Positions 1-64,000 of a stretch of 64,000 nt of DNA are shown here, in pieces. Origin of the DNA: Siphonodentalium dalli. Taxonomy: Eukaryota; Mollusca; Scaphopoda; Gadilida; Siphonodentaliidae. The notes beneath the pieces were generated by a model, which saw only the letters and a program-made list of their open reading frames with translations, ran no database searches and was not told where the DNA came from. Made by a program: the position numbers and the translations under genes. The DNA lies in contig CP136063.1 in assembly GCA_032622095.1 (NCBI GenBank), positions 74,131,980-74,195,979 on the forward strand, given 5' to 3'. Within the stretch, counting starts at the first letter, position 1, and each line of letters opens with the position of its first letter.

Positions 1-934
1 GATTTAACATGAAATTTCGGTGCTGCATTATAATTCCTTCGGTATGACCCTATTGACAATAACTATAATAGATGCTAATATTCAGTGCACAAGATACCAG
101 ACAAATCAACCAGATTTAATTTTGCAAAGAAATGAACACTGAAATTAAAACCAACACGGGTTTGTCACTGCGGTCGAATATATCAATACCACGTGCAAGT
201 AATTGCAGCTGCGCGGTGGGACGCACGCGAGTCATGATCAGTTGCGACTAGCCAATCATAAACTCTGAATGACAACGCGATTTCATCACTCGGTGAACAC
301 TTAGTTTGAGTGACAGGTGTCTCTTTCAACTTAACGTGTCTTTTTTTTTTTTATCCGAAAGTCTCAAAGTTATACACTCGTTTTACTTCCAACTTCTACT
401 TTTTGCTGGTTCTCCTGTGATATGACGGATTAAATTATAAGAAATAACTCTTGTTTCAATTAAGGTTATGAGTTATAACCTAAAAGTTTGAAGATAAATT
501 TTCTATAACTGCGCTACGCTTATTTCTTAATTATTGTGGATTGAATAAATTATATCAACAAAGCCTGAAAAATTCTTCAACAACAAGATACTGAACTGAG
601 CCAACAAGCATGACTTGTCAACTTGGTCAGGTGGTCAGACAACACAAGCTTGACTCATTGATATTGATCTTGTCTTTACAATACAAATACGATTATTTTA
701 TTATGGTCAATCAAGACACCATTTCAGGCAAAACAATTACCCTTAAGAATGTAACATAAAGGAAATAAAGAGATAATTATGATTACGTTCATTAGTGAGA
801 ATTAGTATGAAAAATAGTCCCCATCCTGCCCTCTATAACATGTAGTAATAAGATGTTTATAGAGTGCTAAGTTTCACATGTCAGTAAACATTTAGATAAA
901 ATAATAAAATAACAGATTCCCGTTGCAGGTGCAC

Positions 935-963
935 AACCCTAACCCCTAACCCTAATCCTAAAC
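935..963. repeat. Short telomere-like (CCCTAA)n tract
   Basis: About four imperfect copies of CCCTAA occur in a row (aaccctaacccctaaccc, then variants). This is the metazoan telomere motif on the C-rich strand. It is too short and too embedded to be a chromosome end; an interstitial tract is the simplest reading. Confidence 0.5.
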
Positions 964-1375
964 CTATTGACTGAAAAATGTAGGAATAAAAGCTCGGACA
1001 AAATTAAGCAAAAAAGGTCCGACTGACATCATAATCGCAGGTGCATAGGTTCCCATGGTGGTTGATGTCCGTGCCAGGTTTCACGGAATATGATAAAAAA
1101 ACGATTGAGAAAAACTCCGGACAAATTTGTGTCCACCTACGACAGATGGACGATGGACGGACGGACAGGCTGATTCCAGTATATCGTTGCTGTGGTTTAA
1201 TTACATAGACGAAAACCTGGAGGATCAAAATTAATGAGCTATGTCCTTTTAGCTAATTATAACCCTGGCCATTCCATCATATAATATACTATCCTAGCCC
1301 TATCATATCCAGGATCCCCATCTAATCCAATTCTATAAATCAATCCATCCATTTTAATCTATTTACTTGCCTTGA

Positions 1376-1535
1376 GAGGAGTGTGGTTTGGCGTGAAGTG
1401 CCCTGGATGGTCGAAAAGATTGAGTGGTCTTTTCCTTCACCCCACGATTTGATGATTTGAGGATATCTGAAAATCATCATGTCCGAATGAGGCAAAATTG
1501 AATTGGATGTTGTATGGGGAAAGAGCACACATCTT
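1376..1535 (+). repeat. Dispersed repeat, copy 1 of 2
   Basis: The same roughly 155-bp sequence occurs inverted at 61895-62048. It contains GATGGTCGAAAAGAT, a TCACCCCACGATTTG block and GTATGGGGAA in the same order in both. At 62 kb it lies downstream of a decayed transposon-like reading frame, so it probably belongs to that element. The 62-aa open frame here (1340-1528, minus) is therefore unlikely to be an ANO8 exon. Confidence 0.55.
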
Positions 1536-1605
1536 TAATATGGGGTGTGGGTGTGTCCTACATGTAGGTGTCCCTTTAAATTGGATGTTTGTGTAGTTCA
1601 CTTAC

Positions 1606-1716
1606 CTTTAGGGCTACTCTGCGCTTGTATTCCAAATGAGCTTTCTCCTTGGCAATCCATTCAGGTAAAGCAGGGAATGCGAAGTGTATTGTGAACTTTA
1701 TACCAATTACTAGATG
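1606..1716 (-). CDS. ANO8: Anoctamin-8, exon with transmembrane segment 10
   Basis: This is the last recognisable exon of the gene in transcript order, 111 bp or 37 codons, phase 0 at both ends. It begins after a CCAG acceptor (1719-1717) and ends at GTAAGT (1605-1600). It encodes HLVIGIKFTIHFAFPALP, the final membrane helix, followed by EWIAKEKAHLEYKRRVALK. That charged stretch matches the conserved post-TM10 segment of ANO8/ANO10 proteins (W-x-A-x-E-x-A-x-x-E-Y-x-R-R). The preceding exon ends in IIE, giving the typical E-H-L junction. If the donor were ignored the frame would stop after about ten more codons, so at least one further exon is expected. Confidence 0.93.
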
Positions 1717-1874
1717 CTGGAAGTAAAATATAGGTCTTTGTAAATAAAACAGCGAGTTGTAAAACAACATCGGTGAACTTTTGTCAAATTACTAGATGCT
1801 GGAAAGGAAAAATTGGTACCAGTACTTAAGCCGAGTAAATAAAAATTATGTGCTCTCAGGCACCTCTCTTGTCA

Positions 1875-2137
1875 TTAACCCTTTCATACCTAGAGCCTTC
1901 CTGAAATTTTGCGAAAACCCTGTGCCAATGCATTCTCTTACATATGCGAGTCTCCCATACGGTACCTCGCATATATAAGAGAATACATTGGCCTAACAAT
2001 ATTCACCTTCATCTTGTAAGCCAGTGAATTCTCTTATATATGAGATGCTCCATATGGGAGACTCGCATATATAAGAGAATACACTGACACAGATCTTTAA
2101 TGCTGCACCAGCGCAGATCATGTCATGAAAGGGTTAA
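1875..2137. mobile_element. Family D MITE (piggyBac-like, TTAA ends), copy D1
   Basis: The element is bounded by TTAACCCTTTCATACC and its near-complement ending GGGTTAA. It holds two diverged copies of the shared hairpin module, with loops around CTCCCATACGG and GCTCCATATGGGAG instead of the SalI-containing loop of families A-C. A spacer reads CACCTTCATCTTGTAAGCCAG. TTAA at both ends with CCC next to it fits the piggyBac superfamily (inference). No transposase is encoded. Confidence 0.75.
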
Positions 2138-2871
2138 ATGGTATCTTAAAAGCTTCATCAAACAAATTTTATCAAACAATTTTTTCAATATTTTCTGTTA
2201 AAAATATTGGATTTGAACAACAAAATTTTCCAGATTTTGAGGAAATAAATTAAAATAAATAGCCTCCCTCCCTCAACTCAAAATTGATATATAACACGTC
2301 TGAGAACACATACATTTTATTTTGATGGCACTGATGAACTTGAGTCCAACGATTAAATGCTGGTAGACAACACAGTGGGATTTACCATCACACTGAGATG
2401 TGCCACAATAAACCAAAAATGTACACATAAGATGTTCGTTGAACTTATTAGGTAAACACCCCTTTAATTATTTCAATATGAATCAAGTAACTACTTATTA
2501 GATCCCTGCTATTCGGGCATAAATATTTTAAATAAATTTTTGATTTGATTTGGAAATAGAATCGTCATTCTATTCAATCCAATCTCTTTTTGCCCAAATG
2601 CTTCGTCCGTGCGGACAATGAGCCACTGCACAATGTAAGAATGGCCAAAGATGTCCATGTTTACAAATTCTGACTTGTATGCCAGTCTTACCAAGTTCTT
2701 GGTTATATAGATGTGGCATTTGTTCGAGAACATGCGATGTTATATTCCTATCAAATCAAGAGACTGAATCGACAATTGAAATTTGATTCAATGAATTGCA
2801 GGACCCTTCTACTCATCATCAAATGATTAGGACAAATAAAATTACTGTTTTGTTTGTGGATGTTGACGTTT

Positions 2872-3499
2872 TTAACCCTTTGAGTGCCAGGGGCCGATCT
2901 CATCGGCCCTAAACCTACAAAATAAGTCTGTTAACCCTTTACCCAACAAACCGGCCAAAACCGGCCAAATAAAGCTTCAACAGCCTAAAATATCTTCGGT
3001 CTGTCTCAATAGAACCATACAAATATGGATATCATTGGAACCGACTCCTTGACCACATTGTGATAGTTACAGTTATGCCCTGTGCCAATGCATTCTCTTA
3101 TATATGCGAGTCGACCATAGGTCGCCTCGCATATATAAGAGAATGCATTGGCCTAAAAAAAATCTTTTTTTAACACTTTTTACCATTTTTTCTTACATTC
3201 TTTAACAATTTTATAATTTTTAATGTGTTAAGCCAATGCATTCTCTTATATATGCGAGGCGACCTATGGTCGACTCGCATATATAAGAGAATGCATTGGC
3301 ACAGGGCCCTTCTGTTGGGTAAAGGGTTAAAGAATATAAGAATAAATTATTAAAATTGTAAAAAAAACAAACTAATTTAGGCCAATGCATTCTCTTATAT
3401 ATGCGAGGCGACCTATGGTCGACTCGCATATATAAGAGAATGCATTGGCACAGGGTATATGGGTTGATACAAAAATCGACCTGGCACTCAAAGGGTTAA
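2872..3499. mobile_element. Family B MITE, copy B1, interrupted by A1
   Basis: TIRs are TTAACCCTTTGAGTGCCAGG and its complement at 3499. One 69-bp hairpin module of its own lies at 3381-3449. The element is split by family A copy A1 (2931-3330), inserted at a TTAA. Copy B2 (18364-18821) shows the uninterrupted structure. Confidence 0.8.
2931..3330. mobile_element. Family A MITE, copy A1 (nested in B1)
   Basis: A 400-bp element with 18-bp TIRs TTAACCCTTTACCCAACA and complement, and TTAA at both ends. It carries two 69-bp hairpin modules at 3084-3152 and 3232-3300, inverted relative to each other, separated by an AT-rich spacer. One side has the family's unique segment (AAGCTTCAACAGCC, GATATCATTGGAACC, ACAGTTATGCC). 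Confidence 0.85.
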
Positions 3500-3778
3500 G
3501 GACGCTGTCGCTAACAATGGAAACAAGCATGGTCCATTCTAATGATGCTCCATAATGTTGTTACGATCCAGTGACGTCATTCACAAACTGCTGGAGGTCA
3601 ACAGGTCCAAATTCTTGTAACCTTTATCACTCGCATATTATTAAGTTTATCTGTCGAGTAGAGGATGCTTTATCTGTCTAGTAGACTGATATAGGCGTGG
3701 TTTATCTGATTGGCTTTATATGTACAGTAGAGAGGGGTAGGAGGTGGATAAATGACTTTAGAGTGAGTACTATCTTAC

Positions 3779-3910
3779 CTCTATTATAACAACCATTATG
3801 ATTGTGGACGTAAGGTCAGCACCAGGTATTATTTTCGGCATTTCATTGGAAACGACGATCAAAGCACAGTTAACTATCACAGCAAGTATACTCATCCACT
3901 CAAACAGGGA
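3779..3910 (-). CDS. ANO8: Anoctamin-8, exon with TM9 and start of TM10
   Basis: 132 bp, 44 codons, phase 0 at both ends. The acceptor is TTTTTCAG (3911 onward) and the donor GTAAGA (3778-3773). It encodes SLFEWMSILAVIVNCALIVV, matching the anoctamin segment after the TM8 cytoplasmic loop (TM9). Then come SNEMPKIIPGADLTS, a short extracytoplasmic loop, and TIIMVVIIE, which opens TM10 and joins H-L-V-I in the next exon. In vertebrate ANO8 the equivalent loop is also short. A satellite-element fragment begins about 45 bp upstream of the acceptor. Confidence 0.93.
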
Positions 3911-3949
3911 CTGAAAAATAGAAGATTCAATGCAATGAAAGTTACATGT

Positions 3950-4340
3950 ACAATGACACTGTAGCTCAACTTGGGGAGGCATTTATAATTTTATGCCGAG
4001 CCATCAATAGAATGATAAAGAAAGAAATAAAAAGTTTCAGTAAAATGGATTGTATTGTGTAAATGAAATTGATTTCATTTCAAACATTTTCCCACTAAAT
4101 GTAGGCTGCAGGGTGTGCCAAAGGATTCAAATGAGAAATCCAAGATGGCTCCAGGTGCCCATGTTTTTTAACCAATTTTGGAAGAATTAGACAGCTTCCA
4201 TCTAGAGGTCACACAAAAAGAATGATATGAAGTTTGGATTAGAGTCACCTGGGAAACATCCACACCAAATATGAACCCATTCAGTCTTATGGTTCTGGAG
4301 AAGAAGACACTTAACTGATTAGTATCCAAACACTACCTCC
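3950..4340. repeat. Fragment of the 8.5-11.4 kb satellite-bearing element
   Basis: It starts with ACTGTAGCTCAACTTGG, as the left end at 8.46 kb does, and contains GGGTGTGCCAAAGGATTC and AAATCCAAGATGGCT. These are the hallmark words of the satellite monomer. One or two degenerate monomers are left. Confidence 0.6.
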
Positions 4341-4377
4341 ACTGGAAGAATGTTATAACCAACTAACACATCGACTG

Positions 4378-4627
4378 TACCATTTCAGAGAACACAACCT
4401 TTGAACTACGCACAACAGTAAATATTTACTTTATTAGGGGCGAATTATTGGGCATAAATATTATGGCAATCATTCCACCAACAATAGTCACAGTGTGTAA
4501 TTCCTTTATAACAATGATGCTGTTTTCTGCCTATTTTGATATCAAATTTATGAAATTAACTAATTTTGGCATGATTGTTTTTTATTCCGCTCTGATCACC
4601 TCAGCAGAATGTTTCACATCACATTAA
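4378..4627 (+). mobile_element. Family J element, copy J1 (diverged)
   Basis: It resembles the copies at 27.3, 35.8, 56.4 and 58.1 kb through GAACTACGCACAA, GTAAATATTTAC and TTTCACATCAC. Its right-hand TTAA is also the left TTAA of A2, so A2 abuts it exactly. No coding capacity. Confidence 0.6.
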
Positions 4628-5088
4628 CCCTTTACCCAACAAAACAGCCAAAAACGCCCAAATAAAGCTTCAACAGCCTAAAAATATCTTCGGGCTGTCT
4701 CAATAACACCATACAAATTTGGATATCATTGGAACCGGTTCATTGACCACATTGTGATGGTTACAGTTATGCCCTGTGCCAATGCATTCTCTTATATAGG
4801 CGAGTCGACCATAGGTCGCCTCGCATATATAAGAGAATGCATTAGCCTAAAAAAATTCTTTTTTAACACTTTTTACCATTTTTTCTTACATTCTTTAACA
4901 ATTTTATAATTTTTTCTTACATTTTTTAACATTTTTTATAATATTTTTCTACATTCTTTGACAATTTTATCATTTTTAATATGTGTTAAGCCAATGCATT
5001 CTCTTATATATGCGAGGCGACCTATGGTCGACTCGCATATATAAGAGAATGCATTGGCACAGGGCCGTTCTGTTGGGTAAAGGGTTAA
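4624..5088. mobile_element. Family A MITE, copy A2
   Basis: TIRs are TTAACCCTTTACCCAACA and complement. Hairpin modules lie at 4778-4846 (two point changes, one in the stem end ATTAGC) and 4990-5058. It is longer than A1 because the AT-rich spacer between the modules is expanded by repeats of TTTTTCTTACATT. Confidence 0.85.
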
Positions 5089-5249
5089 ACAAACATCAAA
5101 TTTCCATCAATTTACTTCCTAGTTCACCATCTGTTGATGAATGAATATATGAACGCGAACAGAACGCGATTCCAGTACTGGTTTTAGTAAGGAAAGATAC
5201 AGCATTTCCTGGAACCGACAGCTCTTTGTGAACCCTGGACATGACTGTC

Positions 5250-5330
5250 ACCAGAAGGTAAATTTAGTGATGCTGGCCCGCTGTGTGTGGTAACATCACT
5301 AAATTCACCCTATGGGGACCCAATTTAGAA
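5250..5330. mobile_element. Family E remnant
   Basis: Only the central palindrome of family E remains: CCAGAAGGTAAATTTAGTGA, a short GC-rich centre, then ACATCACTAAATTCACCC and TATGGGGACC. Compare the intact copies E2 and E6. Confidence 0.6.
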
Positions 5331-5384
5331 GCCCCACCTAAGCTATTTCCATGCTGAGAAAAGAAATACCATACTAAGACTTAC

Positions 5385-5582
5385 CTGCCAGATCCCTATA
5401 CTTGGGACCCTCTTGCCAAATGGTCTCTGTAGATGAAAGCATAGCTTAAATGCATCACTGCGGATTTCGATGAAGTTATTGAGCAAGGCAAAGAAAGCTG
5501 CCAATGGGAATGCTGCAGAGAAGAGGGTTACATATCCAAACTGTATGTACATCTCGAGGAAGTCCTCATAGGTGTCTTCATA
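5385..5582 (-). CDS. ANO8: Anoctamin-8, exon with TM7 and TM8 (Ca2+-site residues)
   Basis: 198 bp, 66 codons, phase 0/0; acceptor TTTTTTAG, donor GTAAGT (5384-5379). It begins YEDTYEDFLEMYIQFGYV and continues with LFSAAFPLAAFFALLNN, FIEIRSDAFKLCFHLQRPFG and KRVPSIGIWQ. This is the most conserved core of anoctamins, and SDAFKL-C-x-x-LQRPFG-x-RV-x-SIG is specifically ANO8-like. By alignment from memory with TMEM16A, the TM8 calcium ligands are kept (E and D of E-I-R-S-D). TM7 shows D-F-L-E where TMEM16A has E-x-x-E, as in fungal TMEM16 proteins. Together with the TM6 glutamate this suggests a functional Ca2+ site (inference). Confidence 0.96.
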
Positions 5583-6070
5583 CTAAAAAATAACATGAAC
5601 AAGTCAGAGTTTAGTTTACATACATTTTCTGATAGTGCGACCAAATTCTCTGGAAAACAAGACTTTGTTTACTTAAAAATCTCGTTGCTTTAACATTCAA
5701 CGGACCTCTAATACACACATGTTTTTTACCTTCTACCTTGGAAAGACTGCCATATATGTTCATATACGCAAAATGTTGATTTGACCTAATCCGAAGACAT
5801 ACAAGCAAGATAATTCCCACCCACGATTCTGGGCGTAAAGTCTGTTATAGAAGAATAACTGGACGGGACTCAGTCCAAAACAGCATCAACCCAACCGATA
5901 TCCCAAGCTTTTGCGGACTGAGAAGACATGGTCTAGAAACATGTGTGTAATAAAGGATTTCCTAGAGCAGTAAGTCCAGCCCAATAACATAAAAAAAGTT
6001 CCATGTTTTATTTCACCTCAGAAAGTTATTTATTATGTCTTGGTTATAATTACTCCATCTAACATCTCAG

Positions 6071-6330
6071 CAAGCCTGAATTTAGTGTGCCTGTCATTTG
6101 CAGAATGAGGTCCCCAGAGGGCGAATTTAGTGACACTATCCCACATAGCGGGCTAGCATCACCAAACTCACCCTCTGGGAACCTCGTTGTGCATGGCCTC
6201 ATCTGCTATGGGAGACATCGACTCAGATTGAAGTTCCCAAATGGTGAATATTGTCATGTACACCCATTGGGAACCTCGATTATACAATGTGTCGTCTGCC
6301 AGTCTGGGGATATAGAGAAACTAAACTAAA
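6071..6330. mobile_element. Family E (hAT-like) element, copy E1, truncated
   Basis: It starts CAAGCCTGAATTTAGTGTGC, followed by CTGTCATTTGCAGAATGAGG and an inverted pair of CCCAGAGGGYGAATTTAGTG around GCGGGCTAGC. It then has a second inverted pair (TTCCCAAATGGTGAATATTG and CCCATTGGGAACCTCGATTA). It stops after GAGAAACTAAACTAAA without the opposite terminus. Confidence 0.7.
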
Positions 6331-6767
6331 AAAGAAATAGAATCTTTGTGAAGAAGTTTCTTATGAAATTTTATAATAAAGAAACTTGTGAGTTCTTTGT
6401 AACTTGTTAATTTGAACTTGGGACACATGCAAATCAACTCTCAATTGTCTATAGATTCGAACAGGGAGGGGGGGATCCTGAAATGAGGATATTAAACTAA
6501 ACATTGTTTGATACAGTATAATGATTAGTGCATAATTTGTCGGTAGCTACTCAATTTAGTGCCCCTCAGGAGTGATGTATTTACTAAATTGGCACAATCA
6601 ACTCTAAGCCATGATCTATTCATTATATAGGTCTGATCTTGTAGGTCGTGTCATAAACTGAGTATTAAAGACCTCATGTGTACCTTCACAATTTAAGATC
6701 TATATCTGGGTTTCTGCTCATGTTGGGGGAATGGGATCCCTATCGCTGATGTGGGAAGATCCGATTC

Positions 6768-7978
6768 CATGCCATCAACTGTTCGACTCCTTAACCACAA
6801 CAGAATTATGGGTAATTTTTCAGGATTTAGTCGGAAATATGGCTTGTTGCCATTCATCAGAAAGCTCTCACTTAAGGATAGTGATGTTCCGATAATGAAA
6901 AAGCCCATCGGACCGATGTCAGATAACTGGAGACACAATCAGCCGATTTCCGATTCCTATGTTTATATATTTTGTGCGTTTGTTACCATAATGGACCTAT
7001 ATACACCCATTGCACTCCATATCCCGGTATAGTTTCATAGCCAAATACATATTTCTGCCGACGTCAGTTGTGCGCTGCCTTTGATGTATGCCAGTAGTTT
7101 TGACAAAGAGATCAAAGGTGCCGAATCAGAGTAACGTTATCACCGTAATGGGGAACACTTGCACGCTGTATAAAGGTCTTGATTGAATACTTGTTACTTG
7201 CGACAGTGTATGGAATGCATTGAGTATTAACTAAATTTAGAATGATGGATAATAATTGGTGTCATATTTTTCAGAGATTTCCCAAATTCCCATTGGTCAC
7301 ACCGTTTGTCTTTTAATAACTGGGAAGCTTTTATAGTTCCGCCTACTCAAATTTTGTTTTGCTAGACCGCCTCTTGAGTTCAACGTGGAGCAACATTATA
7401 ACAATGGCGACTCGCGGAGCAACAAAAACGCATGCAATTTTGGACTACTTCACCACATTGTCCCTTATAGACGAAAAAGCTAATTATGCCCCTCCTCACG
7501 TTGGTCATTATTGAAGACAGTTCTGTTCACGACTGTACTAATTCATTCAGTATGTGCTTCAAATTATTGACATAGCATGTGACGTCACAGCATGGCCATG
7601 CTCAACCGGAAACTACATGTGCATTGTAATGAGGTCAGTTGTTGAATATATTTTGTATCCACGCGATTAAACCAATAACTTCATATTACACGGGATATAT
7701 CGGACAGGTTTATTGCCATGCTTATATATAATCATACCAGACTGTTTAGACAATGCCAATAACTTCTTTTTAGGTTGTTACAACTGCGTTTACATCCAAT
7801 ACTTGATAACTTGTATTGTGTACGTTTATTAAAGCATGCATATAGCGCTTAGATACTAGAATGTTTTTGTTTGTTTTGACAATCGCTAAAAGCCGATGTT
7901 CAACTGCGAGGCACGATTAATATCCGATGGGCTATTATCGGCCAATGGCCGATTCCGATTATCGGAACATCACTAGTT
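6768..7978. mobile_element. Long family F element, copy F0
   Basis: The left part carries CGACTCCTTAACCACAACAG, GAATTATGGGTAATTTTTCA and GGATTTAGTCGGAAATATGG, the words that form the F palindromes at 33.7, 36.7 and 40.4 kb. It then has GATAGTGATGTTCCGATAAT. At 7.96 kb the complement GATTATCGGAACATCACTAG appears, followed by TTAAGGAGTCG. The roughly 1.2-kb interior has no recognisable frame. The compact F hairpins may be deletion derivatives of this type (inference). Confidence 0.55.
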
Positions 7979-8465
7979 AAGGAGTCGTTAATATCTAATA
8001 TTAGTATATCAGCCAATCACTTTAGCCTTTATCCTGAACATTAGTCCCAGTCTGCTGGTACGTAAACCAGCTAAAATATTGGGATAGACAGCTGCTGTGT
8101 TTACATCCCAGAATGCCCCGATAGCCTTTCTATGACAGCGTTTAAGCGCTAGTCACCATCTCACATAAAAGCACAAATAAATGTAATCAAATATCACAAT
8201 AAACGGGTTTATTCAGTAGAAGACGTGATATTTGTTTCAATTGTCAATTGAAAGCGGTAATTTAATGTGAAAAAAATTATATTATCACAGTGTTTACATA
8301 TTTTTTTAAGTATGCGAACTCAATTGACCTCACAAAGTAACCTCGGCATATTCCGGCACTCGTAAAGTGAACATAAACAACCCCACATGGTCGTAAAGTT
8401 AATTTGATAAATTCTGTCACGAATACCTGGTAATTTGTAAATTAATGAAAGTGTCAATGACACTG

Positions 8466-11367
8466 TAGCTCAACTTGGAAAGGGAATAATTTCATGTGTT
8501 ACAGTCAATGGAGTGATTAGGAATGCGGAAAGTTGAAAGGTATAAGTAATAATAGATTATCAACATGGAGATATATAAAGTAAAATCAAAGATGGTTGCT
8601 GATGGCTATGTTTTCCAATGAAATTCAAAAACATTTGATAGCTTCCATTTAGTAGATCAATATCAAGATTAATATGAAGTTTGGTGATGATCGGATGAGG
8701 GAAGTGGACTGTAGGGTGTGCCAATGGATTTATTCATGTAAAATCCAAGATGGCTGCTGGTGGCCATGATTTATGGCCGAATGACCTTAAAATGACTCGT
8801 TCCCATCTACATGTCAATATTAACATTCATGACTTATTTCATGATGAATCAACCAAAGGTACGACCTGTAGCCCATGCCAAAGGATTTGGTCATGCAAAG
8901 AGTAAAATCCAAGATGGCTGCTGGCGGCCATGTTTTTTGGCTGAATATTAACATACATGTAAATGACAAATTTCATGACGATCAGACAAACAGTATGGCC
9001 TGTAGCCCATGCTAATGGATTGAATTTTTACATCCAAGATGGCCACTGGCAGCCATGTTTTTTCGCCGAATGAGCCCAAAAGGACTCGTTCCCATTTACA
9101 TGTCAATGTTAACATCCATGACAAATTTCATGATGATCCGACCAAAGGCACGACCTGTAGCCTGTGTCAAAGGATTTAGTCATGCAAAGAGTAAAATCCA
9201 AGAAGGCTATCGGTGGCAATGTTTTATGGCCGAATGACCCCAAAATGACTCGTTACCATCTACATGTCAATATTAACATCCATGACAAATTTCATGATGA
9301 TCAGACAAACAATATGGCCTGTAGCCCGTGCTAATGGATTGAATTTTGAAATCCAAGATGGCCACTGGAGGCCATGTTTTTTGGCCGAATGACCCCAAAA
9401 TTACTCGTTCCTATCTACATGTCAATGTCAACATCCATGTCAAATTTCATGATGATCCGATCAAAGGTACGACCTGTAGCCTGTGCCAAAGGATTTAGTC
9501 ATGCAAAGAGTAAAATCCAAGATGGCTGCTGGCGGCCATGTTTTTTGGCCGAATGACCCCACAATGACTCGTTCCCATCTACATGTCATTGTCAACATCC
9601 ATGACAAATTTCATGATGATCCGACTAAAGGTACGACCTGTAGCCCGTGCCAAAGGATTTAGTCATGCAAAGAGTAAAATCCAAGATGGCTGCTGGCGGC
9701 CATGTTTTTTGGCTGAATATTAACATACATGTAAATGACAAATTTCATGACGATCAGACAAACAGTATGGCCTGTAGCCCATGCTAATGGATTGAATTTT
9801 TACATCCAAGATGGCCACTGGCAGCCATGTTTTTTCGCCGAATGAGCCCAAAAAGGACTCGTTCCCATTTACATGTCAATGTTAACATCCAATACAAATT
9901 TCATGATGATCCGACCAAAGGCACGACCTGTAGCCTGTGTCAAAGGATTTAGTCATGCAAAGAGTAAAATCCAAGAAGGCTATCGGTGGCAATGTTTTAT
10001 GGCCGAATGACCCCAAAATGACTCGTTACCATCTACATGTCAATATTAACATCCATGACAAATTTCATGATGATCAGACAAACAATATGGCCTGTAGCCC
10101 GTGCTAATGGATTGAATTTTGAAATCCAAGATGGCCACTGGAGGCCATGTTTTTTGGCCGAATGACCCCAAAATTACTCGTTCCTATCTACATGTCAATG
10201 TCAACAGCCATGACAAATTTCATAATGATCCGACCAAAGGTACAACCTGTAGCCTGTGCCAAAGGATTTAGTCATGCAAAGAGTAAAATCCAAGATGGCT
10301 GCTGGCGGCCATGTTTTTTGGCCGAATGACCCCACAATGACTCGTTCCCATCTACATGTCATTGTCAACATCCATGACAAATTTCATGATGATCCGACTA
10401 AAGGTACGACCTGTAGCCCGTGCCAAAGGATTTAGTCATGCAAAGAGTAAAATCCAAGATGGCTGCTGGCGGCCATGTTTTTCGGCCGAATGACCCCAAA
10501 ATGACTCGTTCCCATCTACATCTGAATATTAACATCCATGATAAATTTCATGATGATCAGACAAACAGTATGGCCTGTAGCCCGTGCTAATGGATTGAAT
10601 TTTGAAATCCAAGATGGCCACTGGAGGCCATGTTTTTTGGCCGAATGACCCCAAAATGACTCATTCCTATCTACATGTCAATGTCAACAGCCATGACAAA
10701 TTTCATAATGATCCGACCAAAGGTACAACCTGTAGCCTGTGCCAAAGGATTTAGTCATGCAAAGAGTAAAATCCAAGATGGTTGCTGGCGGCCATGTTTT
10801 TTGGCCGAATGACCCCACAATGACTTGTTCCCATCTATATGTCATTGTTAACATCCATGACAAATTTCATGATGATCCGACCAAAGGTACGACCTGTAGC
10901 CCGTGCCAAAGGATTTAGTCGTGCAAAGAGTAAAATCCAAGATGGCTGCTTGAGGCCATGTTTTTTGGCCGAACAACTCCAAAATGACTCGTTCCCATCT
11001 ATATGTCAATTTCAACGCCCATGACAAATTTCATAATGATCCGATCAAAGGTATGACCTGTAGCCCGTGCCAAAGGATTTAGTCATGCAAAGAGTAAAAT
11101 CCAAGATGGCTGCTGGCGGCCATGTTTTTTGGCCGAATGACCCCAAAATGAATCGTTCCCATATACATGTCAATATTAACATCAATGACAAATTTCATGA
11201 TGATCAGATGAACAGTAGGACATGTAGCCCGTGCTAATGGATTGAATGGTACGACCTGTAGCCTGTGCTAAAGGAAATTGTTGACGAATCACGCACACAT
11301 GCACACACACACGGACGACGACAAAGCCATGGCAATAGCTCAAACTTTACAAAGTAAAGTTGAGCTA
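8466..11367. repeat. Satellite-bearing element with TAGCTCAACTT termini
   Basis: The outer ends are TAGCTCAACTT at 8466 and AAAGTTGAGCTA ending at 11367. Inside are about 16 tandem copies of a roughly 160-bp monomer. Its core is AAAATCCAAGATGGCYGCTG, then GCGGCCATGTTTTTTGGCCG, AATGACCCCAAAATGACTCG, CATGACAAATTTCATGATGA and TAGCCCGTGCCAAAGGATT. A higher-order period of 772 bp is visible: the variant GGCTGAATATTAACATACAT recurs at 8939 and 9711. The many 60-aa open frames here are repeat artefacts. Confidence 0.85.
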
Positions 11368-12383
11368 AAAATGACATATATATCGAAAGACCTTCCGCGT
11401 AAGAAATGTTTAACTAATAAGTAATATAGGGCCACTTACAATAAAAAATAAACACATAATAGTGATGGAATATTTTAACAGAACACGATGTTTGAATAAG
11501 GGTGCACACGATTCTGATTGTTGTACTGGATTGACGACACAGAAGCCAAACTTAGCTGAGTACCTTACGGAACATTCCGGTTTCAGTTAAAACGTAAACA
11601 AACAGATGTTAGTCCCAATAAACAAGAATATTCTATGTGTAATTTAACATGAAAGTTAGATTATTATACACCATTATGACCATAAGATGTCACTCTTTCC
11701 GATATATATAGCATCAGGTATTATTTTTTGGGTAACATCAAGTAAAAGAGCGACCAATCCCGTCACCAAGTGTGGGCGTAAAGTCCGCTATAGAAAGGCT
11801 ATCAGGGCATTCTGGGACGTAAACACACAAGGCTCAAAATAATTATTTTTTTACTGACTGTCAAAATGACAGGCACCAAATGGATGGTGTTGGTCATTTC
11901 AAAATGGTGCATGTCAAATTTTCAGATGTACTGTATGAGACAGTATTTAAATTTCCAATCAACTTATTATTCGTCAATGATTTGCACATTTTAATGAGCG
12001 TCCAATTGCCACCTAGGAAAATCCCATGTTATTTTTGTTTTCAAAAGTTCAAAAACTTTACGTCGAATAATAAATACACATGCAATTCGACATAATTATA
12101 TTCACTATGAAATTAAAAAACTATTTTTACTTTCAATGTCTTATTTGGCCAGAAGTGGCTCCTTGGGCAGATATAGATAGTTTAATGAATTGCATTGGAC
12201 AAAATGTCCGACAGATACAGAAGTGCACTGGACATAAGCTATTTTTCGTCGGACAATGACCGTGACCGGCCACTTATTTTGAGCCTTGTAAACACAGCAT
12301 TTGTCTATCCCAATATCTTAGCTGGTTTACTACCAGCAGATTAGCAGACTGGTACTACCTGAACATATAGAGTAATATATGTA
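11368..12383. other. Flank of satellite element, no gene seen
   Basis: Unique-looking AT-rich DNA, then around 12.29-12.37 kb a block (CTATCCCAATATCTTAGCTG, CAGCAGATTAGCAGACTGG) that is the inverse of 8046-8110. A 71-aa open frame at 11880 shows no family signal. Confidence 0.4.
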
Positions 12384-12894
12384 GACTAGCCGATGAGCCC
12401 GACGTTGTCCGGGCTATTCAAAAACCAAATTTCAAGTCGATAGCTCTACCCAGCCCGACGATTTCAAGTCAAATTTCAAGTCGATAGCTCCACCCGTTTC
12501 CGAGATCTCGTCTGCGCATGCACGAAGCTGGCGTCGCACGGGCTCGGCGACCCGATAAAATTCGTATACGGGGCAAAATACATTCACATACCAAATTTCA
12601 AATCGATAGCTCCACCCGTTCCGAGATCTCGTCTGCGCATGCGCGAAGCTGGCGTCGCACGGGCTCGGCGTCCCGATAAAATTCGTATCCGGGGCAAGAT
12701 ACATTCACATACCAAATTTCAAGTAGATAGCTCCACCCGTTTCCGAGATCTCGTCTGCGCATGCGCTGCACGGGCGTCGCACGGGCGTCGCACGGGCTCG
12801 CCAATACGACAACGACCACCGCCTGGTCAAACTACACACACGTACCAAGTTTCGTCCCGATCGGTCGAGAATCGTAGATTTGTATTAATGACAA

Positions 12895-12927
<33 letters not shown>

Positions 12928-12947
12928 GGTCTTCAAAATATATATGA
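12384..12947 (+). repeat. GC-rich tandem-repeat element, unit 1
   Basis: The head is GACTAGCCGATGAGCCCGAC plus GTTGTCCGGGCT. Then come about three copies of a 122-bp repeat (CAAATTTCAAGTCGATAGCT, CCGAGATCTCGTCTGCGCAT, GCTGGCGTCGCACGGGCTCG, GGGGCAAGATACATTCACAT). The tail has GTATTAATGACAAACAGACA, a GACA run and GTCTTCAAAATATATATGA. Much higher GC than the surroundings. It abuts a second, longer unit head to tail. Confidence 0.8.
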
Positions 12948-13580
12948 GACTAGCCGATGAGCCCGACGTTGTCCGGGCTTTTCAAAAACCAAATTTCAAG
13001 TCGATAGCTCCACCCGTTTCCGAGATCTGGTCTGCGCATGCGCGAAGCTGGCGTCGCACGGGCTCGGCGACCCGATAAAATTCGTATCCGGGGCAAGATA
13101 CATTCACATACCAAATTTCAAGTCGATAGCTCCACCCGTTTCCGAGATCTCGTCTGCGCATGCGCGAAGCTGGCGTCGCACGGGCTCGGCGACCCGATAA
13201 AATTTGTATCCGGGGCAAGATACATTCACATACCAAATTTCAAGTCGATAGCTCCACCCGGTTCCGAGATCTCGTCTGCGCATGCGCGAAGCTGGCGTCG
13301 CACGGGCTCGACGACCCGATAAAATTCGTATTCGGGGCAAGATACATTCACATACCAAATTTCAAGTCGATAGCTCCACCCGTTTCCGAGATCTCGTCTG
13401 CGCATGCGCTGCACGGGCGTCGCACGGGCTCGCCAATACGACAACGACCACCGCCTGGTCAAACTACACACACGTACCAAGTTTCGTCCCGATCGGTCGA
13501 GAATCGTAGAGATTTGTATTAATGACAAACAAACATACAAACAAACATACAGACAGAGGTCTTCAAAATATATATGAGAT
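12948..13580 (+). repeat. GC-rich tandem-repeat element, unit 2
   Basis: Same head, 122-bp core and tail as the unit before it, but with four core copies. GCATGCGCGAAGCTGG recurs at exact 122-bp steps near 13036, 13158 and 13280. The junction of the two units is precise (tail ATATATGA directly followed by GACTAGCC). Open frames of up to 120 aa on both strands come only from the repeat. Confidence 0.8.
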
Positions 13581-14389
13581 TAACTCAAGCAATCAACACT
13601 GGATTTTATTTTTGACAACTGGGTTTACATTATCAGTACAAATCGGGATAGCCTCATAGCAACATGTTTTAATTGGCAAGGTAATTGTGACATAACCAGA
13701 AAGAATCAAACATGTGGCTTTTAGCAATGTCCACTTTGATATCTGTCAGAATAAGGCAATAACTATTAAGGTTTGTATCTTTGAAAAGGGTAATTTTTCC
13801 ATAAAATGGATCACTAGTGGTCGACGTTGGCAAATAAAATCATTTTTGGTAACATTCCTTTAAAGGATTACAATGCTCATGAAACAACAAAACTCTATCA
13901 GAAAGCCACCCCTATTGTGATCACAATAATCCAAGTCCGATAAAAATCGCGTAATAAATAAGCCGAGAAATAAATAAATAATACCGCCACCGGTTGTCGG
14001 CTATCTCCGTCGCAAAACCTCGCATGACGTCAAGCGAGGTAAACTAATTAAAAACACGGAATCAGAGTCGGAGTTAATTGTGTCTACCTATATGACGATG
14101 GAAAATCCGGAATAGACATCAGCGCGTGAACGTGATGGAATTACTGTGGGGCATATCAATAGCATTGTGTACACATGGTTAATTTTCATCGCGCGGTGAG
14201 TTATATTCACTTGTGATTTGTCTTAAGCGCTGTTTGAAAAGTTATTGTTTTGACAAAAAAAACTATAGAAGGCCGATTGAGCGGGGTATGTAACACTTTC
14301 GTGTCAAAAATAAAGCTTATAAAACACGAGCAGGCATGTGAACTCTATTCGGGCGCGTGTTCACGATGTTGTTTTAATTTTCCGTATAT
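13581..14389. other. No gene seen, upstream of THAP exon
   Basis: AT-rich DNA without an identified repeat. About 13.97-14.1 kb has CGCATGACGTCAAGCGAGG, a CRE-like word, about 350 bp upstream of the THAP start. That would suit a promoter, but I cannot support more. Confidence 0.3.
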
Positions 14390-14596
14390 ATGCCCCGAGT
14401 GTCCCGTACTTACAATCATTCATTCGTAACAATGCCATATACATGCAGTGTTTTCGGCTGTGGTCGGTCTAGTGACTCTCAGTTAGGTATAATGCTGTAT
14501 TCATTTCTAAACGATGTTCGTTTACGTGCCATTTGGCGGGATTTCTGTGGGAAACCCGTTGCGCAAAATCATAAACCGATTACGTATACCAAATAA
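14390..14596 (+). CDS. THAP-type zinc-finger N-terminal half (single exon or relic)
   Basis: The frame from 14432 reads MPYTCSVFGCGRSSDSQLGI, then MLYSFLNDVRLRAIWRDFCG. This has the first half of a THAP domain: C-x4-C close to the start, the F-P/L-N-D segment and an invariant W. The second metal pair (C-x2-H) and the AVPTAF-like end are missing; the frame stops after KPITYTK. A GTATAC donor-like site lies in the codons before the stop, so an intron could separate the halves, but no matching second exon was found. THAP domains bind DNA and occur in host factors and P-element-like transposases. It sits inside an ANO8 intron on the other strand. Confidence 0.5.
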   Translation: MPRVSRTYNHSFVTMPYTCSVFGCGRSSDSQLGIMLYSFLNDVRLRAIWRDFCGKPVAQNHKPITYTK

Positions 14597-14941
14597 AGAG
14601 CGTTTAATTTGACAAGTCAGTCATGGTTACTTTTACATACAATTGCAGTTAAAGTGGAGAGTATGTTGAATAATTCACGATAGCAACTATTCTAAGTCGA
14701 TTCCCAATTTCCTTCACCATGGCTCAATAAAGAGCGTTCCATGTTAAGAGTTTTCCTAATATGGTACGAATAAAAAGAGTTTAATAAAGCGGAAATTGCT
14801 ATGACTTGGAAGGATATATAAAGCATGCATATCGGAAGTTCGTGTACATTTATTGACCTGTATTGGTGTAATCAGTAAAAAATCACGACGACAACTGTTC
14901 TAAGTCCATTCCCTTTACCTTGACGCAATAAAGAGCGTTCA
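14592..14941 (+). repeat. Repeated AATAAAGAGCGTT motif, local tandem duplication
   Basis: AATAAAGAGCGTT occurs at 14592-14604 (overlapping the THAP stop), 14726-14738 and 14927-14939, with a variant near 14961 and an inverted copy near 15.41 kb. The last two direct copies lie in a roughly 200-bp duplication (CTRTTCTAAGTCSATTCCC precedes both). AATAAA is a polyadenylation signal sequence, but the repetition suggests element structure. Confidence 0.5.
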
Positions 14942-16126
14942 CTATTACGATATATTGCGAATAAAGAACGCTTGTATATGTGCTATATTAAACCGGATTA
15001 TTATCCCTCCTTCAAAAAGTGTTATATATGATTGGATGTTTATACGAACCACGGCGAACATTTATATATTTTATAACCCTATTGTTATGCGTAATTGACA
15101 CATAGAGGTCGATTTATGACCTGGATATTCAATAGACCGCATCGCTAGAGTGCTAATTTTATAGGCCAATAACCATGCATAGATGCAGTGAATTTCCATC
15201 AGTGACAGTCTGCTAGATTGTTTTGGGGTGGGGGAAGCAATATTCCGAAATATATATAAACACCATATTGCCCAAATATATACATGATTCATAACCAAGG
15301 AAAAATGAACTTATCATATCATATTGGTAATGAATGACTTGATTATAATTGATTAAATCCGACAGCAATAAACCAATTTTGTGTTGTTTTACCGCGTTAC
15401 GATAAATTAAAACGAAACGCTCTTTATTGACACACGACTAATGGCATCTGGAAATTGGAATGTTTACGAGATGATAATTGCCTAATAACTGTGCAAGTCT
15501 TCGCGTATATATGCAATCTATGCAATATGCAATATAATATAACTTGGACTATTCCGGTAACGAAAAAATATATATAAACACGAGTACGCGTTTATATAGA
15601 TAAATGCGCGCAAAACTGAATAATATACGGGCATGGCTTTATAGTAACAACACATCGCGATACATATAATAATAGTAATAATAACACGATAAAGACAATT
15701 TAATTACGAGAAAGGCGATGTTTTCGGCGAAGTTTTGCATTCGCAGTGTGATAACGCGACAATCTTCAAAGGCCGCGATCGACTACATGCAAACTTAAAA
15801 TACCGCCGTCGCGTATCTATGCGTTGTCAATGAGTTACCACGCGATCGATCACGTGCTATGCTTCTGTTTACATGTGACAATCACGTGATCGGTCTACAA
15901 CAAAATCTTCGGCTAACTTCGGAATTTTTTTTAATCGTTATAAAAATAACGATTGGCGGCCGAATATTAGATTATATGCGCCCAATGGACATTTTATATA
16001 TATATTATCGGTATATTGAAAGAAAATAATATTGTTTTTTCAGGACCGTATTCCTTTAATTGGTTGTATTTAGTGGGGAATACACAGGCGATGTAGACAT
16101 TAATCTGTTTCAATGAATGTGTCAGT
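14942..16126. other. No gene seen
   Basis: AT-rich DNA with CG-containing words (CGCGATCGATCACGTG, AATCACGTGATCGG) near 15.84-15.89 kb and a short palindrome TCGTTATAAAAATAACGA at 15.94 kb. The open frames here lack family signals. Confidence 0.35.
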
Positions 16127-16539
16127 CAAGCCTGAGTTTAGTGTGTCTGTCATTTGCATGAGGTTCCCAGAGGGTGAATTTTATGATGCTACCCCGCACA
16201 GCAGGTTAGCATCATCAAATTCACCCTCTGGGGACCTCTATCTATAGTCTCAAATTAACATTGTTTTTAGTTAATTTTTCATTTCTGGAAAGTTTCTATA
16301 TCCCCTAATTTGCAGAAGATAACTTGCATAATCTTGGTGACTAATGGGTGAAAATCACCAACAACAACTGGGGAACTTCAATATGAACCTAGGTCTCCCA
16401 TAGCAATTGAGGCCTAAGCAGAATGTGGTCCCCAGAGGGTGAATTTGGTTACGCTAGCCGGCATAGCGGGCTAGCATCACTAAATTCACCTTCTGGGGAC
16501 CTCATTCTACAAATGTCAGATACACTTAACCCAGACTTG
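16127..16539. mobile_element. Family E (hAT-like) element, copy E2, with 8-bp target duplication
   Basis: 413 bp, from CAAGCCTGAGTTTAGTGTGT to CAGACTTG, flanked by perfect 8-bp direct repeats GTGTCAGT (16119-16126 and 16540-16547). Inside are two palindromic blocks of CCCAGAGGGTGAATTTDRTG around GC-rich centres. An 8-bp duplication with a CA...TG-type TIR fits the hAT superfamily. Non-autonomous. Confidence 0.85.
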
Positions 16540-16632
16540 GTGTCAGTACAGAGGGGAAATGTGGGCTAGGGGGAAAGGGATCATACAGAGACCCACTACT
16601 CTCTAGCAGAAACCCTGTCTATATACTGAACT

Positions 16633-17052
16633 TTAACCCTTTACCCAACAAAACGGCCAAAAACGCCCAAATAAAGCTTCAACAGCCTAAAATATCTTCG
16701 GTCTGTCTCAATAACACCATACAAATATGGATATCATTGGAACCGGTTCATTGACCACATTGTGATGGTTACAGTTATGCCCTGTGCCAATGCATTCTCT
16801 TATATATGCGAGTCGACCAAGTGGTCGCCTCGCATATATAAGAGAATGCATTGGCCTAAAAACTATTTTATAATTTTTTCTTACATTTTTTAACAATTTT
16901 TCTAATATTTTTCTACATTCTTTGACAATTTTATCATTTTTAATATGTGTTAAGCCAATGCATTCTCTTATATATGCGAGGCGACCTATGGTCGACTTGC
17001 ATATATAAGAGAATGCATTGGCACAGGGCCGTTTTGTTGGGTAAAGGGTTAA
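16633..17052. mobile_element. Family A MITE, copy A3, next to ANO8 splice donor
   Basis: TIRs are TTAACCCTTTACCCAACA and complement. Modules lie at 16786-16855 (one extra base in the loop, ACCAAGTGGTCG) and 16954-17022. Its right TTAA ends 13 bp inside the intron from the donor of the TM6 exon, so in the pre-mRNA the element begins almost immediately after the 5' splice site. Confidence 0.85.
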
Positions 17053-17065
17053 AATTCTCACTCAC

Positions 17066-17443
17066 TTTTCTCATTGCACCCTCTGACTCGGCTTGTGTGA
17101 GCACTGGAACACCGCTAAAACTTGTCGGCTTACGCGACAGAAATTCTGTCCCACTCTCACTACCAGTTGGGCTAGGTTTCTCACTGGTTGGGCTAGGTTT
17201 CTCGTTGGTTGGGCTAGAATTTTCGCTCGTAGGAGTAACATCCTCTGAGGTTGGATCACTATCGGATTGGTCCTCAGATTTTCCAGATTCTTTCCTCAGA
17301 CACCTTTCTATGCAACTTGGGGACATATCGGCTGTCATTTTGTATCCATATTTGAAGAGCTTTGCCTTCCAGAATATATAAGGAAAGAAAGCCTCCTTTA
17401 TGTTCCCAACTATCTGTCTTGTTATGAGCAGGGCAGCCAATTG
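17066..17443 (-). CDS. ANO8: Anoctamin-8, exon with TM6 and disordered TM6-TM7 insertion
   Basis: 378 bp, 126 codons, phase 0/0; acceptor TTTTTCAG, donor GTGAGT (17065-17060). It starts QLAALLITRQIVGNIKEAFF, which is TM6 with the calcium-site glutamate (N-I-K-E), then a basic stretch KAKLFKYGYKMTADMSP. A low-complexity acidic S/T/P-rich segment follows, with near repeats of SPTSEKP (SPTNEKP, SPTSEKP, SPTGSES). The end is VPVLTQAESEGAMRK, which leads into YEDTYEDFLE of the next exon. A long disordered insertion ending in LTQAE at this place distinguishes ANO8 from other anoctamins, and it is the main reason for the ANO8 call. Confidence 0.95.
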
Positions 17444-17563
17444 CTGAAAAATAAAGTAATTAATGCCATACATATACATAGTATTAGAATATTTTGTTAC
17501 ACTTCTTTCTCGACAAAACAGCTATAGCATAATGATATGTTAATAAAAGGTCGCAGACCACAT

Positions 17564-18308
17564 GTCCCCCGACTCGAGTGGTAAACTTCATGATTGGATT
17601 TGTTAGAAGGATACTATTTGCAACAATGTTATACAGTATATAGATGTTGCAAACCACCGCAAAATTTCTTGGACAAAACAACCCGATGAACATACGCATG
17701 CAAACGCGAAAAAAATGATATTTTTGTATTAGCTATATAGATGTTGCAAATCACCAACATGTTAGGAACAATATCCCAGAGTTTCAAATCTCTACATTTA
17801 AAACTGTAGGAGGAGTTGATTACACCATGAAGGTACCCAATCTCATCCAAAAGGCAAAAATGTTCCAAATTTTCTAAGTCGAAAACCCCCCAAAAATATG
17901 GAAAAAATGAAATTTTTTATTAGCTATATAGATGTTGCAAATCACCAACATGTTAGGAACAATATCCCAGAGTTTCAAATCTCTACATTTAAAACTGTAG
18001 GAGGAGTTGATTACACCATGAAGGTACCCAATCTCATCCAAAAGGCAAAAATGTTCCAAATTTTCTAAGTCGAAAACCCCCCAAAAATATGGAAAAAATG
18101 ATATTTTTGATTAGCTTTATAGATGTTGCAAATCACCAACATGTTAGGAACAATATCCCAGAGTTTCAAATCTCTACGTTTAAAACTGTAGGAGGAGTTG
18201 ATTACACCATGAAGGTACCCAATCTCGGACGCACGGACACACGGACGCACGGACGCACGGACGGACGAGGGTCATTTCTATAGTCCTCCGACGGAAACGT
18301 CGGGGGAC
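17564..18308. repeat. Element with GTCCCCCGAC termini and 191-bp tandem repeats
   Basis: The ends are GTCCCCCGAC (17564) and GTCGGGGGAC (to 18308). Inside are about 3.3 copies of a 191-bp unit: CAAATCACCAACATGTTAGG recurs at exact 191-bp steps from about 17748. The last copy runs into a CACGGACGGACG tail just before the right end. The open frames of about 61-79 aa on the minus strand are copies of the same unit, not genes. Confidence 0.8.
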
Positions 18309-18324
18309 AAAAATACCTTATCCG

Positions 18325-18990
18325 AGTTAACATCCACAAATTACTATTTCTTCGGCATTGGATTTAACCCTTTCAGTGCCAGGTCCGATTTTTTTTATCA
18401 AACCCATATACCCTGTGCCAATGCATTCTCTTATATATGCGAGTCGACCATAGATCGCCTCGCATATATAAGAGACTGCATTGGCCTAACAAATTTCATT
18501 ATTTGTTATTATTTTTTAACAATTTTAATAATTCTTTCTTATATTCTTTAACAGACTTATTTTGTAGGTTTAGTGCCAGGGAACCTTACGTTTTTCATGG
18601 GCATCAAAATTATTACTATGAATACTTGGTGATAGTTTTGAGTTATAACATGCCCCTAAGGTTTTATCCAGTTTGTTTTAAAATTTGCTATAGCATGCTT
18701 AAGCATACCCAAAAAAAATTCAACCCAAAAAAATCTTAATTTTTTTAAATTTTTTTAGGGCCGATTTTACAGACCGTAAATTAGGGCAGATGAGATCGGC
18801 CCCTGGCACTGAAAGGGTTAAACATAATTGATTTGAGTTGATGAACCCACCCTTCAAATCTCAGGGCTATTTGATTTTTATTTATGAAATCTACTTATTT
18901 TGACTTGTTCATTCATCCTCATAATTCATATATTGCTATCAAATTGCAATCAGGGTGAATATTCAGCTAGCTTTTGATTTGATGTTGTGT
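18325..18990. repeat. Family M dispersed repeat, interrupted by B2
   Basis: Left part: AAATTACTATTTCTTCGGC; right part: GAACCCACCCTTCAAATCTC and TTTGATTTTTATTTATGAAA. Uninterrupted copies at 45430-46000 and 59570-60080 join these with only CTAAACAAATATCTGATTCG-type sequence between, showing where B2 inserted. Confidence 0.65.
18364..18821. mobile_element. Family B MITE, copy B2
   Basis: TTAACCCTTTCAGTGCCAGG at the left and the complement at 18821. One hairpin module at 18417-18485 has two stem changes (TAGATCG, GAGACTGC). Longer unique interior than B1, with TTTTTTCTTAATTTTTTTAA-like runs and GAGATCGGCCCCTGGCAC before the right TIR. Confidence 0.8.
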
Positions 18991-19215
18991 TGTAAGATGA
19001 ACATGTAAACAGATTCACTTCATCTTCAATTTGTCTAATTAATTTAAATTGAATTTGAAAATGAATGAAAATTCCGTATTATAGATTGATCATTTCAAGA
19101 ATCTTGAAAAACACACTAGCCAAAGAAATAATAGACGCATAAAGCAACTTTCTTTAAGCAAGAGTCACCTGTAAAATTATCTTTCCGATATGCAGTCACC
19201 TACGCTAAATTTCCT

Positions 19216-19738
19216 TTAACCCTTTACCCAACAGAAGGGCCCTGTGCCAATGCATTCTCTTATATATGCGAGTCGACCATAGGTCGCCTCGCATATATAA
19301 GAGAATGCATTGGCTTAACACATTAAAAATTATAAAATTGTTAAAGATTCTAAGAAAAAATGGTAAAAAGTGTTAAAAAAAAGATTTTTTTAGGCCAATG
19401 CATTCTCTTATATATGCGAGGCGACCTATGGTCGACTCGCATATATAAGAGAATGCATTGGCACAGGGTATAACTGTAACTATCACAATGTGGTCAAGGA
19501 GCCGGTTCCAATGATATCCATGTTTGTATGGTTCTATTGACTCGCGACCTATGGTCGACTCGCATATATAAGAGAATGCATTGGCACAGGGTATAACTGT
19601 AACTATCACAATGTGGTCAAGGAGCCGGTTCCAATGATATCCATGTTTGTATGGTTCTATTGAGACAGACCGAAGATATTTTAGACTGTTGAAGCTTTAT
19701 TTGGCCGGTTTTGGCCGTTCTGTTGGGTAAAGGGTTAA
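19216..19738. mobile_element. Family A MITE, copy A4, with internal duplication
   Basis: TIRs at 19216 and 19738 (TTAACCCTTTACCCAACA type). Modules at 19246-19314 and 19394-19462. A roughly 120-bp segment running from half a module (CGACCTATGGTCGACTCGC) to GTATGGTTCTATTG is repeated in tandem, leaving an extra half hairpin near 19547-19589. Confidence 0.85.
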
Positions 19739-19862
19739 GCGTGGCACCGGGATTGGTTGTCCAATGTTTACAGAAGACATCATTTACACATGTGTACCAT
19801 CGCCAGCCGCAACACAATTTTCATTCAATAATTGGATGAAAGTCAAATTTCACCCAAGCATG

Positions 19863-20130
19863 ATATTAGTGTGCCTGTCATTTGCAGAATGAGGTCGCCA
19901 GAGGGTGAACAGGAGGCTAGAATCACTAAACTCTGGGGACCTCAGTCTGCTTTGGCCTCATCTTCTCTGGAAAGTTTCTTTATTATCAAATTTCTATAGA
20001 AACTTATTCACATAGATTCTATTTTTTTTAGTTTAGTTTCTCTATATCCCCAAATTGGCAAACAACACATTGCATAATCGAGGTTCCCAATGGGTGTACA
20101 TCACAATATTCACCATTTGGGAACCTCAAT
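19863..20130. mobile_element. Family E remnant, copy E3
   Basis: TAGTGTGCCTGTCATTTGCA, then a shortened palindrome (GGTCGCCAGAGGGTGAA to CTCTGGGGACCTCAG). After it come GTTTAGTTTCTCTATATCCC and the paired TTCCCAATGGGTGTACATCA / CACCATTTGGGAACCTCAAT. Both termini are decayed. Confidence 0.6.
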
Positions 20131-20558
20131 CTTTTACTATGTCTCCAATTCAATTCTTTATTCTCATGACCTATAATACATAGGTATCGAGATAACATTT
20201 GTACACTATTTACATATATCATGGTACATATATAAGCATATTATACACATTATTATAAATAAATATAAATAAACACATTATAAATAAATATCAATAAACA
20301 CATTATAAATAAATATAATAGCACTATCATTGCTATATATGTATAACATTATTCATTAATAGTAATAATATATTTAGAAGTGATGATAGCCGATGATAAT
20401 TGCATTCAAATTAAAAAAGAGTTCAACAGTCGACCATACTATCTAATGGGAAGTGTATGAGAAATCATTCTTTGTCAGTTCTAATTTAATCGATTCAAAG
20501 CTCTCTTAGGTAAACTGACTTTCACTTGACTTCCCAGGAATATAAAAATGACAGTTAC

Positions 20559-20633
20559 CTGCTTGAGACGATCCATATCTTGCAAATAAAATGCGATGTA
20601 GAAGAGGGACAGGAATGAGTTGACAAACTGAAA
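20559..20633 (-). CDS. ANO8: Anoctamin-8, exon with TM5
   Basis: 75 bp, 25 codons, phase 0/0; acceptor CTTTCAG, donor GTAACT (20558-20553). The peptide FQFVNSFLSLFYIAFYLQDM plus DRLKQ is the classic anoctamin TM5 motif (F-Q-F-V-N-S-x-L-S-L-F-Y-I) and is almost the ANO8 sequence. It joins LILKLVL of the preceding exon and QLAALLITRQ of the next. It is too short for routine ORF listing. Confidence 0.95.
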
Positions 20634-20727
20634 CTGAAAGCAAATATATATTAGTTGCAATAAAACAACATGATCAATCCAATCTAAAGTTATGACTTTA
20701 GAATTTTGAATTTTTATTATAATTATT

Positions 20728-21085
20728 AACTAGAGGTGGGCTGTCCCAATAGGACTAAGGATACCCCCATGGCAGCCAGTGTTGGTCTCTGTGCTAAGTT
20801 TTAAAAAAATTTATCCGAAAATGGGACAAAATTCTGCATGTTGCTGCATGTTGAGAAAATTGTTAAGTCGAAAAAGAGGGATAACTCCACAAAATAAAGT
20901 CTGATGAACCTCATAATCGCAGGTTCCCGTGGTACTAAATATCTGTGCCAAGTTAAAAAAAAATTTGATGAATAATGTAGGAACAAAAGCTCAGACAAAG
21001 TTGCCTCTATGGATGGACAGACGCATCGAAGGATGCACCGATGGACATAACCATAACTCGTTACGGGGGTATAATAACTGGATAC
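20728..21085. repeat. Mollusc-type element with GGACAGACG tail
   Basis: It starts near ACTAGAGGTGGGCTGTCCC, with ATACCCCCATGGCAGCCAG. It ends with GGATGGACAGACGCATCGAA and GTTACGGGGGTATAATAACT. The layout (head, roughly 300 bp, GGACAGACG tail, GGGGGTATAAT end) matches the one at 31.2-31.8 kb. Non-coding. Confidence 0.5.
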
Positions 21086-21230
21086 TTGTTTCATTATCTG
21101 TCTTGTTGCTGAGTGCAGAGGCAGAATGTAACATTGTTTGCTATATACCCTTGCCAAGTATACAGGGCACAAAATTTGGGATGAATGGATTCTTTGTTCG
21201 CTTCCCGTTCAAGCAATTCTGTCTGTTGGG

Positions 21231-22107
21231 GCCCAATTTTCAATTCACCATAGCTCCAGTTGCTGTTTTGCTCTAGGTATGTACTCATTGTGATGGTTAC
21301 AGTTATGCCCTGTGCCAATGCATTCTCTTATATATGCGAGTCGACCATAGGTCGCCTCGCATATATAAGAGAATGCATTGGCCTAAAAAAAAAAGTCTTC
21401 TATTCTATTTACATTCTTTTAACAATTTTATAATATTTTTCTACATTTTTTGACAATTTTATCATTTTTAATATGTGTTAAGCCAATGCATTCTCTTATA
21501 TATGCGAGGCGACCTATGGTCGACTCGCATATATAAGAGAATGCATTGGCACAGGGCCGTTCTGTTGGGTAAAAGGGCCCAATTTTCAATTCACCATAGC
21601 TCCAGTAGTACTTATCAATCAGTTGCTGTTTTACAACCTAAACACGCTTACTATCATACTCACTATTTGGACATCTGCTACCATTTGACACATCAGAATC
21701 CAATGGTTCTAATAAACTAATTTCTGACAGCCAGATATCAATGTCGGCTCATAGATATATCATTGTCTCTAGGTATGTACTCATTGTGATGGTTACAGTT
21801 ATGCCCTGTGCCAATGCATTCTCTTATATATGCGAGTCGACCATAGGTCGCCTCGCATATATAAGAGAATGCATTGGCCTGAAAAAAAAAGTCTTATATT
21901 CTTTAAAAAAAAAATTTACATTCTTTTAACAATTTTATAATTTGTTTTTACATTTTTATAATATTTTTCTACATTTTTTGACAATTTTATCATTTTTAAT
22001 ATGTGTTAAGCCAATGCATTCTCTTATATATGCGAGGCGACCTATGGTCGACTCGCATATATAAGAGAATGCATTGGCACAGGGCCGTTCTGTTGGGTAA
22101 AAGGTTC
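21231..22107. repeat. Tandem duplication carrying two partial family A MITEs
   Basis: Both units begin GCCCAATTTTCAATTCACCA and reach TCTAGGTATGTACTCATTGT followed by GATGGTTACAGTTATGCCC, the interior of a family A element with its outer left part missing. Hairpin modules lie at 21314-21382, 21482-21550, 21810-21878 and 22010-22078. The second unit keeps about 190 bp (AGTAGTACTTATCAATCAGT...) that the first lacks. Right ends read TGTTGGGTAAAAGG, a decayed TIR. Confidence 0.75.
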
Positions 22108-22170
22108 AAGATCTAACATGAAGAGATAGGGAAAACAGAGGAAACACTCAACAATCAATCTTATACTTAC

Positions 22171-22226
22171 AAGCACCAATTTCAGTATGAGGTGAGTTTC
22201 ATAAGATTCATGAGATCTGTAATTTT
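22171..22226 (-). CDS. ANO8: Anoctamin-8, short exon leading into TM5
   Basis: 56 bp; acceptor TATTTTTAG, donor GTAAGT (22170-22165). With the G carried over from the previous exon it encodes ENYRSHESYETHLILKLVL. This is the anoctamin segment E-N-x-R-x-x-x-x-Y-E-x-H-L-I-x-K that precedes TM5. Entry phase 1 and exit phase 0 match both neighbours exactly. Confidence 0.92.
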
Positions 22227-22300
22227 CTAAAAATAGAAATGATCATGCACATAGAGAGTATGATAAACCCGTTCTTTACTAAATGGATTCTCATCATTTA

Positions 22301-22611
22301 TGATTGATTGATTGATTGGGGTTTTATGTCGCTTTAGCCACTAAGGCCATATCACGACATTGCCAGTTTTAATGGTGGAGGAAATCCGCACACTTACGGC
22401 TAATCTAACAGTGATTTCAATGGCTGATAACCTCGTCGACCATGTGCGGCAAACCACCGGCCATCGGCAAGTAACTGGCAACTTTCCCAGATAACGATTT
22501 CGAGTTACAAAGTCCACGATGGAAACATGTGGATTTGAACCCTTATCGCCAGCGCTGGAAGGTGAAACGGCTTGGAGTTGTACCCCTAACCGATTGAGCC
22601 ACCGAGGCCCC
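22301..22611 (-). mobile_element. tRNA-derived SINE with 11-bp target duplication
   Basis: On the minus strand the head starts GGGGGCCTCGGTGGCTCAAT. It has an A box TGGCTCAATCGG (22601-22590) and a B box GGTTCAAATCC (22541-22531), 48 bp apart, as in RNA polymerase III promoters. The 3' end reads GCGACATAAAACCCCAATC followed by an (ATCA)n tail. Perfect flanking repeats CTCATCATTTA lie at 22290-22300 and 22612-22622, the signature of LINE-mediated insertion. Confidence 0.9.
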
Positions 22612-22633
22612 CTCATCATTTAAAACAGTATAT

Positions 22634-23013
22634 GTCTCAGACAATTTTATTTCTGAATCAATGAGGGAGGGAGGACTTTATTTAAATTTTTTGTGCAAAT
22701 CGTAAGCATGGACTATGATAGCTTCCCTTGTCTATAAATACCAACCAAATTACTTGAGTCTCAGACAATTTTATTTCTGAATCAATGAGGGAGGGAGGAC
22801 TTTATTTTAATTTTTTAATTTTTTTAGAAAATCGTAAGCATGGACTATGATAGCTTCCCTTGTCTATAAATGTCAACCAAATTACTTGAGTCTCAGACAA
22901 TATTATTTCTGAATCAATGAGGGAGGGAGGACTTTATTTTAAATTTTTTATTTGCTGTGCAAATCGTAAGCATGGACTATTATAGCTTCCCTTGTCTACA
23001 AATGTCAACCACT
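22634..23013. repeat. Tandem repeat, about 3 x 124-132 bp
   Basis: GTCTCAGACAATTTTATTTC starts units at 22634, 22758 and 22890. Each unit contains GAGGGAGGGAGGACTTTATT, ATCGTAAGCATGGACTAT and TAGCTTCCCTTGTCTA. It directly follows the SINE. Part of the GAGGGAGGGA word also appears near 2.27 kb (CCTCCCTCCCTC). Confidence 0.75.
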
Positions 23014-23188
23014 CTTTATTGATAAAAAAAGTTCCATTAAAACTGTGAGTCCCGAATGTTTTTCAAAGATTTCTAATGTTCTATACGACAATGAGTCCCC
23101 CAAAGCTACTTGACGATAATGATAACAAAACATGCAGTGTGTTTTGAGTAAGAATAAAGAACTCAATGTTTAGTTGAAAACGTGTTGT

Positions 23189-23588
23189 TTAACCCTTTAC
23201 CCAACAGAAGGGCCCTGTGCCAATGCATTCTCTTATATATGCGAGTCGACCATAGGTCGCCTCGCGTATATAAGAGAATGCATTGGCTTAACACATTAAA
23301 AATTATAAAATTGTTAAAGAATGTAAGAAAAAATGGTAAAAAGTGTTAAAAAAAGATTTTTTTTAGGCCAATGCATTCTCTTATATATGCGAGGCGACCT
23401 ATGGTCGACTCGCATATATAAGAGAATGCATTGGCACAGGGCATAACTGTAACTATCACAATGTGGTCAAGGAGCCGGTTCCAATGATATCCATATTTGT
23501 ATGGTTCTATTGAGACAGACCGAAGATATTTTAGGCTGTTGAAGCTTTATTTGGCCGGTTTTGGCCGGTTTGTTGGGTAAAGGGTTAA
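23189..23588. mobile_element. Family A MITE, copy A5 (400 bp, intact)
   Basis: TTAA to TTAA, with TTAACCCTTTACCCAACA at one end and GGTTTGTTGGGTAAAGGG before the other TTAA. Modules at 23219-23287 and 23367-23435. It is nearly identical to A6, with only a handful of differences visible (for example GCGTATATAAG against GCATATATAAG). Confidence 0.88.
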
Positions 23589-24894
23589 CAATAACGATTA
23601 CATGTATTACAAACACAGTTACGCCATGTTACATTGGTGTCGGCAAACTTCAAAGCTGTCAATCATTCCAACAAGACAGTGTCACAATGGCACCGTTTGA
23701 TGATCTTTGAGTTTGATCATTGATGTCAAATTCACCGTCATGGAACTTGGAGCACCCGTTGACCCAATTATCTCACTATGGGTGCATGAATCATGGCTGA
23801 AGGGGTCACTCTCACCAAAAAAAGTGCTGAAGGGTACACAGGGTTGGAAAATGTGCTAAGGGTACACAGGGTTTGTGATAGACACTAACACAGTTACTTA
23901 AACTGTGTTTCCAAAAGTCTGGTGCCCATTAGCAGTTTGTTTTCAGTTTATTTTAATGTTCATTGGAACGTAAACATGGCACAAACTTCACATGAGAAGC
24001 TAAAAACAACTACTAGTATACGTATATTATATGTAGTAAATAACACTTTACCTGTGGCAGAAATTGGAAATATTTGATACTTTCTTCCAAACTGAAATCT
24101 GACTTTGTGCACACTTACAGGGTCCACAAACAAAACTGAATCCTGGTTGGGGAGTTCTCTGTCAAGAACGCTTTGTTGAGAAATTCAAATATTACAGCCT
24201 AACACATGATTTAATTCTCATGTTTTTGAAGTGAGTGATCGAATTTTGAAATGACATAACCAGATATCATACAGCAGTATTTGGCAATGACTGTATCCAT
24301 TGTAAACTTGCTGGTGGGAATTCATTGAGTAATCTCTTGATTACTCCTGATTGGGATTTGGACCAGGCTGGCCATGTTAAAATATAAGCTGGCTTGCTGA
24401 GGGAATCTGACCTTGCAAAATTACAGTCACAGTCAAATCCAGTTGTTTGCTTTCTGGTCAAGTTGAGCCACAACACATACCTTGGCTTTGGAAAATTTAA
24501 ATTAAATATGTTTTGTTGCTATGAAATGTGGATTTCTCAACAAAGCGTTTCTTATGGAGTTCTCCTGAATCCTGTTGTACTTTCTTTTATGGAAATTAGC
24601 TGACTGTTTTGTCTGTACATGCGCACAAAGTCAAGAGTGTGGTTGGTAAGTATGTGCTATATATGTTTTAATCTGCTACCAGTATAGTGTTGTTAACTAC
24701 ATATAATACATTGATTGTTGTTTTCTTTGAATTTTGTGACGTTTTTGATACTTTTCTACCAATTTTAAAATTTGAAAAACATATCCCTGGAGGCCATATT
24801 GGACTGGTCTGGTTAAACCTTAACGATAACAACAAGATACATAGTCAACGTTGGGAGCTTTCGGTGTCGATGCAATTGATGTCATTTTACAAAC
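23589..24894 (-). other. ANO8 intron stretch, no feature named
   Basis: Two small local repeats occur: GGGTACACAGGGTTGG / GGGTACACAGGGTTTG near 23.83 kb, and an inverted pair around GAGAAATCC / GATTTCTCAACAAAGCG between 24.17 and 24.56 kb, whose arms carry CAAAGCGTTTCTTATGGAG- and AACGCTTTGTTGAGAAA-type sequence. That suggests a TIR element of about 400 bp at 24.1-24.6 kb. No coding signal. Confidence 0.45.
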
Positions 24895-25183
24895 CTTTTT
24901 CATTGAGCCAAAGAGCAATCAACTTGTAGATTTCATCAAGAATACCAATACAGAGAGCTAGGAGTATTTTAGGTCCGTAGGTGAAGTAATGTGACATCTC
25001 ATGAGCTTTGATGTATCCATCTACAACCTCCTGTAGTTCAAATATCAGCAACATCACAGCAAAGACAACACATATGCATGACGCTATAACTGGAAGACTG
25101 ATGAGGTAGCGGAAGATATTGCGCCTCCATGGCGGGTAATATGGCTCCGTTCGGCCTGTGACGGAGCTCACAATTGGATCGCC
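24895..25183 (-). CDS. ANO8: Anoctamin-8, exon with TM3 and TM4
   Basis: 289 bp; acceptor TTTACAG, donor GTTTGT (24894-24889). Entry phase 0, exit phase 1. It encodes GDPIVSSVTGRTEPYYPPWR, the pre-TM3 motif (Y-Y-P-P-W-x-R), then NIFRYLISLPVIASCICVVF and AVMLLIFELQEVVDGYIK (TM3). HEMSHYFTYGPK follows, and ILLALCIGILDEIYKLIALW with LNEK (TM4). L-x-x-E-x-Y-K-x-x-A-x-W-L-N is diagnostic of the family. A roughly 160-bp perfect-looking hairpin lies just upstream in the intron (25277-25436). Confidence 0.96.
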
Positions 25184-25276
25184 CTGTAAATAAAATTTAA
25201 ATAGATTCATTTGACCCTCCAAATTATGTCTATTTAAATTTGAAAGGAGGGATAAGATAGGTTGATAAATAGAGAA

Positions 25277-25436
25277 TACCTACAGGTTTTGATTGAATAC
25301 CCGGATTATCTCATTCGTGGCTACAAGGAAATACAGAATTTCCACGAGCGACTGAAAGCCGTTAGTGGAAATTCGGTATTTCCTTGTAGCCACGAATGAG
25401 ATAATCTGGGTATTCAACAAAAACCCGTAGGTGTTC
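25277..25436. repeat. 160-bp hairpin (inverted repeat)
   Basis: GAATACCTACAGGTTTTGAT, GAATACCCGGATTATCTCAT and TCGTGGCTACAAGGAAATAC are mirrored by GTATTTCCTTGTAGCCACGA, ATGAGATAATCTGGGTATTC and CCGTAGGTGTTC. The loop is about 30 bp around CGACTGAAAGCCG. A MITE-like palindrome without an identified target duplication. Confidence 0.75.
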
Positions 25437-25917
25437 TTTTTAATATATGTGCTATGTTATAATCCCCCCAAAACTGCTAGTTTTGTCCTACAGTTCACTT
25501 CAAATTGTTAGAAAGCTTCGACATCTGCATTTTGTTTACATTCCATCAATTGATTTGCTCACCACTGAATGACAAATATCAAGCATATAAACCGGACGTA
25601 ATCTCCGAGAAGGTAATACTATCGTGTTATCCATCATTTCGGTCAGTGTTATCCATCGCCTCGGTCCAGTCGATGGATATAACGCCATACGCCATGGCAA
25701 TTTTCCCACTATTTAATGGGGAAGCATATAATAAATGCATGTACTACCATTCTATAAACTTAATATATACTCCAATAAATGACAAAAGTCCTTCAACATT
25801 TCCCAGCTGATTTCAAATTTTATATTATTCAGATAATAAAAGCTCATCATTTTTATCATAACACGAATAATCTAACTTGAATAAGTCTATCTGTGGTATA
25901 TTGGTATATGAAGTTTA

Positions 25918-26240
25918 AACAAGAGGTTGCACTGGTGGTGCTGGCATACCCCCATGGTGGCAAATTCAAACCGACAAAGTATAGTTGAGATATTTGCTTG
26001 GATGGGAAAAAACCCAACATTTTCATATAAACGAAGAAGAATAACTCTAGAATGTAAAATCGGAAAAATAACTATTGAACACTCAATTGATTGCCCTTAT
26101 AGTAGTGAACATCCATACCAAATTTCATTCAGATCCGACAACCGGTGTTTGAGACATATGCTCGGATGGACAAAAAAATATATTTCCAGATACATGTAAA
26201 CAAAGATGAAACAGAAAATCCAGAAAAAAACGATTGAACA
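25918..26240. repeat. Fragment of AACAAGAGGT-headed element
   Basis: It begins AACAAGAGGTTGCACTGGTG with GCATACCCCCATGGTGGCAA, as the element at 31.2 kb does. It continues with gene-like but degenerate text (CATACCAAATTTCATTCAGA) and has no GGGGGTATAAT end, so it is truncated. Confidence 0.45.
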
Positions 26241-26274
26241 CTCCAGCACCTTTGATCTGCAACATACGTACTGA

Positions 26275-27191
26275 GTCATTGACTCATTGTCATATAACCC
26301 ACACACCCTTAACCCTTTACCCAACAGAAGGGCCCTGTGCCAATGCATTCTCTTATATATGCGAGTCGACCATAGGTCGCCTCGCATATATAAGAGAATG
26401 CATTGGCTTAACACATTAAAAATTATAAAATTGTTAAAGAATGTAAGAAAAAATGATAAAAAGTGTTAAAAAAAGATTTTTTTTAGGCCAATGCATTCTC
26501 TTATATATGCGAGGCGACCTATGGTCGACTCGCATATATAAGAGAATGCATTGGCACAGGGCATAACTGTAACTATCACAATGTGGTCAAGGAGCCGGTT
26601 CCAATGATATCCATATTTGTATGGTTCCATTGAGACAGACCGAAGATATTTTAGGCTGTTGAAGCTTTATTTGGCCGGTTTTGGCCGGTTTGTTGGGTAA
26701 AGGGTTAAAGTAGACCAACGGCTATATGGAATAGCTGAATAGCAATGTAAAATGTTACACCTGTAATACAGAAACCTGAATATATAACTATATATGCGCA
26801 GTTGTGATATCATCGGGCGGAAAACAGAGTGTGCATGTGTGGGAAGTTAGGAAGCTAGTAGCATCAAGCTATTTCGAAGTCTCTCTTTTGTATTTATAAC
26901 CGTCACTTTGTTGGAATTGCACGCGAACATAACTTCAACGCTGACGTTTACCTGTCACTATAGGCTGTCAACATCGATAAATATAATGATAAATATGCAC
27001 ATTTTAATAAATTTATGATCACAAATAGCTGTGAAAAATCGCATATCTAACACATAGAAATGGGCAGATCCTCGATGTCTATGAAAATACTTTGATAATC
27101 CGGTGTGGAATTTGGAACGTTTTATTTATAGTAGGTGTTGACTAGTAATTGATTAAGGGCCATCAAATATGAAATACCCTAGTCGTTTCAA
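26275..27191 (+). repeat. Left arm of a long inverted repeat, carrying A6
   Basis: The reverse complement occurs at 32460-33116 (GTCATTGACTCATTGTCATA, TGTTACACCTGTAA, GATAAATATAATGATAAATA, GGTGTTGACTAGTAATTGAT, TGAAATACCCTAGTCGTTTC). The two arms lie in the introns on either side of two ANO8 exons. This arm is longer because it contains A6 (26309-26708). Confidence 0.75.
26309..26708. mobile_element. Family A MITE, copy A6 (400 bp, intact)
   Basis: TTAACCCTTTACCCAACA to GTTGGGTAAAGGGTTAA. Modules at 26339-26407 and 26487-26555. The matching position in the other inverted arm (about 33080) has no element: CCCACACACCC-TTAA ... TTAA-AGTAGACC here against CCCACAGACCCCTAAAGCAGACC there, so this is an insertion at one TTAA. 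Confidence 0.9.
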
Positions 27192-27306
27192 CTTTAGTGG
27201 TTTCAATGTGGTCATGGGAGTTTGACCACGAGAAAAATTCAGCATACTGATGAAAACCCATGTATGTCAACATTGAACCGGCCATTTATTATTAATATTT
27301 ATATAC

Positions 27307-27664
27307 TTAAAGACATATTATGTACTTGTTCGGGTGCGTGAAAGTGATAAGTTGCTATTCAGGTGCTATGCAGGATTCTACTAACATTGCTGAAAATCTG
27401 AAGCAAATCGGCCGTACAACTAAATAGAAATCATCGTCTGAACTACGCTCAATTGTAAATATTTACTACTCGATTTGGGACGCATCTATCGACAATAAAC
27501 TAACGAAAATGGTTTCGCCATTGATAGTCACTGCATCTAACATCTAAGAATGACGGTGTGTGTTGTCAATTTGGATATAATATTTGTAAAAATGACTACT
27601 TTGAACAATATTGTTCTCTATTTCTTTATATATCATCCTACCGGAGTGTTTCACATCAATTTAA
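27307..27664 (+). mobile_element. Family J element, copy J2
   Basis: From TTAAAGACATATTATGTACT to GTTTCACATCAATTTAA, with TTAA at both ends. Contains GAACTACGCTCAATTGTAAA, GATTTGGGACGCATC and GTTTCGCCATTGATAGTCAC. Five copies in this window share this order. The ends share only TTAAAG. No open frame of note. Confidence 0.7.
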
Positions 27665-27787
27665 ATACATTACGGGTTGTTTATTATTAATTCATATTCA
27701 ATGTAATCCATGGATCCAATCAATGTCAATGAAACAAATCCCATAATTGATCTTATACAGTCTTACTTCACTGCCAGTTGCAGAAAA

Positions 27788-28230
27788 CAGGCCTGAGTTT
27801 AGTGTGCCTGTCATTTGCAGAATGAGGTCCCCAGAGGGTGAATTTAGTGACACTATCCTGCATAGCGGGCTAGCATCACTAAATTCACCCTCTAGAGACC
27901 TCATTCTGCATGGCCTTATTTGCTATGGGGAAACATAAATTCAGATTGAAGTTCCCAAATGGTGAATATTGTGATGTACACCCGTTGGGAGCCTCGATTA
28001 TGCAATGTGTCGTCTGCCAATTTGGGGATATAGAGAAACTAAACTAAACAGAAATATAATCAACATGAAGAAGTTTCTATAGAAATTTGATAATAAAGAA
28101 ACTTTCCAAAGAAGATAAGGTCTAAGCAGAATGAGGTCCCCAGAGGGTGAATTTAGTGATGCTAGCCTGCTATGCGGGATAGCGTCACTAAATACACCCT
28201 CTGGGGACCTCATTCTGCAAATGACAGACA
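27788..28230. mobile_element. Family E (hAT-like) element, copy E4
   Basis: GCCTGAGTTTAGTGTGCCTG, an inverted block around CTGCATAGCGGGCTAGC, the TTCCCAAATGGTGAATATTG pair and GAGAAACTAAACTAAACAG. Then a second palindrome around GATGCTAGCCTGCTATGCGG, and GCAAATGACAGACATAAATA. Nearly complete; the last bases of both termini are degraded, so no target duplication is seen. Confidence 0.7.
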
Positions 28231-28402
28231 TAAATACAATAGAGAAACTATCAATTATTCCAATCATAACACAAATTATTTATTTATTTTAGATTTAATG
28301 AATTTATTCAGATCAAATATGGATAGCTTATGGTATACTACACTCATGTACAGGTATCTACAGCAAAAACGTAAAGGTACACAATCCGATTCGATGGTCC
28401 CC

Positions 28403-28827
28403 ATATGTGACCCACCATATCAAATCCAGTCGTAAGTCGGGATTTTTTTACCCTGTGCCAATGCATTCTCTTATATATGCATTGGCCTAACAATTTTTTA
28501 CAATTTTAATAATTTGTTCTTGTATTCTTTAACAATTTTATAATTTCACCCATACAGAGCCCCAGACAAACATGAGCAGACGACACTCTTCTATATGCTT
28601 CTATATATGTGTGGGGCTCCCTACAGGGTAATGGATGTTTTTTATTTTATGTCCTAAAAATTGTAAGAAATATTTATTTAAAAAAAATGATAAAAAATTG
28701 TTGGGCCAATGCATTCTCTTATATATGCGAGGCGACCTATGGTCGACTCGCATATATCAGAGAATGCATTGGCACAGGGTAAGAAAATCCCGACTTACGA
28801 CTGGATTTGATATGGCGGGTCACATAT
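28403..28827. mobile_element. Family C MITE, copy C1, left hairpin collapsed
   Basis: TIRs of about 45 bp start ATATGTGACCCACCATATCA and AATCCAGTCGTAAGTCGGGA. The right hairpin module is intact at 28705-28773. The left one (28457-28486) is reduced to a 30-bp palindrome by loss of its centre. The interior has an imperfect palindrome: GAGCCCCAGACAAACATGAG ... GTGTGGGGCTCC. Confidence 0.85.
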
Positions 28828-29109
28828 CATCAGATTCCAACAACATTTCTTGAAATGTTGCTTCAGTTACCAGAATCAATTAATTGCCAAAAAATACTAT
28901 ATAGTATAAAATTTCCCAAAAAAGTTATATATAAAAACATTTTGTTCAACGCAATTTGATCTCGAGAGTATATCGGTCGGCATTCGTCGATTATTTGCCA
29001 GGCCGCCAAATATTCCAGGTGGTGATAAATAATATATTTCAAAAATCTATATCTGATCACTCTGGGGAGCCAACCCCATGTGTAAACAATAGCATAGAAA
29101 TGCATTCAG

Positions 29110-30195
29110 TGAACCCTTTCATGACGGAAGCTGTGCTGGTGCAGCATTAAAGATCCTGTGCCAGTGCATTCTCTTATATGAGCAAGTCTCCCATAGGGAG
29201 CCTCGCATATATTAGAGGGTTTCCGCTAGGGGGTAGGGGAATGGGGCCGGTAGCCGTCAAGGGGAAAAATCCAGGTAAAAGTAGCCTGTTTTACTTTTAG
29301 CACTGGTTGAACTACTTTCGTTATATCGGCCAATAGAATCACGTGAGAGTAGAAATGGCAGATTGTTTTGTTCCATTTCTGCCCAAGTGCCAAGCTATCA
29401 AACCTTATACATGTACCTGTAACTTTAAAACTAGTAAATTTATTAGATATAAATTAATTTACGAAGTACATGTACAGAACACCAGTAATTTGGATGCCGA
29501 GTTAAACATGCTCGTTACTGTTAAAAGTCTCACTGTGGAAGACCCAGCAGATATTTCGGATGCATAACGTAATCGGAATATATTAAGGGGCTGATTACAT
29601 ATCTCGCCGACGAGTATTCATTGTGGGCAGTGGTAAGATGCCTTGATGCCTGGTGCGGCTACTCCCACGATTTTCTCTCGCTCTATTACAAAGTGAACAG
29701 TATATTTTGCGGTATAAAACATGACAGGTATGATTAAAATACTGCTCTTTTGCATAACATAACCGGGTACTAACCGCAATGTAACTAACCAGCCTCAAAT
29801 GCATAGCTTCTGGCGATGTCAGCTCCGATCACTTCATGTTTCAATTTAACAACGCGTTTAGAGTGTGTACACTCACAAGATATAAAATAAATTCACCATT
29901 TAAAATTCCTTAGTACTATTCCAACAAAATTCAGAAGTTTTAAACATCTTTATACCTTTATAGACATGCAGTATGTCCTGGGGTATGGCAGGAGGGGAGA
30001 ACTTGGCAAGGGGAAAGGGGCCATCAAGGGGACCCCCTGCCGGTATAGCGGAAACCCTGGAGAATGTACTGGCTTACAAAGTCAAGGTAAATATTGTTAG
30101 GCCAATGTATTCTCATATATATGTGAGGCTCCCTATGGTAGACTCGCATATACAAGAGAAGGCACATGGTTTTCGCAAAACTTCAGGAAGCTAAA
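29110..30195. mobile_element. Family D MITE, copy D2, split by another element
   Basis: The left part is GAACCCTTTCATGACGGAAG, GGTGCAGCATTAAAGATC and the start of a diverged module. The right part resumes GAGAATGTACTGGCTTACAA and has a second module (GCCAATGTATTCTCATATAT), then GGTTTTCGCAAAACTTCAGG. Read as reverse complement this follows D1 step by step; the 845-bp insertion is described next. Confidence 0.75.
29215..30059. mobile_element. GGGTTTCCGC element inserted in D2
   Basis: Terminal inverted repeats GAGGGTTTCCGCTAGGGGG and CCGGTATAGCGGAAACCCTG, with G-rich subterminal text on both sides (GTCAAGGGGAAAAA / CATCAAGGGGACCCC). About 845 bp. The interior open frames (29343-29567 plus, 29595-29804 minus) show no recognised family. 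Removing it restores the D2 stem, with at most a 3-bp (GAG) duplication. Confidence 0.65.
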
Positions 30196-30358
30196 GTCAT
30201 AGAAGCTGCCATTTGCATCAATGGCTCATGCATATATTGGATTCACAATAAAATTCATGAAGATCACCCGATTTGATTTGAGCATCGACTTCACTGCAAA
30301 ATCTCAATTCGCAGGACCCTAATGTTCGATGTAATTGGCATCAGCCTCTAAGAGTTAC

Positions 30359-30517
30359 CTCATAAAGTGGTCGTGGATCCTCTATAAATTCATCCATCTG
30401 ATCCAGTGTCCCCCATTTATATGAGTACTCAGCCATCCGCCGCTTCCACATCTCAAGAAATAATGATGCCCATAAAACGTTGATGAACCGAAAAATCTCA
30501 GTATAGATCTCTCTATC
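30359..30517 (-). CDS. ANO8: Anoctamin-8, exon with TM2
   Basis: 159 bp, 53 codons, phase 0/0; acceptor TTTGCAG, donor GTAACT (30358-30353). DREIYTEIFRFINVLWASLF and LEMWKRRMAEYSYKWGTLDQ carry TM2 and the motif L-F-L-E-x-W-K-R-R-x-x-E-x-x-Y-K-W-G-T-L-D, one of the best conserved in anoctamins. MDEFIEDPRPLYE follows, and its E-x-P-R-P matches the ANO8/ANO10 signature. It joins GDPIVSS of the next exon. Confidence 0.96.
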
Positions 30518-30629
30518 CTGCAAACATTTAAAACAGGTTAGATTGAAATTTTAAATCATTTGTGTCAACTTTCATTGTTTGCAGAAATTATAATATTGTA
30601 TAATGAATTTATTGTTTTTCATTGCACAA

Positions 30630-31060
30630 CAAGAGCATCGCTGGGGCATGGCAAAATACGCCCCAAGTAATTCCAACAAATACCATAATTCTGGTGAAAA
30701 TTGGCGGGCGAACTTGACCTGTATTTTGGGCTAGTAAACTCATATACATGTACCAAATTTCAGTTCAGGTTTACTAAAGTTATCATTCGGAAACAAAATT
30801 TTAGTGCAAATTCCAACAAAAAGGGCCATAACTCTGGTGAAAATTGGCGGACGAAACCTGAGTTTGAACTTGACCTGTATTTTGTGCTAGTAAACCCACA
30901 TACACATGTACCAATGTCATTCCATTCAGTTTAGATTATCTAAAGTTATCATCCAGAAACGAAAAGTGAATGGATGGACAGAGTCAGATGGATGGACAGG
31001 CAGCTCAACAGACAGACAGACTGACAGGCTTCAAATGGGCTATTAATTCATACCTATATA
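30630..31060. repeat. Element with AACAAGAGCATCGC head and GACAGAC tail
   Basis: Head CAACAAGAGCATCGCTGGGG and a duplicated internal unit of about 145 bp (AATTCCAACAAA, GGTGAAAATTGGCGG, GAACTTGACCTGTATTTTG appear twice). Then AGTTATCATCCAGAAACG and a GGACAGRSAGAC tail near 30.98-31.02 kb. Same general type as the elements at 20.7 and 31.2 kb. Confidence 0.5.
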
Positions 31061-32115
31061 TATAAAAGAGTAGTATCTGTCTGTCTATCTGTTTGTCTGT
31101 CAGGATTTTTCGCCCAAACTGCTGGTCCGATTTCAAACAAAATTGTGGTGACTCGGGGTACCCTCGCCAAGGTTATATAACATAGTTTTTTTTATTTTGA
31201 TTTTAACAAAATTAACAAGAGGTGTGCACTCGAGTGCTAGCATACCCCCACCGTGGCAAATTCAACCCGCATTATCCGTAAACCCAACAAATTTTTTTTT
31301 TAACTTTAAAGAAAAATTCGGACTAATAATATCGATGTCACAAGAAGCTTGTACAGAAAAAATTATTCAAATTGGTTCATATTTGTTAAAGTTATTAAGT
31401 CGGACAGAATTTTTTCTAAGTCAAAATAAGTCGAAAATGAAGTGTAATATTACGAAAAACAGTCTGAGCCAATACCTAGCCGCATCATGTACAGAGGGTA
31501 TTGTGAGAAGCATGTATACCAAAAATTATTGAAATCGGTTCATATTTGTTAAAGTTATTAAGTCGGACAGAATTTTCTAAGTCAAAATAAGTCGAAAATG
31601 AGGGATAACTTAAAAAGACAAAGTCGGACCGAACCGCAATTAGCATCATGCAGAGAGGCAGTCCTAAGGAGATTGCATACAAAACATTACTGAAATCGGT
31701 TCATAGTTGTTCGAGTTATGATGTCGGACGGACGGACGGAGAAAGCGTGACAGACGGACGGACAGACGCAGTCAATCCAGTATACCCCCCATTTTCTTCG
31801 AAAGTGGGGGTATAATTAAATAATTAACAAAAAACAAATATGCTCACTATGGGCCTATTTCAGCACCAGTATGTGTATGTGTGTTTTCACTGTGGCCAGC
31901 ACCATCCAACTGAATAATGGGCATAAGTCAAGAATGAAATAAGTCCAATATGTCAATATTTAGGTCCAATATGAACCTATTTGTATGAGGATATAATGAT
32001 GTAGCATAATAAATATTATCTGTATATATAAAAGAGTAGGATCTGTGTGTCATATGCGCGAAGTGCACAAAGGGGCTGCAGGCACCTCCAATGCTGAATA
32101 AAGGCTCCCAAAGGG
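31060..32115. mobile_element. TATATAAAAGAGTAG element interrupted by another element
   Basis: Left part: TATATAAAAGAGTAGTATCT, CTGCTGGTCCGATTTCAAAC, GGTGACTCGGGGTACCCTC. Right part from about 31.83 kb: GCTCACTATGGGCCTATTTC, TGTTTTCACTGTGGCCAGCA, CATATGCGCGAAGTGCACAA. A continuous copy lies at 54708-55240. The intruder occupies about 31197-31815: AACAAGAGGTGTGCACTCGA, a duplicated GGTTCATATTTGTTAAAGTT unit, a GGACGGACGG tail and CGAAAGTGGGGGTATAATTA. Confidence 0.65.
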
Positions 32116-32161
32116 AGCCTGTTTTAGCAAATTGGTTTATAAGTACCGAATATCAACTCAC

Positions 32162-32289
32162 CTGATCATAGAGTTCGAGACCCCAAATAACAATACCAAA
32201 GAGAGTTGGAATGCAGAGAGAAGTAGAATAGTAGCCAATATAAGCGAAATACAGTGCTATCTGAACTCCGTAATAATTGCACACTTTAT
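32162..32289 (-). CDS. ANO8: Anoctamin-8, exon with TM1
   Basis: 128 bp; acceptor TTGTTTCAG, donor GTGAGT (32161-32156). With G from the exon before, it reads DKVCNYYGVQIALYFAYIGY, then YSTSLCIPTLFGIVIWGLEL and YDQ. This matches the anoctamin entry to TM1 (I-x-x-Y-F-G-x-K-I-A-x-Y-F-A-x-L-G-F-Y-T). Entry phase 1, exit phase 0. It and the TM2 exon are the two exons enclosed by the long inverted intronic arms. Confidence 0.95.
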
Positions 32290-32459
32290 CTGAAACAAGA
32301 AATATATTACACAAATTACTAAAATGACAAAGACACAAAAGGAGTAATCAATATAGATTATAGTAAATGTCATTCAACCAAACAAATGTAGTCAAGGGAG
32401 GTAACTCTTATGAGGAAGGAATGTGAGATTTTACACAGTATACCCAGCCAGCCATTAGT

Positions 32460-33116
32460 GTTGAAATGACTAGGGTATTTCGCAGTTGGTGGCCCTTAGT
32501 CAATTACTAGTCAACACCTGCAATATATAGAACGATAAAAATCCCACACAGAATTATCAAAGTATTTTCTTAGACATCGAGGAGTTGGCCAATTTCAACG
32601 TATCGGAATGCATATTTTCACAGCTGTTTGTCATTGAAAATTTATTAAAACATGCATATTTATCATTATATTTATCGATGCTGACAGCCAAATGACATAT
32701 AATATTGGGGTAAATATCAGCGTTGAAGTAATGTTTGCGCGAGTTCTTGACAAAGTGAAGGTAATAAATACTATAGAAAGACTTAGAAATAGCTGGATGC
32801 AGCAAGCTTCCTAACTTTTGGCACGGGCGCAGTCTATTCAGGGCATATATTTCATCTGATTTTGCGAGAATCCAAACATACTTTTTCGCGAGAATCCAGG
32901 GTAATTTGCGAGAATATTTACGAGAATCTAGATTTGGATTCTCGCCGAAATATAAGCCCTGCTATTCTATGACTGATTATATCACAACTGGCATGTATAC
33001 TCTGTTCTATGTGTTACAGGTGTAACATTTTACGTAACATTCAGTGACCTATACATTAATTGTAACTGTTGGTCTGCTTTAGGGGTCTGTGGGTTATATG
33101 ACAATGAGTCAATGAC
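32460..33116 (-). repeat. Right arm of a long inverted repeat (empty site for A6)
   Basis: Reverse complement of 26275-27191 without A6. It contains its own small insertion at 32839-32961. The interval 33117-33660 has no recognised repeat or exon. Confidence 0.75.
32839..32961. mobile_element. 123-bp CAGGGC element with CTATT duplication
   Basis: Ends CAGGGCATATATTTC and GAAATATAAGCCCTG, flanked by CTATT on both sides (32834-32838 and 32962-32966). Inside are three versions of GCGAGAATCYA. It interrupts the right inverted arm, since the matching left arm lacks it. Confidence 0.65.
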
Positions 33117-33668
33117 ATGATTAGAAATCTGACTAATAAATTGGCATAATCCAGCACAATATAAAAAGTATATGAGTGAGTGAACACATGGTCACGTCAA
33201 AATTTGTTTGATCTTGTATCGGCCATTGAGTTGTCACAACAATCATAATATTCCAATTGCAATGTCAGACGTAGAATGTCATAGATCAAAGGCGCTGCAC
33301 TTTGAATATGTGAATATATGTACAATAACTCTGCTGATACGAATACTGGCAATTAGTTTCTTCCAATGAGACATCAAAAGTATCCTGCTTTTCCGGCGAT
33401 AACAGGTCGCTATCCCTCGCGTGATGACTGAATATATAGATCAGCAACATGTTTTTATAATACTGTAACAACAACCAGGACGTCATATTTTGGGTCAACC
33501 ACAATCGTATGTGCCTTATACACATGGGCAATGATAAATATGGAAGTATATTGCATGCCGCAATGATTGTTACCAATGTATCTTTATCTATACTTTTCAA
33601 AGAAAATGGCGATTAGTTGACTGTGAGATTGCTAATCGATTATCGCTGACATTCTAGTCGACATCAAC

Positions 33669-33835
33669 TACAGTAATGCTCTAAGTAATCGACTTCTTAA
33701 CCACAGCAGAATTATGGGTAACTTTTCAGGATTTAGTCGGAAATATGGCTTGTTGCCATATTTCCGACTAAATCCTGAAAAGTTACCCATAATACTGCTG
33801 TGGTTAAGAAGTCGATTACTTAGAGCATTACTGTA
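33669..33835. repeat. Family F hairpin, copy F1 (near-perfect 167-bp palindrome)
   Basis: TACAGTAATGCTCTAAGTAA, CGACTTCTTAACCACAGCAG and GGATTTAGTCGGAAATATGG are followed by a tiny loop (CTTGTTG) and the mirror sequence back to ATTACTGTA. Stem of about 80 bp. Shares its sequence with the half-arms at 6.8, 35.1, 36.7 and 40.4 kb. Confidence 0.88.
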
Positions 33836-33925
33836 ATCGTTTTAACACTAGAAGATATAATGTAATTTCATGGAAATCCACCACAAATTTGCAGCAGAAG
33901 CTGAATCACGAAATGCATTGTATGC

Positions 33926-34393
33926 AAGTCTGAGTTAATTGTGCCTGTCATTTGCAGAATGAGGTCCCCAGAGGGGGGATTTAGTGACGTTATCCTACAT
34001 AGTGGGCTAGAATTACTAAATTCACCCTCTGGGGACCTCATTCTGCAAGGGCCTCATCTTCTCTGAAAATCTTCTTGATTATCAAATTTCTATAGTACCT
34101 TCTTCACATTGATTCTATTTCTTTTTTAGTTTAGTTTCTCTATATCCCCAAATTGGAAGACGACACATTGCATAATCGAGGTTCCCAATGGGTATATATC
34201 ACAATATTCACCATTGGGGAACTTCAATCTGAGTCTATGTCTCCCACAGCAGATGAGGACATGCAGAATGAGGTCCCCAGAGGGTGAATTGTGTGAATCT
34301 AGCCCACTATGCGGGAAAGCGTCACTAAATTCACCCTCTGGGGACCTCATTCTGCAAATGACAGGTGCACTGATCTCAGACTTGGTGTCACTC
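33926..34393. mobile_element. Family E (hAT-like) element, copy E5
   Basis: CAAGTCTGAGTTAATTGTGC to CTCAGACTTG. Two palindromic blocks (GGTCCCCAGAGGGGGGATTT, and one around CCCACTATGCGGG), a GTTTAGTTTCTCTATATCCC segment and the ATATTCACCATTGGGGAAC pair between them. No 8-bp duplication is seen (ATTGTATG against GTGTCACT). It ends about 80 bp from the next ANO8 exon. Confidence 0.7.
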
Positions 34394-34475
34394 CCAGTTA
34401 ATAGTATGTTATGCCTCAACACATTATTTACAGCTCTCTGCTGATTGAATGCTTTTTGATAGTCATTTCACTCAC

Positions 34476-34592
34476 CAAGAGGTTGTCGTTTGAAGAAGGC
34501 TTGCACCCATGTGTGGCGCAAGTCTGTTAGATCTTCTTGACAGTGTAGTGGAAACACTTGAGCTATAATACCTCGAGACCTCAAAATGGGCA
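34476..34592 (-). CDS. ANO8: Anoctamin-8, exon before TM1
   Basis: 117 bp; acceptor CATTGTAG, donor GTGAGT (34475-34470). Entry phase 1, exit phase 1. It encodes VPILRSRGIIAQVFPLHCQE and DLTDLRHTWVQAFFKRQPL. The RGII-x-Q-VFPLH segment and the W-V-Q-A helix match the region just before TM1 in ANO8. The first 50 bp of the exon with its acceptor lie inside a tandemly duplicated block (34543-34996), so extra acceptor copies exist upstream. Confidence 0.93.
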
Positions 34593-34996
34593 CTACAATG
34601 AAAAGAAATCCGTACAGGTAAAACTTATTTAACATACAGTAGAGCAATAATACCTCGAGACCTCAAAATGGGCACTACAATGAAAAGAAATCCATACAGC
34701 AGAGGTGTCAACTTTACCTGTCCTACTACAAAACTGCTAAGGGCTTCCTTAATGCCTGTATTTTGACAAGTGTAGTGGAAACACTTGAGCTATAATACCT
34801 CGAGTCCTCAAAATGGGCACTACAATGAAAAGAAATCCGTACAGGTAAAACTTATTTAACATACAGTAGAGCAATAATACCTCGAGACCTCAAAATGGGC
34901 ACTACAATGAAAAGAAATCCATACAGCAGAGGTGTCAACTTTACCTGTCCTACTACAAAACTGCTAAGGGCTTCCTTATTGCCTGTATTTTGACAA
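34543..34996. repeat. Tandem duplication (2 x 227 bp) of an ANO8 exon's 5' part
   Basis: Unit 1 is 34543-34769 and unit 2 is 34770-34996, nearly identical (CCTCGAGACC against CCTCGAGTCC, one indel-free change visible). Each unit also holds an internal second copy of ATAATACCTCGAGACCTCAA and AATGGGCACTACAATGAAAA. The exon start and its CATTGTAG acceptor are thus present four times in 450 bp; only the copy at 34592 is followed by the full exon. Confidence 0.88.
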
Positions 34997-35078
34997 ATTT
35001 GAATTATTTGCGCATTTGGCAAGGGTGGTACATACCCTGATCAGCGTTAACATGGGGATTGGGCCACGGAGATAACAG

Positions 35079-35251
35079 AAGTGATGTTCTGATAATCGAA
35101 ATTGACCATCAGCCAATAATAGCCCATCAGATAAACATCGAATGAGAGCTTTCCGATGAATGGCAACAAGCCATATTTCCGACGAAATCCTGAAAAATTA
35201 CCCATAATTCAGCTGTGATTAAGGAGTCGATTATTTAGGGCATTACTGTAA
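35079..35251. mobile_element. Family F partial copy F4
   Basis: GAAGTGATGTTCTGATAATC, GCCCATCAGATAAACATCGA, then GAGAGCTTTCCGATGAATGG, CAACAAGCCATATTTCCGAC and CAGCTGTGATTAAGGAGTCG, ending near CATTACTGTAAC. It matches the left third of F0 read backwards. Confidence 0.6.
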
Positions 35252-35262
35252 CTGCATACTCA

Positions 35263-35521
35263 CAAGCCTTGAAATAGTGTGTCTGTCATTTGCAGAATGA
35301 GGTCCCCAGAGGGTGAATTTAGTGATGCTACCCCGCATAGCGAGCTAGCATTGATCACCAAATTCACCCTCTGGGGACCTCATTCTGCTTACACCTCAGC
35401 AGAATGAGGTTCACAGAGGGTGAATTTGGTGATGCTAGCCCACTATGCATCACTAGCATCACTAAATTCACCCTCTGGGGACCTCATTCTGCAAATGACA
35501 GACACACTATTTCAAGGCTTG
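35263..35521. mobile_element. Family E (hAT-like) element E6; its target duplication covers a splice donor
   Basis: 259 bp, from CAAGCCTTGAAATAGTGTGT to ACACTATTTCAAGGCTTG, with full inverted arms including CATTTGCAGAATGAGG and GGTCCCCAGAGGGTGAATTT. Flanked by perfect 8-bp repeats CATACTCA (35255-35262 and 35522-35529). The right repeat is intron positions +2 to +9 of the adjacent ANO8 exon's donor (GTGAGTATG on the minus strand). The left repeat plus the terminal base recreates GTGAGTATG. Confidence 0.9.
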
Positions 35522-35530
35522 CATACTCAC

Positions 35531-35766
35531 CAATGGACTGGCCGGCATGGAAGGTCATTTTTCCGATTTGTTCGCCTTCTTCAGCCCTGAGATCATTGAG
35601 CATACTGTGCAAAATACTTTGTCGTTCTTGTGACGAGAGGAAGTACTTCTCGTCATCTATCCCCTCGAAACAGGATCGTTTGTCCAACGTGAACACTTTC
35701 CTTCCTCCCCCATGCTCAGAGGTCATTCTCTTTCTCAGCCCTTGAACTTCAGCTCCTTTGAGCAAG
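35531..35766 (-). CDS. ANO8: Anoctamin-8, N-terminal domain exon 2
   Basis: 236 bp; acceptor CTTCTTCAG, donor GTGAGT (35530-35525). It completes the split serine codon of the previous exon, reads LLKGAEVQGLRKRMTSEHGG and GRKVFTLDKRSCFEGIDDEK, then YFLSSQERQSILHSMLNDLR and AEEGEQIGKMTFHAGQSI. It belongs to the cytoplasmic N-terminal domain. S-Q-E-R-Q-S-I and L-L-x-G-A-x-x-x-G-L-R-K agree with ANO8, as does the G-G-G stretch. Exit phase 1. Confidence 0.95.
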
Positions 35767-35789
35767 CTGAAGAAGCAACAAAACATGTT

Positions 35790-36173
35790 AAATATAAAGA
35801 CATATTATGCACCTCTTCCGGTGCATGAAACTTATAAGTTAGTACTCAGGCGCTATGCCAATCTGGGGAATGTACATGTAGCATTCTACTAGCACCCCGA
35901 AAATTTCAAAGAAATCGACCATACCATCGATAGAAAACATCATCTGAACTACGCACAATTGTAAATATTTACATCTCAATTCGGGACGCAACCATCAGCA
36001 ATAAACTAACACAATTGATTTCGCCATCGAGAGTCATTGCATTTAATTAATATATAAGACTAACGGTGCATATTGTCATTTTGGATTAATATTCGTGTAA
36101 AATAACTACTTTCAGCAAGATTATTCTTAAATACTATTTGATCACACTACCGAAGTGTTTCATATCACTTTAA
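35790..36173 (+). mobile_element. Family J element, copy J3
   Basis: ATAAAGACATATTATGCACC at the left and GTTTCATATCACTTTAA at the right. Same internal order as J2 (GAACTACGCACAATTGTAAA, TTCGGGACGCA, TTTCGCCATCGAGAGTCATT). Confidence 0.7.
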
Positions 36174-36309
36174 TCCTTTCTTTACTAAATGGAATCTCCC
36201 ATTCAGTTACTGTATAACAGTACACAATCTACACATTGGAATGATCTATCATTCATTTGGAGAGACGATCTGGAAAAATGAGCAAACAATAGAATAGATA
36301 CAGAGGGAG

Positions 36310-36638
36310 CAGGGAAATTTCCAGGGCTGTTTTGATACCTGTTACAGGTATGGGCGCCCAAACTCAAGAAGCCCAAATGTCCCCAAATTCCTAGTGGACA
36401 GTATTGAGTCAACCTGAATTTTCCAAGGCAATTCAACAATATGCTATGTACATGTAAATAGAGCCTTTATTTGCATGTTTAATTCTGAAATCAGAAATAT
36501 TATGTCATATTTATAATACATGTATATGTATCTGTGCTGGTTCAGCACAGAAGCCTTATTAAGTTATATAGGAATACTAGTAAATGTATTCTCTGCTGGA
36601 AAACAGGTGTCCCCAAATTATCTCTGGATTCTTCCCTG
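36310..36638. mobile_element. Family L (hAT-like) element, copy L1, 8-bp target duplication
   Basis: 329 bp from CAGGGAAATTTCCAGGGCTG to TCTGGATTCTTCCCTG. Perfect flanking repeats AGAGGGAG at 36302-36309 and 36639-36646. Interior words TTTTGATACCTGTTACAGGT, GGGCGCCCAAACTC and AACAGGTGTCCCCAAA are shared with L2. The structure is that of a hAT MITE. Confidence 0.88.
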
Positions 36639-36680
36639 AGAGGGAGGGAAATGTTCAGATAATAAGTTTGATAAGATACA

Positions 36681-36881
36681 TACAGTAGTGCCCTAAATAA
36701 TCAACTCCTTAATTATGGGTAATTTTTCCGGATTTAGTCGTAAAATGGCTTGTTGCCATTCATCGGAAAGCTCTGAGAGCTTTCCGATGAATAACAACAA
36801 GCCATATTTCCGACTAAATCCTGAAAAATTACCCATAATTCTGCTGTGGTTAAGTGGTCAATTACTTTGGGAATTACTGTA
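36681..36881. repeat. Family F hairpin, copy F2
   Basis: TACAGTAGTGCCCTAAATAA to TTTGGGAATTACTGTA; the centre is CATTCATCGGAAAGCTCTGA mirrored by GAGAGCTTTCCGATGAATAA. The left arm has lost CCACAGCAGA. Confidence 0.8.
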
Positions 36882-36891
36882 ATAAACGCTT

Positions 36892-37033
36892 TATCGGTAC
36901 AGTAAAGTGATATGGGCTGCAGTATCACGTCTCGTTGACGATGTTGATACACCTGTGGCAGCTCGTTTGATATGGCGATCTGACATCGTCAACTCGGCGT
37001 GATACTGCAGCCCATATCACTCACTGTACCGAC
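36892..37033. repeat. Imperfect hairpin of about 140 bp
   Basis: ATCGGTACAGTAAAGTGATA, TGGGCTGCAGTATCACG and GACGATGT are mirrored by ACATCGTC, CGTGATACTGCAGCCCATAT and CACTCACTGTACCGA. A short MITE-like palindrome lying between F2 and the minisatellite. Confidence 0.75.
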
Positions 37034-37121
37034 AATGTGTATGTATTGTATTGCTGATCATGTACCATGATTCATATCGTATTGTGACCAAGTGTATCAT
37101 TACAGCCCTATTATTTTTAGA

Positions 37122-37634
37122 ACGAACCTCACATGGTGGTATATAATAAGAACCTCACATGGTGGTATATAATAAGAACCTCACATGGTGGTATACAATA
37201 AGAACCTCACATGGTGGTATATAATAAGAACCTCACATGGTGGTATATAATAAGAACCTCACATGGTGGTATATACATGTAATAAGAACCTCACAGGGTG
37301 GTATATAATAAGAACCTCACATGGTGGTACCCTGCTGGACCATGATTCATATCGTATTGTGACCAAGTGTATCATTACAGCCCTATTATTTTTAGAACGA
37401 ACCTCACATGGTGGTATATAATAAGAACCTCACATGGTGGTATATACATGTAATAAGAACCTCACAAACCAGAAATCTAACCATGGCAGTCACAAACTCT
37501 GACACTGCGGCCGAACGGCAAATACACCGCGGTGCCAATGGACACTTGTTTTGCCCAGTGGGGTATATAATAAGAACCTCACATGGTGGTATATAATAAG
37601 AACCACACATGGTGGTATATAATAAGAACCTCAC
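37122..37634. repeat. 26-bp minisatellite adjoining an ANO8 splice donor
   Basis: The unit is AGAACCTCACATGGTGGTAT + ATAATA. There are about eight copies to 37330, a repeated flank (CATGATTCATATCGTATTGT ... TTTTTAGAACGA) at about 37070 and 37343, then more units to 37634. On the minus strand every unit contains GTGAGGTTCTTATTATATAC, identical to the start of the intron after the first recognised ANO8 exon, so the array abuts the exon without a gap. Confidence 0.85.
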
Positions 37635-37878
37635 CTGTCATATGCAGCTGTCAGGAAAAATCCATACTTCCCATTGTTGAAATGCCTAACATGGACTATA
37701 ATACCTGGTGCCCTGGTCTTTAACCGAGAAAGCAACCACATCAAGGTTGCATCCTCGGTTTTACTTGGTAACGTGAGCAAAATGTCACAGTCTTTGGTAG
37801 GGATGAAATTTGACCACACCTTAGTCGAAACCAAAAGCCTGTTGGTGTCTCCAATTTTCCGCTCCAGAATTTTGCATG
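37635..37878 (-). CDS. ANO8: Anoctamin-8, N-terminal domain exon 1 (first recognised)
   Basis: 244 bp; acceptor TTTATTTCAG, donor GTGAGG (37634-37629). It begins in the middle of a codon (one base comes from an upstream exon not identified). It reads CKILERKIGDTNRLLVSTKV, WSNFIPTKDCDILLTLPSKT, EDATLMWLLSRLKTRAPGII and VHVRHFNNGKYGFFLTAAYD. P-T-x-x-C-D-x-L-x-T-x-P, W-L-L-x-x-x-R and V-x-V-R-H mirror the N-terminal domain of ANO8. Exit phase 2 gives the split serine in AYDS-LLKGAE. The start codon must lie further upstream. Confidence 0.94.
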
Positions 37879-38827
37879 CTGAAATAAAACAATATTGACA
37901 ATATATCGGCATTAAAAATAACAAAGAATTTGGATTCTGGACAGACCCTTAATTTTGGAAAACACACAGGTCCGCACTGTGTTGAGCACACATATTTTGA
38001 ACATTGTGACATAATTTGCAGTGGGGGCCTGTGGGGGCAGGGAATATCCAGGTGGAAGCACAGCTACATGTATGCTCTCAGTAAGCGACCTGCTTTAACA
38101 GGGTGCACATGCTTTAATACTATGGAGCAATGCCGCGAGATACCACCGAATCGCGGTTGCACAACTGCCGTGGTACCATGGTGCTACCACAATGTTTGGG
38201 GTTACCGGTGGCGGTGGTAATGAACGCTAGTAACGCGGTTACATGACAATAACAGGAGGTCTAACTAATAAAAGTCAATTCCCATCGCGATGATTTGTGG
38301 CGTATGTTGAACCACAGGCCTTCTAAACAGTGACTCAGATCTTGTTAAATAGAAATTTAATGCATCCAATCTCTATCAAATATTAAGAAAGAGACAGGTG
38401 TGCATAAGAAAGTTTGTAAATTTACAAATATCGACCCAATATTTTTCAAAGTGTTCAAAACTTTTCAAATATCATATTTTACCACTATATTATAATCCAG
38501 CATGTGCTTCTAATTACGAGAAACACGAATCCGCTGTCAAAACTGTCGTCGGACGCCCTCTTCTCGAATTATCCGGCATTTTAGATGGTATATTTCGTCC
38601 GTTATTTTCACTAAGATGGCTCCCATGCGGTCCCCAAAGTTGACTTACATGTAAATCACTTTAAAAACTTAGCTCAATTTAGATAGCCTAGAGGCTACAT
38701 GGCACCTGTGCCCGACATGTAGTCACAGTACTATCACTATCAGTATCAGCAGTGTAGAGTCTACTAGAGACAGAGACAGTATTCTGTACTGTCACTGTGA
38801 CTGTCAGTAGAGTGTTACAGTGTAGTG
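37879..38827. other. Region upstream of first recognised ANO8 exon
   Basis: No repeat is named between 37.9 and 38.7 kb. It should contain or precede the start exon. On the minus strand, ATGs at 38626 (GGACCGCATGGGAGCC) and 38579 open frames of 29 and 21 codons, but I could not join either to the known acceptor in the right phase. About 38.70-38.82 kb is CAGTA/CACTG-rich simple sequence. Confidence 0.35.
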
Positions 38828-39357
38828 CAGGGAAGGATCCAGGGCTCTTTTGATACCTGTTACAGGTTTGGGCGCCCAAACTCTGGTGGCCTAAATGTCC
38901 CCAAATTGCAAGTGGATAGTTTTATTAAAGCTGAATTTTCTATATTTTGAAGGAAATCTTCTATTATAATTCAACAATATGCAATGCAAATCATCAATAT
39001 ACAGTTGATATAGAGCCTTTATTTGCTTAATCAAGTGTCCAGTGAGAAATATTTTAACCCTTTCATGACTGGGGTTTCTTGAAATTTTGCAAAAATCCTG
39101 TGCCAATGCATTCTCTTATATAAATGAGTGTCTCCCATCTAAGGAGCCTCGAATATAAAAGATAATACATTGGCCTTTATCTTGACCTTGTAAGCCAGTG
39201 CATTTTCTTATGCGGGATCTTTAATGCTGCACCTAAGGAAGGGGGCGACCCCCTTCCATACCTACCCCCATCTCAGGCCTACGGCCCTCGGGATATGCCT
39301 TCTGCATATCATGGTCCCAAAACAGGTGTCCCCAAAAAATCCCTGGATCCATCCCTG
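38828..39357. mobile_element. Family L (hAT-like) element, copy L2, with D3 nested inside
   Basis: 530 bp from CAGGGAAGGATCCAGGGCTC to CCTGGATCCATCCCTG, flanked by perfect 8-bp repeats GTGTAGTG (38820-38827 and 39358-39365). It shares TTTTGATACCTGTTACAGGT and GGGCGCCCAAACTC with L1. A truncated family D element (D3) starts at TTAACCCTTTCATGAC, 39054, and runs to about 39236 with diverged modules. Confidence 0.9.
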
Positions 39358-39365
39358 GTGTAGTG

Positions 39366-39500
39366 ACTGGTGTAGCTGAATTTTCCAATTTGCCAGACTT
39401 GTAGAATGCTTCGATAACAGTTGTACACATATCTTGATAAGTAGCGACAGATATAAAACATCGAGTTTGGCATTTAATACCATAGACCACAGTTGATGTT
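39366..39500 (-). CDS. Possible exon of unassigned gene, 3' side cut by L2
   Basis: After a TATTTTTAG acceptor (39503-39501) an open frame reads TSTVVYGIKCQTRCFISVAT, YQDMCTTVIEAFYKSGKLEN and SATPVTT up to the L2 target site. The text looks protein-like and has no stop, but I do not recognise a family; a loose likeness to ubiquitin-fold Ras-association domains is only an impression. No good donor is seen before L2. It could be an upstream ANO8 exon, a neighbour's exon, or chance. Confidence 0.3.
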
Positions 39501-39593
39501 CTAAAAATAGAATTAAAGAAAGTATGACAGAAAATTTACAATTGCAATTTGCATCGACAATCGGATATCTATTTTCGACTTACAAATTCTCTG

Positions 39594-39650
39594 GCGGATC
39601 CCTTTTCTTTCTTCCATGATAGTTGTAGGTTTCTTGACGTTGAATCTATT
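39594..39650 (-). CDS. Possible small upstream exon with GTAAGT donor
   Basis: A strong donor (TTT|GTAAGT) ends this stretch, and CCTATCCAATAG could be its acceptor. Joined to the exon at 39500, the frame RQETYNYHGRKKRDPPENL-TSTVVYG stays open but has an in-frame TAG upstream and no ATG. The ATG at 39617 gives only 11 codons (MEERKGIRQRI) before a stop at the splice junction. It could be a 5' leader. Confidence 0.25.
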
Positions 39651-40345
39651 GGATAGGACGTGAGATGTTTGCATGGGAACGGACCTAAGTTATTCCAATT
39701 AAACGAGCGAAATCTTCCCGAAAATCCATTTTATTTTCATTTTGGCCAAGCGTTTCCGGTCAATTCGCGGAATGGGAGCCGGATAGCCACATGATGAAAC
39801 GAATCGAAGTTATTATTCTCACGAGTCCAGCAACGGTTTTGAGCACGGTACCAGAATAATGATCTGGAACATGTATAGGTAAAAGGTTTATATATAGTAT
39901 TGGCACTAGACTATACACGCGAGTCGATCAACGTAAGCCTACTTTGTTATTACAACTTAACCAAGTTATAACAAGATTTAGCGTAAGATCCACAACCTTT
40001 TGGCCTGCCTAGATGCAGCATCTGAGATTAATAATTAGCTATACGACGGGTGATATGACATTGGATCGGGTTTGTGTATAGGACCTAGTATTTTTTTTAG
40101 CATAAGCTATATGGAAAAAGGCTACATAAGGTCGTGTAGTCTGCTCGTGCACTCTGAGAAAAAAAGTAACAAATTTGGTTCCCGGAAAACAAAACAACAA
40201 CATTGAATGTCGATCAGTTTGCATGGTTCCACACTCCTTCGGTTCCGTCTGGCTTAAGTGTCTAGTCTAAAATTTAACAATATTCCCACGCGTTTGGGGT
40301 TAAGATGATAAGGGGAAGACTAAATCAAGCGAAAATCCTCTGAAA
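39651..40345. other. No gene seen
   Basis: Relatively GC-normal, apparently unique sequence upstream of the putative leader exons. If ANO8 starts near 39.6 kb, its promoter would lie here; no clear TATA or initiator was identified. Confidence 0.3.
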
Positions 40346-40546
40346 TACAGTAATTCCCAAAGTAATTGACCAATTAACCACAGCAGAATTATGGGTAATT
40401 TTTCAGGATTTAGTCGGAAATATGGCTTGTTGCCATTCATCGGAAAGCTCTCGTAATGGCAACAAGCCATATTTCCGACTAAATCCTTAAAAATTACCCA
40501 TAATTCTGCTGTGGTTAAGTGGTCAATTACTTTGGGCATTACTGTA
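40346..40546. repeat. Family F hairpin, copy F3
   Basis: TACAGTAATTCCCAAAGTAA to GGGCATTACTGTA, about 201 bp, arms nearly complementary throughout (CCACAGCAGAATTATGGGTA; GGATTTAGTCGGAAATATGG), centre CATTCATCGGAAAGCTCTCG. Confidence 0.85.
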
Positions 40547-42076
40547 GCAATGCACGCATGTCTAGACTGTTCCAGTCCTGTTTAGATTCTGTTCATTTTA
40601 TTGCTGCATGACGGGGGGAGGTGGGTAACTATATATATCATATCACAAATAGGAGGAAACATTATGGAATTGATAACTTTAGGTATCAATAAACGATTTC
40701 CAGCAATTTTGGTCAACCTTGGATGGGGTAGGCTACTGTATTAATCCAAATAATTGCTGAGCCATTATCTTTGGCATATAGGTCCCATCAAGCATGTTTT
40801 AATTTCGACAGAAATTTTAGGTGTACTCATGTGTCTGTACTTTAGCTTCTTTGTAAAATTTGTCATTGTAGTTATGCCCCTTGGTTTGCACACACAAAAC
40901 GCTCAATTTTACCCATTTTTTTTGGCTCAAATTGACCATTTTCAGCCCCAAAACAGACCATGACAGAGCGAATGCCAGTAAATAAGCTTCTTCCACGTGA
41001 TAGAACTATGTTAGAGCTGAGAAATATTTGAAATAGATAAAAAGTTATCCTATCAATTTGAAAAAAATGTCTTGCAAGCGCAGATCACATAATTCAGGGG
41101 AGAGAAATCGGGCTATTTTCCTGTAATTAATAACACAGAGTTGGCCTTCACTGAATACGAAAATACTGTTGCGTATCCAAATTTTCCACTTTTTTGAGAA
41201 CTTTCCCAGTTTTGTAAAATAATTAAACCTTCAAAACAGTAATGACACATTTAACACAGGCTACACTGGCTGTTATGCCCCCCCCCATATACTTATTTTT
41301 CTGTTTGTTTTACCCCCACCCATACAAACACCCCACCCATATACAACCCGTGAGATAGTGTACTGCTACCTTAGTAATATAACTAGATATTTCCTTCAGA
41401 CATCAGAACACCTTCGGTGTCTATTCCGTAAACCAACATCCGATTCGTGTACGTGCTATCAATTTTAAAAGGTATAACGTATACGAACTAATAATAGAAT
41501 ATTCACAAACAAAGACACCTCATGCGTGCTTATATTAATAGCTACATATATATAGTGTCACGGGACATTGTTTCTATGCACACTAACTCATAATTGTTTA
41601 TTACTAGAAGGAATTTTATGAACCAAATGATGGGGAACCCAATTTATAGGAACTATTTGGTTCCATGTTCTGGCGCATCTATCCAGGGATAGCATGCAGG
41701 TCAGATTGTTTCTCCCATCAGGACAAATATAGAAAAATATTTGGTTCCACATGGAACCCGAATGTCTGTTGTGTACTTGATTTTGGTTCTTTAATGTTCT
41801 TCTTAAATATTATATTTGGTTCTTCATTGTTACTTTTATTTTGGTACTTCGCGAGAACCAAAACATGTATGTTTGGTTCTTCTACTGGAACCAAATTTGC
41901 TATCTGTGTGCATGTATAGGCCCGCACGTACATGGTGGGGGGGGGGGGGGGGGGGGGGGGGTAACCGTCTACAGCTCAGCATTATCAAACTTTCAGGAAT
42001 TAAATAGATCAATTGCTAAGTTTAAGTTAGGCGCCTAACCTATATGGATTTTCTTTTTGTTTTAGTTTGCAGCACT
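40547..42076. other. Intergenic, no gene seen
   Basis: From about 41.6 to 41.9 kb the word TTTGGTTCC and its complement GGAACCAAA recur about eight times, forming a loose inverted arrangement. A run of C/A near 41.28-41.34 kb and the 25-G tract at 41937-41961 are the other notable parts. Confidence 0.4.
41937..41961 (+). repeat. Run of 25 G
   Basis: An uninterrupted homopolymer of 25 guanines after CATGGT. It is capable of G-quadruplex formation and prone to length error in sequencing. Confidence 0.85.
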
Positions 42077-42084
42077 TCAAAGTC

Positions 42085-42521
42085 GTATCTCAAATCGCGA
42101 TAAAATGAGACAGCTAATGTGTTGAACTTGTCGAATTAGAATTCCGTTGCAACAATGAAATCTGGTAAACTGTTTCAGTGCTTGATCACCCGCTATTTGA
42201 AACAAATATTTTTCCCACATTTTTCTCTGATCGGGGCATTTGCAGTTTGTGATCATGACCCCCTGTTCTATCGTAAAGTGCCTTCTGGAAATGCTGGCAA
42301 CTGTCCAAGTTTTACCGTTTTTTAACAAACTTATAAGTTCATATGAGGTCCCCTCTGAATCGTCTGTACTTCACAAACATCAAGTTAAGTTTGATCGGGC
42401 GTTCACGGTAACTTAGATTGTCTATTTGATGAATAATATGTGTTGCCCTGTGCTGCACCTGTTCAAGTGTTTTAGAGGTCCGAGACAGTATTGTAGTATA
42501 TGCCAGAACTGGTCGGACCAT
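42085..42521 (-). pseudogene. LINE-like reverse transcriptase C-terminal relic
   Basis: On the minus strand MVRPVLAYTTILSRTSKTLE, QVQHRATHIIHQIDNLSYRE and RPIKLNLMFVKYRRFRGDLI recall the end of non-LTR retrotransposon polymerases (L-V-R-P-x-L-E-Y-A-x-x-x-W ... L-E-x-V-Q-R-x-A ... Y-x-x-R-L-x-x-L-x-L ... R-R-x-R-G-D-x-I). Downstream, frame-shifted pieces such as ALKQFTRFHCCNGI and KMWEKYLFQ continue to about 42085. Frameshifts and stops make it a dead copy. Confidence 0.7.
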
Positions 42522-42881
42522 AACGGTTCTGAGAATGTTCGACGAATGCCTCCCAGTATAGTATATATAATAAGGTTATAATACACCAAATACAAATTAG
42601 TAGATTTCCCCTGGCACCCGCAATCTAGGATCAGCATAAAACAGTTATCCTGACAGCTGAATTGTCAATGATACATGGATAAAAAGTGGACGAAAAAATG
42701 CGCAAACGTGTTTCCCGACGAGACACACCAAATATAGTCACACGGTGAACGTTTATACGGCTGTCAAATTGGCGAATAATTTATGGGAGGGGTTGGTGTT
42801 TTTTTCGATGTCATTTTTTCCCTCCATTTTAAGGCTAGTGTGACGCTTGTCAAAACTGTAGTGTGACGCGATACGTTGAGT

Positions 42882-43294
42882 AGTACTTTGGGGCACATTT
42901 TACTTTGTCACCGGTTTTCTGTGATAAAGTTACCCAGGTTCCTGAAATTGTGATAAAGTTACCCAAGTTGGAGAAGAATGTGATAAAGTTACCCAGGTTA
43001 ATAATAGTTCATGTTTAGCAACAAATTATTGATTTTTGTGATCAAAATGACGAACTACAGTACTAATATGTCTTAATTTATGCATGATAAGGGCTATTAC
43101 TTGCCGAAACTGAACAATATTTCCCTCTGTCACTTTTAAATCGAGTTGATATTGTGAGATTTGCTTAACCTGGGTAACTTTATCACAACTCACCAACCTG
43201 GGTAACTTTATCACAAAATTAGGAACCTGGGTAACTTTATCACAGAAAACCGGTGAGAGTGACCTATTCAGCAGTACTTTGGGGCACATTTTCG
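42882..43294. mobile_element. Small foldback element with tandem subrepeats
   Basis: The inverted ends TCACCGGTTTTCTGTGATAA (42908 on) and TATCACAGAAAACCGGTGA (to 43256) each carry three tandem copies of TGTGATAAAGTTACCCAGGT. The whole is flanked by a 20-bp direct repeat AGTACTTTGGGGCACATTTT (42882-42901, 43275-43294). The interior is about 140 bp. Confidence 0.8.
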
Positions 43295-43487
43295 TGTGTC
43301 GAAAAAGACGTTCGAACACAGGCAAGCGGGATTTGTTAACATTGAGGCCAATGTAAATCATGTGTTGTATATTAAACCATAAGCCTTGTTACACAGCGAG
43401 TTTAGGTAGATATAAAAATTAAGTTTGTCATCAATGTTTCGGGATCATATTTGTCATAACATAGTTTTTTTTTTTTTTGGTTATATT

Positions 43488-43638
43488 GTGTCCAAACACA
43501 GATACTGGACATAAAGTCCCAAAAATAAGGTTTTAATCGAATTTATAAATCGGTATTATCGGTATTCTATATTAGGATACTGATTTATACATTCGATTAA
43601 AACCTTATTTTTTGGGACTTTATTTCCAGTAACTGTGG
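43488..43638. repeat. 150-bp hairpin
   Basis: ACTGGACATAAAGTCCCAAA and ATAAGGTTTTAATCGAATTT are mirrored by ATTCGATTAAAACCTTATTT and TTTGGGACTTTATTTCCAGT. The loop region is GTATTATCGGTATTCTATAT. Confidence 0.8.
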
Positions 43639-43787
43639 TCCAAAATGCATGACGTGTATTTTAGAGGAATTATATATATAGGTGCCTATAGCTTTCTACG
43701 ATGTAGTCTTGGTAACCTAGCTGAGTGGACTATAGCACCATGGGATAACGACCAATTCAGCATATTATAAGTAAGTAATTAAGTGCC

Positions 43788-43996
43788 TTTGTTAGCGATT
43801 TCGCTTTGCGTTTGTTGCAGTTATGGAATTTCTCCTGAATAATTAATTGCATGTTTATTGCGATATCGGCTCACAAAAGTCACAGTAAAGCATGTAAATT
43901 CGAGTTGTGACCTTCAACTACAGTGAAGTACATTATTAACGAACAGATAATAACTACGAGATATTTTCCCCGTGGTAATTTTCTACTTTATAGGTG
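43788..43996 (+). repeat. Family N dispersed repeat, copy 1
   Basis: GCGATTTCGCTTTGCG, ATTTCTCCTGAATAATTAAT, GTTTATTGCGATATCGGCTC, CTACAGTGAAGTACATTATT and GAACAGATAATAACTACGAG recur in order at 62930-63115. It adjoins the family C copy C3. Confidence 0.65.
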
Positions 43997-44345
43997 ATTT
44001 TTTTTACCATGTGCCAATGCATTCTCTTATATATGCGAGTCGACCATAGGTCGCCTCGCATATATAAGAGAATGCATTGGCCTAATAATTTTTTTTAAAT
44101 AAATGTTTCTTACAATTTTTAGGACATAAAATAAAAAACATCCATTACCCTGCAGGGAGCCCCACACATATATAGAAGCATATAGAAGAGTGTCGTCTGC
44201 TCATGTTTGTCTGGGGCTCTGTATGGGTGAAATTATAAAATTGTTAAAGAATACAAGAAAAAATTATTAAAATTGTAAAAAATTGTTAGGCCAATGGTCG
44301 ACTCGCATATATAAGAGAATGCATTGGCACATGGTAAAAAAAATC
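43996..44345. mobile_element. Family C MITE, copy C3 (inverted, right hairpin half lost)
   Basis: Intact module at 44013-44081. The central CACACATATATAGAAGCATA and GCAGACGACACTCTTC are as in C1/C2 but reversed. The second module (44289-44328) keeps only its right arm. The outer TIRs are mostly gone (TTTTACCATGTG, CACATGGTAAAAAAAATCAC). Confidence 0.75.
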
Positions 44346-44458
44346 ACGATTTAGATGAAGGGGTGCAGTTGCAAGTTTCATTTCGGACGCCTCCAAACGG
44401 AGAATCGGTACCATCTACCCACTTCTCTGTTCGTGTTATAGCCATTGCATATACGATA

Positions 44459-44815
44459 GGGGCGGAATGAGATTACGATCCATCTCAGAAGCTAATGAGT
44501 TCAGCTCATTGTATAAAGGAAAGAGAAGACAGCTTCAAATTACCCCAGCAACCGACCGATATCCAGCTGAGTATAAGACATCCGTCACTCCGCGTTGGAT
44601 ACATGCTCGATGTTGGACACCCCTCGACAGTCGATATTGGACATACAACTATGTTAGACACACCATATCCACATCCCTGTACGACCGATATCCAGCTGAG
44701 TAAGACATCCGTCACTCCGTGTTGGATACATGCTCGATGTTGGACACCCCTCGACAGTCGATATTGGACATACAACTATGTTAGACACACCATATCCACA
44801 TCCCTGTATGGTTCC
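44459..44815 (+). repeat. Dispersed repeat with internal 130-bp tandem duplication
   Basis: GGGGCGGAATGAGATTACGA, CCATCTCAGAAGCTAATGAG and CAGCTTCAAATTACCCCAGC also occur at 54229-54365. After them, CGACCGATATCCAGCTGAGT through ACACACCATATCCACATCCC is present twice in tandem, so GTTGGATACATGCTCGATGT and TCGACAGTCGATATTGGACA each appear twice. Confidence 0.75.
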
Positions 44816-44819
44816 ACTT

Positions 44820-45420
44820 CTCGTTGTGTATAGTATCCTTGGTATAGCTACGGTATATGCATCAATTCACATTCATCGATCACGATTGATTGTGTGTTAT
44901 TCGCGTTATATGATAATCGTATATATGGATCAACGTTGATCCCGATTCATGTTATGTGATTCTTAATTAAGAGGGGGTATAAAGTGGCAACATTTAAATG
45001 GGGAATTCACTGTTAATTTTCAAGACAAGATTACTCAATATTTACAAATAGTAGAACACTGAATACTTCATGTACATGTATACTAGAGCATATATCTAGT
45101 GACAATGCAAAGCAGATTTTTCATTTTATGATTTGTTTTGTGACATTTGATGGAAATATTATAAACAATGATAAACAATGGTGACCTAATTTTTGATAAT
45201 GTCCAATACTATCCAATTTGGGATGAACATAAAAATTCCGCTTCGCGTTGTCACTAGTTAAGTCTTCACACTTTCCAAATATGTATGATATTATCACATG
45301 CGCTTTGTATGGTTTGATCCATCTTTTCTAAAAAATGAACACTGAATTCCCCATTCAAATGTTGTCACTTTACCTCCCTCTTAAAATAAATGTTACAGCC
45401 ATGGCACGACCCCGTGTTGG
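44820..45420. other. Inverted pair flanking unique AT-rich DNA
   Basis: TTAAGAGGGGGTATAAAGTGGCAACATTTAAATGGGG at about 44.97 kb, cut here only as the words AAAGTGGCAACATTTAAATG and GGGAATTCA, is mirrored near 45.35 kb by GAATTCCCCATTCAAATGTT and GTCACTTTACCTCCCTCTTA. This is a roughly 400-bp TIR element with ends near 44967 and 45383. Confidence 0.5.
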
Positions 45421-45429
45421 TTTGGACAG

Positions 45430-46000
45430 TTCGAGTCTGACATCTAAAATAGGTTGGAATTATTCGGGTAATTTGATTTTTTCGTTCGGTTAGAAAAAAA
45501 GTTAAATAGTTTCCAACTAACTTAAAAATGCATAATCCGAATTAACGATTGCAAATTACTATTTATTTGGCTTCGGGGCTAAACAAATATCTGATTCGAG
45601 TCGAGGAACCCACCCATCACAGCTCAAAGTGATCAGATATCGATTTTTGAAATCTGTTATTTTTCACCACCGGTACTTTTTAGTGGCCTGGTAATAAGTC
45701 TACGAGAAGACGATCTCAGACCAAATTTCGGATGAAGATGGATAACTCTAAAAAGCAAGTGGCTTTTGTGTGTCAGATATTTGACAAACCGGCCAAATTT
45801 CGTCGAATAAATGTTCATAAATAACAGGATTTGAGAAATTGTATAATATAGTTAACTGTGGTTAGCATTATTTTTGGGCAATGAATCGATTCTGATAACT
45901 GAAGTGGCATTTCGAAAAATGTTGTTTTTGGAATCTGATGTTATGGGGACCATCGAATCAGATTGAGTGCATTTAATGTTAAAAGTTTTAACTCAAATAG
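45430..46000. repeat. Family M dispersed repeat, full copy
   Basis: AAAAATGCATAATCCGAATT, GGCTTCGGGGCTAAACAAAT, GAGTCGAGGAACCCACCCAT, CAAAGTGATCAGATATCGAT, CGGATGAAGATGGATAACTC and GAATCGATTCTGATAACTGA. The same series occurs at 59570-60080, partly at 57390-57540, and (interrupted) at 18325-18990. Confidence 0.75.
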
Positions 46001-46162
46001 CAATTCACTTTATAGCAATTTAGCAATTTCCAACCGCATGTGATGATGTGAGTGTTATCTAGGTTGGAAATCCTCAACAATTGGAAATCTCAAATATAAA
46101 TACATGTTGGAAAATATTCCAATAAAACTGGAGAGGGTGCAGTTGTAAATTCCAAGTTTACC

Positions 46163-48100
46163 ACAGACATGACAATTGGAACTTATTCCCTATTCCTTAT
46201 TCCTTATTTTCAAAAATGTCGCTTTCGACCGATTTGACGGCATGGGTGGGTGGCCCGCCCCAAATACCACCTAGAAACACCCCGACCCCCACCCATCACC
46301 CCCGGGGGGTGCCACCCCGAGGGGGTTAAAATGGGGTATGGACCATTTTCGAGAACGGTAAGTATTTCGACCGATTTGACGGCATGGGTGGGTGGCCCGC
46401 CCAAAATACCACCTAGAAACACCCCGACCCCCCACCCATCACCCCGGGGGGTGCCACCCCGAGGGGGTGAAAATGGGGTATGGACCATTTTCGAGAACGG
46501 TAAGTATTTCGACCGATTTGACGGCATGGGTGGGTGGCCCGCCCCAAATACCACCTAGAAACACCCAGACCCCCCACCCATCACCCCCGGGGGGTGTCAC
46601 CCCGAGGGGGTGAAAATGGGGTATGGACCATTTTCGAGAACGGTAAGTATTTCGACCGATTTGACGGCATCGGTGGGTGGCCCCGCCCCAAATACCACCT
46701 AGAAACACCCCGACCCCCCACCCATCACCCCGGGGGGTGCCACCCCGAGGGGGTGAAAATGGGGTATGGACCATTTTCGAGAACGGTAAGTATTTCGACC
46801 GATTTGACGGCATGGGTGGGTGGCCCGCCCCAAATACCACCTAGAAACACACCGACCCCCACCCATCACCCCCGGGGGTGTCACCCCGAGGGGGTGAAAA
46901 TGGGGTATGAACCATTTTCGAGAACGGTAAGGATTTCGACCGATTTGACGGCATGGGTGGGTGGCCCGCCCCAAATACCACCTAGAAACACCCCGACCCT
47001 CCACCCATCACCCCCGGGGGGTGCCACCCCGAGGGGGTGAAAATGGGGTTTGGACCATTTTCGAGAACGGTATATCCCATTTTCACCCCCTCGGGGTGAC
47101 ACCCCCGGGGGTGATGGGTGGGGGTCGGGGTGTTTCTAGGTGGTATTTGGGGCGGGCCACCCACCCATGCCGTCAAATCGGTCGAAATACTTACCGTTCT
47201 CGAAAATGGTCCATACCCCATTTTCACCCCCTCGGGGTGGCACCCCCCGGGGGTGATGGGTGGGGGTCGGGGTGTTTCTAGGTGGTATTTGGGGCGGGCC
47301 ACTCACCCATGCCGTCAAATCGGTCGAAATACTTACCGTTCTCGAAAATGGTCCATACCCCATTTTCACCCCCTCGGGGTGGCACCCCCCGGCGGTGATG
47401 GGTGGAGGTAGGGGTGTTTCTAGATGGTATTTGGGGCGGGCCACACACCCATGCCGTCAAATCGGTCGAAATACTTACCGTTCTCGAAAATGGTCCATAC
47501 CCCATTTTCACCCCCTCGGGGTGACACCCCCCGGGGGTGATGGGTGGGGGAAGCGGGGTGTTTCTATGTGGTATTTGGGGCGGGCCACCCACCCATGCCG
47601 TCAAATCGGTCGAAATACTTACCGTTCTCGAAAATGGTCCATACCCCATTTTCACCCATCGGGGTGACACCCCCCGGGGGTGATGGGTGGCGGTCGGGGT
47701 GTTTCTATGTGGTATTTGGGGCGGGCCACCCACCCATGCCGTCAAATCGGTCGAAATACTTACCGTTCTCGAAAATGGTCCATACCCCATTTTCACCCCC
47801 TCGGGGTGGCACCCCCGGGGGTGATGGGTGGGGGTCGGGGTGTTTCTAGGTGGTATTTGGGGCGGGCCCACCCACCCATGCCGTCAAATCGGTCGAAATA
47901 CTTACCGTTCTCGAAAATGGTCCATACCCCATTTTTACCCCCTCGGGGTGACACCCCCCGGGGGTGATGGGTGGGGGGTCGGGTGTTTCTAGGTGGTATT
48001 TGGGGCGGGCCACCCACCCATGCCGTCAAATCGGTCGAAAGCGACATTTTTGAAAATAAGGAATAAGGAATAGGGAATAAGTTCCAATTGTCATGTCTGT
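46163..48100. mobile_element. Foldback element: two arms of 142-bp tandem repeats
   Basis: The two halves are inverted about a centre near 47072. Outer ends: ACAGACATGACAATTGGAAC, CTTATTCCCTATTCCTTATT and AAAAATGTCGCTTTCGACCG, exactly mirrored at 48040-48100. Each arm has about six copies of a 142-bp unit: CGACCGATTTGACGGCATGG, GTGGGTGGCCCGCCCCAAAT, ACCACCTAGAAACACCCCGA, CCCGGGGGGTGCCACCCCGA, ATGGGGTATGGACCATTTTC, GAGAACGGTAAGTATTT. It is GC-rich. Long open frames on both strands (up to 197 aa) follow from the unit lacking stops; they are not genes. It resembles Foldback/Galileo-type elements in architecture. Confidence 0.88.
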
Positions 48101-49152
48101 TCGTACAATTGTACCAACATTGTATTCTCAGGTACATTTGTACCATACCATACCTTTAGTTCATGAACCCCTGGAAACCCCACTGACAATTCGCATTACA
48201 ACAAATCATACGTTGCCGAGTGAATCATGTTATTGTTCTGCCACTTTATTCACCAACTATTTTTATTTTCGCCGTGCTTCCTGTTTCACTAAGGGAGATA
48301 ATGATAAACTGCGCATATCAATGAATGAAAACTCTACCTTGTTCATACTCCATATGTATATGAGCAATTACTGCAGTATTTCACAATTTAACAGGAATAC
48401 AAAATGCATTATTTTTCTTGCACTGTAGAGACATTAGGGGCGGATGCCTATGATAAGCAAGTAATGTTTGTTGAGTGGCATAATCGCTATTTGTTTAATA
48501 TCATAAATATTTTAGGAAAGTCCAAAAACCTTTTCGCAAAATTGACAAGTACAAATCTGTTTGTGAGACAATCATGCTTGCAACACACAGTAAGGGGATT
48601 ATGTATCTGCATGTCTTGATTATTTTATTCTTAATTATGTAGTCAGGTCATCTCGTTGATGATAAATGACATTCACCTCAACCATGAAACCGGAACTATA
48701 CAATACAAGCATCATCAAACATGACAAAACAATGCCTGTGTGTGCCTAAATAAACCTTGTGTGTATTTTTTAATATACAGATTCTAGAACTGGTGCTGTG
48801 TAATAAACAGCGCGATGCGTGTATTAATGAGTTTGTTAATATGGCAATTGTGCCATTGCGGAAGGAACTTGAGGCTGTGCCTCTTATTATATCTGGCCGC
48901 GCTAACACTCCTGCCGTTCTGTACATATATGTGTATTTAATGATCTGTTGTCATTCACTATGCGAAAGGGGTCTCTTGTCTATTATTTACTACATTAAGT
49001 ATATTATTTACTACATTAAAGATATATTAATATATATATGTTCTTGTCTTCTTCTTGTAGCACAGGATAGCCCCAACCAAAGATTTAGAACTTAACATAA
49101 CCAATTGCAAGTCGGCAGTGAAAGTTGAAAGTATATTTTGAATTCCCATCAC
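48101..49152. other. Intergenic; one possible exon
   Basis: AT-rich DNA without named repeats. Between about 48781 and 48920 (plus) an open frame after a TTTTTTAATATACAG acceptor-like site reads ILELVLCNKQRDACINEFVN and MAIVPLRKELEAVPLIISGR plus ANTPAVLY. The composition is protein-like, but no family is recognised and no strong donor follows. Confidence 0.3.
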
Positions 49153-49668
49153 AATGGCTGCGGACACACGTACCACAGTAGCGATGGCATAGTAGGTGTG
49201 ACAATTAATTATGGTAGAGTTTGGTGACAGTTGGTCAACATAATTTATATGCCATAGGGAGTCGTGTCGCGCGCCGCATATTCGCACAGTGAGTCGACTG
49301 ACCAATTAACCCATTGAGTTTCACCAAGGTTGATCTCTACTCATTACGTTTAGCCACATTGTATTCTCTACGATACATAAAATTGCACGACCGATCGTCC
49401 AGAATTGTCTTGTGTGTTAGCATTAAAAATATAACATTGCGTGTTGAGTAACGATCAACAGCGACAAGACATTCGGTTTGATAAATCATTGAGATGTAGA
49501 TCTCGACGCTGATAGAGTTGGAAAAGACTCATTGTGTGAATGTGCGGCGGGCGACATGTCTCGCTATGGCACAGGAATATGACGACCAATTGTCACCAAA
49601 ATTGCACCATAATTAATTGTCACACCTACTATGCCATCGCTACTGTGATACGTGTGTCCGCAGCCAAT
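49153..49668. mobile_element. TIR element with GGCTGCGGACACACG ends
   Basis: ATGGCTGCGGACACACGTAC to GTGTGTCCGCAGCCAAT. Arms of about 150 bp: AGTAGCGATGGCATAGTAGG, GTGACAATTAATTATGGT and GACTCCCTATGGC-type sequence are mirrored. The interior of about 200 bp is unique. About 515 bp in all; no clear target duplication. Confidence 0.75.
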
Positions 49669-49767
49669 GTTAAATTTATTCTTTTAGAATGCGTACGCCA
49701 GATGTTAATGAATTTACTTCAAAATTTAATTCAATGTAATTACATTGAAATTCACCAACTTGTATGT

Positions 49768-50269
49768 TTAAAGGCACGTGAGGCCTTAGTTGTCGAAAAT
49801 ATTCATATTTGTTCCAATCACCGTAAACAGAAAAACATTAAAACGCATACAGTTTCGTTCATATATACCATGACCATCGCGTAAACAGCATGTTATCATA
49901 AAGATTTACTATATTTTACCTAAGCAAGAGCCTGATTGTGTTACAGAAGACAGCACAATGCTGCTGGCTAATCACACACAAATGGCATAAACGCTCTCTA
50001 ATCGTTCCATATCAGGAATTCACCAACAAAGAACGCTCTTTATGTTTACCATCATAATATAAACAAACTCCAGAAAAGTAACTTTTTATGCTTTTGTTTA
50101 CATAACAATGGTCAAAGATATGACAATAACATACTGTTTATGCGATATTTCTTATTTGTATACGGACAAAGTCTGTCTACATTGTGTTGTTCTTTCTGTT
50201 TGTGGCGGTTTTTGACGGGTGGAAATATTTTCGCAGGATACCCACCGCCAAGGCCAACCGTACCTTTAA
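49768..50269 (+). mobile_element. TTAAAGGYACG MITE, copy 1 (502 bp)
   Basis: TTAAAGGCACGTGAGGCCTT at the left; CAAGGCCAACCGTACCTTTAA-type right end (CGTACCTTTAA, TIR about 20 bp with mismatches), TTAA included at both ends. A second, highly similar copy in the opposite orientation lies at 56772-57272. The shared 39-aa tail in open frames of the two copies is a by-product of this repeat. Confidence 0.85.
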
Positions 50270-50599
50270 TTGGAGACCTGAAGATTGATAGTACTTATAG
50301 TAGTTGCTAAAATTACCAGTTTTTCTTCTGTTGATCCTTTCACTAAATACCATATTGGGAACTATACTGTCATATATGAATTGCACATTTAATTTACCCT
50401 CCCTTGTGTATTATATTATATGTCTTTAGTGGTATTTGGCATATGCGGATGCTCTAAATTATAATTGCGGAACAGGGTCACAGAAACAACTTTTATCAGT
50501 GCCTAATAAACATACAGATAGGATACCAGTTGAGATTGTTATCCTTTGTCAGCAGCTGCACATACCATGCGATAAATGATTGCTGATCCCAACAATGGG

Positions 50600-51430
50600 T
50601 GAGTGGTGTGTGGGCTATTTATCTGGATAAATTTAGAAATTTATCTAGATAAATAAAGAAATTTATCTGGATAAATTTCGAAATTGATTTAGAAATTTAG
50701 AAATTTATGTGGATAAATTATGAAATTTATGTCTATAGATTTTGAAATTTATGTGGATAAATTTCCAAATTTATGTGGATAAATTTTGAAATTTATCTGG
50801 TTAAATTTCGAAATTTAAGTGGATAAATTTCTAAATTTATGTGGATAAATTTCTAAATTTATCTGGTTAAATTTCTAAATTTAAGTGGATAAATTTCTAA
50901 ATTTATCTGGTTAAATTTCTAAATTTAAGTGGATAAATTTCGAAATTTCGAAATTTATTTGGATAAATTTAGAAATTTATGTGGATAAATTTAGAAATTT
51001 ATCTGGTTAAATTTAGAAATTTAAGTGGATAAATTTCGAAATTTATCAGGATAAATTTAGAAATTTATGTACGTTTATACCGACCATCCGAATCTCTTGA
51101 CCATTTAAATGTTAATAAATCTCATCTGCGAAGAAATTTGAAAATGTGGAGAAATTTATCTACATTTATACTGCCCATCCACATTTATTAATGGCATAAA
51201 TGTAGATAAATTTCGAAATTTATCTACATTTTCGAAATTTATTCATGGCATAAATCTGCATAAATTTATTGAAATTTATGCTGTGTAAATTTTGTGTAAA
51301 TTTGGAAGTTTATTCAAGCATAAATTCAAGAATAAATTCCAATAAATTTCGGAATTTATCCAAATTTATGCAATGCATAAATTAGAATAAATGTGAAATT
51401 TATTCTCATTTATTCCTAATTTATGCAAGG
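50600..51430. repeat. AAATTTATC/GATAAATTT minisatellite
   Basis: Hundreds of bases of roughly 18-20-bp units such as GGATAAATTTCGAAATTTAT and GGTTAAATTTCTAAATTTAA, then looser variants (GCATAAATTCCAATAAATTT). Each unit is itself self-complementary, so the tract can cruciform or pair with itself on either strand. Confidence 0.85.
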
Positions 51431-51860
51431 CATAAATTCCACTTTTCATGCAGTGGGCATACCATCTATAGTTGATGTCAACATGTCAGGCATATATACT
51501 GACCCAATTACCGATATTTATTTAATGAGTATACGGCACAAAATGATCCGCGAAATAGATATGTACATTTTCATCTTCAGCGCTTTTCACTCTGAAATCT
51601 TGGGTGAGCTCGATGAATATTCATTCCGGACTCGGATTATTCGTGACACACATGGGCGGTATATAAGTATATATATCCCGACACCGGGCGTAATAAAGCG
51701 TACAAACTCACCCATTGTAAGATGTAATCACGCTATTCGTTAGACACATCGATTCACCAACAAACAAAACAACTTGGTCGTTTTCAGTTTCGAAGGTGAG
51801 TATCTTAATATATAAATGCAAATGTGTGTTTTTTTTCAAATGGAATTCGGGCGATATTCG

Positions 51861-52516
51861 CCACCTGTGTCTTTCGTCATAAATGTGTTATCTCATATTC
51901 CGTGACATCTTTCCATTACTCGTGCATAATATTCATTCTTGACATTATGCTTACATAATTATGATATTCCAATTACCGTTAGACTTTATTTTCGCACCAA
52001 AAATTCCAACAAAAACAATTAAGTTCAGTGTGCAATTGAACAAATAATCAAATTGGCACAATACATGTATCAAACAAATTCCAAGAATACAGGTTCAGAC
52101 AAAGATGCATCCTAGGATGTACGATTCTATGTCGAAAAATTGCAATAACTCTACCAAAATGACTCCAAATTAATTCAAGAACACAGGTGCGCAGTTTCCC
52201 ATGCTGGTTGACATCTGCGCCATTTAAAAAAAAAATTGGCTGGAAAATAGGTACATAGTGTGCTTATTTGATTCTGAAATAAACAGATAATGGAGTCATA
52301 TCTGTTATTTCGTTTTATGGCGCGGGCCTCGGTGAAAACACATATTAAAGAGCGTACACCTGAAAAGTCGTGATTTGTCTCGCCACCTGTGTCTTTCGTC
52401 ATAAATGTGTTATCTCATATTCCGTGACATCTTTCCATTACTCGTGCATAATATTCATTCTTGACATTATGCTTACATAATTATGATATTCCAATTACCG
52501 TTAGACTTTATTTTCA
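51861..52516 (+). repeat. Direct duplication of about 135 bp, 520 bp apart
   Basis: CGCCACCTGTGTCTTTCGTC, ATAAATGTGTTATCTCATAT, TCGTGCATAATATTCATTCT and ATTACCGTTAGACTTTATTT occur at 51861-51993 and again at 52380-52516, both followed by AAGTTCAGTGTG. The interval contains a partial element (CAGGTGCGCAGTTTCCCATG). No LTR signs (no TG...CA ends, primer site or polypurine tract recognised). Confidence 0.65.
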
Positions 52517-54228
52517 AAAATTTCAAAATTCCAAAAAAAATATTAAGTTCAGTGTGTAATTGAATGGCGCTGTTTGGCGGTCTACAATCTAAACATATCC
52601 AACAATCATGTATGTATCGTAGACCTAAGTTCGAGATCTGTATTGGACTTTGATGGAATTTTTTTTCTGAAGACAGATTCAGTTGTCTTCCATTTAAATG
52701 TCGCCTGGTCTATACATGTACATGCATGTAATGATGTTTGGAACTAGACATATGTATTCCAAAACGCTACATATACTACATGTATGTTCACATGACGTGT
52801 TAGTACTTTCTCCCCAGTATGTTTAAACGGCATGCATATGGGACTTTATGTTCCAGTTAGGACAATGTTAATATGATCGGACAATATTTCTGCATACATG
52901 GTCACTTTTGTCTTATGCTTTATATATATGGCAGCAGTAAGGGTTCGGTCACATACTTGCATGTGTTGTACGGTTTGTTTTACGGCATTTCGTCATAGAA
53001 AATCATATGTATATTCCTGTAGTTCCACAATGTAATGGTGCTACGGACATTTTGCATATAAATACCTGTATTATTTGTTTTGCGCGATAATTTCATGTTA
53101 TTTACAGGCAAAGTTCGGTAAACTGCAGATATTTTTTACTTCTCGTGTAGTTACCGATGCATTTTATATGCATTCTTCAGTTCGTTTTAATATGACACCA
53201 TAATGTTTACTACAACCACACCGTACACATTTGCGAGAGTATGAACGTGATATCGGGCCAATTTCTGGTGCAATGGTCCTCGACTGCATGCTATATATGA
53301 CAGCTGGATCATCATCTAGCCCATTTACAGTGTAACCCAAGTGGCCGATTTCGGGATTATCAATGACGAACGATTTTGTACCATTATCTGAATGTGGCGG
53401 TTTTTTTCGGGGCGTTGGGTGGGCGACCGACTGTGCTCTGCAGTCTGCTCACTCACAGTTTAAGTGGAGACATACCTAAATCCAGTCATTCATAGAATCG
53501 ACCCTAATCTATTAAACAGAAAATATGCAACACATGAATGAATTTGAGTCAGGGATGAGTGCAAAATACACTAATGTATTCTATGAACGATGTAAAGTAA
53601 CATGGTAATTATAGTGAGCATGAGTAAACGGCTCATGCAAGCTCAAGCACTGTTCTTATAATTATCAGTGCACGTGAGTATATCTATCTGTCAATCTTGA
53701 CTCATAGTAATTCCTTTATTAGATATTTTCTGTTGAGTAGAGTAGTGGATTGCCCCAGAAAGTTAGGTACATTTGCCCTTAAACTCGTGACTTAAAATCA
53801 GCGGAGTGCTGTACGTTCTGTCCTTTTACACATTGAGAAACAAAACTGTTCCACATGGGGATTTTTTGCCATGTTTTCAATCCCTTTACGGGGATAAGTC
53901 CATCCTGGTATTAATCAAATTTGAGAAGTTATATGGACCAAAATGTCCTATGTCCAAGTGTACTCTGGTCCTGACACAAATCGGCATTTTTGTAGCACAA
54001 AGTTCTATCTCCAAACACATTTTTCCTTACTGTTCAAATATCAAGGTATGTTCGCAAGTTAAACTTCAACTGAATGGAGAATTTGGTAATATCTACCGAC
54101 TGAAATCATGACCGACAACTTCAATCTTCATTTAGTGGGGTAACGATGGTGCTATATCTCCATCGTCGATTTCCCACAAAATTGGTCAATGTGAGATAGA
54201 ACCTTTTGGTTTCCACACGACGAATTGT
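52517..54228. other. Intergenic, no gene seen
   Basis: Apparently unique AT-rich sequence. About 53480-53700 is a decayed copy of the hairpin element at 57540-57860 (AAATATGCAACACATGAATG, GAGTGCAAAATACACTAATG, AACATGGTAATTATAGTGA). An open frame of 101 aa at 53806 has no recognised family. Confidence 0.4.
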
Positions 54229-54365
54229 AGGGGCGGAATGAGATTATGATCCATCTCGGAAGCTAATTAGTTCAGCTCATTGTATCGGGAAACAGACGAC
54301 AGCTTCAAATTATCCCAGCAGCCGACCGAGATCTAGCTGGGAAAGGCATTCGTCACTCCGCGGCT
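54229..54365 (+). repeat. Second copy of the 44.46-kb dispersed repeat
   Basis: GGGGCGGAATGAGATTATGA, CCATCTCGGAAGCTAATTAG, CAGCTTCAAATTATCCCAGC and CATTCGTCACTCCGCGG. It lacks the tandem part. Confidence 0.7.
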
Positions 54366-54427
54366 GGTGCAATTTGCGCGACCATGCAGTTTGGCCGTTT
54401 TATTCACTGGAATTAATATGTGGGCAG

Positions 54428-54680
54428 TGCACATTAAATAGGAGTTACATGTACATTAAATAGGAGTTACATGTACATATTAATCTTTGGGCAGTGTACA
54501 TTAAATAGGAGTTACATGTAAATATTAATATGCGGGCAGTACAAATTAAATATGAGTTACATGTACATTAAATATGAGTTACATGTACATTAAATATGAG
54601 TTACATGTACATTAAATATGAGTTACATATACATTAAATATGAGTTACATGTACATTAAATATGAGTTACATGTACATAT
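54428..54680 (+). repeat. 22-bp minisatellite
   Basis: Roughly ten units of GAGTTACATGTACATTAAAT with ATA or ATAG linkers, the first ones interspersed with TTGGGCAGTGTACATTAAAT. ACATGTAC is palindromic in each unit. Confidence 0.85.
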
Positions 54681-54707
54681 TTCGTAAAATTATTGTAGTT
54701 ATTGCAG

Positions 54708-55240
54708 TTATATATTTTACTGCAGTACATAGGATGTGTTTGTTTGTATGTCCGTCTGTCTGTCTGTCCGGATTTTTCTCCCTGACTGCTGGCCCGATTT
54801 CAACCCAATTTGGTGTGGTGACTCGGGATACCCTGGCGGAGGTTATATAAAGGCGTTAGTTTTTCAAATTTTGATTTAAAATAATTAACTAAATAAATAA
54901 AATTTTGTTATTATATTTTAAATAAGCTCACTATGGGCCTATTTCAGAATCAAATAAGTCCAATATGAACCTATGTGAATATTTAGATCCAATATGAACC
55001 TATCTGTACGAGGATATGTTGCTGCACGAGATGTACGCTCTTTATATATGTGTTTTCACTGTGGCCCGCGCCATCCAACGGGATATAAGTTCACCATGGG
55101 CTTATTCCAGATTCAAATGTCCAATATGAACCAATGTCAATCTGCACGAGGATATGTTGAAGTAGCATACTAAATATTATCCTTAATATATAAAACAGGA
55201 TATGTCTGTCATGTGCGCAAAGCGCACACAGGGGCCTCAG
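54708..55240. mobile_element. Uninterrupted copy of the 31-kb element
   Basis: GTCTGTCTGTCCGGATTTTT, CTGCTGGCCCGATTTCAACC, GGTGACTCGGGATACCCTGG, GCTCACTATGGGCCTATTTC, TGTTTTCACTGTGGCCCGCG and GTCATGTGCGCAAAGCGCAC, in the same order as 31060-32115 but without the inserted element. Confidence 0.7.
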
Positions 55241-56399
55241 GCTGATCACGCACAAATTTACACTCTAAACACTCAAGTGGTAAAATGGATACACCAACAA
55301 AGTGCTACATTCTCCCAAACCGTATAGTGATGCATCTTACACATGAATTTTCAATTGTATAACACATTCGCAGTGTTCTGAAATCGGAATACCACCCTTT
55401 AAGATTAGCATTGACACTATGATAATAAAGGACACTTGAAATTGCACCTATACGTGTAAATTTGTTTCTGATGTTTTTATGGCACGTATTTTGATTGGTG
55501 CCTCGTTGTGTAATTTTCCAACACTTATTAATCATGAAAGTGTTATAATCCAAGTGTTTAAATTCATTTCCAACACCTATACAGTTTTACACTTTTGTGG
55601 GTGCTGTTCATACAATCAAAGTGCTGTCATTGTACACTTTTGGAAAGTGTTGTATATAATAGCGAAAGTATCCTGCAAATATATGGCAAGAATCAATCGT
55701 GCAACTACTCGTGGCACTTCATAGATCTAACAAAAGATACAACTGTCAAAGTCACATTATTTTCCGTGATTCCAAAATGTATTTCTTAAAATTGTGCAAT
55801 ATTGTAATAGTATAGTTATCTGCGGAGAATTGCTTGGAACATTGCCGGGCAATGTTGACAGCTCTGTGAACTCACCCTCATAATTTGCCCGCGTCCCATA
55901 CTACGCAGAAAGTTTATTCGATATTTCTGATTATCTTGAAGTTTAAGACTTGACGCCAGAATAAATCACTGCTACCACCGACCGTGATTACAACGATCAA
56001 TCTTCTGGGATTCCCTTATTTGTCGTATTCACGACTTTCTTCATATTAACGGCCAACAGTGCTCTCGGCGAACAAACATCGAATCGTTAGTGGTACCATA
56101 CAGCCAGACACGTGATTGTGGCCATGTCTCTTAAATTGGGTTCGTTTTCATTCAATGGCAATAGTTATTGTGATATAAGGGCCGATGGGCATGCACTGTT
56201 TTAATAACTTTCCTCATATTTCTTTGTTATCGGCCACTTGTCCGGAGGTCCGGCTAATATAGATTATTGGATTTTTTTTCGCGAAGGGACAGTCCGACGG
56301 AATCCATTTATTGGCATGGACCGACAACTGTTGGAATAACGTTGTCGATTGAATTAAGACGTCTAAAATTCGATATGACCGATCTGCACATATGCATGT
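55241..56399. other. Intergenic, no gene seen
   Basis: Between 55.44 and 55.66 kb words such as AACACTTATTA, AAGTGTT and CACTTTTGG recur on both strands, as they do at 61.05-61.69 kb. The two may be related elements. No coding signal otherwise. Confidence 0.35.
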
Positions 56400-56775
56400 A
56401 TTTAAAGACATATTCTGGGGCTTGTCCGGGTGCGTGAAACAGATAAATTAAGACCCGGGCGCTATGCCAACTGGAGGAATGTTGCATTCTACTAACATCG
56501 CCAAAAATCTCAAATAATTCGACCATAAAACGCCATAGAAAACACCGTCTGAACTACGCTCAATTGTAAATATTTACATCTCGATGCGGGACGCAATAAT
56601 CGACGATAAACTAACGCAAATGATTTCGCCATCGATACTGATTGCATTCAATACATATATAAGACTGACGGTGTGTGTTGTAAATTTTGATTAATATTCA
56701 TTAAAATAACTGCGTTGCGCAAAGTTATTCTCCATTTCTATTTGTTCACCCAACCGGAGTTCACATCACTTTAAA
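56400..56775 (+). mobile_element. Family J element, copy J4
   Basis: TTTAAAGACATATTCTGGGG to GAGTTCACATCACTTTAA. Contains GAACTACGCTCAATTGTAAA, GATGCGGGACGCAAT and GATTTCGCCATCGATACTGA. Its right TTAA (56772-56775) is also the left TTAA of the following MITE. Confidence 0.75.
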
Positions 56776-57272
56776 GGTACGGTTGGCCTTGGCGGTGGGT
56801 ATCCTGCGAAAATATTTCCACCCGTCAAAAACCGCCACAAACAGAAAGAACAACACAATGTAGACAGACTTTGTCCGTATACAAATAAGAAATATCGCAT
56901 AAACAGTATGTTATTGTTATATCTTTGACCATTGTTATGTAAACAAAAGCATAAAAAGTTACTTTTCTGGTGTTTGTTTATATTATGATGGTAAACATAA
57001 AGAGCGTTCTTTGTTGGTGAATTCCTGATATGGAACGATTAGAGAGCGTTTATACCATTTGTGTGTGATTAGCCAGCAGCATTGTGCTGTCTTCTGTAAC
57101 ACAATCAGGCTCTTACTTAGGTAAAATATAGTAAATCTTTATGATAACATGCTGTTTACGCGATGGTCATGGTATATATGAACGAAACTGTATGCGTTTT
57201 AATGTTTTTCTGTTTACGGTGATTGGAACAAATATGAATATTTTCGACAACTAAGGCCTCACGTGCCTTTAA
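56772..57272 (-). mobile_element. TTAAAGGYACG MITE, copy 2 (501 bp, inverted)
   Basis: Starts TTAAAGGTACGGTTGGCCTT, ends AAGGCCTCACGTGCCTTTAA. It aligns along its whole length with the reverse complement of 49768-50269, with scattered single-base differences. Internal words: CACCCGTCAAAAACCGCCAC, AAAGAGCGTTCTTTGTTGG. Confidence 0.87.
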
Positions 57273-57389
57273 TAAAACCTGGTCTGAAATGAACCGTGCC
57301 TTTAAGGTGATAAAGTGATACAAACTACACACCATCTCACACTTCACGTGTAGGTCGTGTGTAAATAAAACCGCCACGAGACACACTAT

Positions 57390-57860
57390 CATTAAAAATA
57401 CATAATCCTAATTAACACTCGTAAATTACAATTTCTTTGGCGTCGGCGGTAATTTTTTTTTATTCGAGTCGAGGAACCCACCCATCAAAGCTAAGAGTTA
57501 TCAGATATCGATTTTTGAAATCTGTTATTTTTCAGGGACCATCTCATATTATACTCAACAGAATATATATGCAACAAATGAATTAATTTGAACCATGGAT
57601 CAGTGCAAAATACACCCATGTGCTATACGAACGATGCAAACAACATGGTAATTATAATGAAACAACATGGTAATTATAATGAAACAACTTGGCAATTATA
57701 ATGAAAATGAGTTTATGGCTCGAGTCATTAACACATTTTCATTATAATTACCATGTTGTTTATATCGTTCGTAGAGCACATGAATGTATTTTTGCACTCA
57801 TCCTTGGCTTCAACTCATTCAGTTGTTGCATACATTCTGTTGATTATATTAGGAGATGGT
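57390..57860. repeat. Family M fragment followed by a 320-bp hairpin
   Basis: About 57390-57535 repeats family M (TACATAATCCTAATTAACAC, GAGTCGAGGAACCCACCCAT). From 57540 GACCATCTCATATTATACTC, CAACAGAATATATATGCAAC, GTGCAAAATACACCCATGTG and AACATGGTAATTATAATGAA are mirrored by TTCATTATAATTACCATGTT, CATGAATGTATTTTTGCAC, GTTGCATACATTCTGTTGAT and GGAGATGGTC. Confidence 0.75.
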
Positions 57861-58067
57861 CACACAAATGACCGGATTTAGTGTACAGTACGCCTTTAAT
57901 GAAATATAGAGTTCAGTTGGTACATGTATATGTGATTTGTACTTTTTAAGATAATTGCCACCATGTTATAGCCAGGGATGGGGTAATTGTAATTTGTAAT
58001 TGTATTGAATATCAGTGTATGATACATAGGCTACATAGAGACAATGGATACGAGAGAACGCACACAC
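57861..58067. other. Short stretch, nothing named
   Basis: AT-rich spacer with no recognised repeat or exon. Confidence 0.3.
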
Positions 58068-58442
58068 TTAAAGTGATGTGAAACACTACGATAGGGTGAT
58101 CAAATAGAAATGCAGAACAATCTTGCTTAAAGTAGTTATTTTTACGAATATTAATTCAAATTTAAAGCACACACCGTCATTCTTATATATTAATTAAATG
58201 CAATGGCTCCCGATGACGAAATCATTTGCGTTAGTTTATCGCCGATAGATGCGTCCCGAATTGAGATGTAAATATTTACAATTTAGCGTGGTTCAGACAA
58301 TGTATTCTATGGAGTGGTACGGTCGATTTCTTTGAAATTTTCGGCGATGTTAGTAGGACGGTACATTCCCCCAGTTGGCATAGCGCCTGAATACTAACTT
58401 GTCAGCTCCACACGCCTGAATAAGTCCACAGTATGTCTTTAA
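58068..58442 (-). mobile_element. Family J element, copy J5 (inverted)
   Basis: TTAAAGTGATGTGAAACACT to CAGTATGTCTTTAA, TTAA at both ends. Reverse complement of J2-J4: GCGTCCCGAATTGAGATGTA, TGCATTCTATGG-type text, CATAGCGCCTGAATACTAAC. Confidence 0.75.
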
Positions 58443-58498
58443 AGGCCCACTTATTTTTCAAATGCCCAGTTAACGTTATACACAACATATTCCATATT

Positions 58499-58961
58499 AT
58501 ATGTGACCCGCCATATCAAATCCAGTCGTAAGTCGGGATTTTTTTACCCTGTGCCAATGCATTCTCTTATATATGCGAGTCGACCATAGGTCGCCTCGCA
58601 ATATAAGAGAATGCATTGGCCTAACAATATTTTACAATTTTAATATTTTTTTCTTGTATTCTTTAACAATTTTATAATTTCACCCATACAGAGCCCCAGA
58701 CAAACATGAGCAGACGACACTCTTCTATATGCTTCTATATATGTGTGGGGCTCCCTGCAGGGTAATGGATGTTTTTTATTTTATGTCCTAAAAATTGTAA
58801 GAAACATTTATTTAAAAAACATGATAAAAAATTGTTAGGCCAATGCATTCTCTTATATATACGAGGCGACCTATGGTCGACTCGCATATATAAGATAATG
58901 CATTGGCACAGGGTAAACAAATCCCGACTTACGACTGGATTTGATATGGCGGGTCACATAT
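58499..58961. mobile_element. Family C MITE, copy C2 (full length)
   Basis: TIRs of about 48 bp: ATATGTGACCCGCCATATCA, AATCCAGTCGTAAGTCGGGA and TTTTTTTACCCTG, mirrored at the right end. Two hairpin modules at 58553-58620 (one base lost) and 58839-58907. Central GAGCCCCAGACAAACATGAG ... GTGTGGGGCTCCCTG. This is the reference copy for family C. Confidence 0.9.
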
Positions 58962-59569
58962 ACCATTTGGAAGAGGAACCACAAATATACATATTCCACC
59001 AGAATACGGAACATCTATGGCATTGGAGTGTCCACCAAGTGATAGAGATTCTCAGATTCATTCCAAGACTTCATCCGTTGTCAACCCAGAATGCATCATA
59101 ATTCAAGCTAAGAGATAGAGTTATTCCCCTTTCATTGAGAATACTAGACGTTATAGTACAGTCCGGATAAAAATTAAGCACAGAACACACATCGGTACCA
59201 CGACAAAAACAATATGTACCCAGTTTATTCGACCGGATGAGTTGATAATACAATGTTTTGAAGCTTCCTCTTTCAAATGTTGTATAATATGGAATATGTT
59301 GTATATTATGTGATCGGGGGAAAAAAAGTAATTAAATTGAATTGGTGATTCGAAAATAAAGTAGGCCTTTAAGCAATTAAAGTGATATTAAACTATCTGC
59401 TGCGACCCACAGCGAATAAACCTGCTCAAGTGCGTAGGCATTTTAATAAAGTTTGTATCACAATTACCAAAACGTAATGCTATTCTGTTATATAAATTTT
59501 AAAGTGACTCATTTGTTTACTGGGGATTTGGTCGTTACCAAGTGATTTCGCTTTTTGCTAAGTACTGTT

Positions 59570-60080
59570 TCAGGGGCTTCCAACTATTTTTAAAGATGCA
59601 TATCCGAATTAACGCTCCTAAGTTACTATTTCTTTGGCTTCGGTGGTAAAACATATTTGATTCGACTCAAGAAACACACCCATCAAAGCTCAGAGTGATC
59701 AGATATTGATTTTTGAATTTTGTTATATATATTTGTGGCCCAGAAAATCGTCGTCAAACGGACGGTCTCGTACAAAATTGCGGATGAATATGGATAATTC
59801 TAACTTCTAGTGGTAATACGGCCAAATTTTGTGATACTCAAGTGGTAATGCGGCCATATTTCGTTGAACAAAATGTTGATAAATAAGACGCTTTGGGAAA
59901 TTTGATACCAGTTTTGACAGTGGTTTTGTTGCAATTAATCGATTCTGATAACTAAAGCGTATTTTGAAGAAATGTGCTGTTGTTATATCTTTATGAAATG
60001 AGGAAACGTCTGATCGGATTGAGTACCTTTAAGTACTTTTAGATCCTTTTAATTTGATACTGGACAAGAAAAAATAAACG
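59570..60080. repeat. Family M dispersed repeat, second full copy
   Basis: GATGCATATCCGAATTAACG, TTGGCTTCGGTGGTAAAACA, AAACACACCCATCAAAGCTC, GAGTGATCAGATATTGATTT, GCGGATGAATATGGATAATT, AATCGATTCTGATAACTAAA. It differs from 45430-46000 by many substitutions and a duplicated segment (GTGGTAATACGGCCAAATTT, GTGGTAATGCGGCCATATTT). Confidence 0.75.
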
Positions 60081-61894
60081 ACATGGCCCTTTAATTTACA
60101 GATTTCACGATTCCGCAATTTGCAGATGCACAACACACACACAATCTGACACGAAATATGTATTGGCAGGAAATTAGCTATAAAGAAAGTAAACACATTC
60201 AACGTTAATCCCGGCTGCCGTACTAATCTCTGACAGAAAATGTGCCACAGGTTGTTATTGCGCTATACTAGCCAGATATATGGAAGTTCTCTGACCGGAG
60301 ACTACACCGTGTACCATGCATCACATTTGTTACTACATTGTTAATCTGGCAGGAACGTGGCGACAGTCAGGAATGGCCCGGGGTATATAGCCGATGTGCT
60401 TGTTATGGGTGAATTTTCGGCACTGAGAGTTTCAGCTTTAAAATCAGAATTGAAACCGAACTTATACGTGTTGGTCACTGTTTAGGAACTGTTACACCGG
60501 ACGTCGTTCTATCGCAAGTATTGTGATGGTTCTTGACTGATTTGTAACGGTTCCTTGTGATTAAAAATAATAATTTTCGCGACAAAATCACGCATAATTA
60601 TAGATATCTTAAATACATTAAACATTCCTGAACGAACATGTAGCGGTTGCATAAGTGCCGTTTTATCTAAACTCGAACTTTAGATCACAATTAACTCGGA
60701 TATTGCGAGTTAACGTGTAATTATCAACATGTAATCTCTGAAAATGAACCCATGTAAACGTAATTCCTTTGTTTTCGGTGGCATATCGACTGTGAAATGC
60801 AGTTCATTATTGGCTTTAAATCGTTTGATATACAAAACTATATTCGGCCCAATACAAATGTGCAAAATAGTCTGTGTCTAATAAGAGTCGTGTTAGAGCT
60901 TCCATTACCAGTTTTAGTCCCAGCTGTGCTCTGGAAATCATTTTGCCTTGGAACATTAATCTAGCGGTTGCGTCAGCATACACACCAGTATACACGACCA
61001 TAGCGTGTAGACCTCTATCAACATACAGCTTTCCAATGCCACACGCAAAAAACTCAAGTGCTGTATTCTTACACTTGGCAAGTGTTACACTGATTTCGGC
61101 AGTACAGGTGCCATTTTCACACCTGAAGTGTACTCAAAAGAGCCTTACGTCAGGTGTAATGCGTTTTCGGTAGCACCTCGCAAAGTGCTGAATTTCCAAC
61201 ACTTCTACGGACTCATCGTTTCGGACAAGGACCATTTTGATTGGACGTCACTAGATTCGACGTCACTAGTCTGAGACTCAATCACAGATAAAGTTTTTTC
61301 CACGCGGTCAACTGGTCGCCATTTTGATCAACTGAAGTGAAAGTGACTGTGACGACCAGCTTCTTTCAACAAAAACAACATTATTTCACTTTGGATCACT
61401 TTGGTGAGTATTGAATGTTGAATGCAGTGAGTATTGGACTAAGAAGTGTTTTAAGAAAGAGGTAAAGTGTGCTTCAGACATTTCCAAATCGGGACCAAGG
61501 TAGTCATAAGGTGTTATTTCTACACTTGTAAGTGCATCTCTACATATCCCCAGGTGTAGTAGTATTACACTTCGGGTGCTGCAATGTAAAACTTGGTAAG
61601 TGCTATATGTTTAGCACCTGAATAAGTGTTGTCGGCGCACTTCGGGTGCTGTCCCTATTCGAGCACTTGTTAAGTGTGATATACAGCACTCTAAAGGATA
61701 GGTTTAGCACTTCGGTTTTTTTGTGTGCAACAACAGCGGTCATGATGACGTGCAACATCCCAAATCTCATGGTAACGTTTTGTTTAAAATAGATGGCCGG
61801 TTCCACATAATCTCTTGACTCGCACAGCTACACAAAACATTAAAGGGACACATTGGGACTCCCCCATACCCCGTATTAAAGCTCGTGGGTTCTT
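60081..61894. other. Intergenic, no gene seen
   Basis: 60.1-61.0 kb looks unique. From 61.05 to 61.69 kb short words ACTTGGCAAGTG, CACTTCGGGTGCT and AAGTGTAATGC recur on both strands, probably a decayed inverted-repeat element. The frame at 60816-61001 (minus) shows no family. Confidence 0.35.
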
Positions 61895-62048
61895 CCCCAT
61901 ACACCATTCAATTCAATTCAATTGTTGCCGCGTTCGGGCATGACGATTTTCAATGTTCAAATATCATCAAAACAACAAATCGTGGGGTGAGGGAGAAGAT
62001 CACTCGATCTTTTCGACCATCACGGGCGCTTCGCGCCCAACCACTCTC
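61895..62048 (-). repeat. Dispersed repeat, copy 2 of 2
   Basis: Reverse complement of 1376-1535 (CGACCATCACGGGCGCTTCG, GTGGGGTGAGGGAGAAGATC, ATTCAATTCAATTCAATTGT). It lies just beyond the decayed transposon-like frame, on the same strand. Confidence 0.6.
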
Positions 62049-62660
62049 ATATATGACCATAATCTCTTGTGCCTTCGCATATATAGGCAAATCAGCCGTA
62101 ACAAATATATGTGACTGTCCCCTAGTATGGGAAATGTTGACAAGTCGAACCAGTGCTTTGTAGATTTTTGCAGGGTCTGATGGGGATTCGTCGATGATAG
62201 GAAGATACCAAACCGTTACAACGGGTGGAGCAGACGTAGTAAGGACGGCGTTTAAATAAGTCCAGGAAGGAATTTAAGGTTTCTCCGGTGCCCGACGATC
62301 CAATGTCCAACTGAGATCTCTTCTTTCGGATTTTGTTTTTGAGGGTGTGCTTGGTCATGACTACAGTCAGCACCAGTTATCATCGGATGTTAAGGTAGTT
62401 TGAGGGGTTTTATGTAAGCCTCTTCGTCGTGTGCCTTCGTTTCATCAACACTCTTCATGAGTTTCACCTGTTTGGTTTTTTTTGCAAACCGCTTTCCTCT
62501 TGAACGACTTCATGAATAGTCGCTGGAATAATACTGATGCCATCGAATGTGTTGTAGATTTGCCATCGATTGTTTCCTCATTTCTGTCAAGGTTGTCAAT
62601 TGCAGCATCAATAGGTTTAGAACATGCCATGAATCCTGTAGCGAGCCTCACAGAGATAGA
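62045..62660 (-). pseudogene. Decayed transposon-associated protein (D-x-N...DGK...H type)
   Basis: On the minus strand the upper part reads RLATGFMACSKPIDAAIDNL and DRNEETIDGKSTTHSMASVL, then FQRLFMKSFKRKAVCK. The lower part (about 62160-62050) in another frame reads LVRLVNISHTRGQSHIFVTA and DLPIYAKAQEIM. Both resemble parts of a widespread animal repeat-encoded protein with A-D-N-x-D-x-N, D-G-K-x-T-x-H-x-M and T-x-D-x-x-x-Y-x-K-A motifs (memory, no database name offered). Frame changes and stops between them show it is broken. Confidence 0.55.
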
Positions 62661-62720
62661 ATCATGCCTTCTGAGTGTCGTCTGCTCGTGTCTATGAAGG
62701 GCACCATATTGGTGATATCA

Positions 62721-63236
62721 GTAGATCATGCCATGAATCTCTACTCATGCTAACGTCCGTAGAGATCAGATTCCATCAGTACAAAACCTTGGAACTTTAT
62801 GAAGTTTTGAAAGGGAACCTAATAAAGTCGAAAAAAAATAACGCGGGGAATATATTTCTTAGTTATTATGTGTTCCCTAATAATCCACTTCACTGTTGGT
62901 GATAGTCCCAACTCGAACATTTACGATTTAAATAAATTTGTGAGCGATTTTGCTTTGCGTCGTTTACAATTATGTGATTTCTCCTGGCTAATTAATTCAT
63001 TGTTTATTGCGATATGGGCTGACAAATACCACAGAAAAGCATGCAATTTTGAATTGGGACATTCACCTACAGTGAAGTGCATTATTAAGGAACAGATAAT
63101 AACTAAGAAATAAGTTCACCACTTTATTTTTTCGACTTTATAAGGTTCCCTGTCAAAACTTCAAAAAGTTCCAATGTTTCGTAATAGTGGAATATGATCT
63201 CTACGGGCGTTAGTGGAGATTCATGGCATGATCTAC
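62721..63236. mobile_element. Foldback/TIR element of about 516 bp
   Basis: GTAGATCATGCCATGAATCT, TAACGTCCGTAGAGATCAGA, GGAACTTTATGAAGTTTTGA and AACCTAATAAAGTCGAAAAA are mirrored by TTTTTTCGACTTTATAAGGT, CAAAACTTCAAAAAGTTCCA, TGATCTCTACGGGCGTTA and GAGATTCATGGCATGATCTA. Arms of about 120 bp. The interior is the second copy of family N (62930-63115). Confidence 0.8.
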
Positions 63237-63361
63237 AATATGTTGTGATCCTCGAACGCTGCGATGAGTCAATCCCTTTGGAGTAAGAACCGTCTCTGAA
63301 GACTCGACCTGGTTATTGGCAACTGTTAACAAGAAAAGTCGTACTTCATCATAAGGGGTAG

Positions 63362-63465
63362 GGTTCTCTATTCCGAAGGTTCGCTATTCCGAAGGTTCAC
63401 TAATCCGAAGGTTCACTAATCCGAAGGTTCACTATTCCGAAGGTTCGCTATTCCGAAGGTTTTCT
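63362..63465 (+). repeat. 16-17-bp minisatellite TTCRCTAWTCCGAAGG
   Basis: Six consecutive units, TTCGCTATTCCGAAGG and TTCACTAATCCGAAGG types alternating, preceded by GGGTTCTCTATTCCGAAGG. CTATTCCGAAGG can be read as a simple variable unit. No coding meaning. Confidence 0.85.
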
Positions 63466-63902
63466 ATTATGGGAGTATTTAGCCAGAAATGAATCAAAAT
63501 TTGCGCCCCCGTACATTTATACACCCCAATCTAATATCTAATTTGTCCCAGATGTCGGTTATTAATAGCAATTAAGAAGACAGTATCAGTTTATCATTTT
63601 AATATTATAGAAAGTTGAAAACACAATGACTGAAATAAACTGCGAGTTAGAGATGCATTCTACCCGAACTGGCAATCATCAACATTAAAATCAATACAAA
63701 GTCAGAATTGCAGTTAGGTCCATTCAGCGGTATTCTGCTATACAGTAAGTTATAGCGCTCCAGTATTGATTGACCGTAAGAGCCCCACTGTTATAGTCCG
63801 CCTTTAGCATTTGGGACATTATATTAATCAAAATAACTCCTATGTAAATCATTTATAAATCAGATGATTTATTGAAGTTATGTCTACGTAAAATAACACT
63901 TC
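63466..63902. other. Intergenic, no gene seen
   Basis: AT-rich sequence without recognised repeats. Confidence 0.35.
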
Positions 63903-63977
63903 CTAAAACGACATATATGTCGTTTTAGTCCTCAGCCGATAGACGACATATATGTCGTTCTACTCGCCAAAGGGTTA
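63903..63977. mobile_element. Right end of a further TTAA element
   Basis: Two palindromes ACGACATATATGTCGT (63910s and 63950s) sit on either side of CCTCAGCCGATAG, then CGCCAAAGGGTTAA. The terminal GGGTTAA matches the ends of families A, B and D, but the hairpin is a different one. The left end was not located. Confidence 0.5.
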
Positions 63978-64000
63978 AATCTCAAGGAAACCCACGAAAA

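Follow-up and report, generated by a model that had tools for sequence, protein, structure and literature searches.

A hairpin-bearing core shared by MITE-like elements with different ends in Siphonodentalium dalli

In the window (the whole stretch of 64,000 nucleotides of Siphonodentalium dalli DNA that was analysed) one hairpin-bearing core was directly observed in short repeated elements with different ends. We tentatively favour the explanation that a cis-acting core was retained while the transposon ends changed, and place it just before a passive passenger. The elements would be non-autonomous MITE-like DNA transposons built on one inherited core with the layout CCCTGT, hairpin, AT-rich spacer, inverted hairpin and ACAGGG. 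The core is found with three TTAACCCTTT end types (A, B and D) and one ATATGTGACCC type (C), besides some rearranged or ill-defined ends (A3 and E).

The 69-bp hairpin is composed of a 27-bp outer stem, one T/C mismatch, a 5-bp inner stem and a 3-nt loop, exactly the architecture described in the first-pass annotation, and its DNA fold (-35.4 kcal/mol, z = -15.57) was matched by none of 200 shuffles. Thirty hairpin loci were found in the window by blastn (E ≤ 1e-3), 22 near-identical, 5 diverged, all of family D, and 3 truncated (Table 1). The module is repeated, as had been reported; the earlier figures were about 18 nearly unchanged and about six diverged copies. Hairpin centres with a 3-nt loop and at least 27 of 32 pairs, all families included, numbered 26 in the window and 0 in each of five mononucleotide shuffles. 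Among the 27 of 30 loci that were aligned (the three truncated ones were excluded), 14 are letter-identical, and these belong to A, B and E, the C-like element. Moreover, the majority hairpin of A1, A2, A3, C and E is one and the same 69-letter sequence, which B1 matches exactly, and no family-specific hairpin differences were found among A, B, C and E, whereas the arms and spacers of these elements do differ. Exact-match searches, which pass over diverged copies, gave no hit for the hairpin arm in IMG/VR or in prokaryote contigs, nor for the stem centre with two free pairs in IMG/VR, and the literal end and hairpin strings had no match in literature text.

Table 1. Hairpin-bearing elements in the window
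Element	Position	Strand	Hairpins and other features
B1, TTAACCCTTTGAGTGCCAGG-ended	2872..3499	.	one hairpin 3381-3449; A1_2931 nested inside; recognised by ends and flanks, empty site of the nested A in B2
A1 (A1_2931)	2931..3330	+	3084-3152 (+), 3232-3300 (-)
A2	4624..5088	+	4778-4846, 4990-5058
A2	16633..17052	+	16786-16855 (loop AAGT), 16954-17022
B2, TTAACCCTTTCAGTGCCAGG-ended	18364..18821	+	single hairpin 18417-18485
A1, internally duplicated	19216..19738	-	19246-19314, 19394-19462, partial (truncated) 19545-19585
A3, A-type core without TTAA tips	21271..21576 (approximate edges)	+	21314-21382, 21482-21550
A3, second copy	21767..22104 (approximate edges)	+	21810-21878, 22010-22078
A1	23189..23588	-	23219-23287, 23367-23435
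A1	26309..26708	-	26339-26407, 26487-26555
C1, ATATGTGACCC-ended	28403..28827	+	truncated 28457-28486, full 28705-28773
C2, ATATGTGACCC-ended	58499..58961	+	58553-58620, 58839-58907
E, C-like core, other ends	43994..44353 (uncertain edges)	-	44013-44081, truncated 44296-44328
D1, TTAACCCTTTCAT-ended	1875..2137	+	diverged, 1924-1992, 2020-2086
D2, diverged D	29110..30200 (right edge approximate)	+	diverged, 29160-29217 split by ~850-bp insert; second 30101-30164
D3	39054..39233	+	diverged, 39102-39174; second is a remnant
P2, double hairpin with unrelated arms	27788..28236	+	other copies 6066, 16122-16545, 33920-34390, 35259

Families A, B, C and D have the features of MITEs, being short and non-coding, with inverted terminal repeats and repeated, sharp-ended copies. 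The ends of A, B and C are inverted and repeated, D is represented by one complete copy, and complete A elements measure 400-523 bp. There is a single hairpin in each B element, and there are two inverted ones in A, C and the complete D; the three hairpins of the B1 locus represent two elements' worth because A1_2931 is nested there. No transposase domain was found in the 15 stretches scanned (the window has 33 ORFs). Candidate autonomous partners would be elements with TTAACCCTTTACCC, TTAACCCTTTSAGTGCC and ATATGTGACCC ends.

The four end types claimed by the first-pass annotation are all present, with one letter off in the C1 left end and again in the D end at 29110, but those of A, B and D are variants of one TTAACCCTTT type. 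Since this tip is common to the three families, C alone has unrelated ends: they are ATATGTGACCC, without a TTAACCCTTT tip and without TTAA, and do not qualify C as a piggyBac-type MITE. An exact-match search of IMG/VR found no copy of the C tip. TTAA at both ends together with CC[C/T]T tips is present in all nine complete elements (6 A, 2 B and 1 D), partly by construction as the search patterns included TTAACCCTTT, and from their sequence A, B and D look like piggyBac-like MITEs. A TTAA empty site was directly observed in a single case, where A1_2931 in B1 can be compared with the uninterrupted B2, and none was seen for B or D. Further ends on the core, beyond A-D, are those of the two A-type copies at 21271 and 21767, both missing the piggyBac-type tips, and of the C-like element at 43994-44353; the end of D2 is TGAACCC.

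The proposal of a module passed between families is partly supported, in that one module occurs in families with different ends. However, this module is not just the 69-mer, as the shared unit adds CCCTGT on the outer side and part of the spacer on the inner side. The spacer of C is 94% identical to that of A over 34 bp in four copies, 91% in a fifth and similar over shorter lengths in the remaining ones, and 91-92% identical to that of B over 35-38 bp, and this similarity indicates that the core is of common descent. Between E and C1 the spacers are 98.8% identical over 169 bp. The tip lies 48-54 bp from the hairpin in 10/10 ends measured in B, C and D, and 30 or 153-154 bp from it in A; the variable distances in A and the single hairpin of B show that no fixed geometry is needed. 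The T/C mismatch is kept in A/B/C and in D, as had been noted, but its orientation towards the element centre is only a consequence of the hairpins lying in inverted repeats.

It is almost equally plausible that the core is a passive passenger, recently copied between families by nested insertion and recombination, and that the apparent conservation of the hairpin reflects nothing more than young families and an AT-rich spacer that slippage alters more quickly. Nested insertion was in fact observed (A in B1), and between families the part of the spacer that can be aligned is only 6-9% different. In favour of a kept core, when A1 is compared with A2/A3, the left arm has 7 fixed and 4 majority-only differences in 135 columns, resting mainly on two A2 copies, the right arm 1 in 12 columns and the spacer 6 fixed and 3 majority-only in 79, while the two hairpins have none in 138 columns and the tips likewise none in 36. 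Private changes in A affect 6 of 1104 hairpin letters and 18 of 975 arm letters (Fisher P = 0.007, although the arm count may partly be A2/A3 substructure), a difference not expected of a passenger; those of the spacer (29/632) outpace the arms, as the passenger explanation predicts. In A the private-versus-fixed contrast does not reach significance (one-sided Fisher P = 0.07 when the hairpin is set against the arms and 0.12 with the spacer included). On the side of the passenger, the hairpins of C and E diverge about as much as the spacers, the four full hairpins (276 bp) having 4 changes and the spacers 3 differences in 171 bp (C1 and C2) and 2 in 169 bp (C1 and E). The suggestion that the hairpin is better conserved than the spacer is not supported in C, where both vary about equally, and the contrast in A is not significant.

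The evidence against a passenger comes also from the stem pairs 30:44 and 31:43. These two adjacent pairs were directly observed to differ between D and A/B/C on either side of the stem, pairing being retained, in four distinct rows each, all of D. The percentage paired, the cells changed on both sides and the covariation score each lie above all 500 shuffles, and the score is also above six slid controls. On the side of the passenger, two of the five covariation measures, pair count and pair-type count, are within the shuffles (243/500 and 385/500 reach them), and the control slid by -1 likewise yields 3 pairs changed on both sides; the pair counts are based on 14 distinct rows. Pair 5:69 is G-C in D1R, and the D2 pieces flanking the insert carry the same G and C; D also has a change at pair 8:66 that is not paired. 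Changes on both sides, of the kind for which the first-pass annotation advised testing the arms, are present at two adjacent pairs, with the mismatch kept, but the change from D to A/B/C is one evolutionary step.

An improbable explanation is that of an independent mobile core with tips CCCTGT...ACAGGG, perhaps TA-flanked, which was inserted in several host MITEs that then spread the composite. On its outer side the shared block does have its edge at or beside CCCTGT in A, B, C and the left side of D, and TA precedes this edge in B, C, E and the A copy at 19216. However, TA is absent at the edge in the remaining A-left copies, A-right, D-left and D-right, no solo core was found among the elements in the window, B holds half a core, and the inverted repeats of C and E continue outside the core.

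Even less probable is that repair, by template switching in the palindrome or by gene conversion between copies, homogenises the hairpins in place of selection. Palindromes are known to self-template, and hairpin 16786 has an altered loop on an intact stem. Nevertheless, the T/C mismatch, which templated repair should erase, survives in A/B/C and D, and private changes are never common to both hairpins of one element. Action as RNA (microRNA-like, a source of long-hairpin RNA or a structured RNA) is very unlikely, since in spite of a stable RNA fold (-54.3 kcal/mol, z = -14.32) and the location of several elements between anoctamin-like exons, from which they could be transcribed, the Rfam search gave no match at the gathering threshold, the loop has 3 nt and a palindrome folds equally on either strand.

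If the core is cis-acting, the paired stem would have been retained as a cis requirement for the mobilisation of source copies. It would most likely be a subterminal site to which a transposase or host partner binds, in the form of a duplex palindrome or an extruded hairpin, and the tips may be free to change with the available transposase. In the cited excerpts, subterminal palindromes are bound by piggyBac-family transposases and can also have an inhibitory effect (PMC11707139), and the mobility of mPing depends on internal sequence (PMC9921582). The elements described here resemble piggyBat and piggyBac in their TTAA-type ends and subterminal palindromes, but the palindromes given in that excerpt are of 14 and 19 bp and ours are of 69 bp, at 30, ~50 or ~153 bp from the tip (PMC11707139).

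The possibility that the hairpin module was undescribed has to be toned down, as the Acropora CMITEs are a published precedent (PMC2872659). According to Wang et al. 2010, these comprise a number of piggyBac-type MITE families that differ in their TIRs (with CCCTTT or CCCCTC tips), have TTAA flanks and share an interior. This interior is better conserved than the TIRs and was suggested to have a role in transposition; a new element that arose by nested insertion is also reported (PMC2872659). An internal region common to families with different TIRs is likewise found here. However, compared with what that text describes, the shared part is here a long near-perfect hairpin, mostly with two inverted copies per element, and is also present on the non-TTAA ends of C. 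The published 60-bp CMITE internal query gave nothing beyond chance against the window (the best match has 11 letters at E 0.61, the longest 14 letters).

To our knowledge, the hairpin elements of sponge mitochondria are organellar and without transposon ends. In the excerpt cited they are, as here, repetitive and hairpin-forming (PMC2800124). The REPINs share with our elements paired inverted conserved units, a variable spacer and compensatory changes, but are described in the cited extract as bacterial, RAYT-linked and with a hairpin made by two units, while here each unit is its own hairpin (PMC3116915). We rejected identity with REPINs given the animal gene context (anoctamin-like exons) and the lack of an exact arm match in prokaryote contigs.

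A second double-hairpin family, P2, has the same consensus apex as the main hairpin, namely a T/C mismatch, 5 bp and ATA. In the ten P2 hairpins tallied (the degraded copy 19857 is not counted) the mismatch site has T and C in five and C/C, C/C, C/T, G/C or a disturbed apex in the other five, and the loop, oriented by position, is ATA in 7/10, ACA in 2/10 and TAT in 1/10. Homology of the arms was rejected because their alignment is no better than that of shuffled hairpins (1886/3000 score as high for ABC and 522/3000 for D), also with the apex held (2341/3000 and 1574/3000 equal or better, respectively), and therefore only the apex is common. This coincidence was spotted post hoc; in simulation a T/C mismatch falls at this position with a chance of 0.011, to be multiplied by 1/64 for the loop on the assumption of equal letter frequencies. 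As GTGTCAGT is found on both sides of the P2 copy 16122 and is absent for copies 27785 and 33920, that is, at one of three copies, P2 was assigned to no class. Its arm had no exact match in IMG/VR.

A doubtful proposal, based on the consensus apex of two hairpin families with unrelated arms and on its presence with TTAA and non-TTAA ends, is that MITEs with different ends use this apex (T/C mismatch, C-G-closed 5-bp stem and ATA loop) as a portable recognition signal. If true, a single trans-acting factor (either a host protein or a shared transposase partner) would serve different transposases. What is unusual here is the non-TTAA carrier C and the recurrence of the consensus apex on a second, arm-unrelated hairpin family. 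A module that stays constant while the ends change would point to a directly testable internal cis requirement of MITEs, and such a module could explain their mobilisation by different transposases.

The 69-bp hairpin exists and folds as the first-pass annotation had described. It was found by blastn at 30 loci in the window (22 near-identical, five diverged and three truncated), and an alignment of its 27 complete or almost complete copies shows 14 that are letter-identical, these 14 coming from A1, A2, A3, B1 and E. The elements carrying it are a real set of MITE families, named by their ends and built on one double-hairpin core. Family A comprises six copies with both TTAACCCTTTACCCAACA ends, which split into two subfamilies (A1 and A2), and two copies (A3) that have the core without the tips. 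Family B has two copies with a single hairpin in each, family C two copies with ends ATATGTGACCC...GGGTCACATAT, and family D one complete and two damaged copies, while E (43994-44353) has the interior of C, inverted, and different ends. The nine complete elements of families A, B and D all have TTAA on either side, although TTAA was part of the pattern used to search for their ends. Independently of that pattern, the A1 copy A1_2931 is nested in B1 and the corresponding site of B2 has a single TTAA, thus demonstrating, in one case, insertion with TTAA duplication.

Some copies show further rearrangements. The A3 copy at 21271 lies between 32-bp direct repeats (21229-21260 and 21575-21606), whereas the other A copies have only TTAA. 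The D2 hairpin is split by an insert of about 850 bp (29218-30060) with ends GGGTTTCCGCTA, and in the A1 copy at 19216-19738 about 123 bp, including part of one hairpin, are duplicated in tandem. An extra TTAACCCTTTGGCGAG end with a near-terminal palindrome is present at 63978 on the minus strand, and no partner was seen for it within the window.

The 69-mer, proposed as the module passed between families, is common to them, but the shared unit is bigger. The hairpin is bordered on its outer side by CCCTGT in A, B, C and the left side of D1 (CCATGT in E) and on its inner side by CCTAACAA- or CCTAAAAA-type sequence, and a 79-bp piece of the C spacer matches A (94% over 34 bp in four copies, 91% in a fifth) and B (91-92% over 35-38 bp). 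The common part is therefore the core, mostly with two inverted hairpins, and this inversion explains why the mismatch, as had been observed, faces the element centre.

Better conservation of the hairpin than of the spacer was seen between A1 and A2/A3, with fixed or majority-only differences in 12 of 147 columns of the element arms, nine of 79 in the spacer and none of 138 in the hairpin, but not in C and E, where both vary about equally. The contrast with private changes within A was not significant (P = 0.07; P = 0.12 with the spacer included). Two adjacent stem pairs are changed on both sides in D relative to A, B and C, with pairing and mismatch retained, and an additional compensated pair occurs in D1R and also in D2, read across its insert. 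The percentage paired, the cells changed on both sides and the covariation score each exceeded all 500 shuffles, but the pairs changed on both sides (three) and the pair types (ten) were equalled or exceeded by 243 and 385 of the 500, respectively, and a control slid by -1 likewise gave three such pairs. The spacing between tip and hairpin, 30 or 153-154 bp in A against 48-54 bp in the other three families (B, C and D), also speaks against constraint. The case for constrained pairing in the source copies is weak to moderate, and there is no evidence for upkeep of the hairpin after insertion.

A separate double-hairpin family, P2 (arms GAGGTCCCCAGAGGGTGAATTTAGTGA; 10 hairpins examined in the window), is hosted by elements with other ends. 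Its arms have no alignable similarity to the main hairpin, yet its consensus apex is the same, with a T/C mismatch (T and C in five of the 10 copies) and an ATA loop on a 5-bp stem whose closing pair is C-G. This likeness, a single comparison noticed after the fact, is the basis for a less probable reading, in which the apex would be a portable recognition signal for MITEs with different ends; our main conclusion does not rest on it.

Positions of P2 elements and tandem arrays in the window
Feature	Position	Unit or spacing
P2 element	6066-6387	
P2 element	16122-16545	
P2 element	19857-20132	
P2 element	27788-28236	
P2 element	33920-34390	
P2 element	35259-35500	
Tandem array	8743-11247	~164 bp
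Tandem array	12461-13444	~122 bp
Tandem array	17711-18283	~191 bp
Tandem array	46163-48100	~142 bp
Tandem array	50617-51083	~22 bp
Tandem array	54411-54698	~22 bp

The DNA of the window is animal-like. It contains two exon-like stretches, 24887-25279 and 5388-5582 (minus strand), with matches to the Anoctamin family, the former also matching human-type anoctamin-10 in PDB, so several hairpin elements are probably located in introns of this anoctamin-like gene. The 142-bp array lies within the most GC-rich 4 kb. Long palindromes at 33669-33835, 40346-40546 and 25273-25437 (arms of 81-92 nt, 89-99% complementary, with different loops) are perhaps additional MITEs.

Families with different TIRs around one shared interior resemble the coral CMITEs, piggyBac-type MITEs which have a 75-bp interior in common that is more conserved than the TIRs; a role in transposition was proposed for it there and its origin left open (PMC2872659). 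The CMITE internal sequence given there was not found in the window. The transposases of piggyBat and piggyBac use paired C-terminal domains to bind subterminal palindromes, which are short, and subterminal sites can also be inhibitory (PMC11707139). The mobility of mPing is influenced by internal sequence (PMC9921582). The sequence letters themselves had no match in the literature searched, which lay outside most subscription journals and Repbase, and absence from print is not claimed. From this one window a functional reading of the hairpin core is plausible but unproven; the double-hairpin MITE set represents a previously known type of system in a new form.
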